Assembly (NCBI GenBank): GCA_002345845.1
Contig: DDWF01000196.1
Location: forward strand, 1-64,000
Direction of reading: 5' to 3'
Source of the DNA: Betaproteobacteria bacterium UBA2293
GTDB taxonomy: Bacteria > Pseudomonadota > Gammaproteobacteria > Burkholderiales > Rhodocyclaceae
DNA length: 64,000 nt
The number at the start of each line of letters is the position of its first letter. Positions within the stretch are counted from its first letter, which is position 1. A program made the translations under genes and the position numbers. Positions 1 through 64,000 of this stretch are shown here, piece after piece. Under the pieces are notes generated by a model that had not been told where the DNA came from, searched no databases, and saw nothing but the letters and a program-made list of their open reading frames with translations.

Positions 1-199
1 CTGGTAGAGTTAGTACAGCTGGTCAGATCCTCCGCGCCAAGGCGTGCGACGAGCAATTCAAATTCCCGTGGTGATGCTGCGAGATGCATGCGGCTACCGA
101 GAACACGGCGCGTCTGGAACTGCAGGAGCGTTATGACTTCAGTTATTACCCATGACATAAAGTGGTTTTATGCTGACTGATTCATGGTCCGATAGAACT
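1..199. other. No recognisable gene
   Basis: All three plus-strand frames are broken by stop codons within about 60 codons and none of the short peptides looks like a known family. It may be the 3' end of a gene outside the window or plain intergenic sequence; I cannot tell which. Confidence 0.4.
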
Positions 200-237
200 A
201 AAAGGCCGGCCCCGGTTACAACCGGGGCCGGCCTTTT
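200..237. terminator. Bidirectional rho-independent terminator
   Basis: A 16-bp G+C-rich inverted repeat (left arm 201-216, right arm 221-236) with a 4-nt loop is flanked by A-runs on the left and T-runs on the right. It can therefore terminate transcripts from either side. It closes the minus-strand operon that ends with the extracellular nuclease 15 bp away. Confidence 0.9.
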
Positions 238-251
238 TGGGGCGGTGCTGC

Positions 252-3200
252 TTAGCGGAAGCTGAAGTTGCCGGGTGTGGCGACGCTGCAGTTGTGATTC
301 GCCAACAGCACCAGCGGACGGCTGCTGGCGGCTCCCGGGCCATCGCTGTCGATGCTGATCAGGGCGCCACCGGCGGCAGCCTGGCAGGTGACGAAACCAG
401 CGGCCAGCGGGTCGCTGCTGACGATGCCGGCGGCGGCGAGTAGCGGGCCAAGGACGACGCGATCTTCGCCAGGTGCGAAATCGGTGATCGTATCGACGCC
501 ATCGCGCAGACTGCCATAGACGAAGTGGTCGGCGCCGCCGCCCCCGGTCAGCTTGTCGTTGCCGGGGCCGCCGGAGATCACGTCGTCGCCCGCGGTGCCG
601 ACCAGCGTGTCGCGGCCGGCGCTGCCGTTGATGGCGCGGCGCAGATCAAGGCCGATGATGACCGGATCGTGATCCGACGAGCGGAACGGCGTTGCCGCGT
701 AGTAGTCCGGACCGCAGTTGACGCAGACCGGCTGCTTGAACTCCAAGTTGTAGTCGATCACCGCCGGTTCGTCGGCATTGAGGCGCCAGTGGCCAGAGCC
801 GGCGACGCGGGTAGCGAGGCCAGGGCTGGCCAGCGCATGGTCGAGGTAACCCGCCTCGCCGTCGAAGACATAGGAGTAGCCCAGGGAGGCGAAGCGGGCG
901 ATCTGGTCGACGTAGCCGTGGTCGGTGAAGTTGAGGACCGGGTCTTCCTTGCCATAGGCGTTGAGGTCGCCGATGACCAGTGCGCCGCGGCTGCCGGCGG
1001 CCGGCAGCACGCTGTCCAGCGTGGCGCGCAGGGCGGTGGCCTGGTCGACGCGCAGGGCGTTCCAGCAGCCCTGGCCGTCGCCCTGGTCGGCGTTGGCGCC
1101 GCTGCTCGGACAACTGCCCTTGGACTTGAAGTGATTGACGACGACCGTGAATTTCTCACCATTGACCAGGGCGAAAGTCTGGATCAGCGGCGGCCGGTTG
1201 TGCACCGGGTCGGTGTCGCTCAACGCGGCGCCAGCTGGCGTCAGGCGTCCCGGCTTGTAGATCAACGCATTGCGGATGGCATCCGTACCACTGCCGCCGA
1301 CAGGCATGGCGACGCTGGCGTAGGTAGCGGCACCGGCGACGGCATTGAGCCCGGCGACCAGGTCATTGACGGCACCGTTGCCGTTGTTCTCGATCTCCAT
1401 CAGGCCGACCGCATCGGCGTCCAGCGCCTTCAGCGCGGCGACGATCTTGGTCTTCTGGCGGGCGAATTCGGCGGCGCTGTCGGCGCCCCGGCAGTCGCTG
1501 CGGGTGCCACTCGGGAAGCAGGAGGCGCCGCTCTGGTCGATGGTGGTGAAGTAGTTCAGCACGTTGAAGCTGGCGACGCGGACATTGCCCGGTACCGGCT
1601 CAGGCGCCGCCTGGCGCGGGTTGTCGTTGGCGAACACCGGCGCTTGGGTCGGGTGCAGGCGGTAGTCACTGAGACCGTCGGTGGTGGCGGTGGCCAGGCC
1701 GTAGTCGATGACGCCGACCAGTTCGTTGATGGTATTGCCAGCGCGACGGGTGTTGTCGGCATCCAGGTAAGGCGTCGGATTCGGGTTCTGCTGGCTGCTG
1801 CCGTCGTCGAGCAGCAGGCGGCGGCGGGCGTTGTCGTCGGCCAGCGCCAGGGCTTCGGCGGAGCCGGCCGGATGGCGGTTGGTCGGTTTTTCCAGACGGC
1901 CACCGGCGGCCACCGTCAGTTGCCCGTAGCGGCCGAGGAAATAGTTCTGGCCGACGGTGAGCGGACCGGTGATGCGTACCAGCATGCCCTCCAGCTTTTC
2001 CAGATCGCCCTCGACGGCTTCCGGGAAGACGATGTCCTTCGGCGCCACGGCAACGCCGGAGGCGAGCACCGTCACCGATGGCGAGGTCAGCTGGGTCAGC
2101 GGGTTGGCCAGAGCGCCCGCGCCGGAACCGACAGCGTATTCGGTCACCGTCCCGGAAACGCGGGTGCGGTCGCCGGCAGTGACCGTCGGCGCGCTGCCGG
2201 TATAGACGAAGATGCCGTCCGAGGTGTCATCGTCGCCATCGCCGGCTTCGTCCTGCATGAAGAAACCGTTGTTGTTGACGCGGGTGACCACGCCGACGGT
2301 GCTGACCGACTGGCCGACCAGCGGGCTGCTCGGGCCGCTGCCTTGAATGGAGTAGATCGGGGTGACGCCGCTGACGGTGATGTTGACTGTGCACAAGGCG
2401 TCCTGGGCGTCGTCGTTGGTGAAGCGGACGGCGATGGCATGGTTGCCGGCGGCCAGGCCGGGGGCGATGTTCAGACTGACCGTTGCCGTGTCGCCGTCGG
2501 CGGCGGCCGGGTTCAGCGTGCCGAGCGTGAATGCAGCCGGCACGCTGTTGGCGAAGGCAACACCGTCAACCCGGCTGTCGGCGTCGCTGGCCGAGAGGAT
2601 CACGCTGCCGCCACTACCGGCATCCAGCGTTGTCGCCGGGCACTGGGTAACGATCGGCTGGACAACGGCGCCACCGCCGCCGCAGACGTTGAGCGGCGTT
2701 GCGCTGTTGCGCGGCGTCGGGGTGCCGGTGGTGAAGTCGGCGGCGTTATTGTTGCTGTCGTTACAGCCACTGGCCGTCCGGAACAGTGCCAGGGCGCTGC
2801 TGGCGGCCGGGGCGGCGGCAGCTTCGGCGTAATTGGCTGTGCCGTAGCCGACCAGATCCTCGATCTGCGCCAGCTGGGCGGCGCTGCAAGGCGTGCTGCC
2901 GCCATTGCAGGTCAGGCCGCTGGCCGTGTTGGCGAGGACGATCTTGCCGTTGCTGGCGCTCATGTTGGTCGTTGCCGGGCTGAGCAGGTCGGCTGCCGGG
3001 CTGGCGCCGCTGCCACCGCTGGCCGGCAGGGCGACCAGATAGTACTGGCCGGGCTGCAGGGTGGCGTTGACGACGGTGATGCCATTGGCCGAGAAATTGC
3101 CGGTGCCGGTGGCACTGCCGTACTGGATCGACCAGTTGTTGAGGTTTACCGGCGCGGCGCCGGCATTGAACAGTTCGACGTAATCGGCGTTGAACAGGTT

Positions 3201-3317
3201 GCCGTTGCCGCCGAAGATCTGTGAAATGACGATGCCGGAAGGCGAGGCCAGGGCCGGGGTGGCGGCCAGCAGGCCGGCGGCGATGGCGGTCAGGGCGAAG
3301 CGGGGGAAATGAGTCAT
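252..3317 (-). CDS. ExeM/NucH-type extracellular endonuclease with lamin-tail and RTX domains
   Basis: Predicted secreted DNase of 1021 residues that would degrade extracellular nucleic acid. In order: signal peptide (1-24), lamin-tail-like beta domain (about 27-150), an OB-fold-like region (about 330-430), an endonuclease/exonuclease/phosphatase domain (about 578-885) and a short RTX calcium-binding module (about 902-950). The EEP catalytic landmarks are present: ASFNVLN, LMEIENN, VVNHFKSKG, IGDLNAYG and SSDHDPV. This architecture is that of the ExeM/NucH family; the RTX tail replaces the usual C-terminal anchoring helix. It is the last gene of a five-gene operon and lies 14 bp after a choice-of-anchor PEP-CTERM gene. 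With the 5'-nucleotidase-like gene upstream it would turn DNA into nucleosides and phosphate. The exact substrate is inferred. Confidence 0.9.
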   Translation of the reverse strand: MTHFPRFALTAIAAGLLAATPALASPSGIVISQIFGGNGNLFNADYVELFNAGAAPVNLNNWSIQYGSATGTGNFSANGITVVNATLQPGQYYLVALPASGGSGASPAADLLSPATTNMSASNGKIVLANTASGLTCNGGSTPCSAAQLAQIEDLVGYGTANYAEAAAAPAASSALALFRTASGCNDSNNNAADFTTGTPTPRNSATPLNVCGGGGAVVQPIVTQCPATTLDAGSGGSVILSASDADSRVDGVAFANSVPAAFTLGTLNPAAADGDTATVSLNIAPGLAAGNHAIAVRFTNDDAQDALCTVNITVSGVTPIYSIQGSGPSSPLVGQSVSTVGVVTRVNNNGFFMQDEAGDGDDDTSDGIFVYTGSAPTVTAGDRTRVSGTVTEYAVGSGAGALANPLTQLTSPSVTVLASGVAVAPKDIVFPEAVEGDLEKLEGMLVRITGPLTVGQNYFLGRYGQLTVAAGGRLEKPTNRHPAGSAEALALADDNARRRLLLDDGSSQQNPNPTPYLDADNTRRAGNTINELVGVIDYGLATATTDGLSDYRLHPTQAPVFANDNPRQAAPEPVPGNVRVASFNVLNYFTTIDQSGASCFPSGTRSDCRGADSAAEFARQKTKIVAALKALDADAVGLMEIENNGNGAVNDLVAGLNAVAGAATYASVAMPVGGSGTDAIRNALIYKPGRLTPAGAALSDTDPVHNRPPLIQTFALVNGEKFTVVVNHFKSKGSCPSSGANADQGDGQGCWNALRVDQATALRATLDSVLPAAGSRGALVIGDLNAYGKEDPVLNFTDHGYVDQIARFASLGYSYVFDGEAGYLDHALASPGLATRVAGSGHWRLNADEPAVIDYNLEFKQPVCVNCGPDYYAATPFRSSDHDPVIIGLDLRRAINGSAGRDTLVGTAGDDVISGGPGNDKLTGGGGADHFVYGSLRDGVDTITDFAPGEDRVVLGPLLAAAGIVSSDPLAAGFVTCQAAAGGALISIDSDGPGAASSRPLVLLANHNCSVATPGNFSFR

Positions 3318-3331
3318 GGTGCTTCTCCCTT

Positions 3332-4849
3332 TTAGCGGCGGCGACGGCGCACAGCGACGCCGATCAGGCCGAGGCCGGCGAGCAGCATGGCGTAGGACTC
3401 CGGCTCGGGCACCGGCGCGCTGATTTCGTACAGGGCGGTGGTCCCGAGGATGCCGTCATCGATGCTGGCTTCGTTGGCAACGGCCAGGAAATGACGACCG
3501 CCATACGAGTAGGCAGTCAGTCCTTCGGGGGCGAAGGTGCCGTTGGTGACGATCATGTCGATGAACGAGGAATTGGCCGGGTCGGTGATGTCGAAAACCG
3601 CGACGGCGCTTTGCGTGGTGCGTTCAAGGCCGATGAAGGCGAAGGTGCGGCCATCGATTTCGATCAGGGCAACGCCTTCCGGTTCGACGCCCTTGTCGCG
3701 GCTGCGGCCGTCGTTGTAGATGCCGAGCGCGTGGGCCTCGCGGTCGAGGATGTCGCCGCTGTCGAAGATGATGTTGCCGTCGCTGTCGCGAATCGAGAAG
3801 GAGCGGGCGCCGGCAGCCACCAGGTTGTCGGCGAAGGAATCGGTATTGGAAATGCGCAGGGCGTTGAGCGGATCAGTGGCGCCGAGCGTGCTGGCGGCCG
3901 AGCGGTCGCCATCGTCCTCGCGGAAATCGCCTTCGTTGGCCATGACCACGTAGGTTTGCGTACCGACCTGGTAGGTGGCCATGCTGTCCGGCATGTACAG
4001 GCCCTTGACGTCGGCGTTGATGAAATTCACCGAACCGTCGTTCTTCGGATCCAGGGTGTTGCCGGGCAGGCTGAAATCCTTGGCGCCCAGGCCGATGACC
4101 TTGGTCACCGTGTTGGTGTTCAGGTCGATGACGCCCATGGCGTTGGCTTCCTGCAGGCCGACGAAGGCCTGGGTGCCGGCAGCGTTGACGGCGATGTACT
4201 CGGGTTCGAAATTCATGCCGGTATTGGTGCGGAGGTAGCTGCCGGATTGCGGCGCGCTGTCGAAGGTCGGCGTGGCGATGACGCTGCGGCTGGCGACGTC
4301 GATGATGCTGACGCTGCCTACCGGGTCGTTCGCTGCCGGCGCGTAGATGCGAGGCGTCGAGGTGCCGATGCGCGAGCCGTAGACATCCGGCGTGCCTTCG
4401 TTGGCGACCAGCAGGCGGCTGCCGTCCGGGGTGAAGGTGAGCATGTCGGGCAGGGCGCCGACGGCGATGGTGTTGGTGCCGCTGATCAGGCTGCGGGTGC
4501 TGGTGTCGAACAGGGTGACGACGCCGCTCTGCGTGCGATTGACGTTCTCGATGGCGAAGGCAGCCAGGCCGTTGGAAATGGCGACGCTGTTAACCAGGCC
4601 CCAGCCGCTGGTGTCGATATGCTGGACGAGGGAGCCGTTGGTGGCATCAAGGACGTCCACGCCGGCCGAACCGGCCAACCACAGGGTATTGGTCACGGCA
4701 TCGAAGGCGGGGACTTCGGAAGTCATGCCGGCGACACCGGTGCTGGCATGGTTATAGGTCCACAAGGGGGTGAAGTTGAAGGTTTCGGCGGTCGCCGGAG
4801 CGGCGATGAAGAGGCTGGTGAGGGCGGCAGCGAGCAAGGTCGGTTTCAT
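3332..4849 (-). CDS. Choice-of-anchor I PEP-CTERM protein
   Basis: 505 residues: signal peptide (1-21), a long beta-propeller-like body (repeated strands ending in motifs such as DMLTFTPDGSRLLVANEG and SVSIIDVASRSV), and a C-terminal PEP-CTERM sorting signal (VPEPESYAMLLAGLG, a hydrophobic stretch, then six arginines). The body matches the choice-of-anchor I family, whose members are often annotated as alkaline phosphatase-like; the activity is not established here. The PEP-CTERM tail is the recognition site for an exosortase, which is not in this window. The gene lies between a PEP-CTERM gene and the nuclease gene in a phosphate-scavenging operon. A terminator-like hairpin precedes its start, so its expression may be lower than that of upstream genes. 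Confidence 0.88.
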   Translation of the reverse strand: MKPTLLAAALTSLFIAAPATAETFNFTPLWTYNHASTGVAGMTSEVPAFDAVTNTLWLAGSAGVDVLDATNGSLVQHIDTSGWGLVNSVAISNGLAAFAIENVNRTQSGVVTLFDTSTRSLISGTNTIAVGALPDMLTFTPDGSRLLVANEGTPDVYGSRIGTSTPRIYAPAANDPVGSVSIIDVASRSVIATPTFDSAPQSGSYLRTNTGMNFEPEYIAVNAAGTQAFVGLQEANAMGVIDLNTNTVTKVIGLGAKDFSLPGNTLDPKNDGSVNFINADVKGLYMPDSMATYQVGTQTYVVMANEGDFREDDGDRSAASTLGATDPLNALRISNTDSFADNLVAAGARSFSIRDSDGNIIFDSGDILDREAHALGIYNDGRSRDKGVEPEGVALIEIDGRTFAFIGLERTTQSAVAVFDITDPANSSFIDMIVTNGTFAPEGLTAYSYGGRHFLAVANEASIDDGILGTTALYEISAPVPEPESYAMLLAGLGLIGVAVRRRRR

Positions 4850-4869
4850 GAGGGTCGTCCTGTCAAATG

Positions 4870-4897
4870 AAAAATGCGGCTGTCAGGCGACAGCCGC
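4870..4897 (-). terminator. Intra-operon terminator or attenuator
   Basis: On the minus strand, a 9-bp stem (GCGGCTGTC with GACAGCCGC, loop of 4) is followed by a T-rich run. It lies between the PEP-CTERM gene ending at 4918 and the start codon at 4849. It has the form of a rho-independent terminator, but no separate promoter is evident for the two downstream genes, so partial read-through is the likely arrangement. Confidence 0.6.
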
Positions 4898-4917
4898 AGA
4901 AGCGCCGATAAATGGGA

Positions 4918-5427
4918 TCAGGCGGCAAGGCGACGGCGGCGGGCGGCGACGCCGAGCAGGCCGAGGCCGGCCAGCAGCATGGCGTAGGTCTCGGGTTCGG
5001 GAACCGGGGCGTAGATCGCATCACCGGCACCGGAGAGACCGTGGCTAATGTCGTAGGCGATGTAGGCTTCGTTCAGGGAACTGAAGCCGGGAATGAAGGA
5101 AATCTGCGGATTGAGGTTGGAAGCCGAGTACGACAGGCCGAGGAAGGCGCCGTCGAAGAAGGAGACCTCGGCAGGAACATCTGCGTCGGCCAGGGTGTAG
5201 GCCATACCGGCGAAATTCAGCGCCAGGCTGTCGACCGTAAGCCATTCCTCGCCGCTGCCGGAAAGGAATGCGTCGTCGAAGCTGAAGGTGCCAGCGAAAG
5301 ACTGCCCAGTGTAGTGGCCGGAGTCCAGCATGCCGGAAACGTTCCAAGACTGGGTGGCGGCCTGGGCGGCCGGCAGGGCGGCGAGCAGCAGGGCGGCGAG
5401 GACGGCGGAGCGGAAAGCGTTTTTCAT
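4918..5427 (-). CDS. PEP-CTERM protein of unknown function
   Basis: 169 residues with signal peptide (1-23, cleaved after AAQA), a small beta-rich body with no recognised catalytic motif, and the C-terminal signal VPEPETYAMLLAGLGLLG followed by AARRRR. It should be exported by Sec, then trimmed by an exosortase acting on the PEP-CTERM signal. It sits 27 bp downstream of the 5'-nucleotidase-like gene in the same operon. The body alone does not suggest an enzyme; a matrix or surface-structure role is possible. Confidence 0.85.
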   Translation of the reverse strand: MKNAFRSAVLAALLLAALPAAQAATQSWNVSGMLDSGHYTGQSFAGTFSFDDAFLSGSGEEWLTVDSLALNFAGMAYTLADADVPAEVSFFDGAFLGLSYSASNLNPQISFIPGFSSLNEAYIAYDISHGLSGAGDAIYAPVPEPETYAMLLAGLGLLGVAARRRRLAA

Positions 5428-5454
5428 GAAATTTCTCCTGGATTCTGAATGGGG

Positions 5455-7737
5455 TTAAAGGCCGAGATCGCGGGCCGGAACGATCTGGCGGGCGGTCAGA
5501 CCACGCAGCGTGACCAGGGGTCGCGCGGCGGCGGGGCCGAAGCCATCGCTGTCGATCTGGATGCTGGCGCCGCCGGTGACATCAACCACGCGGACATGGC
5601 CGTTGGCGATGGCGTTGGCCGGAGCCACGCCAACGCTGGCGAGCAGGGCGTTCAGGTCGAGTTTGTCGGCGTAAGGCGTGAAGTCGGTGATGACGTCGCC
5701 AGCTTGGCGCAGGCTGGTGTAGACAAAGCGGTCGCCACCGACGCCACCGGTCAGCGTGTCGGTACCGACGCTGGCGTGGATCATGTCGTCACCAGCGCTG
5801 CCGGTGATGACATCGCGTCGGGCGGTGCCCTGCAGGGCGGTACCGGGGACGGCGACACCGACCGCCGCGTCGATCAGACGGCCATGCAGGTCAAAGGCGT
5901 TTTCCTCGCCGTACATATTGGCGGTGATGGCCGGGCCATCTGCTGTCGCGGAGCGGCCCAGGCCGCCAGCAGCCTTCGGTGCCTGGATGTAGTTGGCCAG
6001 GGCTTCCTGATAGGTGATGCTGAACGGATTGTTTTCGAAGACCACGCCGAGCGCTGCGAACGGATAGCCGTCGCCGCCGTTGGCGGTGAAGTCGATGGTG
6101 GCGAAGGAGAAATTGCGCGCACTGTTGACCACCGCGCCGTTGTCGACCAGCAGCGTGCCGTCGTCGAGTTCCAGGCGGCGGACGCGATCGTTGGCAGCGC
6201 GGCTGGAGTCATAGACGACCTTGATGCCGGACACTTGGGCGAAGCGGCCTTGAGCGGCGCCGCCCGGGCTGGCGAGGGCAACCGAATGCTCGAGCAGGGC
6301 CTTGAGTTGCGTGCCATTCATGCTGGCGGCGCGCTTGACCAGGTTGGTGAAGGGCAGGACGTTGAAGGTATCGCCGACCGAAACGTCGCCCGGGGCGGCG
6401 ATGTTGGTCCGGATGCCGCCGCCGTTCTGGATGGCGACATCGGCATTGCCGGCGAAGCGCATGGCATCGGCGACCAGGTTGCCGAGACCGGTTTCGGCAT
6501 TGCGCACGCCTTCGACATACTGGCAGGGCGCCGGTGAGCAGGCCACGTGAGTCGGGCCGTTCAGGGCGACGGCGGTCTGCCCGATGATCTGGGCGTTGAG
6601 GGCGGCGATGTAGTTCATCACCGGCTGCACGGCATCGGCGAAGATGGCCGGGTCGGCAGCAACCTTGTCGGCATCGGCGGCGGCACCACTGACGCGGATC
6701 ATGCGGGTGGCACCGATGGCGGTGACGGCGCCCGTCGTGTCATCGAGGGTCAGCGTCAGTTCGCCGACATAGCGGTTGCCGAAGTGGCCGGTAACGACCG
6801 GTACCGACTTGCCGTCGGCAGCGGTGGCGTAAGCCGGATGCGTGGTGAAGGTCGGGGCGACGCCGCCGTTGATCAGCAGGTCGTCAGGGTCGGTCATCAG
6901 CTCGTGACCGCCGCCGGAAACCACCAGGTCGACGCCGGTCAGGGCCGGGACAATGGCGCCGATCTCGTTCTGGGCATTTTGCAGGTGGCTGAGCAGGATG
7001 ATCGCCTTGACGCCCTGGTTGTTGCGCAGATCGTCGATCTCAGCCTGGATCAGCGGCACGATGGCCTGCAGATTCTGCTCGTTGGTGGCGCCCGCATTCC
7101 ACGACTTCATGATGCCGGTCGGGGGCGAGGAGATGGACGGCAGCAGCGGCGTCGTGGCGCCGACGATGGCGATCTTGCGGCCACCGGCGGTGGTCACCAC
7201 CTTGGAGCGGGCGACCTTGCCGGTGGCTTCGAGGGCAGACAGTTCCGAGGTGGCGCTGAAGTCGAGGTTGACTGACAGGTAGGTCGAGCCAGAAACCTCG
7301 GCGAAACGGGCGGCGACCGGGCCGGTGTTGTCGAGGTCGAATTCATGATTGCCGAAGACAGTGGCATCGAAGCCGATGGCGCGGGTGGCGATGGCATCGT
7401 AGAAATCCTGGCCGCCATCGGCATGGGCGTTGGCCAGATTGGCGAAGCTGGCGTTCAGGCGCGGGCCGGGCAGGAAGGAGTCGCCAGCGTTGAGGGTGAT
7501 CACCGAGCGGCCGGCAGCGGTGGCGGCGGCACGGGCATTGGCGACGACGGTGGCGAGGCGGTCGACGCCGCCGTAGAAGGAAATGGTCTGGGCAGAGGTG
7601 TCGCGCAGGTTGCCCTGGGCGGAAATCAGCCAGCTCTCCTGGTCGCCTATGTGCAGGACGGTGACGTCCTCGGCGATGGCGAAGCCTGAAAGGGCGAGGG
7701 AAAGGGCGACGACGAGCGGCTTGCAGCGAATGCGCAT
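5455..7737 (-). CDS. Secreted metallophosphatase/5'-nucleotidase with RTX tail
   Basis: 760 residues: signal peptide (1-22), N-terminal calcineurin-like metallophosphatase domain (about 25-290, with GNHEFDLD near 129 and SGGGHELMT), C-terminal 5'-nucleotidase domain (about 385-580, signature AIQNGGGIRTNI) and an RTX module (about 625-680). The family removes phosphate from nucleotides, and some members from cyclic nucleotides, outside the cytoplasm. The first metal-binding block reads LHIGDQES, where the classical family has D-x-H, so one metal ligand differs. The RTX tail and the residues after it closely parallel the tail of the nuclease at the end of the same operon, which suggests a shared export or calcium-folding mechanism. 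No type I exporter is visible in the window. Confidence 0.88.
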   Translation of the reverse strand: MRIRCKPLVVALSLALSGFAIAEDVTVLHIGDQESWLISAQGNLRDTSAQTISFYGGVDRLATVVANARAAATAAGRSVITLNAGDSFLPGPRLNASFANLANAHADGGQDFYDAIATRAIGFDATVFGNHEFDLDNTGPVAARFAEVSGSTYLSVNLDFSATSELSALEATGKVARSKVVTTAGGRKIAIVGATTPLLPSISSPPTGIMKSWNAGATNEQNLQAIVPLIQAEIDDLRNNQGVKAIILLSHLQNAQNEIGAIVPALTGVDLVVSGGGHELMTDPDDLLINGGVAPTFTTHPAYATAADGKSVPVVTGHFGNRYVGELTLTLDDTTGAVTAIGATRMIRVSGAAADADKVAADPAIFADAVQPVMNYIAALNAQIIGQTAVALNGPTHVACSPAPCQYVEGVRNAETGLGNLVADAMRFAGNADVAIQNGGGIRTNIAAPGDVSVGDTFNVLPFTNLVKRAASMNGTQLKALLEHSVALASPGGAAQGRFAQVSGIKVVYDSSRAANDRVRRLELDDGTLLVDNGAVVNSARNFSFATIDFTANGGDGYPFAALGVVFENNPFSITYQEALANYIQAPKAAGGLGRSATADGPAITANMYGEENAFDLHGRLIDAAVGVAVPGTALQGTARRDVITGSAGDDMIHASVGTDTLTGGVGGDRFVYTSLRQAGDVITDFTPYADKLDLNALLASVGVAPANAIANGHVRVVDVTGGASIQIDSDGFGPAAARPLVTLRGLTARQIVPARDLGL

Positions 7738-7764
7738 GGGATGACTCCTGGGGAAGGGGTAGTA

Positions 7765-7785
7765 CCCCGCGGACCAGCCGCGGGG
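7765..7785 (-). other. Intercistronic G+C-rich hairpin
   Basis: Perfect 8-bp stem (CCCCGCGG with CCGCGGGG, loop of 5) between the stop codon at 7795 and the start at 7737. There is no T-run, so it is more likely an mRNA-stabilising or processing hairpin than a terminator. Confidence 0.5.
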
Positions 7786-7794
7786 CGGGGCTGA

Positions 7795-8514
7795 TCAGCG
7801 GAAGCGGCGACGGGCGATGAAGCCCAGCATGCCGAGGCCGGCCAGCAACATGGCGTAGTTCTTCGGCTCCGGCACGGCAGGGATCACGCTGCCGCTGACG
7901 GAGACCATGTCGAAGCGCCAGGTGCCGGAGGTGGCGTAGCTCTTGTCGTCTGCAGAGGGGGCATAAGCCACGGTGCTCGGCGCGAAGCTGGCGACTACCC
8001 GCAGGTAGAGGTTGGCGGCATTGGCGACGATGGCGTTGAAGGAACTCAGATCCACTGTGCGGCCGTTGAACCAGGTGTCGCCGGCATTGCCGTCGAAGGT
8101 GGCGGCAGTGGTGAAATTGACGCCGTCGACGCTGTACTGCACGGCTTCGTAACGTGAGCTGGTGTTGCTGTGGCGCAGGTCGTAGCCGAAGACGATGTTT
8201 TCAAAGCCGACCGTGCTGGTGGTGAATTGCACGCCACGCGTCAGGTCGCCAGTGCCTTGCGCGGCATAGGTCGTGGTCTGCCAGCCGGAGTTGTCGGCGG
8301 CGAGGTCGGAGGAGCCGTTGCCGGAGTTGAAGCTGGGGCTGGTGACGCCGCCGACCAGGCTGGCCGTGCCGGTGCCGGTGGATGGGGTGGAGATGCCGGT
8401 GCCGGTGTTGCCATCCGGCGTAGCGGAGTTGAAGTTCCACTGGACGATGGTGTCGGCGGAGGCGGCCTGGGCGCCGATGGCGAGCAGGACAGCGAGGGCG
8501 GATTGACGAAGCAT
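7795..8514 (-). CDS. PEP-CTERM protein, first gene of the phosphate-ester operon
   Basis: 239 residues: signal peptide (1-20), a beta-sandwich-like body starting TIVQWNFNS, common in PEP-CTERM proteins of unknown function, and a C-terminal VPEPKNYAMLLAGLG signal with a hydrophobic helix and basic tail. It is the promoter-proximal gene of the operon running to 252. Being first, and followed by a stable intercistronic hairpin, it is probably the most abundant product. Upstream lie both a PHO-type promoter (8570-8605) and the palindrome at 8620-8635. Function unknown; a matrix or surface protein is a reasonable guess. Confidence 0.87.
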   Translation of the reverse strand: MLRQSALAVLLAIGAQAASADTIVQWNFNSATPDGNTGTGISTPSTGTGTASLVGGVTSPSFNSGNGSSDLAADNSGWQTTTYAAQGTGDLTRGVQFTTSTVGFENIVFGYDLRHSNTSSRYEAVQYSVDGVNFTTAATFDGNAGDTWFNGRTVDLSSFNAIVANAANLYLRVVASFAPSTVAYAPSADDKSYATSGTWRFDMVSVSGSVIPAVPEPKNYAMLLAGLGMLGFIARRRFR

Positions 8515-8569
8515 TGAAATTCCCCTGACGAGTGTTGTTTGGCGGTCCGCTCTGGGCGGACTGGAACAC

Positions 8570-8605
8570 AGGCTAGGCTTGGCGAATGACAGGGGTGTGT
8601 GATGC
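8570..8605 (-). promoter_or_regulatory. PHO-type promoter of the 8514-252 operon
   Basis: On the minus strand: half-site GCATCAC, 6 bp, half-site CTGTCAT, 10 bp, then a -10 TAGCCT (8575-8570). The right half-site and its 10-bp distance to the -10 match the other PHO promoters here. The left half-site is 2 bp farther away than the canonical 4 bp, which lowers confidence. Confidence 0.55.
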
Positions 8606-8619
8606 GGCGACCGGAAATA

Positions 8620-8635
8620 TGAGCCGTTTGGCTCA
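8620..8635. promoter_or_regulatory. 16-bp palindromic operator
   Basis: TGAGCCGTTTGGCTCA, an almost perfect inverted repeat. Its centre is 55 bp upstream of the centre of the proposed -10 of the 8514 gene, which puts it near -65. Similar elements precede four other operons at the same distance (see 14460, 17065, 46048, 48639). Confidence 0.7.
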
Positions 8636-8643
8636 GTGCTTGA

Positions 8644-8952
8644 TCAGCGGCTGCAACATGGATCGTCGAGACGCGCCCGGGCCTCGGCGCACAGTTGCCA
8701 CAGGCGGCGCAGTCCGGCCAGACCGCTGTCCTCGCTACTGGCCGCTTCCAGGCGATAGAGCAGAGTCAGCAGGGTGCGCAGTTCCTGGCGCAGGTCGTCG
8801 GTGGTCGTGCCGTCCGGCGCATCGATGAGCTGGCGCAGGGCGCGACGGTCGCCGGAATCGACGCCGCAGAGTGCCGCCAGTCCGGCGATCAGCTGACGCA
8901 AGTGCTCGAGTTCATCGGCCGGAGGGGGCGGGGAGGTAGGCATCGGTGGCAT
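8644..8952 (-). CDS. Small hypothetical protein
   Basis: About 102 residues from the ATG at 8952. Upstream in-frame starts (8979, 8997, 9033) cannot be excluded, and none has a good ribosome-binding site. The body is helical and rich in leucine and arginine (for example LEHLRQLIAGLAALCG and LRTLLTLLYRLEAASSEDSG), with no signal peptide and no family I recognise. It lies between the PEP-CTERM operon promoter and the divergent secretin promoter. It could be a small cytoplasmic accessory protein. Codon use is compatible with a real gene, but the evidence is modest. Confidence 0.5.
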   Translation of the reverse strand: MPPMPTSPPPPADELEHLRQLIAGLAALCGVDSGDRRALRQLIDAPDGTTTDDLRQELRTLLTLLYRLEAASSEDSGLAGLRRLWQLCAEARARLDDPCCSR

Positions 8953-9039
8953 CCGCAGTATCGAATGGCAAAACAGCATGCCGGGTACGTGTTGCATGTT
9001 GATGAAGAAAGGATGGCGGAATGTCCAAAGCATGGCCAA

Positions 9040-9073
9040 GCTTCACGAATCTGTAACGCGGCCTTCCTAGCAT
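9040..9073 (+). promoter_or_regulatory. PHO-box promoter of the secretin operon
   Basis: GCTTCAC, 4 bp, CTGTAAC, 10 bp, -10 TAGCAT. Half-site length, spacer and distance to the -10 all follow the PhoB rule. The block from CTGTAAC to about 7 bp downstream is nearly identical to the promoter at 39035-39068, which drives the other half of the secretion machine. Confidence 0.75.
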
Positions 9074-9106
9074 GGGCGTCTTACCTCAGATAGTCCGCCC
9101 CCGCCG

Positions 9107-11368
9107 ATGCCCCTCCGCTTTCGCCGCCATGTGCTGTTGCTGACCCTCCCCGCTTTTCTCGGCGCCTGTGCACATCCGGCTTTTCGCGATGGCTTGCGCG
9201 CCCTGAGCGAGGGACGTACCACCGACGGCATCACCTCGCTGGAAAAGGCGGTGCACGACGAACCGCGCAATCCCGAGATGAAGACAGAGCTGATTCGTCA
9301 GCGCGAAACGGCGATCGCCGCAGCGCTCGACGAGGCGGGGCGCCACCGTGCCGCTGAACAGCCGGCCGAGGCCGAGGCTGCCTATCGCCGGGCGCTCGTC
9401 CTCGAACCGGCCAATACCCGGGCCCGCCAGGGCCTGGAGCAGATCGTCGTCGATCGTCGCCATGCCGGCATGTTGCAACAGGCGGAACAATTGCTGGGGA
9501 AAGGCGATCTGCTCGGCGCCGAACGCCTGGTGCGCATCGTTCGTGCCCAGGACCCGCGCCACGGGACGGCACGCCGCCTGCAGGGGGCGATCGATGCCCA
9601 CCGTGCCGCCGAAGAGAATCCGCCGGCCAGTCAGGCCATCCGCGCCGCACTGGCCAAGCCGGTGGTCCTCGAATTCCGCGATGCCTCCCTGAAAAGCGTC
9701 TTCGAGGTGCTTTCCCGCTCGTCGGGACTCAATTTCGTCTTCGACAAGGACGTCAAGGGCGACACCAAGGTCACCCTGTTCGTGCGCAACAGCCCGCTCG
9801 AGGACATCCTGCAGCTGATCCTCAGCACCAACCAACTGGCCCGTCGCCAACTCAACGACAACAGCTTCCTCATCTACCCGGCGACGGCGGCCAAGGCCAA
9901 GGAGTATCAGGAGTTGGTGGTGCGCAGCTTCTATCTGACCAATACCGATGTGAAACAGGCGCAGAGCCTGGTCAAGACGGTGGCCAAGAGCAAGGACGTG
10001 TTCGCTGATGAGAAGCTGAACCTGCTGATCGTCAAGGACACGCCGGACGCCATCCGCCTGGTCGAACGCCTGATCGATTCCCTTGATCTGGCCGAGCCCG
10101 AGGTCATGCTGGAGGTCGAGGTGCTGGAAATCACGCGCAGCCGCCTCAACGAATTCGGTGTGGACTGGCCGGATTCGATCGGGCTCGGGCGGCTGACCAC
10201 CGATACGACGACGACCACCACTTCCGCGGGAACCACTGTGGCCGCGGGTACGACCTTCGGTGGCACGTTGACCGCCGGCTATGTAAATGCCGAGAAGCTT
10301 CGCGACCTGACCACCTTCGTCGCCAACCCGGCCTTCCAGCTCAACATCAAGGGCCAGAACGCCGACACCAACGTCCTGGCCAACCCGCGCATCCGTGTCA
10401 AGAACCGGGAAAAGGCGAAGATCCACATCGGCGACAAGTTGCCGGTCTTTACCACGACCTCGACGGCCAATGTCGGCGTCTCGGCCAATGTCACCTATCT
10501 CGATGTCGGTCTCAAGCTCGAGGTCGAGCCCAATGTCACTCTTGATGACGAAGTGTCGATCAAGGTCGCGCTGGAAGTCAGCAGCATCTCGCGCGAGATC
10601 GCCGGACCGTCGAGCTCGCTCGCCTACCAGGTCGGCACGCGCAGCGCCAACACCTCGCTGCGCCTGCGCAATGGCGAAACCCAGGTGCTCGCCGGCCTGA
10701 TCAGTGACGAGGAGCGCAAGAGCACCAGTCATGTCCCGGGCCTCGGCGAAATTCCGCTGATCGGCCGCGCCTTCGGCAGTCATCGCGATACCTCGGTGAA
10801 GACCGAGATCGTGCTGCTGATCACGCCGCGCATCGTGCGCAACATCCATCGTCCGGAAATGAGCCAGCCGGCACTCGCTTCCGGTACCGAAATGGCTGTC
10901 GGTGCGTCGCCGCTGAGCGTGCGCACGCCGGGGCCGAAATCCCTTGCCCTGGCTTCGCGTGGCGGCGCCGGTCGGGTGCCAGCGGCGGCCGAAGAGGCCG
11001 TGCCGGCTGCCGTCCCGGTTGCTGCCGCGGCCGGCGGCGCGGCGGTGCCGGTCGTCCAGCTGGCGGCGCCAGGCGAAGTGGCGGCGGGTGCCGAGGTCGA
11101 TATTGGCGTTGCCGTCCCCGGCCTCTCCGGGCCGATCCTGGTCGAACTGGTTTACGACACCCAGTTGCTGGAGGCCGTGCAGCCGCCATCTTCATCGGCC
11201 GGGCGGGTGATCGTTCGCGTCGATCAGGGCCAGACCGTGCTGCGGATGAAGGCACGTCCCGGTTCCAGCGGCGATACCAACATCGACGTCGTCGGCGCCA
11301 TGGTCGACGGGGGCGAGGCGCTGGCCGGCGCCACCGCCTCCCGTCCGTTACGTATCGTCGGGCCATGA
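9107..11368 (+). CDS. Type II secretion secretin, lipoprotein with C-terminal cohesin-like domain
   Basis: Outer-membrane channel of a type II-like secretion machine, 753 residues. The N-terminus carries a lipoprotein signal (LGAC at 18-21). Residues about 30-170 form a TPR-like helical region. N-domains and the secretin beta-barrel follow, with the hallmark VPGLGEIPLIG near 542 and LITPRIVRN after it. The last hundred residues (about 645-750) form a cohesin-like beta domain, an addition found in some MshL/OxpC-like secretins but not in classical GspD. It overlaps the next pseudopilin gene by 4 bp (ATGA). The gene set resembles a reduced type II/MSHA-like system, and its PHO promoter recalls the phosphate-regulated Hxc system of Pseudomonas. 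Confidence 0.9.
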   Translation: MPLRFRRHVLLLTLPAFLGACAHPAFRDGLRALSEGRTTDGITSLEKAVHDEPRNPEMKTELIRQRETAIAAALDEAGRHRAAEQPAEAEAAYRRALVLEPANTRARQGLEQIVVDRRHAGMLQQAEQLLGKGDLLGAERLVRIVRAQDPRHGTARRLQGAIDAHRAAEENPPASQAIRAALAKPVVLEFRDASLKSVFEVLSRSSGLNFVFDKDVKGDTKVTLFVRNSPLEDILQLILSTNQLARRQLNDNSFLIYPATAAKAKEYQELVVRSFYLTNTDVKQAQSLVKTVAKSKDVFADEKLNLLIVKDTPDAIRLVERLIDSLDLAEPEVMLEVEVLEITRSRLNEFGVDWPDSIGLGRLTTDTTTTTTSAGTTVAAGTTFGGTLTAGYVNAEKLRDLTTFVANPAFQLNIKGQNADTNVLANPRIRVKNREKAKIHIGDKLPVFTTTSTANVGVSANVTYLDVGLKLEVEPNVTLDDEVSIKVALEVSSISREIAGPSSSLAYQVGTRSANTSLRLRNGETQVLAGLISDEERKSTSHVPGLGEIPLIGRAFGSHRDTSVKTEIVLLITPRIVRNIHRPEMSQPALASGTEMAVGASPLSVRTPGPKSLALASRGGAGRVPAAAEEAVPAAVPVAAAAGGAAVPVVQLAAPGEVAAGAEVDIGVAVPGLSGPILVELVYDTQLLEAVQPPSSSAGRVIVRVDQGQTVLRMKARPGSSGDTNIDVVGAMVDGGEALAGATASRPLRIVGP

Positions 11369-11844
11369 GGCAAGGGCGGCGGCAAGGTTTCACCCTGGTC
11401 GAACTGGTGGTTACCGTCGCCATCGTCGGCATCCTGGCACTGGCCGTCACGCCGCTGGCCGAAATGAGCGCCCGCCGGCACAAGGAATCCGAGCTGCGTG
11501 CCGCCCTGCGCGAGCTTCGTGGCGCCCTCGATGCCTACCGGCGGGCGGTCGACGAAGGCAAGGTCGAGCGCAAGGCCGATGAATCCGGCTATCCGCGCCG
11601 CCTGGAAGATTTGGTGAGCGGCGTGGACAACCGCCTGGAACCGGGCAAGGGGAAACTCTACTTCCTGCGCCGCCTGCCGCGCGATCCCTTCGTCGCCGAT
11701 GCCGCCCTGGCCGCCGCAGAAACCTGGGGCAAGCGCAGTTATGACAGCCCGCCCGATGCGCCGCGCGAGGGCTCCGATGTTTTCGACGTCTACTCGCTGG
11801 CGCCCGGCAGCGGGCTCAACGGCGTCGCCTACAGGGAGTGGTGA
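11365..11844 (+). CDS. Type II secretion pseudopilin
   Basis: 159 residues. A short basic leader MRQGRRQG precedes the type III prepilin signal FTLVELVVTVAIVGIL, with the conserved glutamate at +5, cleaved by a prepilin peptidase not in this window. The soluble part is G-like (YPRRLEDLVSG, LRRLPRDPF), which suggests a GspG/GspH-like subunit of the pseudopilus. Start overlaps the secretin stop, so translation is coupled. Confidence 0.88.
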   Translation: MRQGRRQGFTLVELVVTVAIVGILALAVTPLAEMSARRHKESELRAALRELRGALDAYRRAVDEGKVERKADESGYPRRLEDLVSGVDNRLEPGKGKLYFLRRLPRDPFVADAALAAAETWGKRSYDSPPDAPREGSDVFDVYSLAPGSGLNGVAYREW

Positions 11845-11847
11845 GCG

Positions 11848-12222
11848 ATGCGCGGCCGCGGCTTCACACTGATCGAACTGCTTGTCGTCATGGCCGTCAT
11901 CGCCACCCTGCTGACCATTGCCGTGCCCCGCTACTTCGATCATATCGACCGGGCGCGCGAGGCGACGCTGCGGACCACGCTGGCCACCCTGCGCGACGCC
12001 CTCGACAAGTACCGGGCCGATAGCGGGCGCTATCCGGAAACGCTCGATGAACTGGTGCGCAAGAACTACCTGCGGCGGGTGCCGCTTGATCCATTGACCG
12101 ACAGCGCCGAGACCTGGGTGCTGGTGCCGGCACCCGAGGGTAACGGCGTTGCGGGCGCCTGGGACGTGCGCAGCGGTGCCGAGGGCAGCGGCCGCGATGG
12201 CAGCGACTTTGCCGCCTGGTAA
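11848..12222 (+). CDS. Type II secretion pseudopilin, GspG-like
   Basis: 124 residues: leader MRGRG, then FTLIELLVVMAVIATLLTIA with Glu at +5, followed by a GspG-like globular part (ALDKYRADSGRYPETLDELV, RRVPLDPLT). The start lies 4 bp after the preceding stop. The next gene begins inside its 3' end. Together with its neighbours it gives three pseudopilins in tandem next to the secretin. Confidence 0.88.
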   Translation: MRGRGFTLIELLVVMAVIATLLTIAVPRYFDHIDRAREATLRTTLATLRDALDKYRADSGRYPETLDELVRKNYLRRVPLDPLTDSAETWVLVPAPEGNGVAGAWDVRSGAEGSGRDGSDFAAW

Positions 12223-12724
12223 GGCGCCCGTCGCCGGGGGCGCCGGCGGCTTTACCTTCATCGGCCTGCTCATCGCCATCGCCGTGCTCGGTATCGCGCT
12301 CGCAGGCACCGGCGTCGTCTGGCATCTGGAGGCACGGCGCGACAAGGAGCAGGAATTGCTCTTCGCCGGCGAGCAGATACGGGCGGCCATCGACCGCTAC
12401 CGGGATGCTTCGCCGGGTGCCGAAAAACAGTACCCGGAGCGTCTGGAGGACCTGCTGCAGGATCGGCGTTTCCCGATGCCGGTACGCCATCTGCGCCGCC
12501 TCTACCGCGACCCGATGAGCGCCGAAGGTGCCTGGGGACTGATTCGCGAGCAGGGCCGCATCATCGGCGTGGTCAGCGAAGCCGAGGGGCGGCCGCTCAA
12601 GGTGGCCGGCTTTTCGCCCACCCAGAAGGAGTTCGAGGGGGCTGGCAGCTACGCCGGCTGGCGCTTTGTCGCCCGGCCAGGGACGCCAGCCAAAGGCAGC
12701 GAGGCTGTGGCCGGTGGCGACTAG
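12197..12724 (+). CDS. Type II secretion pseudopilin, divergent
   Basis: 175 residues from the ATG at 12197, chosen because it follows a GAGGGCAG element and overlaps the preceding gene by 26 bp; a longer reading from 12149 would lack this. Leader of about 17 residues, then GFTFIGLLIAIAVLGIALAG. The +5 glutamate is replaced (F-I-G instead of L-x-E), a feature of GspK-like or minor pseudopilins that cap the pilus. The rest contains YPERLEDLL and RLYRDPM motifs typical of pseudopilins. Confidence 0.82.
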   Translation: MAATLPPGKAPVAGGAGGFTFIGLLIAIAVLGIALAGTGVVWHLEARRDKEQELLFAGEQIRAAIDRYRDASPGAEKQYPERLEDLLQDRRFPMPVRHLRRLYRDPMSAEGAWGLIREQGRIIGVVSEAEGRPLKVAGFSPTQKEFEGAGSYAGWRFVARPGTPAKGSEAVAGGD

Positions 12725-12747
12725 CGGAATTGTCGTTTGTCATCGAA

Positions 12748-12781
12748 GCGCAACATGCGCGTAATCCTGAATGGGTAGAGT
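12748..12781 (+). promoter_or_regulatory. PHO-like promoter of the ankyrin-epsA operon
   Basis: GCGCAAC, 4 bp, GCGTAAT, 10 bp, -10 TAGAGT. Spacing is exactly that of the other PHO promoters and the -10 is identical to that of the transglycosylase promoter at 38994. The half-sites are weaker matches, so this is a moderate call. If correct, PhoB controls expression of EpsA. Confidence 0.45.
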
Positions 12782-12824
12782 CGCCACTCTTCTCGGGCAT
12801 CGCCCGTTCCGGATCCTCCAAGCC

Positions 12825-13613
12825 ATGCTGCAAAGACTGACTGCCATGCTGCTGCTCGGGTTGGCGACCCTGCCTGCCCTGGCTTTCGACGATGCCCCGG
12901 CGCTGCCCGAACGCCCGCTGCCGGGCGAACTACGGCCGCGCCCGCTGCCCCATCATTTCTCGGCGATCGCCGGTCCGGCCTGGGCGGCGGAAGCACCAGC
13001 CACTCCCGAGCCGACGACCGAGATCATCGCCGCCGCCCGGGCCGGCGACAGCGCTGCCGTACGCCGCCTGCTGGCTGCCGGCGCCCCACCGAACACCGCT
13101 GATGCCGATGGTGAGCGGCCATTGCCGGTCGCCGTGGCGGGCGCTCATGTCGAAAGCGTCCGCTTGCTGTTGCAGGCTGGTGCCCGGCCTGACGCCCGCG
13201 GCGCGGCGGGTCGCCTGCCGCTCGGTCTGGCGGCTGCCGGTGGCCAGTTGTCCATCGTGCGCCAGTTGCTGGCGGCCGGCGCCAATATCGATGGGCGCAG
13301 CGCCAATGGCGCCACGGCGCTGCACGAAGCGGTGCGCTTCGATCATCCCGAGGTGCTGGCCGAGTTGCTGCGCGCCGGGCCGCGCCCTGAGCTGAGCGAC
13401 CGCGAAGGCCTGCATCCGCTGGCCCTCGCCGCGGCCCTCGGGCGCGTCCGTTGCCTGGAAGTCCTGCTCGACGGCGGTATTGCCATCGACCTGCCCGACC
13501 GGGCCGGGCTGACGGCACTCTACTGGGCCCGGCGGTACGATCGCCCGCTGGCCGAAGCCCGCCTGCTGGCGCGCGGTGCCGGCCGCGAGGCCTGGCCGCT
13601 CGTTCTCGATTGA
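12825..13613 (+). CDS. Exported ankyrin-repeat protein
   Basis: 262 residues from the ATG at 12825, where a signal peptide begins (MLQRLTAMLLLGLATLPALA); the in-frame ATG at 12771 would overlap the proposed promoter. Residues about 65-255 form five or six ankyrin repeats (for example GERPLPVAVAGAHVESVRLL and GATALHEAVRFDHPEVLAEL). Ankyrin repeats bind proteins, so this is probably a periplasmic adaptor or inhibitor. It lies 12 bp before the EpsA start and downstream of the pseudopilins, so it could serve the secretion machine or its cargo. The partner is unknown. Confidence 0.8.
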   Translation: MLQRLTAMLLLGLATLPALAFDDAPALPERPLPGELRPRPLPHHFSAIAGPAWAAEAPATPEPTTEIIAAARAGDSAAVRRLLAAGAPPNTADADGERPLPVAVAGAHVESVRLLLQAGARPDARGAAGRLPLGLAAAGGQLSIVRQLLAAGANIDGRSANGATALHEAVRFDHPEVLAELLRAGPRPELSDREGLHPLALAAALGRVRCLEVLLDGGIAIDLPDRAGLTALYWARRYDRPLAEARLLARGAGREAWPLVLD

Positions 13614-13625
13614 GGCGGCGTGGCG

Positions 13626-14393
13626 ATGGATAGCGTGATCACGCTCAGCGCGGTCGAACTGGAACGCCTGCTGATCACGCTGGAGTCTTCGCAACAAGTC
13701 CATCGCCGGCACCAGTTCTTCCTGTGGACGCAGGGCGCGTTGCAGGGCTTTCTGCCGCACGACATGCTGGTTTTCGGCTACGGCGCCTATGGCGCGCCGA
13801 CCTTTCGCAGCGAAGTCCTGGCCCGGGCCAATACGCTCGAAGACCTGGCGCTGCAGGGCGAACTGCGCCGCCTCGTCGACCTGATCGTCGACCGCTGGCT
13901 CGAAGGCAACTATCAGCCGCTCACTGTCATCCCCAGTGTCGACGGGCGTGGTTGTCCGGCCGGCCAGCTGCTCGCTCGCCTCGGCCTTGGCCATGCGCTG
14001 GCGCATGGCACCCGCGAGTTCTTCGGTGACTGTTCCGGTTTTTTCATCTTCCTGCGCATGCCGGAGGTGCCGGGGCGGCGGCACAGCTACTTCATCGACA
14101 TGTTGATGCCCTACCTGCATACCGTGCTCCACCGCATGCTGGCCGAGGAAAGGCTCAGCCAGGAGTGTGCGCCGCGCTCGGTGCTGCGCCTGAGCGCCCG
14201 CGAGTCGCAGGTCATCGGGCTGGTGCGCGACGGCAAGACCAACCAGCAGATCGCCCAGGCGCTCGAACTGAGTCCGCTGACGGTCAAGAACCATGTCCAG
14301 AACATCCTGCGCAAGCTGGAAGTGGCCAATCGCGCCCAGGCCGTCGCCAAGGCCGTCAAGGCACGCCTGATTGGCGATCCCGGCGCTTCCTGA
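13626..14393 (+). CDS. epsA: LuxR-family PEP-CTERM-associated regulator EpsA
   Basis: 255 residues. The N-terminal part (SAVELERLLITLESSQQVHRR, HQFFLWTQGALQGFLPHD) is typical of the EpsA regulator found with PEP-CTERM/exosortase loci; the C-terminus (about 190-250) is a LuxR-type helix-turn-helix (LSARESQVIGLVRDGKTNQ, LSPLTVKNHVQNILRKL). ATG 13626 has GAGG 10 bp upstream; GTG 13620 is an alternative. No acyl-homoserine lactone pocket or phosphoacceptor domain is evident, so its signal is unknown. It is the only regulator in the window apart from the PhoB-like protein and lies next to the tandem palindromes at 14438-14475, for which it is the best candidate binder. That link is inference. Confidence 0.88.
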   Translation: MDSVITLSAVELERLLITLESSQQVHRRHQFFLWTQGALQGFLPHDMLVFGYGAYGAPTFRSEVLARANTLEDLALQGELRRLVDLIVDRWLEGNYQPLTVIPSVDGRGCPAGQLLARLGLGHALAHGTREFFGDCSGFFIFLRMPEVPGRRHSYFIDMLMPYLHTVLHRMLAEERLSQECAPRSVLRLSARESQVIGLVRDGKTNQQIAQALELSPLTVKNHVQNILRKLEVANRAQAVAKAVKARLIGDPGAS

Positions 14394-14437
14394 AGACGCC
14401 GCGTATTACGCAATGTGACAGACAGGGGCGCTGCGCC

Positions 14438-14453
14438 TGAGCCGATCGGCCCG
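14438..14453. promoter_or_regulatory. Palindromic operator, distal tandem copy
   Basis: TGAGCCGATCGGCCCG; the core GCCGATCGGC is a perfect palindrome. It is the same sequence as the copy 22 bp downstream over 15 bases from 14437, so two dimers could bind the same face of the helix. Confidence 0.65.
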
Positions 14454-14459
14454 GGTGAC

Positions 14460-14475
14460 TGAGCCGATCGGCCTG
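14460..14475. promoter_or_regulatory. Palindromic operator, proximal tandem copy
   Basis: TGAGCCGATCGGCCTG; centre 56 bp upstream of the centre of the proposed -10 at 14521-14526, matching the geometry of the other palindromes in the window. Confidence 0.65.
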
Positions 14476-14488
14476 TCAAATCACCGCC

Positions 14489-14526
14489 CTGTCACCCTAC
14501 CGGGCGTCATCTCAGCCACTCAATCT
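14489..14526 (+). promoter_or_regulatory. Partial PHO-type promoter of the PEP-CTERM/PstS-like operon
   Basis: Right half-site GCGTCAT (14504-14510) lies 10 bp before CAATCT (14521-14526). A good left half-site, CTGTCAC at 14489, is 4 bp farther than expected. The arrangement fits the regulon only partly. Confidence 0.45.
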
Positions 14527-14678
14527 GTCACTCGTCGACATGGCGGCCTTGGGGCGCTGATCGGGTGAAAAATATTCCGCCGTTCTGGTGAGCGGACACC
14601 CAAAACAGCCCCTGGCGAGCATGTGGCACCCGTCCATTCCGGACCTGTGTTCAATTTTTTCGATAGGGGTTTACACAT

Positions 14679-15473
14679 ATGAAGTTTTCACTCAAGAAGC
14701 TTGCTGCCGTCGCCGTTCTGGCCGCTGCCGCGACCGGCGCCAGCGCTGCAATCGACTCCGGCGCCCAGGGCAATGGCGAACTGTTCTTCAATGCCTGGGA
14801 TGCCAACACCTCCTTCACCTTCGACCTGAATGTCAGCATCAATGACTTCGATCTGGCCATGGCAGCTCCTGGCCTTCTCAACCAATCCTGGGGTGCCGCT
14901 CAGGGCTTTCTGCCGGCCTTCAGTGACTGGCTGGCGACGACCAACGCAGCTGAACTGCAGTGGAACATCCTGTCCACCGATACCTCGGGTCAGCGTCGTA
15001 TGCTGACGACCGTTGGCCACGAAAACGAATTGCCGGCCACCAATAACGATGCCACATCACTGCGCACTGGCGCTGGCTCGATTCGCGACTTCGCCACGCA
15101 AGCCAGTCTGGTCATGGTTGGCGATGTGGCCATCACCAATTCCAACGCCGCGCCGTCCTACGCCGGCGTGCAGGGTCCGTATGTCTTCGGTGGTTTCACC
15201 TTCGATTCGACCGGTAATCTGGCGGCCAACAGCTACGCCAATGGCCTGGTCTTCCAGAAGACGACTGCGAACGCCACCGGTACCGCCCTTGGCATCAACA
15301 CCGCCTATGTCGATGAAACCTTGGCGGTCAAGAGCTGGCTAGATGCCGACGGTCTCCATATCGCCGCAGTCGATGCCATTCCGGCCGTCCCCGAGCCTTC
15401 CGAAACCGCCATGCTGCTGGCCGGTCTCGGCCTGATCGGTTTCGCCGCCCGCCGCAAGGCCCGCCGCGCCTAA
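14679..15473 (+). CDS. PEP-CTERM protein
   Basis: 264 residues: signal peptide (1-23, MKFSLKKLAAVAVLAAAATG), a body rich in Asn, Thr and Ala without a catalytic motif I recognise, and the C-terminal VPEPSETAMLLAGLGLIG signal with a basic tail. Exported by Sec and probably processed by an exosortase encoded elsewhere. First gene of a two-gene unit with the PstS-like protein; the two are separated by a stable hairpin and likely have unequal expression. It follows epsA and its tandem operators. Function unknown; an abundant surface or matrix protein is plausible from its first-gene position. Confidence 0.87.
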   Translation: MKFSLKKLAAVAVLAAAATGASAAIDSGAQGNGELFFNAWDANTSFTFDLNVSINDFDLAMAAPGLLNQSWGAAQGFLPAFSDWLATTNAAELQWNILSTDTSGQRRMLTTVGHENELPATNNDATSLRTGAGSIRDFATQASLVMVGDVAITNSNAAPSYAGVQGPYVFGGFTFDSTGNLAANSYANGLVFQKTTANATGTALGINTAYVDETLAVKSWLDADGLHIAAVDAIPAVPEPSETAMLLAGLGLIGFAARRKARRA

Positions 15474-15481
15474 GTTCCCCG

Positions 15482-15509
15482 GGCCACCGGTGCCTTCGCC
15501 CCGGTGGCC
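15482..15509 (+). other. Intercistronic hairpin
   Basis: Nine-bp stem GGCCACCGG with CCGGTGGCC and a 10-nt loop, 8 bp after the PEP-CTERM stop and 24 bp before the next start. No T-run follows. It may protect the upstream mRNA from 3' decay. Confidence 0.5.
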
Positions 15510-15533
15510 GTCATTCCCTTTCAGGAGAATCCC

Positions 15534-16970
15534 ATGCAAGTCAAGAAACTTGTTTCCCTGTGCGCCATCGCCTGCGCCGCCATGGCTGGTAATGCCCACG
15601 CCGCGATGAGCGCTGGCGAACAGGCCATCGTCAACGATGCCGTCGCCAATGGTCGCGTCATCTTCATTTCCGGCGCTTCCGCCACGCAAAAGGGCTTTAC
15701 CGGCATCATCGCCTCGATGTTCACCGGCACGCCGATCCGCTTCGCCAACACCACCGCTTCCTCGAAGGACTTCGAGGCGGTCGCCGGCGTGCTGGCCACG
15801 GGTGCCGGCCCGTGGTCGGGCCAGAACGTCATCATCATCGACCGCGTCAAGGGCGGTTCGGTCTGGGGCGTCGACCCGGTTGCCCGTGCCCAGTCCATCG
15901 AGTCGTTGAAGGTCACTTCGGCCACCTGCGGCGCCACTGGTTCCGGCACCGCCGCCAGCCCCTATGTCTGTGATGCCACGCCGGTCGGTGAATACATGGT
16001 GCCGGATGCTGGTATCTCCGATGTCGCCCCGGCCCTGTTCCAGTCGCCGATCAATACCGAAGGCGAAATTGCCGCACCGTCGCTGACCGCTGCCGAAATG
16101 GCCCTGCTCAAGGCCTACCCGATCTACTCGCTGGCCTTCGGCGTACCGGTTACCAGCAACGTGCCGATGATCGATCTGAACAAGACCGCCGTTTCCGCCA
16201 TCATGGCGGGCGGTGTCGGTACCTGGGACGCCGTCGATCCGACGCTGGACGCTGACGACATCGTCGTCTGCCGCCGCGTGCCGGGTTCCGGTACCCAGGC
16301 CGTCGATAACCTGTATTTCGGCAATTTCCCCTGCGGCGTGGCCAACGAACCGGCCGACCGCGACGCCTCGGAAGCTTGGGATCCGGTTGCCCGCAAGTAC
16401 ACCGTTACCCCCGGTACCGGCGGTCTGGTGGTCATCGAGAACTCGACCTCGGGTGATGTCCGCAACTGTCTGGACAAGGCGGTCACCGGCGGTACCTACA
16501 ACACCAAGGATCGCAGCGGCGCTGCCGTCACCGTCGATTTCGGCGCTGGCGGCCACAAGGCCGTTGGTGTCATGTCCATGGACAGCCTGAAGGATTCCAA
16601 GTCAACCGGCAACTGGCAGTTCCGTTCGCTCGACGGCGCTGGTACCTACACCTGGGACAACACCGCCAACCCGCCGGTCGCCTCCGGTGATGGCATCTTC
16701 CCGACCCTGGAAAACCTGGTCAATGGTAACTGGGACCTGCAGGGCTGGATCTCCTTCAACATCCCGACCCGTACCACTGGCAACAAACTGCAAGTGCTCA
16801 ACAAGTTCCTGACCGAAGCCCGCAAGCCGTCCTTGCTGGCCAGCATCAGTGACCTGAAGAATGTTGCTGGCGCCATCCCGGGCAATCCGGGCGTTACCGC
16901 CGGTGCGCAGACGCTGCGGGTCAAGTACGTTCAAAACAATCAGTGCGGACCGCTGAATCGCGAGTACTGA
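15534..16970 (+). CDS. PstS-like exported substrate-binding protein
   Basis: 478 residues from the ATG at 15534, preceded by CAGGAGAA; signal peptide (1-24). After it comes GRVIFISGASATQKGF, resembling the glycine/serine/threonine-rich oxyanion-binding start of PstS-type proteins, and later VCRRVPGSGTQA, like the second anion-binding segment of PstS (GSGT). This supports a periplasmic-binding-protein fold for phosphate or a similar anion. It is longer than PstS (about 340 residues) and no ABC permease or ATPase is adjacent. It ends at a strong terminator. In Pseudomonas, phosphate islands include DING/PstS-like secreted proteins, so binding or surface phosphatase activity are both possible. 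Confidence 0.72.
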   Translation: MQVKKLVSLCAIACAAMAGNAHAAMSAGEQAIVNDAVANGRVIFISGASATQKGFTGIIASMFTGTPIRFANTTASSKDFEAVAGVLATGAGPWSGQNVIIIDRVKGGSVWGVDPVARAQSIESLKVTSATCGATGSGTAASPYVCDATPVGEYMVPDAGISDVAPALFQSPINTEGEIAAPSLTAAEMALLKAYPIYSLAFGVPVTSNVPMIDLNKTAVSAIMAGGVGTWDAVDPTLDADDIVVCRRVPGSGTQAVDNLYFGNFPCGVANEPADRDASEAWDPVARKYTVTPGTGGLVVIENSTSGDVRNCLDKAVTGGTYNTKDRSGAAVTVDFGAGGHKAVGVMSMDSLKDSKSTGNWQFRSLDGAGTYTWDNTANPPVASGDGIFPTLENLVNGNWDLQGWISFNIPTRTTGNKLQVLNKFLTEARKPSLLASISDLKNVAGAIPGNPGVTAGAQTLRVKYVQNNQCGPLNREY

Positions 16971-17015
16971 TCGCCTGGGCCAGCCGGTCGGCAACGACCT
17001 GTCTGTCTTAGCTCC

Positions 17016-17046
17016 AAAAGGCCCGCCTTCCGGCGGGCCTTTTTTT
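17016..17046 (+). terminator. Rho-independent terminator after the PstS-like gene
   Basis: AGGCCCGCC and GGCGGGCCT arms with a short loop, followed by a run of T residues. It ends the 14679-16970 unit and isolates it from the TPS operon. Confidence 0.9.
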
Positions 17047-17064
17047 CGATTGCCCACCGGGCCA

Positions 17065-17080
17065 TAGTCCGATCGGCGCA
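17065..17080. promoter_or_regulatory. Degenerate palindromic operator of the TPS operon
   Basis: TAGTCCGATCGGCGCA matches the consensus at 10 of the 14 fixed bases (the central CCG and CGG are intact) and its centre is exactly 55 bp upstream of the centre of the -10 at 17125-17130. The position, more than the sequence, supports it. Confidence 0.5.
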
Positions 17081-17096
17081 TGTTTCGATGACGGCC

Positions 17097-17130
17097 AAGT
17101 CACGGATGGGTCATGTCGTCTGCCCATAAT
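17097..17130 (+). promoter_or_regulatory. PHO-box promoter of the TPS/TonB operon
   Basis: AAGTCAC, 4 bp, GGGTCAT, 10 bp, -10 CATAAT. Full agreement with the PHO spacing. Transcription would begin at about 17137, so the mRNA has almost no leader before ATG 17140, and the ATG at 17113 cannot be used. Confidence 0.7.
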
Positions 17131-17139
17131 CCGCCGGCC

Positions 17140-18717
17140 ATGCCTATTCCCCGACTCTTCCTGCGGACGGCCGTTGTCGTCGCCGCGCTGCTTCCCGCCT
17201 TTGCCGCCGCCGCCGACAGCTTCGAGCTGCTCGAGTTCGCCGTCGAGGGCAATTCCGTGCTGCCGGCCATCGAGATCGAACGCGCCGTCTATCCCTCCCT
17301 CGGCCCCGGGCGCACGCTGGCCGATATTGAAAAGGCGCGGGCGGCGCTGGAGGCTGCTTACCAGGCCGCCGGTTACCTGTCGGTGTCGGTGCTGCTGCCC
17401 AGTCAGCCGCTGGGCGGGGTCATCCGCCTGGTCGTCGTCGAAGGCGAGGTCGAACGCCTGAAAGTCAGCGGCAATCGCTATACCTCGCGCAACCAGTTGC
17501 GCAGCGAAGTGCCGGAACTGGCGCCGGGTTCGGTGCCGCATTTCCCGACCATGCAGGCCGAACTGGCGCAGGCCGGGCGCTCGCCGGACCGGCGGGTGAC
17601 GCCGTTGCTCCGCCCCGGTGCCCGGCCGGGCACCATGGAGGTGGAACTGGCGGTGGAGGACGAACTGCCGGTGCACGGTTCGCTGGAGCTGAACAACCGG
17701 CGCAGCCCGGATACGGAACGGCTGCGCCTGGAAGCCGGTTTGCGCTACACCAACCTGTTCCAGAAGCAGCATTCGGCCGGCCTCAATTACGTCGTCGCCC
17801 CCGAGGATCCGGAGCAGGTCAGCGTCCTCGCCGCCTTTTACAGCTTGCCGCTGGGGCCGCGCACGTCGTTGTCGGCCTTCGCTCAGTATTCGAACAGCAA
17901 CATCGCCGCGGCGCTCGGTTCCAACGTCGTCGGCAAGGGCACGACGCTGGGCGCCCGCTTCAGCCTCAGCCTGCCGCAGGCCGGCGGCAGGCCGGGTTTC
18001 TTCCATTCCCTGTCGCTCGGCGCCGACTTCAAGAATCTCGACGAGACGCAGAACGCGCTCGGCGCCGACAGCAAGGACACGCCGCTGCGCTACATGCCGC
18101 TGGTCGCCCAGTACACCTTCGGCAACTACGGCGAGTCGGCGGAGCTGAGCGGCAATCTCGGGCTGGTCGTCAATACCGGCAGCCATTCACGGAAGATCGA
18201 TTGCCAGGGCTATCGTCTCGACCAGTTCGAGTGCCGACGGGCCAATGCCCGGCCGGGCTTCTCGGCGGTGCGCGGTGATGTCGGCTATACCGGCCGCTGG
18301 TCGGGCTGGGAGGGCTTTGCCCGGCTCGATTTCCAGCTGGCCGGCCAGGCCCTGGTTTCACCGGAGCAGATGCTGCTCGGTGGTGTGGACAGCGTGCGCG
18401 GCTACCTCGCCGGCGAGGCGGCCGGCGATGCCGGCTGGCGCCTGCGTGGCGAAGTGCGCACGCCGGGCCTCTTCGATATTGCGGGCAGCGGCCTGCGCGC
18501 CCTGGTCTTCGTCGATCACGGCCAGGTCTGGCTGAACGATGCGCTGCCCGGCCAGGACGAGCGCTTCACGCTGGCCAGTGCCGGTGTCGGCTTGAGCCTG
18601 AAGGGACGGCCGGGCGGCCCGTTGTTCGCCCTCGATCTGGCGCAGACCCTGCGCGATGGACCACGGACCGGACGCGGCGCCCAGCGCGCGCATTTCCGCC
18701 TGGGTTATGAATTCTGA
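17140..18717 (+). CDS. Two-partner secretion transporter (TpsB, ShlB/FhaC family)
   Basis: Outer-membrane beta-barrel that exports the adjacent TpsA. 525 residues from ATG 17140, where the signal peptide starts (MPIPRLFLRTAVVVAALLPA); ATG 17113 would add nine residues and would lie inside the promoter. POTRA-type domains (about 28-190; FELLEFAVEGNSVLPAIEIE and RLVVVEGEVERLKVSG) are followed by a 16-strand-type barrel ending in a C-terminal aromatic (LGYEF). The conserved VRGY loop motif is present (GGVDSVRGYLAGE). The TpsA gene starts 31 bp downstream. The transcript appears nearly leaderless if the promoter call is right. Confidence 0.92.
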   Translation: MPIPRLFLRTAVVVAALLPAFAAAADSFELLEFAVEGNSVLPAIEIERAVYPSLGPGRTLADIEKARAALEAAYQAAGYLSVSVLLPSQPLGGVIRLVVVEGEVERLKVSGNRYTSRNQLRSEVPELAPGSVPHFPTMQAELAQAGRSPDRRVTPLLRPGARPGTMEVELAVEDELPVHGSLELNNRRSPDTERLRLEAGLRYTNLFQKQHSAGLNYVVAPEDPEQVSVLAAFYSLPLGPRTSLSAFAQYSNSNIAAALGSNVVGKGTTLGARFSLSLPQAGGRPGFFHSLSLGADFKNLDETQNALGADSKDTPLRYMPLVAQYTFGNYGESAELSGNLGLVVNTGSHSRKIDCQGYRLDQFECRRANARPGFSAVRGDVGYTGRWSGWEGFARLDFQLAGQALVSPEQMLLGGVDSVRGYLAGEAAGDAGWRLRGEVRTPGLFDIAGSGLRALVFVDHGQVWLNDALPGQDERFTLASAGVGLSLKGRPGGPLFALDLAQTLRDGPRTGRGAQRAHFRLGYEF

Positions 18718-18747
18718 GGGGCTGCCGATGCCCGGGGGGAGTGCACG

Positions 18748-21700
18748 ATGAACAGCAATCTGTATCGCCTGGTATTCGATGAGGAGCATGGCAGTTGGGT
18801 GCCGGTGGCCGAGCACATCCGCGGCCGCGGCAAGCGGCACACCCGCCGCCGGGCCCTGGCGGCAGCCGTCCTGGCATTGGCCATGGGCGCCGCCGAGGCG
18901 CAGAGCCGACCACTGCCGGTGCCATCGACGGTGCCTGGTCGCCCCTTCGTCTTCAGCGGCAGCGTCGTCGGCGGGGCGCCGAGCGTCGTCGGCAACACCA
19001 TGACCATCAGCACGCCCAGCCGGACGCTGGGGCTGAACTGGGACTCCTTCAATATCGCCAGCAATCACACGGTCAACTTCATTCAACCGGATGCCACGTC
19101 GCGCGTACTCAACCGCATTTGGTCGGCCGATCCGAGCGTCATCATGGGCCGCCTGGATGCCAACGGTCAGATCTATCTGATCAACCAGAACGGCATCCTG
19201 TTCGGCAACGGCGCCCAGGTGAATGTCGGCGGGCTGGTCGCTTCGGCCCTCAACCTGTCGCCGGAGATGCTCGAACGCTTGCTCAACCAGGGTCTGCCGG
19301 GCAATCGCGGCGACAGCCTGAGCTTCGCCTGGGACGGCGACAATGCCGGCTTTGCCGCCGGTTTCGTCACTGTCGATTCGGGGGCGCGCATCGCCAGCGC
19401 CGATGGCGGCCGGGTGGTGCTGCTGGCGCCGCGCACGGTGGAAAACAAGGGGACGATCGAAGGCAACGGCATCGAAGCAATCCTCGCCGCCGGCGGCAAG
19501 GTGGTGTTGACCGTACCCGATGACCCCTCCTTGCGCGGCCTGCTGGTCGAAACCGATGCCTTCGCCACGCGCGATGCGCTCGGCAATGCCGTCAAACTGG
19601 ACGGCAGCGTCAACCATTCCGGCTCTATCGACGCAGGTAACGGCGGCGTGGTGACGCTGGCGGCCCTCGCCGTCAACCAGAAGGGGATGATCAACGCCAC
19701 CCGGGCGGTCAACCTGAACGGCACCACCATGCTCGTTTCCGGCGAAACGGAAACCAACCGCCTGACCATCCACCAGCGCGGCAAAAAGGCCGAGATTGAC
19801 TGGGTTTCGGGATTTTCTGTCGGTGCTGGCAAGACGGTCGAGTTCATTCAGCCGGACAGCGGCTCGGTGGTGTACAACTATGTTTACGATGCGGATCGCA
19901 CGGCTGCCGACGGCAGCTTGCTGAACCGCGCCGGGCGCTCGGTCATCGATGGCATCCTGCGCGCTACCGGCCAGTTCTTCCTGATCAACGAGCGCGGCGT
20001 GCGTTTTGCTGCCGGTGCCGACGTACAGGCAGCGAACGTCGTCGTTTCGGCGCTCGGCGTCAATCCGGCCCTGGTCGCCAGCGGCCTGTTTGCCATGGAT
20101 TACGTCGACAAATCCGGAAATGGCCAGCGCGCCTTTTATCTGAACAAGACCCAGTTGTCGGCTGCCTCAGACGCGGAGTTTGCCGCCCAGGCGGCGGCTG
20201 GACAGGCCGCTTTCGACGCGGCACGCATTGATGTCGAGGCCGGGGCGCGCATTGCCGCCAACGTGGACAACGGTCTGGTCATGCTGTTCGGCGCCGACGT
20301 GATGCAGGCCGGGACAGTGACGGCGGACAAGGGGCAGGTGCTGCTTGCCGCCGGTGCGGATGTCTATCTGAAACCGCCGTTTGCCGCCGGTCTGCGTGGC
20401 TTCATGGCCGAGGTCAATCCCCTTTACGTCGTCCGCCGTGATGCCGGCAATGCCTGGAGCGTTGTCGATCACGGCAGCATCACCAACCGCGGCACCATCG
20501 CGGCGGCGCTCGGCAACATTTCGCTGACCGGTTACGACATCGCCCAGCTCGGTACCTTGTGGACCAGTACGTCGGCGACGCTCAACGGCTCGATCCGCCT
20601 GGTCGCTCGCGACCAGGTGGCGCTTTCCGGCCTGGCCAGCGGCGACGACGAGCCGCCGGTACAGGCCGGCCAACGCAACCTCGACGCCGATGGTGTGGCG
20701 CCCTATGTCGGCAGCGATTTCTACAATCCGCTGAACAAGGCCGAGCAGCCGGACTTCATCGTCGGCCAGTTCGGTGGTAGCTTGACTTTCGGCAAGGACA
20801 GCGTGACCAAAGTGGCGATCGACGGCAGTAGTGGCAAGACGGTCACCGCCGGGCAGGCTTTCCTGGCCTCCAGCATCGAGGCGATCGCCCGCCAGATCAT
20901 TGTCGATGGCGACGGCAGCCGCGGGGCCCTGCTCCAGGCCCAGGGTGGCCACATCGATTTCATGGCCAGCGACCGCTTCAGCCTGATTCGCGGCTTCATC
21001 GGCGACCCGATGGATGCGCCGCAGTCGGCTGCCACTCCGGATGCCGGCGTCGGTATCCATGTCGAAGGCGGCGCGCGCCTTGACGTTTCCGGTGTCATCG
21101 CCAGCAAGTCGGTGGCCGATCTGTTCATGAGCGCTGAACTGCGCGGCGACGAGTTCGCCGGCAACCCGGTACAACGTACCGGCGCCCTACGCGGCGAGAC
21201 GGCGTATGTCGATATCCGGGACAAGGTGGCCATCGCCGATCTTTCCGGATACATCGCCCAGGTCGGGCAGACGGTCGAAGAGAAGGCAGCGACCGGTGGC
21301 AGCATCGCCCTGCAAAGTACCGGCAGCGTCGTCGTCAAGGGGGGCAGCACGCTCGACGTATCCGGCGGCGGTGTCAACTACGCGGCGGCGACGGTTACCG
21401 AAAGCCGCGTGCTATCGATCGGCGGCCAGAGTTATCGGCTCAACGACGCACCAACGACGGCCATCTACTACGGCTTGCAGAACATCACGCGCAACGAGGC
21501 CGCCTACTACGAAGGGCGCAGTGCCGGCAGCGTGGAAGTCTCCGGCCACAGCCTCGCCGTCGATGGCCACCTGCTGGCGACGACGACGCGCGGCGTCCGT
21601 CAGCGCGAGATCGGCGATCCGCTGAGCAACCATTACGCCTCGCCGCTGGGTGGCCAGTTGATCGTCCGCGACGCCGGCCAGCATTTCGTCGTTGGCGACC

Positions 21701-24700
21701 GCCAGACGGCCAGCGAAGCTGAACGCCTTGCAGCTTATACGCAGGCGCAGATCGCCTTCGTTCGCGGTGCCAGCAATAGCGCCGCCGGTCTACAGGCCGG
21801 CGATGCCGCCGGTCCGCGCCTGGAGCTGTCGCAATCGCTGGTGGACAACGGTTTCAGCCGTTTCGACCTGCGCAGCGACGGGCGTATCGAGATTGCCGCC
21901 GATGTCGCGCTCAACCTGCAGCCGGGCGGCAGCTTCAAGGCGGCCGGGCGGCAGCTCGTCGTCGCTGGTGACATCGTTACGCCGGGCGGCAGCATCGAGC
22001 TGACCACGCGCGACATGAGCCTGGCGCCGGGGCTATTCCCGACCGTCGCCGATGCGTCGTTTTCGACCCTGATCCTGACCGACGGCGCCGTGCTGTCGAC
22101 CGCCGGCCGCTGGGCCAACGACGTGCTCGACCGCAGTCTCGCCAGCCGAAAGTTGCTGGCACTCGATGGCGGTTCGGTGAAGCTCGATTCGGCTTACGAC
22201 ATCGATCTTCGGGCCGGTAGCCGCATCGACGTTTCCGGCGGCGCCCAACTCACGGCCGATGGCAAACTGCTGGCCGGTGATGCCGGCAAAATCACACTGA
22301 CCACCGGTGGTATCAAGGCCGCCGGCGCTTTCGCTGCCACCGAGGATCTCGATCGGCGCGATGCCAGTCTCTTCATCGACGGTACGCTGGCCGGCCAAGC
22401 ACTGGGCAGCGGCGGCAGCCTGGAGATCAATACCTCGCAGGTCAACGTCGGCAGCGGTACTGTCGTCGACGGGCGCAGCCTGGATCGGGCCGCGCGTCTG
22501 GCCAACGGCCAGGTCGGCATTGCCCTGGCGGCGGATTTCTTTGATCGCGGCGGCTTCTTCGATTTCAAGCTGGTCGGTCGCGACGGTGTGCACATTGCCG
22601 CCGGCACGCGCATCGCGCCGCAGCCATTGAGCTGGACGCTGGACGGCGTCAGCGACTACCGGATGCGGGCGAGCGGCACCGCGCTCGGCGCCTTTGCCCG
22701 CACCCAGGTACTCCATCCGGACCGGCGCAGCGCCGCCACCAGCCTCGCCTTTGCCACGCGCAGCCTGAACTACGGCGAGCTGACGGTGGGCGAGGGAGCA
22801 ACGCTGGCTGTCGCACCGGGCGGCAGCATCGCCCTCGAGTCCTGGGGACAACTGACGGTGCTCGGCACGCTGCAGGCTAGCGGCGGCACCATCCGCCTGA
22901 GCCGGCCGGCGAATCGGATCGATGAGCCCTACAACCGCATACCCATCGAGTACAGTGAAGGCCGCCAGGCCCAGTCCATCTACCTGGGCGAGCAGGCGCG
23001 CCTGCTAGCCGGCGGCACCACGGTGCTCGCGGCGGATACCCGGCGGGCGCTGGAGGCCGGCATTCCCGCGGCGGTCCTACGTGCGGGGCAGCGCTACAAG
23101 GGCGAAGTGCTGGCCGGCGGCACGGTGGATATCGATGCCGGTCTCGGTTACCTGATCACTCGCGAAGGTTCGCTGATCGACGTCTCCGGCGCCACGGACA
23201 GCCTCAACGTTGCCGCCGGCAGTGGCAACGGTACCCTGGCCTATCCGCAGGCGACGCTCGGCAGCGCCGGTGGTACGGTCAGCCTGGCCGCCCGTGAGGG
23301 CATGATTCTCGACGGCGAGTATGCCGCCGCCGGGCGCCATGGCGCACCGGCTGGTGCGCTGGCCGTGCATCTCTACGAAATGGCCAGCAACGCCACCTGG
23401 GAGAGCCTCGGCCTGCCCGGCTCGATGCAGGGGCCGCGCAGCCTGACCTTGTTCCAGTCGCTGGCGGGTCATCCGGCCGCCTGGACGCTGTCTGCCAGCG
23501 AGACGGCGCGTTATCTGGCCGGCGAGCATGTTCTCGCCTCCACCGACTATAACGGTCGGGCGGCGCTCGACCTGGCGCGGGCCGCTGATGGTGGTTTCGG
23601 TTCCTGGTATTTGCGCAGCCGCGACGAGATTGTTTTCTCCGGCAACATTGTCGGCGGTGTCGCCAACCAGTTGCAGATCAGTGCCCCGGTACTGCGGGCG
23701 GCCGACGCAGCCACGCGGATTGACTTGCAGGCAGCAGCCATCCAGCTCGGCAACGCCGCGCCGAGCGGTGCACCGGCGGCTACGGCGATGGCCGGAGGGG
23801 CGACGGCCCGGTTCACGGCACGCGATATCGGTGTCATCGGCAATTTCAGCTGGAACGGCTTTGCCACGACGCAATTGGTCAGCAGCGGCGAGATCCACTT
23901 CGACAGCACCGCCAATTCGGCACCCAACCGCAGTGGTGGTCGCCTGTTCAGCGGCCAGATGACGGCCGCCGGCCGTCTTGAACTGGCGGCCGCCCGACTT
24001 TCGCCATCGACCTACAGTGATTACCGGATTGATCTTTCCAGCGATGCCGGCGGCGAAATCGTCATTTCCCGCCCGGCTGAGGCCAGCGCCGCCGAGTCGC
24101 TGGCCGTTGGTGGCCGCCTGGAGTTTGCCGCGCCCTCGATCACCCACGCCGGTACCGTCACGGCGCCGCTGGGCGAGATCGTCTTCAGCGCGCCGGGCGG
24201 GCGGGTCGAACTGACGGCTGACAGTGTCACCTCGGTGGCCGGCGGCCGTCTCGCTCTGCTCGGCGAAACCGATCAGTCCGGACGCTACTGGAAATATGAG
24301 TCCGCTTACTGGGATCCGCAGACCGGTACGCTGCGCAGCGCCATTTACGACGTCGAGCGGGCCCCGGCCAAGGCCATCGTCGTTGATGCCGCCGACAGCG
24401 TCGTCGCGAGTGGGGCGAAGCTCGACCTGTCCGGTGGCGGCGACGCCCTGGCCAGTGAGTTCACTCCCGGCCCGGGCGGCAAGACAGACATCCTGGCGGC
24501 CAGCGACGGTGCCGCGCCGCAGGTCTTCGCCGTACTGCCGGACTGGCAGGGCGCCTTCGCTCCGGTCGATAGCCATGCCATGGCCTGGTACAACGTGTCG
24601 GGCGGTCGCCAGGTCGGCGGCAACTGGCGTTACAGCCCAATTCCCAGCCTGAAGGCGGGCGACCAGGTCTATCTGGCCGCCAACGGCAGTGGTCTGGCGG

Positions 24701-27700
24701 CGGGCAACTACACCTTGCTGCCGGCTGCCTATGCCAAGCTGCCTGGTGCCTATCTGGTCAGCGTCAGCACGCCCAGCGACAGCGTGGTCGCTGGCGCACG
24801 GCCCCAGGCCGACGGCAGTTGGCTGGTCAACGGCAGCCTGCTCGCCCGTAATGCCGACGGGTCGACCAGCGCCTACCAGCAGGGGACGACGACATTTTCC
24901 GTGGCCGGTCAGGCGACTGTCGATGCCCGGGCCCGCTACGAACTGACTTCTCTCAGTCAATTCTTCTTTGACAGTGCGGGCGCCGTGTTGCCGGGGGATG
25001 CCGGTCGCCTGAGTGTGGTCGGCCGCCAGCACCTCACTTTCGATCCGGTCGTCACCGCCATGCGTCAGGCCGAAATCGCCGCCGCCGATGGGCGCAGCCG
25101 GGCCGGTAGCGGCCTGCAGCTCGATCTGGCCGCCCCGCAATTACTGATCGGCGATATCGCGCTGGCGCCGGATGACAGCTGGTCAGTCATTGATGGCGAG
25201 CGGCTGGCCGCCCTCGGGGTCTCCAGCCTGCTGCTCGGTGGCGTCCGCCATGAGGATGGCGGAACGACCCGCATCGACACCATCAGCCAGTCCCTGCGCA
25301 TCGCCAACGACGGTGCGACACAGCCGGCAGCGGCGCTGATCGCACCGGAAATCATGCTGGCCGCCAGCGAGCAGTTGACGGTCGATGCCGGTAGCCGCAT
25401 TGAGGCGGTCGGCGAAGCCGGGGCGCGCAGCCTGGCGTTGAGCGGCGACGGTGCCTTCGTGCGCGTTGCCGAGGGCAGCCAGGCCGAACTTGAACGAAGC
25501 GCCACGCAGCGCCTGGGCGGTGCCCTGACGATCGGCCAGAATGCCGTGCTCGCTGGCCGTTCGGTGATGCTCGACGCCACCGGCGAGTTGAACCTCGGCG
25601 GCGAATTGATGCTCGGTCAGCGGGCGGCCGACGGCAGCCGCACTGGCGGCTCGCTGTCGATCGGTGCGGCGCGCATCAGCGTGCTCGGCGATGGCGCCAG
25701 CGGCGGTAGCGGCCTGGTCCTGCGCGCCGCCGACCTGGCGCGTTTCGCCACGGTCGACCAGTTGCGTCTGGCCAGTTATTCGACGCTCGACCTGATCGGT
25801 GCCGCCCGCCTCGGGTCGGCCAGTCTGGCCGAACTGGTCATCTCGGCGGCCGGCATCGCCGGCCACGGCGCGGCTGGCGAGACGGCGCAGATCGCCGCCC
25901 GCAGCGTCGTCTTCGCCAACGCCAGCCCACAAGGCTCGGCCTTCGGCAACGCCGCCCTCGGTAGCGGGGCGCTGGCCGTCAATGCCGAACAGATCACCTT
26001 TGCCGACAATGTCGCCGATGCCGAGGCGCGCACGGGCGAACAGACCGGCTTTGCCATCCGCGGCTTCTCCGGTGTCGACCTGGCGGCCAGCGGCGATGTC
26101 CGTTTCGTCGGTCGCGGCGTCACGCGAATCGACAACGATGTCGCTGCCGGCGGCAACGGCAGCGATCTGGCCCTGCGCGTCGACACGGCACGGGTGACGA
26201 CAGTCGGTACGGCCGATCATCTGCTGGTTACGGGTGGCCGGATTGATGTCGTCGGCGGCAGCAGCGGCGGCGCCGATACCGGTTTCGGCGGCGCTCTCGA
26301 ATTGCGTGGTCGTTCGCTCGAAGTCGCCGGCCGTATCGAAACGCCGGCCGGGCGCCTTTTGCTGACGGCTACCGATGGTGACGTGAATATCAATGCCGGT
26401 GCCCATCTGGCGGCCGCAGGTTATCGCGTCGCCTTCGCCGATACGGCGGCCTATGCCGCAGGTGGCGAGATTCACCTGAAGGCCGGCCAAGGCGATGTGA
26501 ACGTTGCCGACGGGGCGACCGTCTCGGTGGCAGCCGCTGCCGGTGGTGGCAATGCTGGCGAGCTTCAGTTGCTGGCAGAGCAGGGCAAGGTTACCGCCGG
26601 GGCCGCTACCTTGCGCGGCGATGCCGCCCAAGGGGCAACGGGCGGTCGCCTGACCGTCGATGCCCGACAACTCGATCTCGATCAACTGGCCGCCGCCGTG
26701 GCGACCGATGGCGAGGGTACGGCCCATTTCGGCGGCGCCTGGGACATCCGGGCACGCAGCGGCGATCTGGCGCTCAACCGCACGATCCGTTCCGCCGCGG
26801 TGACGGTGGCTGCCGACCAGGGCGGCATCGCCGTCGGTGGCAGCGGCACCATCGACGCTTCCGGTGACAAGGGCGGCAAGATCGCCCTTTACGGCCGGGA
26901 TGGCGACGTGGTTCTCGGCGGCCGTCTGCTCGCCCGTGGCGAACAGGTGATCAACGATGCAAACAATGCCGGCACGCGTGGCCGCGGCGGTGAAGTACTG
27001 CTGGCGACCAGCGGCAATGGCCGCGTGCAAACCCTGGCCGGCAGCCTGATTGACGTCGGCGTTGCTGACGGCAGCCTTGCCGAGGGCGGCAAGGTGATCT
27101 TCCGCGCCGACGGCAGCGCCAGCATGGCGACGGCCGACGATCTCAATATTCGTCTGGCCGGCAGCGTACGCGGTGCCCGCGACGTCTCTGCCGAGCTGGT
27201 CAGCCACTACACGGCCTCCGCCTTGCGGTCGACGACGACGGCCGGCACGACGCTTGGCCTGGCGAGCTTGAACAGCCAGTTGGCAGCCACCTATACGGCC
27301 GACGTGATCAACCAGTTGCGTGGCTTCTTCGGTTTCGACAGCGCCGTGCAGCACGTCCGGCCCAGCATCGAGATCGCCAGCAGCGGCGATTTCACCATCA
27401 CCAACGACCTCAATCTTGGCACCCTGCGCTACGGCGATCAGGCTGAGGCCGGCACGCTGACCATCCGCAGCGATGGCGACCTGCTGGTCAACGGCACGGT
27501 CAGCGACGGCTTCATCGCCAACGGCAGCAATTCGGCCGTGTCGCGCGATGCGAAACTGGCCACCAGCGGCGACAGCTGGTCCTATACGCTGGTTGCCGGT
27601 GCCGACCAGGGCGCTGCGCGGACCAACGCCACCAAGGACGACGGCTTTGGCGATCTGCAAGTGGCCGAAAACAAGCTGATCCGTACTGGTAGCGGCGCCA

Positions 27701-30099
27701 TTGATCTGGCCGCCGCCGGCGACATCCGTCTGCTCGACCGTGCTGCGGTCTATACCGCCGGACGTGCGGCGGCAGTCCATCCAGCCGGCTTCGCACCGAT
27801 TACCTCGGGGACGGCGGTGAGCAGCATCTATTCCGCTTTCCCGATCGGCGGTGGCGATGTTTCGCTGCGCGCCGGTGGCGATATCGCCATGCTCGATGTC
27901 TACGGTGACCCGGCGAGCCAGCGCCACATCAATCAGTGGCTGTTCCGTGCCGGCGGCAATATCCGGAACCTGCAATGGTGGCCGCGCATCGCCTCCTTCC
28001 AGCAGGGGGTGGCGGCTTTTGGCGGTGGTGACGTCACGGTCGAAGCCGGGCGGAACATCAACCATCTGCAGGTTGCCCTGCCGACCAGCGGCCGGGTGCC
28101 GACGGTCGATGGCACGCGGCGTCCCGAGGATGCCGTCATCACCGGCGGCGGCGATCTCGTCGTGCGTGCTGGCGGGGATGTCAATGGTGGGCTCTACTAT
28201 GCGGAAACCGGCCGCCTCGATATCGCCGCCGATAGTCTGAGCAACAAGGTCAGCCTGGCCCTGGGCAATACGGCAGCCAGCGTGCGCAGCGAGGGTGACC
28301 TATCGCTGGGTAACGTCTTCAATCCGCTCTGGGTGGCCGCTACCGGCTACCGTTCTTCCACCGGTGCGCAGATTGGCTCCGGCAGCGAATACACCATCCG
28401 CATCGGCAGCTATGGCGTGGAGAGTTCGCTTGAGGCGGTTGCCGCCCAGGGTGACGTACAGATATCCCCGCTGGCCGAGTTCTTCGGCGTCACTGACGAG
28501 GAAGCGCATCGCGTGGCACCAGCCCGGGTGCGCGTGGCGGCCCTCAACGGCAGCATCGAAGGCAGCCTGGTCCAGGCGCCGGGCGAACGGGGACAGCTCG
28601 ACCTGCTGGCCGCCGAATCGATCACCCTCGGCAGCGATTCCGTCAAGCAGCTTGACCTGCCGGCCAGTTCCTTGCCCAGCCTGGTCAACCCGATCCGCGA
28701 CAGCGGCTTCCTGCTGCTCGGCCTGAGTGGTGGCAATGCCACCATTGCTCACGCCGCCACGCCCTGGCATGCTGGGGACGACGAGGTCAGCCGGCTGGTT
28801 GCCCGCGACGGCAACATCACCGGCCAGAGTGGTTCGAGCAGCCTGGCCGTGTTCAACGAGCCGGTAAAGATAGCGGCCGGCGGCGACATCACCGATCTCA
28901 GCCTGTCCGTCCAGCACCTGGCGGCCGACGACGTCAGTTCGTTGAGCGCCGGCGGCAAGTTTGCCTACACCGTCAATGGCACCATCTTCCCCAGCCAGGG
29001 CATCGTGGTAAATGGACCGGGGCTCCTGGAAGTGATGGCCGGCAAGGGCATCGATCTCGGCGACAGCAAGGGCATCGTCAGCAAGGGCAATCTGGCCAAT
29101 CCCTATCTGCCGGCAGGCGGTGCCGACATCGTGGCCATCGCCGGCACGACGGCGCCGGATTACGCCGGCTTTCTCAGCCATCTGGCGGCGAACGGCTTGG
29201 CTGCCGGCAACGACAACACCGCGCAAGGTCTGCTCGGCCGCTTCTTTGAACTGCTCGTGCAGTTCGGTCTGGAAGCAGAAGCTGGCGGCGGCCAGGCCGC
29301 CTATGCCAAGGGTTCGGCGCTGGCTGCTGCGCTGTTCCCGAATGTCAGCCCGGCCGATATCGACCTCTTCTACAGCAGTATCAAGACCGAGCAGGGTGGC
29401 GGCATCAAACTGCTGGCACCGGATGGCAGCATTAATGTCGGCATCGCCAATCCATCGGCCAGCATTCCGCAGAAGAAGGCCGCCGATCAGGGCTTGTTCA
29501 CCTTCCGCGGTGGCGCCATCGAGGCTTACACGCAGAACAACTTCCTGGTCAACCAGTCGCGGGTATTCACCCTCGATGGTGGCGATATCGTGGTTTGGGC
29601 CAACCTCGGCAATATCGATGCCGGCACCGGTGCCAAGACCGTCAGCGCGACGCCGCCACCGGTACTGGTGGTGCGTGACGGGCAGATCGTGCTTGATGCG
29701 TCGAATTCGGTGGCTGGCTCGGGCATCGGTGCGCTGGCCTCGCGTGACGACACGCCGCCAGCCAACATGTATCTGTTCGCCCCGCAGGGTGCGATCGACG
29801 CCGGCGATGCCGGGCTGCGCAGTAGCGGCAACATCACCCTCGGCGCCCAGGTCATCCTCAACGCCAGCAACATCCAGGCCGGTGGCGCTGTCAGCGGGGC
29901 GCCGGCGGCCACCACGGCCGCTGCCCCGGTGGCGGCGATCAGTACGACGAACAACGAGAACCGCCTGCTGGAGGAGGCGCCGACTGCAGCCGGCCGCCGT
30001 GACGACGCTTCCGGTCTGCTGACCGTCGAAGTGCTCGAGTGCGGCGAGACGCGCGACGGCAAGCGAGGCGAATGCAATGAAAGCGCCACTCCTGGCTGA
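18748..30099 (+). CDS. Giant filamentous haemagglutinin-like TpsA exoprotein
   Basis: 3783 residues, secreted by the preceding TpsB. The N-terminus is an extended signal peptide region (MNSNLYRLVFDEEHGSWVPV, then a hydrophobic core near 30-50) of the ESPR type. A haemagglutination-activity TPS domain follows, with LINQNGILFGNG near 149, and a second, related block (FFLINERGVRFAAG) appears near 414, so this module is duplicated. The remainder is a long repetitive beta-helix rich in Gly, Ala, Asp and Asn. The last 30 residues contain two cysteines (3765 and 3776) 11 residues apart, as in TpsA proteins that stay surface-tethered through a C-terminal disulfide. Comparable genes in Pseudomonas (PdtA) are phosphate-regulated. 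Role: adhesin or surface fibre; specific ligand unknown. Confidence 0.9.
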   Translation: MNSNLYRLVFDEEHGSWVPVAEHIRGRGKRHTRRRALAAAVLALAMGAAEAQSRPLPVPSTVPGRPFVFSGSVVGGAPSVVGNTMTISTPSRTLGLNWDSFNIASNHTVNFIQPDATSRVLNRIWSADPSVIMGRLDANGQIYLINQNGILFGNGAQVNVGGLVASALNLSPEMLERLLNQGLPGNRGDSLSFAWDGDNAGFAAGFVTVDSGARIASADGGRVVLLAPRTVENKGTIEGNGIEAILAAGGKVVLTVPDDPSLRGLLVETDAFATRDALGNAVKLDGSVNHSGSIDAGNGGVVTLAALAVNQKGMINATRAVNLNGTTMLVSGETETNRLTIHQRGKKAEIDWVSGFSVGAGKTVEFIQPDSGSVVYNYVYDADRTAADGSLLNRAGRSVIDGILRATGQFFLINERGVRFAAGADVQAANVVVSALGVNPALVASGLFAMDYVDKSGNGQRAFYLNKTQLSAASDAEFAAQAAAGQAAFDAARIDVEAGARIAANVDNGLVMLFGADVMQAGTVTADKGQVLLAAGADVYLKPPFAAGLRGFMAEVNPLYVVRRDAGNAWSVVDHGSITNRGTIAAALGNISLTGYDIAQLGTLWTSTSATLNGSIRLVARDQVALSGLASGDDEPPVQAGQRNLDADGVAPYVGSDFYNPLNKAEQPDFIVGQFGGSLTFGKDSVTKVAIDGSSGKTVTAGQAFLASSIEAIARQIIVDGDGSRGALLQAQGGHIDFMASDRFSLIRGFIGDPMDAPQSAATPDAGVGIHVEGGARLDVSGVIASKSVADLFMSAELRGDEFAGNPVQRTGALRGETAYVDIRDKVAIADLSGYIAQVGQTVEEKAATGGSIALQSTGSVVVKGGSTLDVSGGGVNYAAATVTESRVLSIGGQSYRLNDAPTTAIYYGLQNITRNEAAYYEGRSAGSVEVSGHSLAVDGHLLATTTRGVRQREIGDPLSNHYASPLGGQLIVRDAGQHFVVGDRQTASEAERLAAYTQAQIAFVRGASNSAAGLQAGDAAGPRLELSQSLVDNGFSRFDLRSDGRIEIAADVALNLQPGGSFKAAGRQLVVAGDIVTPGGSIELTTRDMSLAPGLFPTVADASFSTLILTDGAVLSTAGRWANDVLDRSLASRKLLALDGGSVKLDSAYDIDLRAGSRIDVSGGAQLTADGKLLAGDAGKITLTTGGIKAAGAFAATEDLDRRDASLFIDGTLAGQALGSGGSLEINTSQVNVGSGTVVDGRSLDRAARLANGQVGIALAADFFDRGGFFDFKLVGRDGVHIAAGTRIAPQPLSWTLDGVSDYRMRASGTALGAFARTQVLHPDRRSAATSLAFATRSLNYGELTVGEGATLAVAPGGSIALESWGQLTVLGTLQASGGTIRLSRPANRIDEPYNRIPIEYSEGRQAQSIYLGEQARLLAGGTTVLAADTRRALEAGIPAAVLRAGQRYKGEVLAGGTVDIDAGLGYLITREGSLIDVSGATDSLNVAAGSGNGTLAYPQATLGSAGGTVSLAAREGMILDGEYAAAGRHGAPAGALAVHLYEMASNATWESLGLPGSMQGPRSLTLFQSLAGHPAAWTLSASETARYLAGEHVLASTDYNGRAALDLARAADGGFGSWYLRSRDEIVFSGNIVGGVANQLQISAPVLRAADAATRIDLQAAAIQLGNAAPSGAPAATAMAGGATARFTARDIGVIGNFSWNGFATTQLVSSGEIHFDSTANSAPNRSGGRLFSGQMTAAGRLELAAARLSPSTYSDYRIDLSSDAGGEIVISRPAEASAAESLAVGGRLEFAAPSITHAGTVTAPLGEIVFSAPGGRVELTADSVTSVAGGRLALLGETDQSGRYWKYESAYWDPQTGTLRSAIYDVERAPAKAIVVDAADSVVASGAKLDLSGGGDALASEFTPGPGGKTDILAASDGAAPQVFAVLPDWQGAFAPVDSHAMAWYNVSGGRQVGGNWRYSPIPSLKAGDQVYLAANGSGLAAGNYTLLPAAYAKLPGAYLVSVSTPSDSVVAGARPQADGSWLVNGSLLARNADGSTSAYQQGTTTFSVAGQATVDARARYELTSLSQFFFDSAGAVLPGDAGRLSVVGRQHLTFDPVVTAMRQAEIAAADGRSRAGSGLQLDLAAPQLLIGDIALAPDDSWSVIDGERLAALGVSSLLLGGVRHEDGGTTRIDTISQSLRIANDGATQPAAALIAPEIMLAASEQLTVDAGSRIEAVGEAGARSLALSGDGAFVRVAEGSQAELERSATQRLGGALTIGQNAVLAGRSVMLDATGELNLGGELMLGQRAADGSRTGGSLSIGAARISVLGDGASGGSGLVLRAADLARFATVDQLRLASYSTLDLIGAARLGSASLAELVISAAGIAGHGAAGETAQIAARSVVFANASPQGSAFGNAALGSGALAVNAEQITFADNVADAEARTGEQTGFAIRGFSGVDLAASGDVRFVGRGVTRIDNDVAAGGNGSDLALRVDTARVTTVGTADHLLVTGGRIDVVGGSSGGADTGFGGALELRGRSLEVAGRIETPAGRLLLTATDGDVNINAGAHLAAAGYRVAFADTAAYAAGGEIHLKAGQGDVNVADGATVSVAAAAGGGNAGELQLLAEQGKVTAGAATLRGDAAQGATGGRLTVDARQLDLDQLAAAVATDGEGTAHFGGAWDIRARSGDLALNRTIRSAAVTVAADQGGIAVGGSGTIDASGDKGGKIALYGRDGDVVLGGRLLARGEQVINDANNAGTRGRGGEVLLATSGNGRVQTLAGSLIDVGVADGSLAEGGKVIFRADGSASMATADDLNIRLAGSVRGARDVSAELVSHYTASALRSTTTAGTTLGLASLNSQLAATYTADVINQLRGFFGFDSAVQHVRPSIEIASSGDFTITNDLNLGTLRYGDQAEAGTLTIRSDGDLLVNGTVSDGFIANGSNSAVSRDAKLATSGDSWSYTLVAGADQGAARTNATKDDGFGDLQVAENKLIRTGSGAIDLAAAGDIRLLDRAAVYTAGRAAAVHPAGFAPITSGTAVSSIYSAFPIGGGDVSLRAGGDIAMLDVYGDPASQRHINQWLFRAGGNIRNLQWWPRIASFQQGVAAFGGGDVTVEAGRNINHLQVALPTSGRVPTVDGTRRPEDAVITGGGDLVVRAGGDVNGGLYYAETGRLDIAADSLSNKVSLALGNTAASVRSEGDLSLGNVFNPLWVAATGYRSSTGAQIGSGSEYTIRIGSYGVESSLEAVAAQGDVQISPLAEFFGVTDEEAHRVAPARVRVAALNGSIEGSLVQAPGERGQLDLLAAESITLGSDSVKQLDLPASSLPSLVNPIRDSGFLLLGLSGGNATIAHAATPWHAGDDEVSRLVARDGNITGQSGSSSLAVFNEPVKIAAGGDITDLSLSVQHLAADDVSSLSAGGKFAYTVNGTIFPSQGIVVNGPGLLEVMAGKGIDLGDSKGIVSKGNLANPYLPAGGADIVAIAGTTAPDYAGFLSHLAANGLAAGNDNTAQGLLGRFFELLVQFGLEAEAGGGQAAYAKGSALAAALFPNVSPADIDLFYSSIKTEQGGGIKLLAPDGSINVGIANPSASIPQKKAADQGLFTFRGGAIEAYTQNNFLVNQSRVFTLDGGDIVVWANLGNIDAGTGAKTVSATPPPVLVVRDGQIVLDASNSVAGSGIGALASRDDTPPANMYLFAPQGAIDAGDAGLRSSGNITLGAQVILNASNIQAGGAVSGAPAATTAAAPVAAISTTNNENRLLEEAPTAAGRRDDASGLLTVEVLECGETRDGKRGECNESATPG

Positions 30100-30147
30100 T
30101 TTCCCGACAACCCCGACCGATTCCCCAAGAAACCACGAGTACTGTTC

Positions 30148-31881
30148 ATGAAAAAGCGAATCCTTTCCCTGCTGGCTGTCGCCGGTCTGCTTTGTGCAGG
30201 CCCGGCGGCTGCCCAGTCCTTTGCTCCCGACGACTGGGAGCATGCCCGGAAAACGGTGATCGACACCTCGGCCGACGGGGTGGAGCTGAAACAAGGCGCC
30301 GCCCAGGTGCCGATTGCCGTACGCCTGCATTCCGGCAATTTCCCGTTTGCCGAGGCGCGGCCGGATGGCAGCGACCTGCGCGTTTCCGCTGCCGATGGCA
30401 AGACGCCTTTGCCCTTTCATCTGGAGAAGTTCGATGCCGTCAATGAACTGGCGGTGATCTGGCTGCAGCAGCCGAAATTGGTGCCGCTGGCGCGCAGCGA
30501 TGCCTTCCACCTGCATTGGGGCAATGACAAGGCAGAACCGGCCGGCGATGCCAAGGCCAGCTACGACCGGCAGCAGACGCTGGTGCTGCATTTCTCGGAA
30601 AGCGAGGGGTCGCCGCGCGACGCCACCGCCCACGGGCATCATCCCGGCGAATTTGCGGCACCGCGCGTCGCCGGCCCGCTCGGCGATGCCCTGCGTTTCG
30701 CGGGTGGAGAGCCGCTGGTCGTGCCGGCAGCGCCGGCCCTCAAGCTGGTTGCCGCCAACGGCTTCACCTTCACCGCCTGGGTCAAGCCGGCGGTCGGCAG
30801 CAGTGCCGGGGACGGCCTGCTCTTCGCCCAGGGCGAGGGTGGCCGCGGCCTCAGCCTCGGCCTGCGCGCCGGCAAGCTGACGGCGACGGCGGACGGCAAG
30901 GAAATTGCAGTGGCCACGCAACTGCTTGAGGATACCTGGCAGCACGTGGCGCTGACCGTCATCGGCAGCAAATTGACGCTCTACGTCGATGGCCTGGAGG
31001 CGGTAGCCGGCGAGGTGGCGCTGGCTGATGTCGAGGGCGACCTGCGCATCGGCGGCGGTTTCCGCGGCGACATCGACGAAGTCACCCTGGCGGCCACAGC
31101 CCGTTCCAGCGATTACCTGCTCGCCCTTTACGGCAGCCAGCAGCCCGATACGCCGATGCTGAGCGGCGATGCCGAGCCCGCCGAGGAACTGTCCTACATG
31201 AGCATCCTGCTCAGTGCAGTGACTATCGACGGCTGGATCGTCATCATCATCCTCGGCGTCATGTTCGTCATCAGCGTCATCGTCATGGTCGGCAAGACCC
31301 GCTTCCTGGCCGTGGTCAAATCGGCCAACAACCGCTTCATCGATCGCTTCCGCCAGGAGGCTGACCGCCTGCTCGATCCGGATACGGCGGAGGCGAAGGC
31401 GATGCATGGCGATCCCTCGGTCGTCAACTCGCCGATATATCGCCTGTACGCCATCGGCATCCAGGAAATGGCCCAGCGTTTCCGTGCTCGCGGCCGCGAG
31501 GACGGCCTCTCCGGTGCCTCGCTCGATGCCATCCGCGCCTCGATGGATGCCGGCATGGTGCGCGAGAACCAGCGCCTGAACAGCCAGATCGTGCTGCTCA
31601 CCATCGCCATTTCCGGCGGCCCCTTCCTTGGCCTGCTCGGCACCGTGGTCGGCGTCATGATCACCTTCGCGGCCATTGCCGCCGCCGGTGACGTCAACGT
31701 GAATTCGATCGCGCCCGGTATCGCCGCTGCCCTGGTCGCCACCGTCGCCGGTCTTGCCGTCGCCATCCCGGCGCTGTTTGGCTACAACTGGCTGGCCAGC
31801 CAGATCAAGAACGTCTCGGCCGACGTGCAGGTGTTCGCCGACGAGTTCGTGACGCGTGCCGCCGAGCTGTACTCGCGGTGA
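30148..31881 (+). CDS. ExbB/TolQ-type motor subunit with periplasmic LamG-like head
   Basis: 577 residues. Signal peptide (1-22), a DUF2341-like segment (about 25-145), a LamG/concanavalin-like jelly-roll (about 150-330), then a MotA/TolQ/ExbB proton channel (TM segments at about 358-380, 480-515 and 525-550, with GTVVGVMITF and IAAALVATVAGLAVAIP). In ordinary ExbB the N-terminus is short, so this fusion places a possible carbohydrate- or protein-binding head in the periplasm. It lies in an operon with TpsA upstream and two ExbD and TonB downstream. It should use proton motive force to drive a TonB-dependent or related outer-membrane process. Confidence 0.85.
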   Translation: MKKRILSLLAVAGLLCAGPAAAQSFAPDDWEHARKTVIDTSADGVELKQGAAQVPIAVRLHSGNFPFAEARPDGSDLRVSAADGKTPLPFHLEKFDAVNELAVIWLQQPKLVPLARSDAFHLHWGNDKAEPAGDAKASYDRQQTLVLHFSESEGSPRDATAHGHHPGEFAAPRVAGPLGDALRFAGGEPLVVPAAPALKLVAANGFTFTAWVKPAVGSSAGDGLLFAQGEGGRGLSLGLRAGKLTATADGKEIAVATQLLEDTWQHVALTVIGSKLTLYVDGLEAVAGEVALADVEGDLRIGGGFRGDIDEVTLAATARSSDYLLALYGSQQPDTPMLSGDAEPAEELSYMSILLSAVTIDGWIVIIILGVMFVISVIVMVGKTRFLAVVKSANNRFIDRFRQEADRLLDPDTAEAKAMHGDPSVVNSPIYRLYAIGIQEMAQRFRARGREDGLSGASLDAIRASMDAGMVRENQRLNSQIVLLTIAISGGPFLGLLGTVVGVMITFAAIAAAGDVNVNSIAPGIAAALVATVAGLAVAIPALFGYNWLASQIKNVSADVQVFADEFVTRAAELYSR

Positions 31882-31891
31882 GGGCCTAGTC

Positions 31892-32299
31892 ATGCAGCTG
31901 CAGGAAGAAAACCAGCCCTACGACGACATCAACGTGACGCCGATGCTCGACCTGGCCTACGTGCTGCTGGTCATCTTCATCATCATGACCACGGCTTCGG
32001 TCCAGGGCGTCAAGGTCGATCTGCCGAAGACGCAGGCGGTCACCAGCCTGGCCAAGCCGCAGACCAAGGCGGTGACGGTGGCCGGCAACGGCGATCTGTT
32101 CCTTGATGCCTATCCGGTCACCATGGAGCAGCTGGAGACCCGCATCGTCCAGTACAAGGCGGCCAGCCCCCAGTTGTCCATCGTCATCAAGGGCGATGCC
32201 CGGGTGCAGTACGCCCGGGTGATGGAGATCATGGAGCTGCTCAAGCGCAACGACATCACCGACCTCGGCCTCGCCACGACGCGGGCCACACCGGGCTAA
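31892..32299 (+). CDS. ExbD-type biopolymer transport protein 1
   Basis: 135 residues from the ATG at 31892. One N-terminal TM helix (LDLAYVLLVIFIIMTTASV) carries the conserved aspartate in the motif TPMLDL; a periplasmic domain follows. It is the partner of the upstream ExbB in a proton-driven complex. Another ExbD lies 4 bp downstream; the pair is 50-60 percent alike by eye and probably forms a heteromeric stalk. Confidence 0.92.
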   Translation: MQLQEENQPYDDINVTPMLDLAYVLLVIFIIMTTASVQGVKVDLPKTQAVTSLAKPQTKAVTVAGNGDLFLDAYPVTMEQLETRIVQYKAASPQLSIVIKGDARVQYARVMEIMELLKRNDITDLGLATTRATPG

Positions 32300-32303
32300 G
32301 AGC

Positions 32304-32708
32304 ATGCACGTCCAGACCGAATCCAAACCCTACGACACCATCAACGTGACGCCGATGCTTGATCTGGCCTACGTGCTGCTGGTCATTTTCATCATCATGA
32401 CGACTGCCTCGGTGCAGGGCTTGTCGATCAGCCTGCCCAAGCCCTCGGCCAAGCCGAGTACCGAGCAGCACGAAATCCGCATCATCCAGATCCGCGCCGA
32501 CGGCGGCCTGATGCTCAACGGCGTCGGCGTCTCCGTGGCAGAGCTGGAAAGCCAGCTGAAGGCGACGCTGGCCCGCGACCCCAAGGCCTCTGTCGTGCTC
32601 AAGGGCGATCCGGCGGTCAATTACGCTCGCGTCGTCGAAGTCCTTGATCTGACCGGGGCCATGGGCATCGGTGCGGTCGGCCTGGTCACTGCCCGGATCG
32701 GCAACTGA
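32304..32708 (+). CDS. ExbD-type biopolymer transport protein 2
   Basis: 134 residues with the same topology: MHVQTESKPYDTINVTPM, a TM segment with the key Asp, and a periplasmic ExbD domain (NYARVVEVLDLTGAMG). It overlaps the TonB start by one base. Paralogous ExbD pairs in one operon with ExbB and TonB are seen in several proteobacterial TonB systems. Confidence 0.92.
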   Translation: MHVQTESKPYDTINVTPMLDLAYVLLVIFIIMTTASVQGLSISLPKPSAKPSTEQHEIRIIQIRADGGLMLNGVGVSVAELESQLKATLARDPKASVVLKGDPAVNYARVVEVLDLTGAMGIGAVGLVTARIGN

Positions 32709-33352
32709 TGGCAACGGAAAGCCGTGCCCGCTGGCCCCTGGTGCTTGCCGTCCTGGCCGGCATTGGCGTGCTGGTGCTGATCGGCTGGGCGGTGTCCGGC
32801 CTGTTCGACAGCAAGCCGGTCAAGGTGCGCAAGCAACCGACGGTGACCCTGCTGCCCGACAAGCCGCCGCCACCGCCACCGCCGAAGGAGGAGAAGCCGC
32901 CACCGCCGAAGGACCTCAAGGAAGCCAAGATCGAGCCGCCAAAGATGGACGCGCCACAACCGGCGCCGAACGAGCCGCTGAAGATGGAAGGCGCTGCCGG
33001 CGATGGCGATGGACCTTTCGCTGCCGGTTCAGTCAGCAGCGACTATGTCGGCGGCAATGTCGGCCTGGGCGGCATGCAGCAGGGCTTGTACGCCAGCCGC
33101 CTGCAACGCCACCTGCAGGAACAGTTGAGCCGCAATCGCCGCTTGCGCGAGGCCGATTACCGCATCGTCGTCCGCCTGTGGCTGCGCCAGGACGGCTCGA
33201 TCGAGCGCGCCGAACTGGGGCAGAGCACCGGCAACGAGTCGGTGGACGGCCTGTTGCGCCAAGCCCTGATGCAGATGCCGCCGATCCGTGAGGCCCCCCC
33301 CGACAACGTGCCGCAACCCTGGCGCATCCGCATCACCAGCCGGGGCGCCTGA
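32708..33352 (+). CDS. TonB-like energy transducer
   Basis: 214 residues: one N-terminal TM helix (about 10-32), a proline-rich periplasmic linker (LLPDKPPPPPPPKEEK, about 50-95) and a C-terminal TonB-like domain (about 120-210, ending WRIRITSRGA). It would carry energy from the ExbB/ExbD complex to an outer-membrane receptor or transporter. No TonB-dependent receptor is in the window, so the likely target is the TPS system, the adjacent porin, or a receptor elsewhere. Confidence 0.88.
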   Translation: MATESRARWPLVLAVLAGIGVLVLIGWAVSGLFDSKPVKVRKQPTVTLLPDKPPPPPPPKEEKPPPPKDLKEAKIEPPKMDAPQPAPNEPLKMEGAAGDGDGPFAAGSVSSDYVGGNVGLGGMQQGLYASRLQRHLQEQLSRNRRLREADYRIVVRLWLRQDGSIERAELGQSTGNESVDGLLRQALMQMPPIREAPPDNVPQPWRIRITSRGA

Positions 33353-33384
33353 GCCCCACCGAATTCGAAAGCAGAGAGGACTTC

Positions 33385-35028
33385 ATGAAACCGATGTTCA
33401 CCCCCAAGCGCCGTCTCATTGCCGGCTTGCTGGCGCTGGCCCTGGTCGGCAACGCAGCGGCCGCCAGCGCCAGCGATGAGCGCGAATCGCTGGAAATGCT
33501 GCGCGAAACGACGCTCAACCTGATCGACGCCCTGGTCGACGGTGGTGTGTTCACCCGCGAAAAGGCCGATGAACTGGTCAAGGCTGCCCAGGCCAGCGCC
33601 GCCCGGAGCGCTGCCAAGCAGAAAGCGGCGACGCCGGCCACCGTGCGCGTCCAGTACGTGCCGGAAACGGTGAAGAACGAAATCCGCGAGCAACTGCGCC
33701 AGGAGGTGCTGGCCCAGGCCAAACAGGAACGCTGGGCGGAGCCCAATGCGGTGCCGTCCTGGCTCGATCGCATCAAGTGGGAAGGCGACCTGCGGCTGCG
33801 TTACCAGAACGAAGAGTACGGGGACAGCAACGCCGATCCGCTGGCCTACATTTTTGCAACGCTTGGCGGCACCACCCGGGCGACCGGATTTCTCGCCGCC
33901 GACAACACCCGCGGGACGACGGCCAATACCCAGGATGACCGCGACCGCCTGCGCTTGCGTGCCCGGCTCGGCATGCAGGCGCGGGTTTCCGAGGAATGGT
34001 CGGCGGGCATCCGGCTGGCTACCGGCTCGGAGACCGACCGCGTGTCGACCAACCAGACCCTCGGTCAGGACTTCAACAAGTATTCCCTGTATGTCGACCG
34101 CGCCTATCTCAAATACGATCCCGCCGAATGGCTTTCCTTGTCCGGTGGCCGGATTCCCAACCCGTGGTTTTCGACCGATCTCGTCTGGGACGAGGATCTC
34201 AGTTTCGAAGGGGTCGCCGCCACTTTCAAACCGGTCTTCGCCGAAGGTGCCGTGCGTCCCTTCCTGACCATCGGTGCCTTCCCCATCCGCGAAAGCAATC
34301 CAACGGCCTCGGACAGCCGCTGGATGCAGGGTGTGCAGGCCGGCGCCCGGCTCAAGCTCGGTCATCGCAGCCAGCTGACCCTCGGCGCCGCCATGTATCG
34401 CTTCGATGGTATCGAAGGCGAGCTGGAAGCCGATCCGGCGCTTAATTTCGTGCCCGAGTTCGGTCAGTACGAGTACGGTCGCGGTCTGCGCCAGAAGGGC
34501 AATACCCTGTTTTACACCGACCGCAACCGCACCGATGGCACGGCACCAAATATCTGGGGCCTGGCCTCGCGCTTCCGCCCGGTCAACCTGACCGCTTCGC
34601 TTGATTTGGCCCATTTCGACCCGGTGCACGTGATCCTGACCGCCGATTACGTCAAGAACACCCAGTTCGACCGCGGCGAAATGCAGCGCCGCACCGGCCT
34701 GAGCATCACCGACGGCAAGGATTACGGCTACCAGTACCGGCTGACCGTCGGCATGCCCAAGCTGGAGAACCTGCACGACTGGCAGGCCAGCTTCTCCTAC
34801 CGCTATCTGGGTTCGGACGCCGTGCTCGACGCCTTCACCGATTCCGATTTCGGTCTCGGCGGCACTAACCTCAAGGGCTACCAGATCGGCTTCCAGTACG
34901 GCGTGCAGCAGAACGCCTGGCTGGGTATGCGCTGGCTCTCCGCCGAATCGATCGATTCCTTCGCTCCCAACACCAGTTACCGCTATGCGGTCGATGTTCT
35001 GCAGGCTGACGTCAATGTGCGCTTCTAA
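33385..35028 (+). CDS. Putative outer-membrane porin
   Basis: 547 residues: signal peptide (1-26), an alpha-helical/coiled segment (about 27-110), then a beta-barrel with repeated amphipathic strands (WEGDLRLRYQNE, LRLRARLGMQAR, LKLGHRSQLTLGAAMYR) ending in phenylalanine (VNVRF), the outer-membrane insertion signal. It corresponds to the 'putative porin' family found with ExbB/ExbD/TonB operons. The coiled segment may trimerise or contact the peptidoglycan. It could admit phosphate or phosphate esters, or receive energy from TonB. Translation continues into the next gene. Confidence 0.85.
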   Translation: MKPMFTPKRRLIAGLLALALVGNAAAASASDERESLEMLRETTLNLIDALVDGGVFTREKADELVKAAQASAARSAAKQKAATPATVRVQYVPETVKNEIREQLRQEVLAQAKQERWAEPNAVPSWLDRIKWEGDLRLRYQNEEYGDSNADPLAYIFATLGGTTRATGFLAADNTRGTTANTQDDRDRLRLRARLGMQARVSEEWSAGIRLATGSETDRVSTNQTLGQDFNKYSLYVDRAYLKYDPAEWLSLSGGRIPNPWFSTDLVWDEDLSFEGVAATFKPVFAEGAVRPFLTIGAFPIRESNPTASDSRWMQGVQAGARLKLGHRSQLTLGAAMYRFDGIEGELEADPALNFVPEFGQYEYGRGLRQKGNTLFYTDRNRTDGTAPNIWGLASRFRPVNLTASLDLAHFDPVHVILTADYVKNTQFDRGEMQRRTGLSITDGKDYGYQYRLTVGMPKLENLHDWQASFSYRYLGSDAVLDAFTDSDFGLGGTNLKGYQIGFQYGVQQNAWLGMRWLSAESIDSFAPNTSYRYAVDVLQADVNVRF

Positions 35029-35602
35029 GCTACTTACCTTGCTGCTCGCCGCCGTTATGGCCGGCTTGCCCGTCGTCGCTGCTGCCCAGCAACCGGCCGA
35101 TGCCAACAAGGCGCAGCTGCGCCGCCTGCAACAGGTGCAGCGTCAGTTGCAACAGGAAAAGCAGCAATTGAGCACTGACAAGGCACGCATCGAGTTGGAA
35201 CTCGAAAGCAGCCGGAGCCAGGCGGCTGACGATGCGCGGCGGGCGGCGGGCCTCGGTCGCGAGGTGGCCAGCCTGCGTAGCCGGGAAAGCGAATTGAGCG
35301 CCCGGGTGGCGAGGCTGGAAGCCGATCTGGCCGCCGCTCAGGAGCAGCTGCGTAGCAGTGGCGCCGAAAATCGCCAGTTGCAGGCGCAGCTGGGCGAACG
35401 CACGCAGCAGCATGCCGCGTGTACGGCGCAGGTCGCCGGCTTGCGCGAAACCGGGACGGAAGTGCTGACGCTCTACGAGAACAAGGGTTGCTTCGATGCC
35501 CTCCGCCAGCGTGAGCCGCTGACCGGCCTGGGCCGGGTCGCCGTCGAGAACGCTGTCGAGGATTTGCGCGACCGTCTGGCCAACGACACGTCGCGGCCAT
35601 GA
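35015..35602 (+). CDS. Periplasmic coiled-coil protein
   Basis: 195 residues from the ATG at 35015, which lies inside the end of the porin gene. Signal peptide (1-25), then a long heptad coiled coil (about 30-130: KAQLRRLQQVQRQLQQEKQQ, rich in Gln, Glu, Leu) and a short globular C-terminus with two Cys (CTAQ, CFDALRQ). No enzyme motif. The overlap of 14 bp with the porin and 4 bp with the next gene suggests coupled translation. Probably a structural partner of the porin or TonB complex; function unknown. Confidence 0.75.
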   Translation: MCASKLLTLLLAAVMAGLPVVAAAQQPADANKAQLRRLQQVQRQLQQEKQQLSTDKARIELELESSRSQAADDARRAAGLGREVASLRSRESELSARVARLEADLAAAQEQLRSSGAENRQLQAQLGERTQQHAACTAQVAGLRETGTEVLTLYENKGCFDALRQREPLTGLGRVAVENAVEDLRDRLANDTSRP

Positions 35603-36297
35603 TTGCCGGCGTCACTGCCAAGCCGTTCGCCATCGGCCCGGCTGCCGCCCGCCTGCTGCCATTTGCCGCCTTCATCGGGCTGATGATGGCGGAGCCGCTG
35701 CTGGCCGGCCTGCTCGGCGAGCGGTTCGACCCGCGCTGGCTTTACGGCCTGCGCAGTGGGGTGGCGGCGCTGCTCCTGCTGCTCTTCTGGCGCCATTACG
35801 AAGAGCTGCACGCGGTGCGCTGCCGGCCGGCGGCGCTGCTGCTGACCGCGCCATTGGCCGGTCTCGGTGTGCTGATCGTCTGGCTGACACTGGATGGCGG
35901 ACCTTTCGTCCTCGGGGGCGGCGGTTCGGGTTTCGTGCCGCTGGCCGCCGACGGCAGCCTGCTGTGGCCGCTAGCTATCGTCCGCTTGCTCGGTTCGGCC
36001 CTGGTCGTACCCTTGATCGAAGAGCTGTTCTGGCGTTCGCTGGTGATGCGCTGGCTGGAGCGCAGCGATTTTGCCACCCTGGCACCGGCGGCAGTCGGCC
36101 TGCGAGCGGTGCTGCTGTCGAGCCTCGCTTTCGGCTTTGAGCACAGTCTGTGGGCCGCCGGTATCGTCGCCGGCCTGGTCTATGCCTTGCTCTATCGGCG
36201 CACCGGTTGTTTGTGGTCAGCAGTCGTTGCCCATGCGGTGACCAATGGCAGTCTGGGTCTCTGGGTCTTGTACGCCGGTGCCTGGCAGTACTGGTGA
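35599..36297 (+). CDS. CPBP/CAAX-type membrane protease, PEP-CTERM-associated type
   Basis: 232 residues, about seven TM helices. It contains the CPBP catalytic landmarks EELFWR (near 140-145), FGFEH (near 177-181) and HAVTN (near 211-215), so it should be an intramembrane metalloprotease. This form matches the CAAX protease-related family associated with PEP-CTERM and exopolysaccharide loci. It overlaps the preceding gene by 4 bp. It closes the long TPS operon. It could process PEP-CTERM or export-system substrates; the target is unknown. Confidence 0.85.
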   Translation: MIAGVTAKPFAIGPAAARLLPFAAFIGLMMAEPLLAGLLGERFDPRWLYGLRSGVAALLLLLFWRHYEELHAVRCRPAALLLTAPLAGLGVLIVWLTLDGGPFVLGGGGSGFVPLAADGSLLWPLAIVRLLGSALVVPLIEELFWRSLVMRWLERSDFATLAPAAVGLRAVLLSSLAFGFEHSLWAAGIVAGLVYALLYRRTGCLWSAVVAHAVTNGSLGLWVLYAGAWQYW

Positions 36298-36320
36298 CGG
36301 TGGCATGCCAGGAAATCTAA

Positions 36321-36354
36321 ACATCATCTTCCCGTAACCTCCGCCGCTTATTCT
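36321..36354 (+). promoter_or_regulatory. PHO-box promoter of the phoB-like gene
   Basis: ACATCAT, 4 bp, CCGTAAC, 10 bp, -10 TATTCT. All distances fit, which predicts that the PhoB-like protein activates its own gene. A GGAGG ribosome-binding site follows at 36356. Confidence 0.75.
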
Positions 36355-36366
36355 CGGAGGCTGTCC

Positions 36367-37086
36367 ATGACCGAATCGGCCAAGCCCATGTCCGCACGAA
36401 TACTCCTCGTTGAAGATGAACCGGACGTCAGCGAGCTGATCCTGGTCAACCTGCGGCATGCCGGCTTCGTCGTCAATGCGGTAGACGATGCCGAAAAAGC
36501 CTGGAAGCTGCTGCGTGAGGAGCGGCCGGAAGCCGTCTTGCTCGACTGGTTGCTGCCGGGGATGTCGGGCTTCCAGCTGATCCGTCACATGCGCGCCGAC
36601 CAGCGTTGTCGCGAGGTGCCGGTCATCATGCTGACGGCACGCAGTGCGGAGGTCGACAAGATTGCCGCCCTCGAGGCGGGCGCTGACGACTACGTGACCA
36701 AACCGTTTTCGCCGCGCGAACTGGTTGCCCGCGTCAAGGCCGTGCTGCGCCGTCGCGACGCCAAGTCGGTCGACGAGGGTGTCGAGCTGGGCGGTCTGCG
36801 CCTGATGCCGCACACGCGTAAGGCGCTGGCCGGCAAGACGCCGATCGTTCTGGGACCCACCGAGTTCCGCTTGCTGCATTTCCTGATGACACACGCCGAG
36901 CGGGTGCACAGCCGCGGACAGCTGCTGGATTATGTCTGGGGTGGCCGTCTGCACATCGAAGAGCGTACGGTCGATGTGCATATCCGGCGCCTGCGCTGCG
37001 TTCTCGAGGATCACCAGCTGGACGCCATGGTGCAGACGGTGCGCGGCATTGGCTATCGCTTTTCGACCGGGCCCAGCGACGCCTGA
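36367..37086 (+). CDS. phoB: PhoB-like response regulator (OmpR family)
   Basis: 239 residues. The receiver domain has the acidic pair E16/D17, phosphoacceptor D60 in LLDWLLPG, T90 and K112. The winged-helix DNA-binding domain (about 135-235) is very close to PhoB of enterobacteria, including GPTEFRLLHFLMTHAERV and VDVHIRRLR. Its own promoter carries a PHO box. No PhoR sensor kinase or PhoU is adjacent, so it is an orphan regulator or a second copy. It would bind the PHO boxes listed here under phosphate limitation. It lies 70 bp after the TPS operon and 36 bp before the EpsL gene. Symbol refers to family, not proven orthology. Confidence 0.9.
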   Translation: MTESAKPMSARILLVEDEPDVSELILVNLRHAGFVVNAVDDAEKAWKLLREERPEAVLLDWLLPGMSGFQLIRHMRADQRCREVPVIMLTARSAEVDKIAALEAGADDYVTKPFSPRELVARVKAVLRRRDAKSVDEGVELGGLRLMPHTRKALAGKTPIVLGPTEFRLLHFLMTHAERVHSRGQLLDYVWGGRLHIEERTVDVHIRRLRCVLEDHQLDAMVQTVRGIGYRFSTGPSDA

Positions 37087-37095
37087 CCACCCTCC

Positions 37096-37119
37096 GGCGG
37101 CTCCCGCAGCAGAGCCGCC
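37096..37119 (+). other. Hairpin before the epsL start codon
   Basis: GGCGGCTC pairs with GAGCCGCC across 8 nt, ending 3 bp before ATG 37123. It covers the place where a ribosome-binding site should be and could restrain translation. No T-run, so not a terminator. Confidence 0.4.
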
Positions 37120-37122
37120 AAG

Positions 37123-38337
37123 ATGACAATGATCAATTTTCCCCGAATCCGACACTCCGTCTGCCTGATCGTCCTGGCTTGGGCTGGCGGCGCGCTGGCC
37201 GATAGCGCCGATACATTCAATGTGTACCTCGGCATGGGCCTGCTTGCCGACAGCAATCTGTTCCGCACGGACAACTCCCCCGAGCGCGATACCATTCTCA
37301 CCAGTTCGCTGAACCTGTCGCTGAACAAGCCGCTGGCGCAGCAACGCTTCGTCATCGATGTCTCGCTGATCGACTATCGCTACGATCGCAACAGCTATCT
37401 CGACTTCACCGCCCGCAATCTCAATGCGCTCTGGCAGTGGACGTTCACACCAGCGTTGGTCGGTCAGCTTTCGCACGTGCGCACCGAAAATCTGAATAGT
37501 TTCGTCGATTACACCGCCGTCCAGCCGGAACTGCGCCGCAACATCCGCGAGAACGAGAACAGTCGCTTCGATGCCGACTGGCATGCCGGTGGCGGGCTGC
37601 ATCTGCTGGCGGCGATCAGTCGCCAGAAACAACAGAACAGCGAGTTCTTCCGCCAGGAGAGCAGCTACGAACTTGACGGCGGCGATCTCGGCGCGCGCTA
37701 CATCTGGCGCTCCGGTGCCAGTCTGCAACTGGTCCAGCGCTCGGGCAGGGGGGAGTACACCGGCCGCAAGCGCGTCGGCTTCGATGTCGTGCCGGCGCCC
37801 TTCAATTCGCAATACGACACGGCTTTTCGGCAGCGCGAGCTGGAAATGCGCCTGAGCGTGCCGCTGACCGGCAAGTCGACGCTCAGTGCGCGGCTGGCCC
37901 GGCAGAAGCGAACGCACGACTACTTTTATCAACGCGATTACGCCGAAACCATCGGTCGGCTGGAGCACACCTGGCAGCCGAGCGGACGGCTCAGTCTGAC
38001 GACCGCCGTGCGGCGCGAGGTCGGCGTCTATCAGGATTTCGCCAGCAGCTATTACCTGAGCGATGGCGTCAGTCTGCAGCCGGCCTGGCAGATGACCAAC
38101 CGGGTCAGCGCCCGGCTCGCTTACGACTGGCAACGACGGCGTTACGAAGGGGCGATCTTCCCCGGCCTGCCGCAACGCCGGGAAGATCTGCAGAGTGCCC
38201 GCGCCTCAGTCGACTGGCTGCCGGACGACCGGCTGGCCGTCAATCTGGCCTATCAGCGCGACGAGCGCGACGCCAACCAGAGGGGTCGCGATTTCGTGTC
38301 CGATCAATGGTCGCTGAACCTGCGCCTGAACTTCTGA
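37123..38337 (+). CDS. epsL: EpsL-like outer-membrane beta-barrel protein
   Basis: 404 residues: signal peptide (about 1-26) and an outer-membrane beta-barrel with alternating strands (for example LTTAVRREVGVYQDFASSYY) ending LRLNF. It resembles EpsL of PEP-CTERM/XrtB-type exopolysaccharide clusters, probably part of the secretion path of the polysaccharide. It follows the phoB-like gene in the same direction by 36 bp and may be co-transcribed. The start has a weak ribosome-binding site and lies just after a hairpin. The rest of such a cluster (Wzx, Wzy, transferases) lies 9-26 kb downstream. Confidence 0.8.
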   Translation: MTMINFPRIRHSVCLIVLAWAGGALADSADTFNVYLGMGLLADSNLFRTDNSPERDTILTSSLNLSLNKPLAQQRFVIDVSLIDYRYDRNSYLDFTARNLNALWQWTFTPALVGQLSHVRTENLNSFVDYTAVQPELRRNIRENENSRFDADWHAGGGLHLLAAISRQKQQNSEFFRQESSYELDGGDLGARYIWRSGASLQLVQRSGRGEYTGRKRVGFDVVPAPFNSQYDTAFRQRELEMRLSVPLTGKSTLSARLARQKRTHDYFYQRDYAETIGRLEHTWQPSGRLSLTTAVRREVGVYQDFASSYYLSDGVSLQPAWQMTNRVSARLAYDWQRRRYEGAIFPGLPQRREDLQSARASVDWLPDDRLAVNLAYQRDERDANQRGRDFVSDQWSLNLRLNF

Positions 38338-38344
38338 TCCGCCG

Positions 38345-38965
38345 TCAATCGCTCAGGGTACCGCCGAGCTGGCGGTAGTGGGCGACGACCAGGGGTACGT
38401 AGCGGCGGGTTTCGGCGTACGGCGGAATCCGCCGGCCGTGGCGCAGGACGGCGTTTTCCCCGGCATTGTAGGCAGCCAGGGCCAGTTCGAGGTCGTTGCC
38501 GAACAGGCGCAGGAGGTCGCGCAGGTAACGGGCGCCGGCCTGGACGTTGGCCCCCGGGTCGAAAAGCTTGCTCGTGCCATAGCGTCGTGCCGTTCCCGGC
38601 AGCAATTGCATCAGGCCGCTGGCCCCCTTGGGCGACACGGCATCCCGCCGATAGCCGGACTCCACGGCAATCACCGCATGCAGCAATTCGATGGCGACGC
38701 CGGTATCCAGGCTGGCCCGGGCAATCTCCTCGTGAAAGGGGCGCTTTTCCGCCGGCAGGGCGAAGATGCCGCGCGGCCGGCGCAAGGCCTCGCGCGCCGG
38801 GGCCAGGCGGTCGGGCAGGAACATCCGGTAGCGTCCGTCGTTCGGAATATTGCTGAAATGCTCGACGCCATCATCGTCGGTGAAGGCGAAGATGCCAGCC
38901 GGTGCAGCCGAGGCGCCGACGCAGACAAGGCCGAGCAGAAGTGAGAGCAGGGGGCGGTGCGGCAT
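38345..38965 (-). CDS. Lytic transglycosylase with N-terminal DUF4124-like domain
   Basis: 206 residues from ATG 38965; an upstream TTG at 39010 was rejected because it lies inside the promoter. Signal peptide (1-20), a DUF4124-like stretch (GIFAFTDDDGVEHFSNIP, about 23-50), then a soluble lytic transglycosylase domain (about 85-205) with the catalytic glutamate in [17 protein letters not shown] and the GLMQLLPGTARRYG motif. It cuts peptidoglycan and can open gaps for large secretion complexes. It shares a 137-bp promoter region with the second secretion operon on the opposite strand. Confidence 0.88.
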   Translation of the reverse strand: MPHRPLLSLLLGLVCVGASAAPAGIFAFTDDDGVEHFSNIPNDGRYRMFLPDRLAPAREALRRPRGIFALPAEKRPFHEEIARASLDTGVAIELLHAVIAVESGYRRDAVSPKGASGLMQLLPGTARRYGTSKLFDPGANVQAGARYLRDLLRLFGNDLELALAAYNAGENAVLRHGRRIPPYAETRRYVPLVVAHYRQLGGTLSD

Positions 38966-38993
38966 CGGGAAAATGGCCCAGGGTGAGAGCCCG

Positions 38994-39027
38994 ACTCTAA
39001 CGGGCGTCAATTACAGGGATGTAACAG
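38994..39027 (-). promoter_or_regulatory. PHO-box promoter of the lytic transglycosylase
   Basis: Minus strand: CTGTTAC, 4 bp, CTGTAAT, 10 bp, -10 TAGAGT (38999-38994). It is back-to-back with the PHO promoter at 39035-39068; the two left half-sites are only 7 bp apart. Confidence 0.75.
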
Positions 39028-39034
39028 CTTACCG

Positions 39035-39068
39035 GCGTCACGTTGCTGTAACGCGTCCTGCATAAGAT
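39035..39068 (+). promoter_or_regulatory. PHO-box promoter of the GspG-F-E operon
   Basis: GCGTCAC, 4 bp, CTGTAAC, 10 bp, -10 TAAGAT. It shares CTGTAACGCG, then CCT after one base, with the secretin promoter at 9040, which supports co-regulation of the two halves of the secretion system. Confidence 0.8.
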
Positions 39069-39102
39069 TTCGGGTCCGATCTGTAACCTACGGAAAGCCC
39101 CC

Positions 39103-39543
39103 GTGCCACTTCTCCCGTTCCGTCGTTCCGTCGCCAGCTTTCGCCAGTTCGGCTTCACGCTGCTCGAATTGCTGGTTGTCATGGTCATCATCGGCTTGCT
39201 CGCCGGCTATGTCGGGCCCAAGTATTTCTCCCAGGTCGGCAAGTCGGAAATCAAAGCCGTGCGGGCACAGATCGATGCCCTGGAAAAAGCGCTCGATCAG
39301 TATCGCCTGGACGTTGGCCGCTATCCGACCAGCGAACAGGGACTGGCGGCACTGAACAAGCGCCCGGCCGGCGAGAACCGCTGGCAGGGACCCTACCTGC
39401 GCAAGGATGTGCCGAACGACCCGTGGGGTGGCGCTTACCAGTACCGCTCGCCCGGCGAAAACGGCGATTTCGACCTCTATTCCTTCGGCAAGGACGGTCG
39501 CGCCGGCGGCGAGGGCGATGCCGCCGACATCACCAACTGGTGA
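39103..39543 (+). CDS. gspG: Major pseudopilin GspG
   Basis: 146 residues (GTG start at 39103, with GGAAAG 5 bp upstream). A 17-residue leader precedes GFTLLELLVVMVIIGLLAGY; the conserved Glu at +5 is present. The mature part is classical GspG (YVGPKYFSQVGKSEIKAVRA, RLDVGRYPTSEQGL, DPWGGAYQYRSPG, DLYSFGKDG). It would form the type II pseudopilus shaft. It is followed directly by gspF and gspE. Confidence 0.93.
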   Translation: MPLLPFRRSVASFRQFGFTLLELLVVMVIIGLLAGYVGPKYFSQVGKSEIKAVRAQIDALEKALDQYRLDVGRYPTSEQGLAALNKRPAGENRWQGPYLRKDVPNDPWGGAYQYRSPGENGDFDLYSFGKDGRAGGEGDAADITNW

Positions 39544-39554
39544 GCGCGCCCGGC

Positions 39555-40736
39555 ATGGAATTCGAGGTGACGGCGATCCTTCCCGGTCAAGGAGTGACGC
39601 GCCTGCGCCTGGCCGCCGCTTCGGCCGAAGCCCTGGCCGAGTTGCCGGCCCTGCGTGACGCTGTCGTCGTTTCCTCGCGCCAGCTCGGTGGCCGGCGCAG
39701 CCGACGCCGCGGTGTCTTTCCGTTGCCGCTGTTCACCCGCCAATTACTGGCCCTGCAGCGCGCCGGCCTGACCGTCTTCGAAGGCCTGGAAACCCTGGCC
39801 GCCCAGGACAGCGATCCGCTCACCGCCGAGGTGCTGGAGGCCTTGCTCGGCCACCTGCGCGAGGGCTTGTCGTTGTCGGCGGCGCTGCAGCGCCATCCCG
39901 AAGCCTTTCCCGATCTCTACGTGGCGACCGTCCGGGCCAGCGAACGGACTGGTGACCTGAGCGAGGCACTGGAACGCTATCTGGCCTTCCACGAGAAACT
40001 GGCCGAACTGAAGAAGAAAATCGTCAGCGCTGCCATCTACCCTGTGCTGCTGATTGCCATCGGCGGTCTGGTGACCCTCTTCCTGCTCGGCTATGTGGTC
40101 CCGCGCTTCGCCCTGGTCTTCGCCGACAGCGGCCGCGAACCGGAGGGTCTGTCGAGTCTCCTGTTTGCCTGGGGCGGCTTCATCAACGAGCACGCTGGCA
40201 GCCTCGCCATCGCCAGCGTGCTGGCCGTCGGCGGTCTGGTCGTCATCGCTTCAATGCCGGCCGTGCGTGCCGCCGCCGCCCGGGCCGTGTGGCGGGTGCC
40301 GGCGCTGGGCAAGCATATCCGTCTGGTGTACCTGGCACGTTTCTACCGCACCACGGGCATGCTGCTGCGCGCTGGTATTCCCCTGAAAACCGCGCTCGGC
40401 ATGATTGCCGAGATCCTGCCCGTGGCGCTACGTGCCGGGCTGGCCCGCAGCGTCGCCGATATCGAGCAAGGGCGCAGCTTCTCGCAGGCCGCCGAGGGCG
40501 GCGGGCTGACCACGCCCGTAGCCCTGCGCATGATTGCGGTCGGTGAGCGGAGCGGCCAGTTGGGCGAGATGCTGGAATCGGTCGCCGGCTTCTACGACGA
40601 AGAAATCAACCGCCTGGTCGATACCTTCACCCGGCTGTTCGAGCCGCTGCTGATGACGGTGATCGGCGGCGTCATTGGCGGCATCGTGCTCTTGCTCTAC
40701 ATGCCGATCTTCGAACTGGCCGGCAATTTCCAGTAA
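39555..40736 (+). CDS. gspF: Type II secretion inner-membrane platform protein GspF
   Basis: 393 residues from the ATG at 39555 (GTG 39540 is possible and would overlap the gspG stop). Two GspF domains, each with long cytoplasmic helices (about 60-185 and 260-385; ARASERTGDLSEALERYL and GERSGQLGEMLESVAGFYDE) and three TM helices. It anchors the machine in the inner membrane and couples to GspE. It is followed by gspE after 7 bp. Confidence 0.92.
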   Translation: MEFEVTAILPGQGVTRLRLAAASAEALAELPALRDAVVVSSRQLGGRRSRRRGVFPLPLFTRQLLALQRAGLTVFEGLETLAAQDSDPLTAEVLEALLGHLREGLSLSAALQRHPEAFPDLYVATVRASERTGDLSEALERYLAFHEKLAELKKKIVSAAIYPVLLIAIGGLVTLFLLGYVVPRFALVFADSGREPEGLSSLLFAWGGFINEHAGSLAIASVLAVGGLVVIASMPAVRAAAARAVWRVPALGKHIRLVYLARFYRTTGMLLRAGIPLKTALGMIAEILPVALRAGLARSVADIEQGRSFSQAAEGGGLTTPVALRMIAVGERSGQLGEMLESVAGFYDEEINRLVDTFTRLFEPLLMTVIGGVIGGIVLLLYMPIFELAGNFQ

Positions 40737-40743
40737 GGGCGCC

Positions 40744-42429
40744 ATGAACTCACCAATCGAACGACTCCCCGATCTGCAGCAAGCCGCCACCTCTCTCGTT
40801 GCTGAGGGCCATGGCCTGCCGGCCGTCGCCGCCGCCCTGCAGCAGGCGCACGGTCTTGACGAGGAGGCCGCCCATGCCGCCGCGGCCATTCCCTTCGGCC
40901 TGCAGGCCATTCGTCTCGAGGCCCTGGCGCCGGATGCGCTGGTCCGCTCGCTGGCACCGTTCGCCGAATTCGTCCGCCGCCAGGTGTTGCTGCTTGAGCA
41001 CGATGACGGCTATCTGGTGGTTGCCCCCGATCCTTTCTCGCTGGCCCTGCGCGACTGGCTGGAAGGCATCGTGCCGTTCGGTCGCCGCATGCTCTGGCGC
41101 CCGGCGCCGGCCAGCGTGGTGGCGGCCTATCTGGCCCGCGAGGAATCGCATGTGCGCGCCCTCGACGGCAGCATCGGCGGCGAAGGCGGCGCCCAGGCCA
41201 CCGGTCATGTGGCCGAGGACCTGTCGTTGCAGCGCATTTCCGAGGATGGCAGCGCCGTTGTCCGCCTCGTTCGCTCGACTCTGCACGACGGGCTCAAGGC
41301 GGGCGCCTCGGACATCCACATCGAGGCCCATGCCCGCGGTTTGGCCATCAAGTACCGCATCGACGGCGTCCTCAACTATGCCGGCTCGATCGACGGCCAG
41401 GAGAATGCCGAGCAGGTGGTTTCGCGCATCAAGGTCTTGTCCGAGCTCGACATTGCCGAGCGCCGGGTGCCGCAGGACGGCCGCTTCAAAGTCAACTGGC
41501 AGGGCCGCGAGGTCGACATCCGGGTGTCGGTGATGCCCAGCATCTGGGGCGAGGACGCCGTGCTGCGCGTGCTCGACAAGCAGGCGCTGACCGATCACCT
41601 GGACGGCTTGCGCCTCGACGCCATGGGCTTCGATGCCGACACCATGAGCCGTATCCGCCGCCTGGCCGCCGAGCCCTACGGCATGGTCCTGGTCACCGGG
41701 CCGACCGGTAGCGGCAAGACGACCACGCTGTACGCGGCGCTCTCCGAGATCAATCGCGGTGAGGACAAGATCGTCACCATTGAGGATCCCGTCGAATACC
41801 AGTTGTCCGGAGTCCTGCAGATTCCCGTCAATGAGAAGAAGGGGCTGACCTTCGCCCGCGGCCTGCGCTCCATCCTGCGCCACGATCCGGACAAGATCAT
41901 GGTCGGCGAAATCCGCGATGCCGAAACGGCGCAGATTGCCGTGCAGGCCGCGTTGACTGGCCACCTCGTGTTCACCACCGTGCATGCCAACAACGTCTTC
42001 GACGTCATCGGCCGCTTTTTGCACATGGAAGTCGATCCCTACAACCTGGTCTCGGCGCTCAATGGCGTCGTCGCCCAGCGCCTGATCCGCACTCTGTGCC
42101 CGGCCTGTGCCCGGCCTGTGCAGCCGACCGCCGAGGTCTTGAGCGATGCCGACATCGCGCCGGCCGCCGCGGCCAGCTGGCAGTTCCGCCAGGCGGTGGG
42201 TTGCGGCACCTGCCGGGGCACCGGTTACAAGGGGCGGCGCGCGATCGCCGAACTGCTCGTGCTCAATGACGAAATCCGCGAGCTGATCATCGGCCGGGCG
42301 CCAATCCGCCAGCTCAAGGAGGCCGCCCGCCGTGGCGGCACCCGCTCGCTGCGCGAAAGTGCGCTCGATCTCGTACGCGACGGCATCACCAGTCTGGAGG
42401 AGGCGAACCGTGTCACTTTCGTGGCTTGA
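40744..42429 (+). CDS. gspE: Type II secretion ATPase GspE
   Basis: 561 residues from ATG 40744. N-terminal helical domain (about 1-160), then the ATPase domain with Walker A GPTGSGKTTTLYA (near 319-331), Walker B-type region MVGEIRDAETA and the Asp- and His-box. A zinc site is supported by two CxxC pairs (CPAC and CGTC) near 455-485. It powers pseudopilus assembly. The following gene starts inside its 3' end. Confidence 0.93.
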   Translation: MNSPIERLPDLQQAATSLVAEGHGLPAVAAALQQAHGLDEEAAHAAAAIPFGLQAIRLEALAPDALVRSLAPFAEFVRRQVLLLEHDDGYLVVAPDPFSLALRDWLEGIVPFGRRMLWRPAPASVVAAYLAREESHVRALDGSIGGEGGAQATGHVAEDLSLQRISEDGSAVVRLVRSTLHDGLKAGASDIHIEAHARGLAIKYRIDGVLNYAGSIDGQENAEQVVSRIKVLSELDIAERRVPQDGRFKVNWQGREVDIRVSVMPSIWGEDAVLRVLDKQALTDHLDGLRLDAMGFDADTMSRIRRLAAEPYGMVLVTGPTGSGKTTTLYAALSEINRGEDKIVTIEDPVEYQLSGVLQIPVNEKKGLTFARGLRSILRHDPDKIMVGEIRDAETAQIAVQAALTGHLVFTTVHANNVFDVIGRFLHMEVDPYNLVSALNGVVAQRLIRTLCPACARPVQPTAEVLSDADIAPAAAASWQFRQAVGCGTCRGTGYKGRRAIAELLVLNDEIRELIIGRAPIRQLKEAARRGGTRSLRESALDLVRDGITSLEEANRVTFVA

Positions 42430-43156
42430 TCAACTGGTCCTGCTCGTGCATCCGCGGCAGGTCGTGCTGGAACACTTTCCCTGGCGTGGCGAACGCTCGC
42501 GTCAGCAGGCCGAAGTGGCGCTGCCAACGCCTGGCCAGGCGGAATGGCAGCCCGCCCTAGATGCCGCTGCCGAGCTTCTCGCCAATGCCCCGCGCGGCGC
42601 CGCGCTGCGCATTGTCGTTGCCGATGCGCTGGTGCGTTACGCGCTGCTGCCGTGGAACGAAACCCTGCTCGGCCGGAAGGATCGCCAGGCCATGGCGCTT
42701 GCCCTGCTGCGCAACAGTCTGGGGGAAAAGGCTGGCACCCTGGAAATTGCCGTCGACGACCCGTGCTTCGAGCAGAACGGTGTAGCGGCCGGAATCGAGC
42801 GCGAACTGCTCGATGGTCTGCGGCGGATCGCCAAGGGGCGCCACCAGCGCCTGGGCAGCATCCGGCCCCGGCTGCTGGCGGAACTCGCTGCCCGCCGCCA
42901 GCAGCTCGGCGACGGCTGGTTCGCCTGCGTCGACGACGACTGGATCAGCCTGCTCGGCCTGGCTGGCGGCTCACCGGTGCGCCTGCGCAACCACCGGGCG
43001 ACACCGGCAGAACTGGCTGGCCTGCTGGCCGCCGAAGCGGCGGCGATTGCCGGGCGCCGTGTCGACATCATCGGCCAGGCCGGGGTAGCGCCGCCTGTCG
43101 CTGCCTGGGATGTCCGCCAACAGGACTTTTGCCTGTGCGGAGCTGCTGGTGCGTGA
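42410..43156 (+). CDS. GspL/PilM-like assembly protein
   Basis: 248 residues from GTG 42410, which is preceded by GGAGG and overlaps gspE by 20 bp. The sequence resembles a shortened actin-like GspL/PilM cytoplasmic domain (about 1-230), with LRIVVADALVRYALLPWNE. It has no TM helix that I can see, so it would act as a PilM-type scaffold joined to the PilN-like gene that follows. Its place in the order gspG-F-E-L-N-O-P supports this reading. Confidence 0.75.
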   Translation: MSLSWLDQLVLLVHPRQVVLEHFPWRGERSRQQAEVALPTPGQAEWQPALDAAAELLANAPRGAALRIVVADALVRYALLPWNETLLGRKDRQAMALALLRNSLGEKAGTLEIAVDDPCFEQNGVAAGIERELLDGLRRIAKGRHQRLGSIRPRLLAELAARRQQLGDGWFACVDDDWISLLGLAGGSPVRLRNHRATPAELAGLLAAEAAAIAGRRVDIIGQAGVAPPVAAWDVRQQDFCLCGAAGA

Positions 43157-43676
43157 TCCCGGACTGGATTTCCAGCCGCGTCGCCCCAGCTTGCTGGTCG
43201 GCGTCCTGCTGCTTGCCGCGGTCGTCCTCGGGAGCGATGCCGTGTTTGAGTACACGCGTCTCGGTGAAGCGCTGGGCGAAGCCGAAAGTCGCCTGGCACA
43301 AAGCGAGCGGCGGCTTGAGCGCCTGCGCGCCAGCGAGCGCCAGGAGCAGCCCGGACAATTGCTCAACCCGGAAGAGAACCGCTCCCTGCAGCTAGCCGTG
43401 TCGGCGATCACCGTCGATTGGGAGGGACTGTATCGGCGCATCGATGCCGCCAGCGGCGAGGAGGTCAGCCTGCTTGCCGTCAGTCCCAACCTGGCCGGCA
43501 GCACCGTCCATATCAGCGGCGAGGCGCGCGACATGAAGGCAGCCCTGGCTTTCGTCGAGTCCCTGAAGCAGCCACCCCTGGTACGCGTCGTCCTGGTCTC
43601 CCACCAGATTCGCCAGAGCGATCCGCAACGTCCGGTCTTTTTCGAGATTTCCGCCGCATGGTCTCCCGCTTCCTGA
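43149..43676 (+). CDS. PilN-like inner-membrane assembly protein
   Basis: 175 residues from GTG 43149, which has GGAG 6 bp upstream; ATG 43110 is a possible longer start. One TM helix (about 15-35, PSLLVGVLLLAAVVLGSDAV), then a coiled coil and a small periplasmic domain. This topology is that of PilN/GspL C-terminal domain. It overlaps the preceding gene by 8 bp and the next by 19 bp. Confidence 0.75.
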   Translation: MRDPGLDFQPRRPSLLVGVLLLAAVVLGSDAVFEYTRLGEALGEAESRLAQSERRLERLRASERQEQPGQLLNPEENRSLQLAVSAITVDWEGLYRRIDAASGEEVSLLAVSPNLAGSTVHISGEARDMKAALAFVESLKQPPLVRVVLVSHQIRQSDPQRPVFFEISAAWSPAS

Positions 43677-44227
43677 AGGCGGCGCCGCTGCGGCTGCGCT
43701 TCGCCCTTGCCAACCTGCGGCCGCTGCCCCTGCTCGCCTTTGTTCTGGTGCTGGCCGTCGTCGTCTGCCAGGTGGTACTCATGCCCAGCCGCGAGCGGGC
43801 GCTTGCCGAGGCCGAGGAAAGCCTGACGCAGAGCGAACGCGCCGTGCGTCGCCAGCAGATTGCCCGTCAGGAACAGGCCGCATCGCCGGCCGAGGCGCGG
43901 CAACGCCTGCTCGACCGTTTTCCCGGCGAGCAGGGGCTGAACGCCGAGCTCGGACGCGTGCTGGAACTGGCCGGCACGCACGGGCTGACTCTGCCCGAGG
44001 GCGAATATCGTCTGGTTGCCGGCAAGGACGGCCTGTTCGACCGTTACGTGCTGAACCTGCCGGTGAGTGGAGGCTATCAGGCCATTCGCGGCTACGCCCG
44101 TGCCATCCGCCAGGAGTTTCCCGAAATGGCCATTGATGACCTGACCATCCGCCGGCCCAACATCGGCGCCGGCCAGGTTGATGCACAGTTGCGCCTGATC
44201 CTGTTCGCGCGGAAAGGAGCGGCATGA
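43658..44227 (+). CDS. PilO/GspM-like inner-membrane protein
   Basis: 189 residues from ATG 43658. A short basic N-terminus, one TM helix (about 22-42, LRPLPLLAFVLVLAVVVCQV), a coiled coil and a ferredoxin-like periplasmic domain with GYQAIRGYARAIRQEFPEMA. It is typical of PilO/GspM in fold and gene order. It overlaps the next gene by 4 bp. Confidence 0.75.
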   Translation: MVSRFLKAAPLRLRFALANLRPLPLLAFVLVLAVVVCQVVLMPSRERALAEAEESLTQSERAVRRQQIARQEQAASPAEARQRLLDRFPGEQGLNAELGRVLELAGTHGLTLPEGEYRLVAGKDGLFDRYVLNLPVSGGYQAIRGYARAIRQEFPEMAIDDLTIRRPNIGAGQVDAQLRLILFARKGAA

Positions 44228-44715
44228 AACCCACCCCGGGGCAGCGCTGGATGGCGCTTGGAGGGCTGCTGCTGGCGACCCTGGCAGCCGGCATGATGAT
44301 CGAGGAAGAAGCCGCTGATGAGCCGGAGCCGCGCCGCCCGCGCAGCGAACGGCCGGCTACGCCGACGGCCGGCGCGCTGCCGCCCGCTCCCGTCGCGGCG
44401 CAGCCACTGCCAGAGAAAGCTGACGCAGCACCCTTGCCCGACCCGTTCCGCACGCACAGCTGGTACATCGCCCCGCCGCCACCACCACCGGCACAGCCGG
44501 TAGCGCCGCCGCTGCCCTTCAGCTATCTCGGCAAGGTCGTCGAGGATGAAGAAATCCGCGTCTTCCTCTCACATCAGGGCCGCCACCTGATCGTCCGTCA
44601 GGGCGACAAGCTCGATCGCAACTACGTGGTTGAAGCCATCGAAGGCAACCGGATGCGCATCCGCTACCTGCCCCTGAATGAAGAGCAGGAACTGGCGATC
44701 GGCGGCGAGAGCTGA
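44224..44715 (+). CDS. PilP/GspC-like periplasmic protein
   Basis: 163 residues: N-terminal TM helix (about 10-25), a proline-rich linker (about 35-95, with APPPPPPAQP), then a PilP/GspC homology-region-like beta domain (FSYLGKVVEDEEIRVFLSHQ, DKLDRNYVVEAI, MRIRYLPLNEEQ). It should bridge the inner-membrane platform and the secretin. It is the last gene of this transcription unit. Confidence 0.75.
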   Translation: MKPTPGQRWMALGGLLLATLAAGMMIEEEAADEPEPRRPRSERPATPTAGALPPAPVAAQPLPEKADAAPLPDPFRTHSWYIAPPPPPPAQPVAPPLPFSYLGKVVEDEEIRVFLSHQGRHLIVRQGDKLDRNYVVEAIEGNRMRIRYLPLNEEQELAIGGES

Positions 44716-44733
44716 GTGATCGCCGGGATGCGA

Positions 44734-44767
44734 TTGTCATCGTTTCTTCACCGCCGGGTAACACGCT
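44734..44767 (+). promoter_or_regulatory. Weak PHO-like promoter of the small protein gene
   Basis: TTGTCAT, 4 bp, TCTTCAC, 10 bp, CACGCT. Spacing fits, but the -10 is poor, so this is a low-confidence site. Confidence 0.35.
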
Positions 44768-44806
44768 CCCCTTACATTGACAGTCCAGCTTATCGGGAGA
44801 GTCACC

Positions 44807-45091
44807 ATGAAGCGTGAGGAAATGATTCGGCTCCTGGTGCTCGATCGCCTTGAGCACCGCGAGGACATGCGTCGCTATATGCACCTGCATCATGTGCTGG
44901 AAAACGGATTCCGTGGATTCCGCAATCTGTCGGACGCCGAATTGCTGGCCGAAATACGGGCTCTTGGGCTTGACCGGCCTATCGATGCGGAGGCGGATGG
45001 CGACCTTGCCGATGACGACTGCGCCTTCGATTCCAGCTCGCTGGCCGGCTTCGGTCTGGCCATCGAGACGCTGGCCGACCGCCTTCGCTGA
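44807..45091 (+). CDS. Small conserved-type helical protein
   Basis: 94 residues from ATG 44807, which follows GGGAGAG. Charged, helical sequence (MKREEMIRLLVLDRLEHRED, LENGFRGFRNLSDAELLAEI) with no signal peptide or TM helix. It has no match I can name. It lies after the secretion operon and ends at a strong terminator. Its promoter region has a weak PHO arrangement, so it may be part of the same regulon. Confidence 0.65.
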   Translation: MKREEMIRLLVLDRLEHREDMRRYMHLHHVLENGFRGFRNLSDAELLAEIRALGLDRPIDAEADGDLADDDCAFDSSSLAGFGLAIETLADRLR

Positions 45092-45108
45092 TCGTAGGGC
45101 TAGCAAAC

Positions 45109-45143
45109 GACGAAAGGCCCGCCAATCGGCGGGCCTTTCGTTT
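45109..45143. terminator. Bidirectional rho-independent terminator
   Basis: A 14-bp stem (ACGAAAGGCCCGCC with its complement) flanked by A and T runs, between the plus-strand small gene and the minus-strand PEP-CTERM gene. It can serve both. Confidence 0.9.
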
Positions 45144-45162
45144 AGTCCTGCGGGAGCGCGAA

Positions 45163-45936
45163 TCAGGCGCGGCGGCGCAGGCTCATGGCACCGATCATGC
45201 CCAGGCCGGCCAGCAGCATGGCCAGCGACTTCGGTTCCGGAACGGCGGCCAGGATCAGGTCGCCATCGGCGACATAGAGCAGGTTGCCGGCAGTGCTGAC
45301 GCCTTGCACGCTGTTGATCGTGCTGAGGAAGGTGGCATCGAACGGTGCACCCAGACGCAGCGAAAAGGTGCTGTTGCCGCCGGCGATGGTGGCCGGAGAA
45401 AACACGCTGCTGTCGTAGCCGGTGACTGTCAGGTCGAGCGTCGCGCCACCGAACTGCATGGTGTTGCCGACATAGCCGAGGCTGCCGCCGCCACTGCTGA
45501 TGCTGCCTTCCATGATCTTCACGCCGTCCATAAAGCCGCTGTCGGTGCCGAAGTTGAGATTCGGCGTGGTGTCCAGGTAGAGGGCGAAGCTGCCGCTGTT
45601 GACGCCGAAGGTTTCACCAAAGGCACTGACCGAGGTACGGCTGCTGCTGAAGTCGGCGACGATAGTGAGTTCGTAATTGTTGGCCGCCAGGCCGGGGCTT
45701 TGAACACCCTCGCCGTTGAGCAGGTGGGCGGTGACGGAGGACTGATAGTAGCCGTGGGCATCGGTGGCGTTTTGCGGGTCGAGCAGCAGGACGCCAGCCG
45801 AGGACAGGTCGTAGGTGTTGAAGGGACCGACCGTCTCCACACCGTAATCGGCGGTGCCGATCCAGTTGGGGGCGGCCAGCGCCGGTGCTGCGGCGAGCGC
45901 GGCAACGGTGGCTAGGGCGAAGTGAGTGATTTTCAT
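45163..45936 (-). CDS. PEP-CTERM protein
   Basis: 257 residues from ATG 45936, where the signal peptide MKITHFALATVAALAAAPAL begins; the 24 codons upstream were rejected because they overlap the promoter. Beta-rich body without recognised motif, and a C-terminal VPEPKSLAMLLAGLGMIG signal with basic tail. It is a single-gene unit between its promoter and the terminator at 45109-45143. Its promoter is the best example of a PHO box plus palindrome in this window. Confidence 0.85.
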   Translation of the reverse strand: MKITHFALATVAALAAAPALAAPNWIGTADYGVETVGPFNTYDLSSAGVLLLDPQNATDAHGYYQSSVTAHLLNGEGVQSPGLAANNYELTIVADFSSSRTSVSAFGETFGVNSGSFALYLDTTPNLNFGTDSGFMDGVKIMEGSISSGGGSLGYVGNTMQFGGATLDLTVTGYDSSVFSPATIAGGNSTFSLRLGAPFDATFLSTINSVQGVSTAGNLLYVADGDLILAAVPEPKSLAMLLAGLGMIGAMSLRRRA

Positions 45937-45997
45937 GGGGGTTCTCTTGGTTGTCGGGTTGCGGGGGCGGCGCCACAGGCGGGGCGCCAGCCTCACC

Positions 45998-46031
45998 AGA
46001 TTAGTCACCCAATGTTAGAAAACCGTGATGC
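45998..46031 (-). promoter_or_regulatory. PHO-box promoter of the PEP-CTERM gene at 45936
   Basis: Minus strand: GCATCAC, 4 bp, TTCTAAC, 10 bp, -10 TAATCT (46003-45998). Right half-site differs from CTGTAAC at two bases. Confidence 0.7.
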
Positions 46032-46632
46032 TGGAGCGATGATTTGCTGAGCCGTTCGGCTCATGCCGCTGCCATGCTGGCTGCCCGGTGAGCTGATGTC
46101 GGCTGGCGGCTTTTCCCGCCTGCCCTTGCAGGGTGGCCAGGTGGCGGAGCACGGCGGGTACGTAGGCCTGGGTTTCCGGATAGGGGGGGATTCCGCCGTG
46201 GCGGGTGACAGCACCTTCGCCGGCGTTATAGGCGGCGAGGGCCAGATCTTTCCGGGCGGGAAAACGGTCAATCAGGAAACGCAAATAACGGGTGCCGGCC
46301 TGCAGGTTGGCCTGTAGGTCATGGGGATCGTCGGTACCGAAGCGGCGGGCCGTGGCCGGCATCAGCTGCATCAGGCCGATGGCGCCGCGCGGCGAGACGG
46401 CATCCGCCCGGTAGCCCGACTCGACGGCGATCACGGCATGGACCAGGGCAGCATCGACACCCGCCTTGCGGGCGGCGGCGGCGATCTCGGCGGCATAGGG
46501 CAGGCTGGCCGCGGCCGGCGCCGTGGTGGCCAGCCGATAGGCAGGCGCATCGTCCAGTTGCAGGCGATAGGGCGAGGCCCCGGCGCTACCTGCCAGCAAC
46601 AGGCTGCAACAGAGCGCTATCAGGCGCGCCAT
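46015..46632 (-). CDS. Lytic transglycosylase
   Basis: 205 residues: signal peptide (1-19), then a lytic transglycosylase domain (about 55-170) with catalytic Glu in [17 protein letters not shown] and [14 protein letters not shown]. It is a paralogue of the enzyme at 38345. The last 35 or so residues are a low-complexity tail whose codons overlap the palindrome (46048-46063) and part of the PHO box of the downstream PEP-CTERM gene. Its start overlaps the VanZ-like gene by 13 bp, so it belongs to the 48504-46015 minus-strand unit. Confidence 0.87.
46048..46063. promoter_or_regulatory. Palindromic operator, best copy
   Basis: TGAGCCGTTCGGCTCA: both 7-bp arms match perfectly, with a 2-bp centre. 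Centre exactly 55 bp from the -10 centre of the downstream PEP-CTERM gene. It lies within the 3' end of the lytic transglycosylase gene. Confidence 0.75.
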
Positions 46633-46988
46633 GCCGGATTTCTGGCCAGGTGGCGGGTCAGCAATGGCCGGACCAGCAGCCCGAGAGCGATGCCCGCCAT
46701 ATCGGCCACGCCATCCTCCCAGGAGGGATCCCGGCCCGGTACCCAGAGCTGGTTCAGTTCGTCGGCGACGGCGACGCTCAGGCCGATGCCGATGATCACG
46801 GTCAGCGGCACGCGTGGCAGCGCCAGACGCAAGGCGACCGCCAGCAGGGCGAAGACACCGATGTGCGCCAGCTTGTCCCAGGGGGAGGCAACCAGACCGG
46901 CCGATGCTTCGGTGCTGCCGAAGCCAAAGAGCAGGGCGGAAATGCCGCTCAGGATCACCATGCCGAGCAGGCGCGGCTCAATAGGCAT
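46620..46988 (-). CDS. VanZ-like membrane protein
   Basis: 122 residues, about four TM helices, with the VanZ-type [20 protein letters not shown] and [20 protein letters not shown] signatures. VanZ family members are often encoded in exopolysaccharide loci; the molecular role is unclear. It overlaps both neighbours by 11-13 bp and so is translationally coupled to the sugar transferase. Confidence 0.8.
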
Positions 46989-48504
46989 GACGATCGCGGA
47001 CGACGACGGCGACCGTTTTGGCGATGATGTAGATGTCCAGGCCGAGCGACCAGTTGCGCAGATAATCGAGATCGAAGTCGATACGCGCCTTCATCTTGTC
47101 CAGCGTGTCGGTCTCGCCGCGCAGGCCGTTGATCTGCGCCCAGCCGGTGATGCCCGGCTTGACCTTGTGGCGGACCATGTAGCCCTTGATCAGCTTGCGG
47201 TACTGCTCGTTGTGGGCCACCGCATGCGGGCGCGGGCCGACGATGCTCATCCGTCCCTGCAGGACATTGACGAACTGAGGCAGTTCGTCAAGCGAGGTCT
47301 TGCGCAGGATGGCGCCCAAGCGGGTGATGCGCTGGTCACCCTGGCGCGCCTGGACGATGCTGGCGCCGTCTTCGCAGACGGTCATCGAACGGAACTTGTA
47401 GACCACGATTTCCTGGCCATCCAGCCCGTAACGGCGTTGCTTGAAGATCACCGGGCCGGGCGACGAGAGCTTGACGCCGATGGCCAGCAGCAGCAGCAGC
47501 GGCGAGATCAGGAGCAGGATCAGCGAGCCCAGGAGCAGGTCCTCGGTCCGCTTGATCAGGCCGTTGACGCCGGTGAACGGTGTCTCGCAGACGGAGACGA
47601 CCGGCATGTCGCAGACTGATTCCGTCCGGCTCTGGATCATGTCGGTGACGAACAGGTCGGGCACGAAGTAGATTGAGGCCGTGGTGTCGCGCAGATCGTC
47701 CAACAGGCGCAGGATGCGCGGCTGGGTGGCCATCGGCAGCGAAATGTAGATGTGGTTGATGCCCTGCGCCTTGGTGTACGCGGCCACCTCGTCGATGCGG
47801 CCGAGCAGTGGCCGCTCATGGCCGGCGGTGCGCAGGCGGTCGATGCTGCGATCGTCGAAGAAGCCGCGCATCTGGAGATCGGTGTAGGGACTGCAGACCA
47901 GGCGGTGGGCCAGTTCGGCGCCCTGTTCGTTCAAGCCGACGACAATCGCCCGCTTGCTGCCCTGAGCCTTCAACAGCCAGGGGGCGGCGAGGCGGAAAAC
48001 GGCATGGCCGGCGACCAGGGCCACGGGCGTGGCCCACAGCCAGGTGACGATGGCGTGTTGGGAGAACAGCCCCAGGCTGCGCGTGGCGTAGCCGAAGAAC
48101 AGGAAGAGCAGGGTGATGAACAGCCAGCTGCTCAGAATGCCCAGCAGACTGCGGCCGAAAGATTCCTGCAGGCGTGGATGGGCCGGAAAGGTGAGGGCGA
48201 AGGCCATCAGCGAGACGATCATGTAGGGCAGCGAAATCTCGCCATCCTCGAACAGGGCGATCAGCCAGATCGTGCTGGTCAGAATGGCCGGTTCCAGGAT
48301 GATCTCGACCAGGTTGATCAGGTTGTCGCGGCCGATGTGCAGGCTCGTCGCCCGGTGGAAACGCGACGGGCTGCCGATGTACTGGGCGGCTGCCGGTGGG
48401 GCGGTTTCGCAGAAGGAGGCGACGGTGTTCATGGGCAGTCGATTGAGGTGGTTAACAACCGGGGGCAAGGCGCTACCGGGAAACGCAGCGTATGCCGAAT
48501 TCAT
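46978..48504 (-). CDS. Undecaprenyl-phosphate glucose phosphotransferase
   Basis: 508 residues (ATG 48504; ATG 48432 possible, neither with a good ribosome-binding site). N-terminal half: TM helices and a CoA-binding-like domain (AIVVGLNEQGAELAHRL). C-terminal half: bacterial sugar transferase with RTEDLLLGSLILLLISPLLL, GPVIFKQRRYGLDGQEIVVY, KFRSMTV and DELPQFVNVLQGRMSIVGPR. It starts polysaccharide synthesis by moving a sugar phosphate to undecaprenyl phosphate. Together with the operon at 51738-64000 it would build the exopolysaccharide. Confidence 0.92.
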   Translation of the reverse strand: MNSAYAAFPGSALPPVVNHLNRLPMNTVASFCETAPPAAAQYIGSPSRFHRATSLHIGRDNLINLVEIILEPAILTSTIWLIALFEDGEISLPYMIVSLMAFALTFPAHPRLQESFGRSLLGILSSWLFITLLFLFFGYATRSLGLFSQHAIVTWLWATPVALVAGHAVFRLAAPWLLKAQGSKRAIVVGLNEQGAELAHRLVCSPYTDLQMRGFFDDRSIDRLRTAGHERPLLGRIDEVAAYTKAQGINHIYISLPMATQPRILRLLDDLRDTTASIYFVPDLFVTDMIQSRTESVCDMPVVSVCETPFTGVNGLIKRTEDLLLGSLILLLISPLLLLLAIGVKLSSPGPVIFKQRRYGLDGQEIVVYKFRSMTVCEDGASIVQARQGDQRITRLGAILRKTSLDELPQFVNVLQGRMSIVGPRPHAVAHNEQYRKLIKGYMVRHKVKPGITGWAQINGLRGETDTLDKMKARIDFDLDYLRNWSLGLDIYIIAKTVAVVVRDRHAY

Positions 48505-48638
48505 TAAATAAATATGACGGGCAGCGGCTCTCGGTAAATCGTAGCGGCCGTTTGCAGACAGTCACCATGGCCCATCCGTATTACGGCAATGCGAAAGAGA
48601 GTGTTTTTTTGTGCCGGATTACAAATGCTCGGTGCCAA

Positions 48639-48654
48639 TGAGCCGAACGGACTA
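48639..48654. promoter_or_regulatory. Palindromic operator with degenerate right arm
   Basis: TGAGCCGAACGGACTA. Left arm intact, right arm altered at its end; centre 56 bp upstream of the -10 centre of the PhoX-type gene. Confidence 0.6.
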
Positions 48655-48682
48655 ATTTCGTGACCGGGGTGCAAGCGAACCG

Positions 48683-48705
48683 ATGTCATAAAGCGCCGGC
48701 AGACT
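48683..48705 (+). promoter_or_regulatory. Partial PHO-type promoter of the PhoX-type gene
   Basis: ATGTCAT, 10 bp, CAGACT (-10). The 10-bp rule holds but I do not find a convincing left half-site 4 bp upstream. Confidence 0.4.
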
Positions 48706-48771
48706 CGTTTATCCAAGGGCAGCTCGTCTGCTTCTTTCGCCACCCCTGAATCCTGAACAGAGAGGTTTTCC

Positions 48772-50946
48772 ATGAAAGGCATCAAGCATCCCACGAACGA
48801 TCTGACGGTCAATCCGTCGGGTAACGACTCCATCATCGACATCATTGGTCGTCTCGACATTTCCCGTCGTCGCTTCGTCCAGGGCACGACCAGTGCTGGC
48901 GTTCTGGCAGCTGCCGGCGGCGTCACCCTGTCCGGCCTCGTCGGCACTGTCGAAGCTGCCCAACCGGGCAATATGGCCGTCGGTATCGGCTTTGAAGGCA
49001 TTCCGCCGGCCGTCCGGGGGGCCAATGGGATGGTCGCCGATCTTGTCGCCGTGCCCAACGGCTATACCGCCAAACTGCTCGTCGCCTGGGGCGATCCGAT
49101 CATGCCCGGGGCGCCGGCCTACAAGGCGGATGCCTCCAACAGCGCTGCCGATCAGCAAAAACAGTACGGCATGCACACCGACGGCATGCATTTCTTCCCC
49201 TTCCCGAGTCGTGGCCGGGAACTCAGCGATCGCGGCATTCTTTGCGCCAACAATGAGTACACCCACGAGGACATCCTGTTCCCGGATGGCCAAGTCGGCG
49301 CCGGTTATACCATCGAAAAGTGCCGCAAGTCGCAGTCGGCACACGGTGTTTCCATCCTTGAAATCCGCCGCGTCAATGGCAAGTGGTCGGTGGTTGGCAA
49401 TTCGATTTACGGCCGTCGCCTGACCTCCAACACGCCGATGCGCATTTCCGGCCCGGCCGCCGGCCACGCGTTGATGAAGACCAAGGGCTACAACATCACG
49501 CCGACCGGTTCCCTGCCGACCGGCCAGATGACCGACGGCTACTCGGCCAACGGCACCATCAACAACTGCGCGCACGGCATCACGCCGTGGGGTACCTACC
49601 TGACCTGCGAAGAAAACTGGAACGGCAACTTCGGCGCCAATGCCCCCCTGCCGGGCGCCGGCACCGAGGCCGGCAAGCTCTACAACCGCTACGGTGTGAC
49701 CGCTGGTGGTTTCGGCTACCGCTGGCATACAGTTGATCCGCGCTTCGATCTAGCGGAGAACCCGAACGAAACCAACCTGTTCGGCTGGGTCGTCGAAGTC
49801 GATCCGCTCGATCCGAAGTCGGTTCCGGTCAAGCGCACCGCCCTCGGTCGCATCAAGCATGAGAGCGCCCAGTACGTTGTTGATCGTACCAACCGCCTGG
49901 CCTTCTACATGGGCGACGACGAACGCAACGAATACATCTACAAGTTTGTTTGTGCCGGCAAGTACAACCCGGGCAACAAGGCCGCCAACCGCAATCTGCT
50001 CGACGAAGGCACCCTCTACGTTGCCCGCTTCAACGAGGACATGACTGGCGTCTGGCTGGCTCTGCGTCCGGAAACCATCGGCGTGGACGGCTTCGCCCTG
50101 CGCGACAACCCGAATTTCGCCGCTGCCGACGACGCCGAAGTGATGGCCAAGATCCTCATCAAGACCCGCATGGCAGCCGATGCCGTCGGCGCCACGATGA
50201 TGGACCGTCCGGAATGGACCGGCGCCCGTCCGCGCCTCAACGCCAACGACGAGGTTGAGGTCTATTGCACCCTGACCAACAACAACCGTCGTGGCACCTC
50301 GCCGGCCTCCGCCAACAAGGCCGACGGCACCACCACCGCCGCATCTGCCCGGCCGGCGGTCGATGCCGCCAACCCGAGCGAAGACAACATCTACGGCCAC
50401 ATCATCCGCTGGCGTGAAGATGACAAGTCGGTTGCCGCTGTCGGCTTCACCTGGGACATCTTCGTCCAGTGCGGCGATACGAAAACCACGCGTACCGCCA
50501 AGCCGACCAATGACTACAAGGGCAACATCATTGCCGACCCGGTCGGCAGCGCCGACCTGGGTGCGCCGGATGGCCTGTGGTTCGACCAGTTTGGTCGTCT
50601 CTGGGTGCAGACCGACCAGGCCGGCACTGGCGGTGGTGAATGGATCAACATCGGTGCCAACAGCCTTTCCTGTGCCGATCCGGTCACCAAGGAGTTCCGC
50701 CGTTTCCTGACCGGCCCGAACGGCTGCGAAGTCACCGGCATCACCATGACGCCGGATGGCAAGGCAGTTTTCGTCGGCGTCCAGCACCCCGGTGAAGGCG
50801 CCACCGCCGCCAACCCGACCCAGCACTCGGACTGGCCGGCCAGCCAGTGGTCCACCCGCGACGATGGCACGCCGCTGCCGGCAGGCCGTCCGCGTTCCAG
50901 CGTCGTCGTCATCACCAAGGACGATGGCGGCATCATCGGCACCTGA
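48772..50946 (+). CDS. PhoX-type alkaline phosphatase, Tat-exported
   Basis: 724 residues. N-terminus carries a twin-arginine signal (SRRRFVQG at 31-38, then a hydrophobic core to about 62), so it is folded and metallated in the cytoplasm. The body matches the PhoX/DUF839 phosphatase family, calcium- and iron-dependent, with ICANNEYTHEDILFPDG, WGTYLTCEENWNG, GRIKHESAQYVVD, GDDERNEYIYKFV and PDGLWFDQFGRLWVQTDQ. PhoX releases phosphate from many monoesters. The partner PEP-CTERM gene follows. It is expressed from a promoter with palindrome and PHO half-site. Confidence 0.9.
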   Translation: MKGIKHPTNDLTVNPSGNDSIIDIIGRLDISRRRFVQGTTSAGVLAAAGGVTLSGLVGTVEAAQPGNMAVGIGFEGIPPAVRGANGMVADLVAVPNGYTAKLLVAWGDPIMPGAPAYKADASNSAADQQKQYGMHTDGMHFFPFPSRGRELSDRGILCANNEYTHEDILFPDGQVGAGYTIEKCRKSQSAHGVSILEIRRVNGKWSVVGNSIYGRRLTSNTPMRISGPAAGHALMKTKGYNITPTGSLPTGQMTDGYSANGTINNCAHGITPWGTYLTCEENWNGNFGANAPLPGAGTEAGKLYNRYGVTAGGFGYRWHTVDPRFDLAENPNETNLFGWVVEVDPLDPKSVPVKRTALGRIKHESAQYVVDRTNRLAFYMGDDERNEYIYKFVCAGKYNPGNKAANRNLLDEGTLYVARFNEDMTGVWLALRPETIGVDGFALRDNPNFAAADDAEVMAKILIKTRMAADAVGATMMDRPEWTGARPRLNANDEVEVYCTLTNNNRRGTSPASANKADGTTTAASARPAVDAANPSEDNIYGHIIRWREDDKSVAAVGFTWDIFVQCGDTKTTRTAKPTNDYKGNIIADPVGSADLGAPDGLWFDQFGRLWVQTDQAGTGGGEWINIGANSLSCADPVTKEFRRFLTGPNGCEVTGITMTPDGKAVFVGVQHPGEGATAANPTQHSDWPASQWSTRDDGTPLPAGRPRSSVVVITKDDGGIIGT

Positions 50947-50952
50947 TCGACC

Positions 50953-50983
50953 TGGCCCGCACCGGCAGCTGCCGGGCGGGCCA
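50953..50983 (+). other. Intercistronic hairpin after the PhoX-type gene
   Basis: Extended inverted repeat: TGGCCCGC with GCGGGCCA outside, CCGGCAG with CTGCCGG inside. No T-run. It lies between the PhoX stop and the next start 27 bp later, and could stabilise the upstream mRNA or limit downstream transcript. Confidence 0.55.
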
Positions 50984-51009
50984 ACCTGCATAACAGAAAG
51001 GATTTGTAC

Positions 51010-51663
51010 ATGCTCAACCGCAATCTCATCACCGGCCTCATCCTGGCCGCCACCACCGTCGGCGCCCAGGCTGCCGGCGTCATTGTTGACCGCGCCAACG
51101 TCCCGGCCAACGCCATCGTCATTGATTTCGAAAACTACGACGGCCTCGTCGTCAACGCCGGCGACAGCCTCGCCATCGGTGGTGTCACCTTCACCCCGGG
51201 CGAGCAGCTGACCGTTGGTCAGAACATCGCCGATCTTGGCGAAAATGGCATCTGGGGCGCCGGCAACAGGTTCGTCTCCTTCGATAACATCGGCAACATG
51301 ACGCTGGACATCAGCTTCAACGGCCACAGCACCATGGGCGTTGCCTTCGACTACAGCGTCTGGGACACCGATCTCGACGGCTCGGCCTTCCTGACCGCCC
51401 GCTATTTCGACCTGGGCAACAACCTGATCAAGACCACGAAGTTCATCTTCTCGCCCTTCGGTGCCGACACCTACAACCAGTTCCAGAGCTTCGGCTACGT
51501 CAGCGACAGCGCCAACATCGCCCGTGTCACCCTGACCGGCGACGGCGTCGTCTTCGACAACCTCACCTACACCCAGCCGGTCCCCGAGCCGCACAGCATC
51601 GCCATGCTGCTCGCCGGCCTCGGCCTGGTTGGTGCAGTGGCCCGTCGTCGCCAGCGCGTCTGA
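51010..51663 (+). CDS. PEP-CTERM protein downstream of PhoX
   Basis: 217 residues from ATG 51010 (a TTG two codons earlier is in frame). Signal peptide (1-21), a beta-rich body with EFxNYDG-type loops, and C-terminal VPEPHSIAMLLAGLGLVG signal with basic tail. It follows PhoX by 63 bp and ends at a terminator, so the two are co-transcribed. Function unknown; it may help to keep phosphatase at the surface. Confidence 0.85.
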   Translation: MLNRNLITGLILAATTVGAQAAGVIVDRANVPANAIVIDFENYDGLVVNAGDSLAIGGVTFTPGEQLTVGQNIADLGENGIWGAGNRFVSFDNIGNMTLDISFNGHSTMGVAFDYSVWDTDLDGSAFLTARYFDLGNNLIKTTKFIFSPFGADTYNQFQSFGYVSDSANIARVTLTGDGVVFDNLTYTQPVPEPHSIAMLLAGLGLVGAVARRRQRV

Positions 51664-51685
51664 TTCGGAAATATCTCAGAAGGAC

Positions 51686-51716
51686 AAAAGGCCGGGGGAT
51701 TGCCCGGCCTTTTCTT
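51686..51716 (+). terminator. Rho-independent terminator after the PhoX operon
   Basis: AAAAGGCCGGG and CCCGGCCTTTT arms with a short loop, followed by T-rich sequence. It may also serve the minus-strand polysaccharide operon ending at 51738. Confidence 0.88.
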
Positions 51717-51737
51717 TGCCTCGCCAACCCGCCGGGC

Positions 51738-52841
51738 CTATCCCCGCGAATCACCCCAGCGCAGCTTGCACTGGTCATCGCCGACGTAGGTTGTTTCCCC
51801 GGCGCGATCGACGCAATAGCGTGGCGAAACGATCATTTCGGAGAATTCCATGCCCTCGCCGATGCGTGTGTATTCGAAGAGCACGCTGCGAATGACCTTG
51901 GCCCCCTTGCGCAGGTGGCTGCCATGGCCGATCCAGGCCGGGCCGATCACCGAACAGCCGGGCTCGATCCTGACATTCGAACCGATATAGGCCGGGCCGA
52001 CGATCTTGCAACTGCCCCAGGCAATGGAAGTATTCGGCCCGACCCGGACGCCCGGTTCGATCTCCTTGCCCGGCATGTCCATCTGCGCCACCTCGCCACG
52101 CAGTACGCGCTGCAGCACCGACCAGTAATCAGTCACGCGGCCGATGTCGATCCAGTTGAAGAAGCGGTTCTGGACATAGAAGGGCATGCCGTTTTCCGCC
52201 ATCAGCGGGAACAGCTGGCTGCCGATGTCGAACTCGACACCGGAGGGAACCAGATCCAGCACCGGCGGCTCGAAAATATAGATGCCGGTACTCGCCAGTG
52301 AGGACTTCGCCTCGGCCGGTTTCGGCTTTTCCTGAAAGGATTCGATCCGGCCGTCCGCGTTGGCCACCACGATGCCATAGTTCTGCACCTGATCCTTCGG
52401 CACCTCCAGCGCCACCACGCTGGCCATCGCGCCCTTGTCGCGGTGCTCAGCCAGGGCCGCATCGAGATCGAGATCGATGATCGCATCGCCGCAGATGACC
52501 AACGTCGTTTCGTCGAAGAAACCGCCGAAATCCTGGATCGCCTTCATGCCGCCGGCCGAACCCTTGGGCTTGGGCACGATGTCGCCGTGATCGTGGATGC
52601 CCTCGTACGAGTAACCGATACTCGCTCCCCAGCGCCGGCCGTCACCGAAATAATCCTCGATCTTCCGGTGGTGATAAGCCACATTCACCATGATCTCGGT
52701 AATCCCGTAACGCACCAGATGCTCGATCAGGTACTCCATCACCGGCTTGCCGAGAATCGGCACCATCGGCTTCGGCAAATCCTTGGTCAGTGGTCGTACA
52801 CGCGTTCCCTGGCCGGCGGCCAGGATCATTCCTTTTGCCAT
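51738..52841 (-). CDS. NDP-sugar nucleotidyltransferase
   Basis: 367 residues from ATG 52841, preceded by GAGGA; the longer reading from 52964 overlaps the glycosyltransferase gene. N-terminal nucleotidyltransferase domain (MILAAGQGTRVRPLTKDLPK near 5-24, LVICGDAIIDLDLDAALA), C-terminal left-handed beta-helix (about 270-360). It makes an activated NDP-sugar (mannose-1-P guanylyltransferase or glucose/heptose type) for the polysaccharide; the sugar cannot be fixed from sequence. It is the last gene of the minus-strand operon. Confidence 0.85.
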   Translation of the reverse strand: MAKGMILAAGQGTRVRPLTKDLPKPMVPILGKPVMEYLIEHLVRYGITEIMVNVAYHHRKIEDYFGDGRRWGASIGYSYEGIHDHGDIVPKPKGSAGGMKAIQDFGGFFDETTLVICGDAIIDLDLDAALAEHRDKGAMASVVALEVPKDQVQNYGIVVANADGRIESFQEKPKPAEAKSSLASTGIYIFEPPVLDLVPSGVEFDIGSQLFPLMAENGMPFYVQNRFFNWIDIGRVTDYWSVLQRVLRGEVAQMDMPGKEIEPGVRVGPNTSIAWGSCKIVGPAYIGSNVRIEPGCSVIGPAWIGHGSHLRKGAKVIRSVLFEYTRIGEGMEFSEMIVSPRYCVDRAGETTYVGDDQCKLRWGDSRG

Positions 52842-53635
52842 GAGTTTTCCTCGACTTTTTGTCCCGTCAGTAGTTGCCATGTCGCGCCAACAATGAACAA
52901 GGTGTTTGTCACCAGATAGCGCCGCCACAACCTTTTGGGTTCGGAGGCGAAGCGGTGCAGCCATTCAAGGCCGTTGCTCCGCATCCATTCGGGAGCGCGA
53001 GAGATTGTCCCGGCATGAAAGTCGAAGGCGGCACCGACGCCGATCATTACCGCCTGCACTCGACCGCGGTGGGCTGCCATCCAGCGCTCTTGCTTCGGGC
53101 AGCCCAGGCCAACAAAAACGATACCCGCCTCGCTGGCATTGATTGCCGCCACATCGGCCGTATCCTCCATGGCGCTCAACGGGCGAAACGGCGGGGATGC
53201 CGTGCCGGCGATGCGCAGGCCGGGGAAACTGGCGAGCAAGCGGTGCTCAAGTCGTTGCAGGATTTCCGGCGTACTTCCATAGAAATAGACGGGTACGCTG
53301 TTGCGCTGGCACTGATCCAGCAGGTCCCACATCAGGTCCGGCCCGCTTACCCGATGCTGCCCGGCAAAGCCTTGTCGGCGCAGCATCCAGGCGACCGGGG
53401 CGCCATCCGGCGTCGCCATGTCGGAGCCGGCGATCACTTCGCGATAGACCGGCTCCCGGCTGGCGGTGACCACGACATGGGCGTTGCAGATAGTCACATA
53501 GCGGCTCTCACGGTCGCGCGCCCAGCACATGATGCGGCCAATGGCTTCTTCATTTTTCAATGCGTCGATCGGAACACCGAGCACGGAACCCGTGCGGCGT
53601 CCTGCAGTCAGGGCTTCTTCGGCGTGGCCAGGCAT
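52826..53635 (-). CDS. WecB/TagA/CpsF-family glycosyltransferase
   Basis: 269 residues from ATG 53635, which has AAGGA 8 bp upstream; the longer GTG at 53665 has no such site. Motifs SVLGVPIDAL, NAHVVVTAS, GSDMATPDGAPVAW, GLGCPKQERWMA are diagnostic of the family, which adds a sugar (for example N-acetylmannosamine-type) to a lipid-linked intermediate. It overlaps both neighbours. Confidence 0.88.
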   Translation of the reverse strand: MPGHAEEALTAGRRTGSVLGVPIDALKNEEAIGRIMCWARDRESRYVTICNAHVVVTASREPVYREVIAGSDMATPDGAPVAWMLRRQGFAGQHRVSGPDLMWDLLDQCQRNSVPVYFYGSTPEILQRLEHRLLASFPGLRIAGTASPPFRPLSAMEDTADVAAINASEAGIVFVGLGCPKQERWMAAHRGRVQAVMIGVGAAFDFHAGTISRAPEWMRSNGLEWLHRFASEPKRLWRRYLVTNTLFIVGATWQLLTGQKVEENSWQKE

Positions 53636-54756
53636 TTTTCGATTCCTTGGGCAAAGCGTTCGCACATGTTGGCCAGCGTGTAGCGGCTGGCATCGGCGTG
53701 GGCACTTTCTTGCATTCGCCGGTAACGAGCAGTGTTCGTGAGGAGGGCAATGACGGCATCCGCGTAGGCGCAGGGGTTGCCCTCGGCGATCAGGCTATTT
53801 TCTCCATTCCGGAGGTAAGCGATTTCAGGGCCGTGTCGCGAGTCCGCCATAGTGGCCATTGGTGCTCCTGCGCAGAATGCGTCAAGTACATGCAGCCCCA
53901 CCGCTCCCGGATTGATGACAATGTTGGCCAAGCGAAAATAGGCAGCCTTCTCTGGTCCCTTGCGGACGCCGACGGCATGCAGCCAGGGACGACTGACCGA
54001 CGCCTGATGTATCACTCCGGCATCTGGTCCATCACCCACCACGATCAGATGAAAGGCCGGTATGGCAGCATGTATCCGATCTGCTGCCGCGATCATTTCC
54101 GGCAGTCGTTTGTCGGCATAAAGCGAACCGCAAAACAGTCCGACCGGGGCATTGTCGCCGATGCCAAGCTCGCTGCGCAGGGCGGTGAGTTGCTCGGTCG
54201 AACAGACCGCCAGATCAGCCAGAAAGCCCTCATTGTCGATGGCGTTGTCAAGTACCGTGATGCGCTCTTCCGGATAGCCATCCCCCAGGAGAATGTCACG
54301 CGTCAGGTCCGTATAGGCGAACCACCAGTCCACCTGTCCGACCAGCATCCGTTTCCAGCGCTCACGCAGACCGTCCGGACGGTCTGCCTGAAAATTTCGG
54401 CCGTGGCCCCAGAAGGCGACGCGGGTATGCTGGAAGCGTCGCCGGATCAGCCAGCCGTAGTTGGCCAGCAGCTTGTTTTCCTGGGTCAGGATGATCAGGT
54501 CGGGGGCCGTGAGTTGCTGTGGGAGGCTCTGCCAGACAGCGGTCTGGCTACCCAGCGCGATGTAGCGGTTCTCGATGGCATGTGCCCAGGTCAGGACACC
54601 GGCATCTCGCTTCTTCATGGCCGCCCCGTCGGGTTGGCCATGTACGAGGTCGAAGGTGATGCCTAGCCGGGCCAGGGAGTGGCGCAGATCGTCGAACAGG
54701 CGCTCCCGGTAGTGGGTCAGGCGCTGCTGTACGCAAACCACATGCCGTTCGTTCAT
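53608..54756 (-). CDS. Family 4-type glycosyltransferase
   Basis: 382 residues, GT-B fold. N-terminal half ends near 190; C-terminal Rossmann half includes VGLFCGSLYADKRLPEMIAA and the nucleotide-binding FHLIVVGDGPDAGVI. It presumably adds one sugar of the repeat unit. The DxD- and E-x7-E-like region is at NPGAVGLHVLDAF. It overlaps the neighbours by 4-28 bp, so translation is coupled. Confidence 0.82.
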   Translation of the reverse strand: MNERHVVCVQQRLTHYRERLFDDLRHSLARLGITFDLVHGQPDGAAMKKRDAGVLTWAHAIENRYIALGSQTAVWQSLPQQLTAPDLIILTQENKLLANYGWLIRRRFQHTRVAFWGHGRNFQADRPDGLRERWKRMLVGQVDWWFAYTDLTRDILLGDGYPEERITVLDNAIDNEGFLADLAVCSTEQLTALRSELGIGDNAPVGLFCGSLYADKRLPEMIAAADRIHAAIPAFHLIVVGDGPDAGVIHQASVSRPWLHAVGVRKGPEKAAYFRLANIVINPGAVGLHVLDAFCAGAPMATMADSRHGPEIAYLRNGENSLIAEGNPCAYADAVIALLTNTARYRRMQESAHADASRYTLANMCERFAQGIEKCLATPKKP

Positions 54757-55922
54757 GCGTTACCTCCCTGGCGAGCAAGGATGGCTTCGTCGTAGATGTC
54801 CACCAATTTCCGGTAATTGGCCTCGGGTGAGTAGTGAGTTTCGTATGCCGCGCGCGCGTTGCGCCCCATCGTCGCCATCGCTTCTGGATGGTCAACTGCC
54901 CAGCGCAGCTTCTTCGCCAGGTCATCCGGGTTGCCGGGATCAAACAGGAGACCGGTGTTGTTGTCCTCGATGATAGTGGCGAGTGCCCCCAGTCTGCTGC
55001 CAATTACTGGTAACCCATGGGCATAGGCTTCGATTGCAACAAGTCCAAAAGTTTCAAGACAGATACTGGGCATCAACAGCGCGAAGGCCTCCTGCATTTG
55101 CCGATCAACAGCACTGCCATTCAGCCAGCCCAGTTGGATGGCATTGGGTAGTGCGGATAGCTCAGCTGCTTCCGGCCCATCACCGGCGATGCGCACATCG
55201 ATGTCTGGGTGTATCCCTAAGGCATCACGCAAGGTGGTTATCCCTTTTTCCGGCGACAGGCGCCCGACGAATAGGAAATGCTTCTGGTGCCGCGAGGCGA
55301 GGGAGGCTGCCGGTGCAGCGACAAAATTGGGTTTGACCCGGATTCGGTCGGCAGGAAGGCCACCGGCCACCAGCTTGTCACGCCCGAATTCGGTCAGCGC
55401 GATGTAGCGGTCGACCCGGCGACGATAGGTGCCCAGACTCCGATGCAGGGTCAGCATGGCGGCCAACACGCTGCTCTGCAATCGAGAATCTCGATAGCAG
55501 CCCCGCCAGGCACCCCGCCAGGGCAACTTGCCCACACAGTCTTCGCAGATCCGGCCATCGCGCAGTAGCATGCCCTGCGGACAGATCAGGCGGTAGTTGT
55601 GCACGGTCTGTACAACTGCCACGCCGAACCTGTGCGCCGTCCAATAGGCCGCCGGTGAGATCAGCGGAAAGGTGTTGTGGACATGCATGACATCCGGTCG
55701 CTCCTGTGCGATCAGCGCACCGAGCTCCGCAGCTGAGCGCTGGGCCCACAGCGTGCTGGCAGCCGCCTCGGCGCGATTCATCCCGGTGAGTTCATGGTTG
55801 CTCCGCCGGTACTCAATGACGCTGTGCCCGTTGTCGCGCAGCAAGGCAGTCTCGGCGTCAACCACAGCATCCTCGCCGCCGGCCTGCTGATAGCTGTTAT
55901 GCACTATCAGAACCTTAGGCAC
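54753..55922 (-). CDS. Family 4 glycosyltransferase
   Basis: 389 residues from GTG 55922 (the TTG at 55946 is poorer). Typical GT4 pattern: VLIVHNSYQQAGGEDAVVDA, HVHNTFPLISPAAYWTAHRF, FVGRLSPEKGITTLRDAL, PSICLETFGLVAIEAYAHGL (the E-x7-E nucleotide-binding motif). It uses NDP-sugar to extend the lipid-linked polysaccharide. Confidence 0.87.
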   Translation of the reverse strand: MPKVLIVHNSYQQAGGEDAVVDAETALLRDNGHSVIEYRRSNHELTGMNRAEAAASTLWAQRSAAELGALIAQERPDVMHVHNTFPLISPAAYWTAHRFGVAVVQTVHNYRLICPQGMLLRDGRICEDCVGKLPWRGAWRGCYRDSRLQSSVLAAMLTLHRSLGTYRRRVDRYIALTEFGRDKLVAGGLPADRIRVKPNFVAAPAASLASRHQKHFLFVGRLSPEKGITTLRDALGIHPDIDVRIAGDGPEAAELSALPNAIQLGWLNGSAVDRQMQEAFALLMPSICLETFGLVAIEAYAHGLPVIGSRLGALATIIEDNNTGLLFDPGNPDDLAKKLRWAVDHPEAMATMGRNARAAYETHYSPEANYRKLVDIYDEAILARQGGNA

Positions 55923-56802
55923 GACGCTGTCTCGCGTGATCAGCAAGCAGGCGAATGTAAGGCCACGCGAAATGCAGAGGCCAGAGCAAGCCCCCGTGCC
56001 GGCGGGTGAAATGTCGCCAGGAACGGGGGGGCAGTCCCTTGCGCGATAACATTTTGCGCCAGCGCTCGGTTAGGGGCAGGCGCTTGTCGCGATAGGTGCC
56101 ATCGGTGGGGTTGTTGGTGCATTCGCCAAGATGTCCGGGGGCGACGTAAACCTGGAAGCCTGCCCGACGGGCGCGCAATGCGTAGTCAGTATCGCCCATG
56201 GCGTGTTCGAACACCGGATCGAGATTGCCGATGGACTGAACGACTGCCGCTGGAATCAGTACGATGTTGCCATTCATTGCGTGGCATTCGACCGGTTCGG
56301 TGGTGCGACCGAGACGCCGGTAGTTGAAGGGGCGCCAGCGGGAATGGGCAATGTCTCCGCCATAGCTGGTCTGGCCCGTCAATGGGTCGGCCGTGGCGCC
56401 GACGACGATGCACGGTTTGTCATGTCGCTTGTCGACGATCTCGGCGGTTTCAAGCAGTCGGCCGATCGCCTCGGGATGGAGACGGGTGTCGTCATTGAGC
56501 CACAGCAGATAGTCGTGGGGATATGCCATGGCCCGGGCCTGAGCCATGTGCATTCCCCGGTTCCAGAACAGGCTGCCATCGCCGTCGATAACTTCGGTCC
56601 AGGGATACGCGGCTCGGACGGCGGCAGCGGTGTCATCCGTGCTGCCATCGTCCACGAGAACGGCTCGCGGCACGATGCCAGCGTACCGGCAACTGACCTC
56701 CAGACGGGCCAATGCGTCGAGGGTTGAAGTGCGCCGGTTGAAGGCCGTGAGAACTCCGATGACGATGGGTGGCTCCGTTGCCGATGGCGAAGTGTCGGTC
56801 AT
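55915..56802 (-). CDS. Family 2 glycosyltransferase
   Basis: 295 residues from ATG 56802 (stop/start overlap with the gene upstream). GT-A fold: VIGVLTAFNRRTSTLDALAR, AVLVDDGSTDDT, LLWLNDDTRLHPEAI. The sequence resembles rhamnosyltransferase-like GT2 enzymes (ANGNIVLIPAAVV-type MNGNIVLIP, GDTDYALRARRAG). Sugar specificity unknown. Confidence 0.87.
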   Translation of the reverse strand: MTDTSPSATEPPIVIGVLTAFNRRTSTLDALARLEVSCRYAGIVPRAVLVDDGSTDDTAAAVRAAYPWTEVIDGDGSLFWNRGMHMAQARAMAYPHDYLLWLNDDTRLHPEAIGRLLETAEIVDKRHDKPCIVVGATADPLTGQTSYGGDIAHSRWRPFNYRRLGRTTEPVECHAMNGNIVLIPAAVVQSIGNLDPVFEHAMGDTDYALRARRAGFQVYVAPGHLGECTNNPTDGTYRDKRLPLTERWRKMLSRKGLPPRSWRHFTRRHGGLLWPLHFAWPYIRLLADHARQRRA

Positions 56803-58136
56803 GGCGTTGTGGTCCGTTCGAAGCTGATCAAGGTAGGATTTGGGCCGACTGTCAGAGGGAGGGTTGGCCTTTCGTCGGTTTGTTCCGGCCAACGCGTCAC
56901 AGCAGATTGCCAGTTCACAGGGTGCAGCCCTTGCGGTAGTGGGAGTTGTAGTCGTGGACCTGGATGCGGGTTCCAGGCGATGGCGACTGGCAGACCTTCT
57001 CTTTCCCCCCAGCAGACAGTCGGACGTCCAGGCCCACTGCTGCAATGCTTGGGTTGCAGGCCATCGAGCCAGCGCATGGTCAGCAGGATCGCGTCGCGGG
57101 CGGGATGGGCTTGTCCCGCGCGATCAACCATGCCCGAAAGGTCATTGTCCCAGGCGTAGTAAATGTAACGGTCGAGTCCCGCGAAGGCTGCCAGAACGAT
57201 TTGCCGGGCCAGCATCGCGGCGGCATCCTGGCGGTTGATTCGCCGCCCAATCCCCGGGGGCAGGGGCTCATTGTCCGGGTATACCTCGACACCTGCTTCC
57301 GTGCTCCATAGGGGTAGGTGGGCGATGCCATGCTGGCGCATCACTTCGCGCACGGTCTGGATTTCCCGCTGCATCCGGCGTTCGTCTTGCCATGCATAGA
57401 AATGGTAGGCGACGGCGTCTATATGCTGCCCGCCGCCAGCAGCCAGCCACGGGGCAAGCCGGTTATGTACGCCATTGACGAAACCCGGGCTGAGCAGCAA
57501 GGCTTCCGGGTCTTCGGCCTGCAGCACCTCGCGGGCGATGCGGGTCATTTCCACCAGGGTTTCGACGGTGCCCGTGTAGAAGCCGCCATGAACGCGCGGT
57601 GGCTTGGGTGGGCCGGAAAAATCCGGTTCGTTCCAGACTTCGTAGCAGCAGATGCGACCCCGATAGCGGCGGGCTACCGTGCGTACGTAGTCCTCCCAAT
57701 CGGCCAGCGAGCGCGGTTCGGCGGCGCAGCCGTGACCGTAGCTGCAGGGCTCGCCCGGGCGAGCCGAGGCCCAGGCAGGGGTGGAGCCCAGTGTGTAGAG
57801 GACGCGCGTACCCTGCGACCAGGCTTCGTTGACGTAGAGGTCGAGGCGTCCGAATTGCCAGTCACCTTTTCGCGGTTCGATGTCGGCCCAACGGGTGCGG
57901 CTGTCCCACAAGCGGAGCAGACCGAAACCGAGCGGCGGCCAGGCGGTGGGGATCGCCTTTTCGCCCGGCGCCAGCAGTAGGCGGTGGAAATGGATGCCGA
58001 GAAAATCGCGGCTCAGGGGGCCTTTGCCGGACGGGTAAGTCAGACGTTCCCCGGACTGGGCCTGTACGGCAGGAAAACCGATTGCCAGCAGCGCAAGCGT
58101 CAGGGCAAGCAGTAGTGTCCGGATCAGGGGACTCAT
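56799..58136 (-). CDS. Exported GH39-like glycoside hydrolase
   Basis: 445 residues from ATG 58136, which starts the signal peptide MSPLIRTLLLALTLALLAIG; an upstream reading overlaps the polymerase gene. The catalytic domain has the acid/base Glu in CCYEVWNEPDFSGPP (near 165) and the nucleophile Glu in PLWSTEAGVEVY (near 279), with YEVWNEPD typical of GH39 and related clan A enzymes. It would trim or cleave the polysaccharide during export. Overlaps by ATGA at both ends. Confidence 0.82.
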   Translation of the reverse strand: MSPLIRTLLLALTLALLAIGFPAVQAQSGERLTYPSGKGPLSRDFLGIHFHRLLLAPGEKAIPTAWPPLGFGLLRLWDSRTRWADIEPRKGDWQFGRLDLYVNEAWSQGTRVLYTLGSTPAWASARPGEPCSYGHGCAAEPRSLADWEDYVRTVARRYRGRICCYEVWNEPDFSGPPKPPRVHGGFYTGTVETLVEMTRIAREVLQAEDPEALLLSPGFVNGVHNRLAPWLAAGGGQHIDAVAYHFYAWQDERRMQREIQTVREVMRQHGIAHLPLWSTEAGVEVYPDNEPLPPGIGRRINRQDAAAMLARQIVLAAFAGLDRYIYYAWDNDLSGMVDRAGQAHPARDAILLTMRWLDGLQPKHCSSGPGRPTVCWGEREGLPVAIAWNPHPGPRLQLPLPQGLHPVNWQSAVTRWPEQTDERPTLPLTVGPNPTLISFERTTTP

Positions 58137-59497
58137 GGCGTGACAAAAGACTGGCGGGCAACGAACGGCCGGCTCACGCTGTTCGCTGCCCGTGCCGGCG
58201 CCAGAAGCGCGATCAGGAAACCGTAGAGGGCGCCATGAAAATAGAAGCCCTGGTAAGGAATGTAGTAGGCCAGGCTGGCAGCAAGAACCGCCAGCAGTAC
58301 GATCTCCAGCAGTGGCGGGGCATCGTTGCGCTGACGGTCGTGAAGCAGTTTGCGGCGCAGGTGGAAATGGATCCAGAGCAGTGCGGCGAGGCCGATCACG
58401 CCTAGGCGGAGCAGGATTTGCACATAGAAGTTGTGCGGCGCGTATTCCACCTCCCGACCGAGGACATGGCGCTTGTAGCCGGTGCCGTAGGGCTTGCCCA
58501 GCAGCCACTCGCGGGGTGAGGCGCCAGCGTGGCCGGCCAGCAGTTCACGCCAACCCTCAATGCGGTCGGTGTGCGTACCCCGGGCTTCTCCAACCGCCGT
58601 GACGGAGCGGGTCAGGGTTTCCGCCAGCCGGTTTCCTGGGGAAAGGATCAACATCGCTGTTCCGGCACTGATCAGTGCGATGCCCAATCCGATCAGGGGT
58701 AACGCCCTGACAGCCAGGGTGGTGCGCAGGTGCCAGGCGACAACGGCGAGGGCGACTAGCGTGGCCACCCATACTGAACGATGTTGCAGGACGACGGCAA
58801 AGGCGAGCAGGGTGCCAGCGGATAGCAGGTGCTTCCAGCCATCGTGGCGCAGCCAATGGGCAAGATGGGCGACGCCGACCATGGCCAGGAACAGGGCCTG
58901 GTGCGACCCCACCGTGCGGAACTCGCTGCTAGCGCCGGCCAGTTCGACGACATGGGCGGAGACGAAGCCGTATTTCAGTCCGATCCAGCGGTAGACGACG
59001 ACGGCCGCGATCAGCCAGGCTGTCCACCGAAGCATGTGCCAGAGGCGAGACAGAGGCTCTGGCGAATAACTGAAACTGGCGAAATACAGGCCAGCCATCC
59101 AGAAATAGGCGTTCCCCCGCGCCTCGACGCCGGCGCTGCTGCCGAACTGGACCAGACCCACAAGCAATGAATAGAAGAGCACCATGCCCAGAAGCAGCCA
59201 GCTGCGCCAGGCGGCGGACCACTGGGGTACGCCGATGAAGGCCATGCGAAATGCCAGGGCAGCCATCAGCAGCAGGAAGGCCAGGTCGTTGGTACTGACG
59301 TTGATGCCCAGCGGCAGGGCCGGTGCCGCCACGAAAACGGTTTCGACAACGAAGGCCAGGGCGACGATCCAGGCGCCCACCCAGACTCGCGCTGCGGCAT
59401 TGACCAGCACCCACCAGCTGCCTAGGGCCAAGCCTATGGCCAGGATGAACGGCAAGGTCAGCATTCCGTAGCCGAGCAGGGTCATCATGACCTTCAT
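58133..59497 (-). CDS. O-antigen ligase/Wzy-like polymerase
   Basis: 454 residues, about eleven TM helices with a large periplasmic loop (about 295-350) that contains TDRIEGWRELLAGHAGAS and the H-containing PHNFYVQILLRLGVIG segment typical of O-antigen ligase and Wzy polymerases. It polymerises repeat units in the periplasm. Operon position next to flippase and transferases supports this. Confidence 0.85.
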   Translation of the reverse strand: MKVMMTLLGYGMLTLPFILAIGLALGSWWVLVNAAARVWVGAWIVALAFVVETVFVAAPALPLGINVSTNDLAFLLLMAALAFRMAFIGVPQWSAAWRSWLLLGMVLFYSLLVGLVQFGSSAGVEARGNAYFWMAGLYFASFSYSPEPLSRLWHMLRWTAWLIAAVVVYRWIGLKYGFVSAHVVELAGASSEFRTVGSHQALFLAMVGVAHLAHWLRHDGWKHLLSAGTLLAFAVVLQHRSVWVATLVALAVVAWHLRTTLAVRALPLIGLGIALISAGTAMLILSPGNRLAETLTRSVTAVGEARGTHTDRIEGWRELLAGHAGASPREWLLGKPYGTGYKRHVLGREVEYAPHNFYVQILLRLGVIGLAALLWIHFHLRRKLLHDRQRNDAPPLLEIVLLAVLAASLAYYIPYQGFYFHGALYGFLIALLAPARAANSVSRPFVARQSFVTP

Positions 59498-60597
59498 CGA
59501 TGCGTTTTCCCAGCTTGGCGATATACGTCAACATATTCGCGCACCCCGCGTTCAACGCCGAAACGTTCGGCAACCAGTCCGGGATAGGGAGCGGCTCGAG
59601 CACGCCAGGTGGGTGCCGGCGTTGCGCAGAAATGGCTTAATGCATTTGCAATACTCGTGGCATCGGGTTCAGCGTAAATCAGATGCGGGATGATGTTCCG
59701 CAGATCGCGCAAACCATCGACATCGGCCAGTAGGGCGGGAAGTCCGACCGAAAGCGCCTCCACTGCTGCAAGTCCCAGTCCCTCGTAGAGGGATGGCATC
59801 AGGTATAGATCCGCCGCCGCGAAGGCAGGTCGAGGCTCGGTCCAGCCGCAGAAGGTTACGCGCTCGGAGACGCCAAGCTGGATCGCCAGTTGGCGTTCGT
59901 CAGCATCGTTCGTTTCGGTGCCTACATGCAGATAGCGCAGTGTTGGTATGTCTGGAAGTTTCGCCAGTGCCTCGATGACGGCGTGGTGATTCTTGACGGG
60001 CGAGCAATTGCCGACGGTGACCAGTACGATATCGTGCTCACTAAAACCCCAGGATTCCCTGGCGGCTTGACGTTCTAAAGGCGTAACAGGAGCAAAACGC
60101 GCAGTGTCGATCCAGTTCCAGACCAGTTCTGACGAGATGCCGAACCGGGATTTCTCGTTGTCATGCACACCCGGCGCGATTGCTACATAGCGAACGCCCA
60201 GGGCGGCCAGATGGCGGCGTTGGAGGGCTCTTCGCCAGCGCAGGTTGCCATTGAAGGCGAAATTGTTATGTACGGTACGTACCACGCGGGCGCCTGCCGC
60301 CAGTGATGCCAGTCCGAACCAGTAACTGGCACCTTCGGCGTGCTGATGGACAACGTCGTAGCCACCAGTACGGACCAGATTGCGGAATTGCATGAAGAAA
60401 CCCGGTGAGCGTTTGGCCGGCAGATGGTGAATCTGATAGCCCGCCGAGCGCAACGCGGTGGCATAGCTACCTTCTTCCGGGCCCGTACTGAGTAGTTCGC
60501 TCGTTACACCGTGTGCCTGCCAGAACGGTGCGGCGCAACGCAGCATGGTTTCGGCACCGGAGGGTTTCAGTTCATTGAGAACGTGGAGCACTTTCAT
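59494..60597 (-). CDS. Family 4-type glycosyltransferase
   Basis: 367 residues, start MKVLHVLNELKPSGAETMLR typical of GT4. C-terminal half contains GNCSPVKNHHAVIEALAKLP and YLMPSLYEGLGLAAVEALSV (E-x7-E). Overlaps the polymerase gene by 4 bp. Assembles the polysaccharide; acceptor unknown. Confidence 0.87.
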   Translation of the reverse strand: MKVLHVLNELKPSGAETMLRCAAPFWQAHGVTSELLSTGPEEGSYATALRSAGYQIHHLPAKRSPGFFMQFRNLVRTGGYDVVHQHAEGASYWFGLASLAAGARVVRTVHNNFAFNGNLRWRRALQRRHLAALGVRYVAIAPGVHDNEKSRFGISSELVWNWIDTARFAPVTPLERQAARESWGFSEHDIVLVTVGNCSPVKNHHAVIEALAKLPDIPTLRYLHVGTETNDADERQLAIQLGVSERVTFCGWTEPRPAFAAADLYLMPSLYEGLGLAAVEALSVGLPALLADVDGLRDLRNIIPHLIYAEPDATSIANALSHFCATPAPTWRARAAPYPGLVAERFGVERGVREYVDVYRQAGKTHR

Positions 60598-60603
60598 GGT
60601 GGG

Positions 60604-61833
60604 TCAGGCTGCCTTGGCGATTGAGGATTTTCCGAATAGGGCTTGTTGGTAGCGTTCGACATAGGCTCGGGCTACGGCATCGGGTGCAAAGCGTTCGCTG
60701 GCAAGGTGAAGGCCGCGTCGGGAGCAGCTCGCATAACGCTCGGCATCGTCGAGCAGGGCCAGGATGCCTGCGGCGATTTCTTCGCTGGAGCGGACATCGA
60801 CGAGTTGGCCGCCGCCATCGTTGCCGCCCAGCACCCAGGGTACGGCGCCACTGTCGCGACCGGCGACCACCGGCAGGCCGAGCGCCATCGCTTCGCCCAG
60901 GGTCATGCCGAAGGACTCCTCGATGGCCGGGTGCACAAGCAGATCCATGTCGGCCAGTTGCCGCATCGCTTCCGCATGCGCGGTCCAGCCATGGAAGACG
61001 AAGGCCTCGCCAAGACCCTGCTGGCGGACCCACTGCTCGGCAGCCTCGCCCGGCCCGTAACCGCTGCCGAACAGGTGCATCGACGCCTCCGGATGACGCT
61101 GCCGGACATTCTGCATGGCCAGCATGGCCGGCTTGGGATTCTTGCGATCAGACCAGTCGCTGAGCAGCATGGCCAGGCGGGGGGCTGGGCGGGGTGCTGT
61201 TCGTGGCTGGCCCAGCGCAAAAAGCTGCTCAGGGATGGGATTGGGGACTACGTGCAGTTCGGCCTGAGTCATCCGCTTCAACTCGTCGATCAGGTAGGGC
61301 GAGACGACGGTCGCATGTTGGGTTCGTGCCAGCGCTTGGCGGGCCATCCAGAGGCGGCCCAGGCGATAGAGATCGCTCTGGATGCGCAGGATGGTCCACG
61401 GGGCGTCGTGGCAGGTGAGCAGGTAAGGGATTCCCGAGTCCTGGGCGGCCAGGGCGAATTCATAACTCCAGTGGGCGTGGACGATATCGGGTGGATCACG
61501 GCGCATGGCGGCTGCCAGCGCCCGGCGCTCAAGCGCGAAGAAATCCAGCATTCGCCCGCGGGTGCCGCGGTCCCCGCGGAAACCGCGACGGCGCAAGGGT
61601 ACGTAATGAATCTTCAGGCGCGGGCCGCTGGCGATGACGTGATTGTCCGGATGTGGCTGTAGAGAGCCATCGGTCGTGTAGGCGGATACCTGGTGCCCGG
61701 CCTTGAGCAAGGCGGCAATCAGCGTTGCCAGCAAAGTGGCACCCTTCATTTCGCGAGGCAGGTGCTGCGTATCACCATCGAGAAGATGCTCGATGTCGCT
61801 GGTGGCGAGGGGGCCGGCGATGCCGATGTGCAT
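60604..61833 (-). CDS. Family 4-type glycosyltransferase
   Basis: 409 residues with GT-B fold: MHIGIAGPLATSDIEHLL, VHAHWSYEFALAAQDSGIPY, LLSDWSDRKNPKPAMLAMQN, VHPAIEESFGMTLGEAMALG (E-x7-E). It lies 6 bp upstream of the next transferase and 82 bp downstream of the flippase gene. Confidence 0.87.
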   Translation of the reverse strand: MHIGIAGPLATSDIEHLLDGDTQHLPREMKGATLLATLIAALLKAGHQVSAYTTDGSLQPHPDNHVIASGPRLKIHYVPLRRRGFRGDRGTRGRMLDFFALERRALAAAMRRDPPDIVHAHWSYEFALAAQDSGIPYLLTCHDAPWTILRIQSDLYRLGRLWMARQALARTQHATVVSPYLIDELKRMTQAELHVVPNPIPEQLFALGQPRTAPRPAPRLAMLLSDWSDRKNPKPAMLAMQNVRQRHPEASMHLFGSGYGPGEAAEQWVRQQGLGEAFVFHGWTAHAEAMRQLADMDLLVHPAIEESFGMTLGEAMALGLPVVAGRDSGAVPWVLGGNDGGGQLVDVRSSEEIAAGILALLDDAERYASCSRRGLHLASERFAPDAVARAYVERYQQALFGKSSIAKAA

Positions 61834-61914
61834 GGTCTGGTTCCGGGAGGGGGCAAGGGTTGGGAAGCAGTCTAAGCGGAGGATGTTGCAGGCATATTGT
61901 GCTGGGGGCGCTTG

Positions 61915-63426
61915 TCAGCCGCCGGCCGCTTCGCTTGCACCCTTGCGCCATAGGAGGCTTTCCAGGCGGCGAAGCCAGGGCAGGTAGTCCCGTATTCCCA
62001 GAAAGGCAGGAAGATGACGCAGCCAGGACCAGCTGAGCAGTAGCCCGGTGAGGAAGGCCAGGCCGCCGCCCAGGCCTTCGGCAATCAGCCGGAAGAGGTG
62101 TGGCCAGGCATGGCCATCGAGCAGCAGGGCTGTTTGCCAGACGGCCAGAGTGGTTCCACCCGCGATTGTGGCGACGGCCAGGTTGACCAGGACAAAAGCC
62201 CGGAAGTCGATGGGCAGCAGACGGAAATGCAGGATGACGTAGAGCACCAGGCGAAATGCCTCGGCAATGACCATGGCCTTGGCGAAGCCTGTGTTCCCTT
62301 CCGCGCGCAGCAGCAGGATGGCTGCAACCAGTACGGCCAGCGTTGCGAATTGAATGGCCAGCTTGGGCCAGAGGATGCCCTGGGCGTCGCAGACGCTGCC
62401 CGTGAGTACGGTGAGAAAGGCGAAGGGGACGGCCATGGCGGCGATCTGCACGACGGGAACGATGCTGGTCCAGCGTTCGCCGAGCAGGGTGTATACGGCG
62501 TCGGTGGCTGCCGGGATGAGGGCGAGGCTGATGGAGCCGGCGACACAACCGATCAGGAACCATCCCGCCAGGAAGGCTTGCGCCAGTTTCGGCTTGTCGG
62601 ACTGGGTGCTGCTGAGTACGGGAAAGATCACCTTGGCCAGCATGTTGGCGACGTGGTGGACCGGCAGGCGAACCAGCATCTGTGCACGGTTGTAGTAGCC
62701 CAGGGCTGTGTCGCCAAGCCAGCGGCCGATGAGGATCGAGTCGAGATTGCCGCCGATGTATTCCATGAAGCCGATGACGGAATACTTGCTGCCGAAGCGC
62801 ACGAAATGCCCGAAGTGCCTTGCCGAGAGCAAGGGGCGCAAGCTGTGCCGGGTCATGGCATAGGCCAGCGCCAGGGTGACGGCTTCCTGGCCGAGTACGG
62901 CAAACACCAGGCTCCAGACGCCCAGGCCGGACAAGGCGCAGCCGATGCCTACCACGCCGTATCCGATGGCATAGCCCGTAGTCTCGATGATCGCCAGTTG
63001 CTTGAAGCGCAGGTTCCGCCGTAACAGATGAACGGGAACGACCGAAATGCCGCTGAACAGGAAGGCTGCGCACAGGCCGCGGAGGATGGGGACGATTTCC
63101 GGGTTATGGAAAAAGACGCCGGCAAGCGGCGCGCCCAGCCACATGATGGCAAACAGGCTGCCATTGACCATCACCGACAGTGTCAGGGCGGCCCGGATAT
63201 CCTCTTCGGTCAGGGTTTCCTTCTGTACGAGGGCGGGGCCGACACCGAGTTGGGCAAAATAGCTGAGAAAACGGATGGCGATCTGGGCCATGGCGATCAG
63301 CCCGAATGCCGAAGGTGCGAGGAGGCGGGCCATGATGGCCGTGTAGCCGAGATTGATGACGATGGTTGTGCCGGTGGCCAGTGCCCCCCAGCGCATGCCG
63401 CTCAGCGCCTTGGCAATGAGGCTCAT
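61915..63426 (-). CDS. Wzx-type polysaccharide flippase
   Basis: 503 residues, about 12-14 TM helices, of the polysaccharide-transporter (Wzx/MATE-like) family: start MSLIAKALSGMRWGALATGT, then paired helices such as SFGLIAMAQIAIRFLSYFAQLG-type ASPSAFGLIAMAQIAIRF. It moves lipid-linked repeat units across the inner membrane for polymerisation by the Wzy-like protein. Confidence 0.87.
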   Translation of the reverse strand: MSLIAKALSGMRWGALATGTTIVINLGYTAIMARLLAPSAFGLIAMAQIAIRFLSYFAQLGVGPALVQKETLTEEDIRAALTLSVMVNGSLFAIMWLGAPLAGVFFHNPEIVPILRGLCAAFLFSGISVVPVHLLRRNLRFKQLAIIETTGYAIGYGVVGIGCALSGLGVWSLVFAVLGQEAVTLALAYAMTRHSLRPLLSARHFGHFVRFGSKYSVIGFMEYIGGNLDSILIGRWLGDTALGYYNRAQMLVRLPVHHVANMLAKVIFPVLSSTQSDKPKLAQAFLAGWFLIGCVAGSISLALIPAATDAVYTLLGERWTSIVPVVQIAAMAVPFAFLTVLTGSVCDAQGILWPKLAIQFATLAVLVAAILLLRAEGNTGFAKAMVIAEAFRLVLYVILHFRLLPIDFRAFVLVNLAVATIAGGTTLAVWQTALLLDGHAWPHLFRLIAEGLGGGLAFLTGLLLSWSWLRHLPAFLGIRDYLPWLRRLESLLWRKGASEAAGG

Positions 63427-63460
63427 CGTGCTGCCGCGGCCGTTCGCTGAACTTGCCCGT

Positions 63461-64000
63461 TCAGGGGCAAGAGCCCTGGGCCAGGTAGTCGCTGTAAGCG
63501 CGCGCTATTCCTTCGCCAAGGATGGTGGAGGCTCGCCAGCCGGATTTGGCGAGGCGCGATACATCAAGCAGCTTTCTTTTCGTGCCATCCGGCTTGCTGG
63601 CGTCAAAGCTCAGCTGTCCTGGGAAGCCGACAATATCCATGACCGTTTCCGCGAGTTCGCGGATGGTGACGTCGGTGCCGGTGCCGACATTGACCAGCGG
63701 GCCGTCGTAGCCCTGTTCCATGAGGAAGACGCAGGCTTGGGCGAGATCGTCGACGTAGAGGAATTCGCGCATTGGTGTGCCGCTGCCCCAGACGAGCATT
63801 TCTGGCTGGGCGGGGGCGTGCTGCGTCAGCAGACCCTCGGCGTTGCAGGTGCAGCCTAGGCGAGCTAGAAGGTCATCCGGTATGTCGCCGTAGCGGGCTG
63901 CGTCCAGGCGGATACCCGCAATGTCGCCGGCCAGGGCCAACTTGCCAAGATGCGCCTTGCGGATCAGCGCTGGCAGGACATGACTATTGGCAAGATCGTA
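63461..64000 (-). CDS. GDP-L-fucose synthase-like epimerase/reductase, partial
   Basis: Last 179 residues of a gene that continues beyond 64000; the visible part starts YDLANSHVLPALIRKAHLGK. Short-chain dehydrogenase of the GDP-fucose synthase family: LVWGSGTPMREFLYVDDLAQ, NVGTGTDVTIRELAETVMDI, DASKPDGTKRKLLDVSRL. Compared with E. coli Fcl there is an insert of about 35 residues (from GDIAGIRLDAARYG to LLTQHAP) before the GSGTP motif. It would make a GDP-6-deoxy sugar for the polysaccharide. Confidence 0.85.
   Translation of the reverse strand, partial: YDLANSHVLPALIRKAHLGKLALAGDIAGIRLDAARYGDIPDDLLARLGCTCNAEGLLTQHAPAQPEMLVWGSGTPMREFLYVDDLAQACVFLMEQGYDGPLVNVGTGTDVTIRELAETVMDIVGFPGQLSFDASKPDGTKRKLLDVSRLAKSGWRASTILGEGIARAYSDYLAQGSCP

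Follow-up and report, generated by a model that had tools for sequence, protein, structure and literature searches.

Upstream of genes for surface proteins and phosphatases, we found a 16-bp palindrome paired with a Pho-box-like (phosphate-starvation) element in a 64,000-nucleotide stretch of Betaproteobacteria bacterium UBA2293 (the whole stretch is called the window). The pair recurs in relatives and points to a two-signal switch that had so far escaped notice. We propose that EpsA, an activator of the LuxR family, uses the palindrome as its operator, probably acting jointly with PhoB at -64.5 and by itself at -43.5. With less assurance, though still leaning in its favor, we suggest an undescribed large regulon of Betaproteobacteria, and of one genome labelled gammaproteobacterial, in which PhoB and the quorum-receptor-like EpsA share a class of promoters and couple PEP-CTERM surface building to phosphate hunger. 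In wastewater bacteria, PEP-CTERM/exosortase proteins contribute to the building of floc and matrix; such a regulon would connect matrix building with phosphate scavenging and might matter for the removal of phosphorus in sludge. The analysis yields a candidate regulator, its putative operator, and a testable list of target genes. A published route of PEP-CTERM control, described by Haft et al. 2006 (PMC1569441), is PrsR with sigma-54, and the same paper holds that more regulators and motifs are still to be discovered.

Palindromes at a fixed distance from a predicted promoter core

The original prediction described palindromes of the form TGAGCCG-NN-CGGCTCA, or close to it, at 8620, 14460, 17065, 46048 and 48639, and all five are present at these coordinates, with 55, 56, 55, 55 and 56 bp, as it had given, from the center of the palindrome to the center of the -10 hexamer it named (Table 1). 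Profile matches place a PEP-CTERM, PhoX or TPS gene downstream of each, again as predicted. The 46048 copy, described as almost perfect, has no mismatch to TGAGCCGNNCGGCTCA, the 8620 copy has one, and the 14460 and 48639 copies have three each. The 17065 copy (TAGTCCGATCGGCGCA) is indeed the weakest, with four mismatches compared with 0–3 in the other four, and was therefore missed by a 3-mismatch scan. A further operator at 14438, uncounted in the prediction, has two mismatches and is recognizable in seven of seven aligned sequences. Palindromes are also retained at corresponding places in relatives (L001, L002, L045, L046 and G001), bearing out the expected conservation. Taken alone, the five -10 hexamers are weak, and the palindrome count in the window is not above chance (14 with at most three mismatches vs 8.6 expected, a count of 14 or more also arising in 6 of 100 shuffles). 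The close relative G001 shows no excess either (22 matches with at most two mismatches vs 19 for the reversed control).

Table 1. Putative promoter elements and associated genes in the window
Feature	Position	Strand	Remark
Exo_endo_phos nuclease/phosphatase	252..3317	-	lamin-tail and RTX domains
Choice-of-anchor I and PEP-CTERM protein	3332..4849	-	
PEP-CTERM protein	4918..5427	-	169 aa
5'-nucleotidase C-terminal domain protein	5455..7737	-	RTX repeats
PEP-CTERM protein	7795..8514	-	first gene of likely five-gene operon
-10-like TAGCCT	8570..8575	-	
Pho-box-like CACAC-N6-GTCAT	8586..8601	-	proximal half 8586-8590; distal half 2 mismatches; pstS-trained matrix 9.9 bits, best of 90 offsets
Operator TGAGCCAAACGGCTCA	8620..8635	-	identical in L001
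epsA, LuxR/GerE-type regulator	13620..14393	+	proposed palindrome binder; TIGR03020, GerE domain, predicted fold
Distal operator TGAGCCGATCGGCCCG	14438..14453	+	22 bp upstream of 14460
Proximal operator TGAGCCGATCGGCCTG	14460..14475	+	
Pho-box position	14495..14510	+	proximal GTCAT 14506-14510 (GTAAT in L003, TTCAC in L006); distal half absent
-10-like CAATCT	14521..14526	+	TAAAGT in L003-L006
Conserved leader CGACATGGCGG...CGGGTGAAAA...GCGGACACCC	14536..14601	+	possible hairpin
PEP-CTERM protein	14679..15473	+	
PstS-like substrate-binding protein, weak match	15504..16970	+	E 2.4e-5, far under curated cut-off
Operator TAGTCCGATCGGCGCA	17065..17080	+	same place in L001; one change in L002
Pho-box-like GTCAC-N6-GTCAT	17099..17114	+	both repeats exact
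TpsB/ShlB outer-membrane protein	17113..18717	+	likely start ATG 17140
-10-like CATAAT	17125..17130	+	
Giant TpsA adhesin	18748..30099	+	3783 aa; first 1084 aa scanned
PepA-family PEP-CTERM protein	45163..45936	-	NF033554 163.5 bits vs cut-off 80
-10 TAATCT	45998..46003	-	
Pho-box-like ATCAC-N6-CTAAC	46014..46029	-	one mismatch per half; pstS-trained matrix 18.7 bits, best of 90 offsets
Operator TGAGCCGAACGGCTCA	46048..46063	-	perfect; identical in L045; one mismatch in L046
Operator TGAGCCGAACGGACTA	48639..48654	+	identical in G001 (L266)
Pho-box position	48674..48689	+	matches in proximal half GTCAT 48685-48689 only; pstS matrix 2.6, lowest of five; better score at another of 90 offsets
-10-like CAGACT	48700..48705	+	
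PhoX alkaline phosphatase	48772..50946	+	PF05787 547 bits
PEP-CTERM protein	51004..51663	+	right after phoX

The dyad stands, but TGAGCCG is not its general sequence, being only one branch of the broad consensus TAGTCCGWWCGGACTA, a 7-2-7 dyad written aTAGTCCGWWCGGACTAt; the logo of 54 promoters shows the 7-2-7 inverted repeat. TAGTCCG-WW-CGGACTA is not known to match a LuxR/NarL-type operator, and 16-mers of the TAGTCCG form were absent from the top-ranked papers among the best 20 of 1,823 literature matches, a negative that covers this form of the palindrome. A scan of 199 genomes for TGAGCCG..GTCAT returned mostly background, with no clear spacing peak among the matches listed. At least six listed matches lay at offset 45, and those with a dyad-like right arm (G011 and G124) were both upstream of PEP-CTERM genes.

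The predicted phasing proved to be beyond chance. Among 95 non-training palindromes, selected on palindrome sequence only and read in both directions, the core GWMAY-N10-YANNNT occurred 3, 14 and 2 times at offsets 44, 45 and 46, compared with 8 cases summed over 81 other offsets. A FliA- or ECF-type promoter was rejected as a reading of the core, since the spacing does not fit. Between palindrome and -10 lies a second element, GTMAY, which the prediction had missed and which is sometimes repeated 11 bp upstream: 16 of the 54 core-selected promoters have this repeat (at most one mismatch), with no more than five at other upstream offsets, while one downstream offset also has 9 of 54 at the same stringency.

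The same arrangement is found at pstS. All ten pstS promoters examined read [GTCAT, GTCAC or TTCAC]-N6-[GTAAC or GTAAT]-N10-(-10), and none of these ten loci has a strict palindrome. A matrix trained only on pstS promoters matched at offsets 33–35 in 32 of 99 palindromes; seven control offset triples gave 0–2 and one, a repeat unit away, gave 8, and random positions gave a mean of 0.4 and a maximum of 2 (200 runs). Grouped by downstream protein, the 32 phased sites form 11 clusters and so represent fewer than 32 independent events. As described in PMC4415409, a Pho box consists of a pair of 11-nt direct repeats (CTGTCAT in E. coli). The promoters described here resemble PhoB promoters in sharing the kind of box found at pstS in ten genomes and differ from them in that the distal repeat is often lost and the putative EpsA operator lies mostly 29–30 nt upstream of the proximal half. 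Composite promoters preceded only 10 of 73 sampled PEP-CTERM genes (73 of 664 found; 9 of 20 genomes), these 10 including two training promoters and two from the TGAGCCG..GTCAT scan.

EpsA and its association with the palindrome

The gene for the candidate regulator lies between two of the five palindrome sites. Its product scores 192.3 bits against the NCBIfam profile TIGR03020 (EpsA, an XrtB/PEP-CTERM-associated regulator; curated cut-off 170) and contains a GerE domain. Its predicted fold matches full-length LuxR receptors (Foldseek vs QscR, E 1.7e-10, TM 0.43, rmsd 14 across the whole chain; vs the CepR2 ligand domain, TM 0.63 when normalized to target length). In 61 of 63 EpsA-like rows collected with phmmer, the recognition helix has the sequence T[VI]KNH. 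EpsL (TIGR03014) and a CAAX-related protease (TIGR03008) are also encoded in the window, an XrtB/PEP-CTERM neighborhood, and no exosortase was found among the 18 window proteins scanned with NCBIfam profiles. Downstream of epsA, all seven aligned sequences show a recognizable operator pair, a GTCAT-like element and a -10. Literature searches listed no publication on an EpsA operator or regulon; none was listed for PEP-CTERM, EpsA and LuxR together, and two were for PEP-CTERM with a palindrome and promoter.

Across related genomes, the palindrome tracks EpsA far more closely than PrsR. The pattern TRRKCCGWWCGGMYYA gave 80 sites in 37 genomes with EpsA and 19 in 162 without (Fisher p 2e-7, uncorrected for kinship), while its reversed control gave 9 and 51, respectively (p 0.53). 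Genomes with EpsA and without PrsR held 35 sites in 16 genomes, compared with 12 in 74 for those with PrsR and without EpsA. For genomes with at least two sites, p was 1e-7 for EpsA and 0.42 for PrsR; with at least one site, PrsR reached p 0.02. No strict match was present in 19 of the 37 EpsA-bearing genomes, three EpsA-bearing genomes (G180, G038 and G055) have looser palindromes adjoining epsA, and G155 has strict palindromes ahead of PEP-CTERM genes with no EpsA detected.

A second layout, in which the palindrome abuts a -35 hexamer, brings it two helical turns closer. Of 218 oriented sites, 26 have TTG at offset 16, and no other offset has it in more than 10. Nine of ten full class II promoters are in EpsA-bearing genomes, and those nine are all upstream of PEP-CTERM genes. 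One or other layout fits 49 of 85 sites from EpsA-bearing sources, the five window sites included, vs 0 of 14 from genomes without EpsA (14 of their 19 sites), with shifted controls giving 0, 0, 1, 1 and 8. The remaining 36 of 85 match neither layout.

Promoter model and rival readings

Judged from sequence, EpsA binding, PhoB binding, activation and start sites would fit together as follows. An EpsA dimer would sit on the 7-2-7 dyad near -64.5 and contact RNA polymerase from upstream (class I), while PhoB would bind the Pho box at -38 to -23, often only its promoter-proximal half, which would replace the -35 element. With an EpsA operator and a PhoB box at one promoter, two inputs would be read, EpsA's signal and phosphate starvation, and the promoter would drive genes for the surface (PEP-CTERM, TpsB) and for phosphate scavenging. 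Other lineages have this operator against the -35 hexamer, which would place it at -43.5 (class II), and lack the Pho box there. The two operator positions are 21 bp apart, which in one class leaves room for the Pho box ahead of the -10, and they offer a natural test of one activator at class I vs class II promoters. LuxR, TraR and NarL are GerE-type (LuxR/NarL) activators, and NarL sites are 7-2-7; the proposed system resembles them in its GerE domain, its dyad operator, and positions near -43 and -64. The original prediction of an activator site at about -65 on one fixed face, possibly bound by EpsA, finds support in conservation, epsA co-occurrence, spacing and the -43.5 layout, and needs amending for the broader consensus, the Pho-box-like element, more target types, and the sites fitting neither layout.

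The rival that we weigh most, though we think it unlikely, keeps EpsA at the palindrome and assigns GTMAY to another OmpR/PhoB-type regulator, or to a feature read by RNA polymerase, rather than to PhoB. Most composite promoters do have the proximal half only, the 11-bp repeat being confined to the 16 of 54 above, and direct repeats are bound by other OmpR-family regulators as well; against this, the full box stands in the same geometry at every pstS promoter examined, and phosphatases are among several targets. That EpsA represses rather than activates from the palindrome seems less probable again. Only position speaks for activation, and tandem operators (14438 and 14460) would suit a repressor, but the operator is held 44–46 from the core or beside the -35, both places are usual for activators of EpsA's family, and in neither layout does it overlap the -10. 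Chance palindromes with -10 hexamers chosen post hoc would account for the unremarkable window count and the weak hexamers; however, the spacing and co-occurrence tests used sites picked by palindrome alone and 11 downstream-protein clusters are left once relatives are collapsed, so we give this reading practically no weight.

We also consider it very improbable that the sites are the known PEP-CTERM element, a PrsR enhancer with a sigma-54 promoter. In Haft et al. 2006 (PMC1569441), that element comprises motif 1, ending in TTTACA, then a sigma-54 (-24/-12) motif 2 after about 63 nt, with PrsK/PrsR/PrsT. That element and the present sites alike are stretches conserved ahead of PEP-CTERM genes in Proteobacteria, with a regulator linked by phylogenetic profile, and the class of target gene is the same. 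An Aquincola pepA gene is reported to be RpoN-dependent (PMC9850573), sigma-54-like GG/GC elements (at most four mismatches) occur at three of five window promoters (chance 26% per 190 bp), the element that follows the 14460 promoter is by eye nearer consensus in L002, where it reads TGGCGAACATGTTGCA, and PrsR has its association at one or more sites. Here, however, a 16-bp dyad is combined with a Pho-type box and a -10, and the profile partner is EpsA; the palindrome shows no clear match to either Haft motif, TTTACA occurs in one of five window regions and there immediately before ATG, the spacing of the GG/GC match at 46048 is not conserved in G001 (by eye), and the PrsR association is lost at two or more sites while that of EpsA holds.

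Genes behind the proposed operators

Genes behind the operators encode mostly PEP-CTERM proteins, TpsB and PhoX. The predicted targets thus comprise phosphatases and TpsB as well as PEP-CTERM genes. The five genes behind the 8620 operator likely form one operon, given their shared strand and small gaps. No known RNA family reached its gathering score in the window, including the leader after the 14460 promoter, whose one match had E 0.0076 and score 19.5 (cut-off 50), and no Pfam family was found in the 15504..16970 product. A literature search for exosortase and the Pho regulon found nothing; PMC2907700 is a literature match for PEP-CTERM, phosphate starvation and phosphatase.

Phosphate genes at the window sites are PhoX, the 5'-nucleotidase and the nuclease. 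In relatives, operators also stand upstream of tpsB homologues (L003, L004, L006 and L238). PhoD, purple acid phosphatase and metallophosphatase genes lie behind operators with a GTMAY half and a -10 under threshold, sites that belong to the 36 fitting neither layout, and a phytase-like PEP-CTERM protein is encoded behind a near-strict operator.

Palindromes in relatives and their association with EpsA

All five palindromes of the original prediction, together with their 55- or 56-bp distances to a -10, were borne out in the window. The palindrome count of the window alone is ordinary (14 versus 8.6 expected), so the case for the palindrome rests on relatives. Using EpsA, a LuxR/GerE-type regulator, we collected 44 loci; in the last ten the match is confined to the DNA-binding end of the protein. 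One of them, L001, shares 98% EpsA identity and approximately 94% DNA identity across 11 kb with the window. All seven loci compared (the window and L001-L006) keep a recognisable arrangement downstream of epsA: a pair of palindromes set 22 bp apart, followed by a GTCAT-like element and then a -10-like hexamer. Much of the DNA flanking these elements has diverged. Four loci (L064, L066, L067, L069) carry the variant TAGTCCGNNCGG downstream of epsA, explaining the odd sequence of the 17065 site.

Features of the window
Feature	Position	Strand	Remark
Weak composite site	185-200	-	TAGTTCTATCGGACCA, GTCAT 44 bp on; faces the window's left edge
Palindrome	8620	-	
epsA	13620..14393	+	
Second operator	14438	+	
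Palindrome	14460	+	
Conserved leader	14536-14601		downstream of the 14460 promoter
Sigma-54-like match	14613-14628		nearer consensus in the relative's locus L002 (by eye)
Palindrome	17065	+	
tpsB -10 to start codon	17125-17142		
Palindrome, two mismatches	22898-22913		within the giant tpsA reading frame; probably chance
Sigma-54-like match	45960-45975		
Palindrome	46048	-	
Palindrome	48639	+	
Sigma-54-like match	48717-48732		

We then counted the strict palindrome (TRRKCCGWWCGGMYYA) in 199 genomes from the family of a close relative; 33 had at least one. EpsA (E up to 1e-20) was present in 37 of the same genomes, and the motif occurred in 18 of these versus 15 of the 162 lacking it (80 versus 19 sites; Fisher 2e-7, kinship ignored). 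Kinship inflates the counts. A reversed-pattern control gave 9 sites in genomes with EpsA and 51 in those without, showing no association. Seven of 12 further genomes reached via EpsA loci had a strict site, and perfect TAGTCCG dyads were found in loci titled Gallionellaceae, Methylophilaceae and Gammaproteobacteria. The EpsA recognition helix has the sequence T[VI]KNH in 61 of 63 rows, with two loci each entered twice. Genome G155 has three strict palindromes (L205, L263, L264), two before PEP-CTERM genes; EpsA was not found there at E 1e-20, perhaps owing to an incomplete assembly.

Control by PrsR and sigma-54, the published PEP-CTERM element (Haft et al. 2006), is an improbable rival reading; the window holds three sigma-54-like matches (table) that may be genuine, a point against the main reading. 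That element differs from the present palindrome. PrsR scored above cut-off in 95 of the 199 genomes, and its association with the palindrome was weaker than that of EpsA, both for genomes with at least one site (p = 0.02 versus 2e-7) and for those with at least two (p = 0.42 versus 1e-7).

Spacing, probable Pho boxes and two promoter layouts

The predicted fixed distance between palindrome and promoter recurs at some sites in relatives. Among 95 non-training palindromes read in both directions, the core GWMAY-N10-YANNNT occurred at offsets 44, 45 and 46 in 3, 14 and 2 cases, versus 8 altogether at the 81 other offsets. A composite matrix trained on 20 palindromes and 12 cores recovered many sites beyond its training set. 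The logo of 54 promoters, chosen for having the core and including the training promoters, reads aTRRKCCGWWCGGMYYAt, gap, tGTMAY-N6-Y-N3-YANANT, with no -35 hexamer.

In these 54 promoters GTMAY was repeated exactly 11 bp upstream in 7 cases, or 16 allowing one mismatch; other upstream offsets gave at most 1 and 5, downstream offsets up to 2 and 9. The Pho-box rule is two direct repeats of 11 nt (PMC4415409), and we therefore examined the pstS promoters of 10 genomes. All ten read GTCAT, GTCAC or TTCAC, N6, GTAAC or GTAAT, N10, -10, and none of the ten pstS loci had a strict palindrome. A matrix trained solely on these promoters placed the box at offsets 33-35 for 32 of the 99 palindromes tested, compared with 0-2 at seven other offset triples, 8 at the triple one repeat unit away (23-25), and a mean of 0.4 (maximum 2) at random positions over 200 runs. 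None of the 14 examined sites from genomes lacking EpsA had the box at this offset. In the window, the expected offset was the best of 90 at 8620, 14460 (just 3.4 bits), 17065 and 46048, and was not at 48639. At 46048 the matrix recovered ATCAC-N6-CTAAC-N10-TAATCT, a box missed by the earlier GTCAT search. The distal Pho half is absent at two of the five window sites, and the -10 hexamers are weak.

A second layout emerged from G071, a related genome with 20 strict palindromes (L207, L227-L235) and an EpsA homologue only 31% identical. None of its examined sites had a Pho box at the expected offset; most palindromes adjoin TTGNNN followed by 16-18 bp to a -10, many before PEP-CTERM genes. TTG lay at offset 16 in 26 of 218 oriented sites; no other offset exceeded 10. 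Of ten full promoters of this type, eight precede a script-called PEP-CTERM gene and a wider look adds a ninth (L207); the tenth (L036), from a genome where EpsA is not known, precedes another gene. Assuming a 17-bp spacer, the centre of the operator falls at -43.5, versus -64.5 in the window type, a difference of 21 bp or two turns. Of 85 sites from EpsA-bearing sources, the five window sites included, 49 fit one of the two layouts (40 and 9, none both); of 14 sites from genomes lacking EpsA, none does. Five shifted controls gave 0, 8, 0, 1 and 1, where the count of 8 reflects the repeat echo. Neither layout explains the other 36 of the 85 sites.

The sites and their spacing, the resemblance to pstS promoters, gene content and co-occurrence are observations; they underlie a model in which an EpsA dimer on the palindrome would activate from -64.5 or -43.5, with PhoB in place of a -35 contact and EpsA compensating for a weak distal Pho half. 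The predicted EpsA structure (mean pLDDT 85, pTM 0.65) resembles that of full-length LuxR receptors, QscR among them (E 1.7e-10), and EpsA has a profile match to CviR, so small-molecule input is possible. Among the papers listed in the literature searches we found neither an operator of this sequence nor an EpsA-Pho link; to that extent the combination and the two-turn placement are new, the component parts being of known kinds.

Genes downstream

The proteins encoded after the 32 phased sites form 11 clusters; counted by site, 14 precede a protein with a PEP-CTERM-like end (judged by eye), five TpsB, five proteins clustering with PhoX, three a DUF2341 family and five others. The window's phoX site, where a PEP-CTERM gene follows phoX, scored under the threshold defining this set. 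Genes for PhoD, a purple acid phosphatase and a metallophosphatase follow operators with a correctly placed GTMAY half and a sub-threshold -10, and a phytase-like PEP-CTERM protein follows a near-strict operator and core. The likely 8620 operon encodes PEP-CTERM proteins, a 5'-nucleotidase and a nuclease-like protein. Sampling 73 PEP-CTERM genes in 9 genomes, out of 664 matches in 20, we found a composite score of at least 20 upstream of 10, including two training promoters and two known beforehand; shifted spacings gave 0-3 and reversed DNA 0.

Tandem operator-core promoters 101-103 bp apart precede a single PEP-CTERM gene in L174, L175, L250 and L255, and also in L015, L020 and L023; in the first four, the second operator is directly preceded by a GGACGGAATTCTTTACA-like string that resembles published PrsR motif 1. 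Loci L051 and L060, from two related genomes (G001 and G005), conserve a strict palindrome upstream of similar secreted proteins; these sites belong to neither layout. Models of 3HB-oligomer hydrolase and tannase match the L051 protein solely below their cut-offs. In all six promoters read (the window, L002, L003, L004, L006, L238), 9 bp separate the -10 from the tpsB start codon, so the mRNA may be nearly leaderless. Alignment shows strong conservation of the leader after the 14460 promoter (CGACATGGCGG, CGGGTGAAAA, GCGGACACCC), whose arms GGGTG and CACCC could pair. This leader of the PEP-CTERM gene may be structured; it matched no Rfam family at gathering score.
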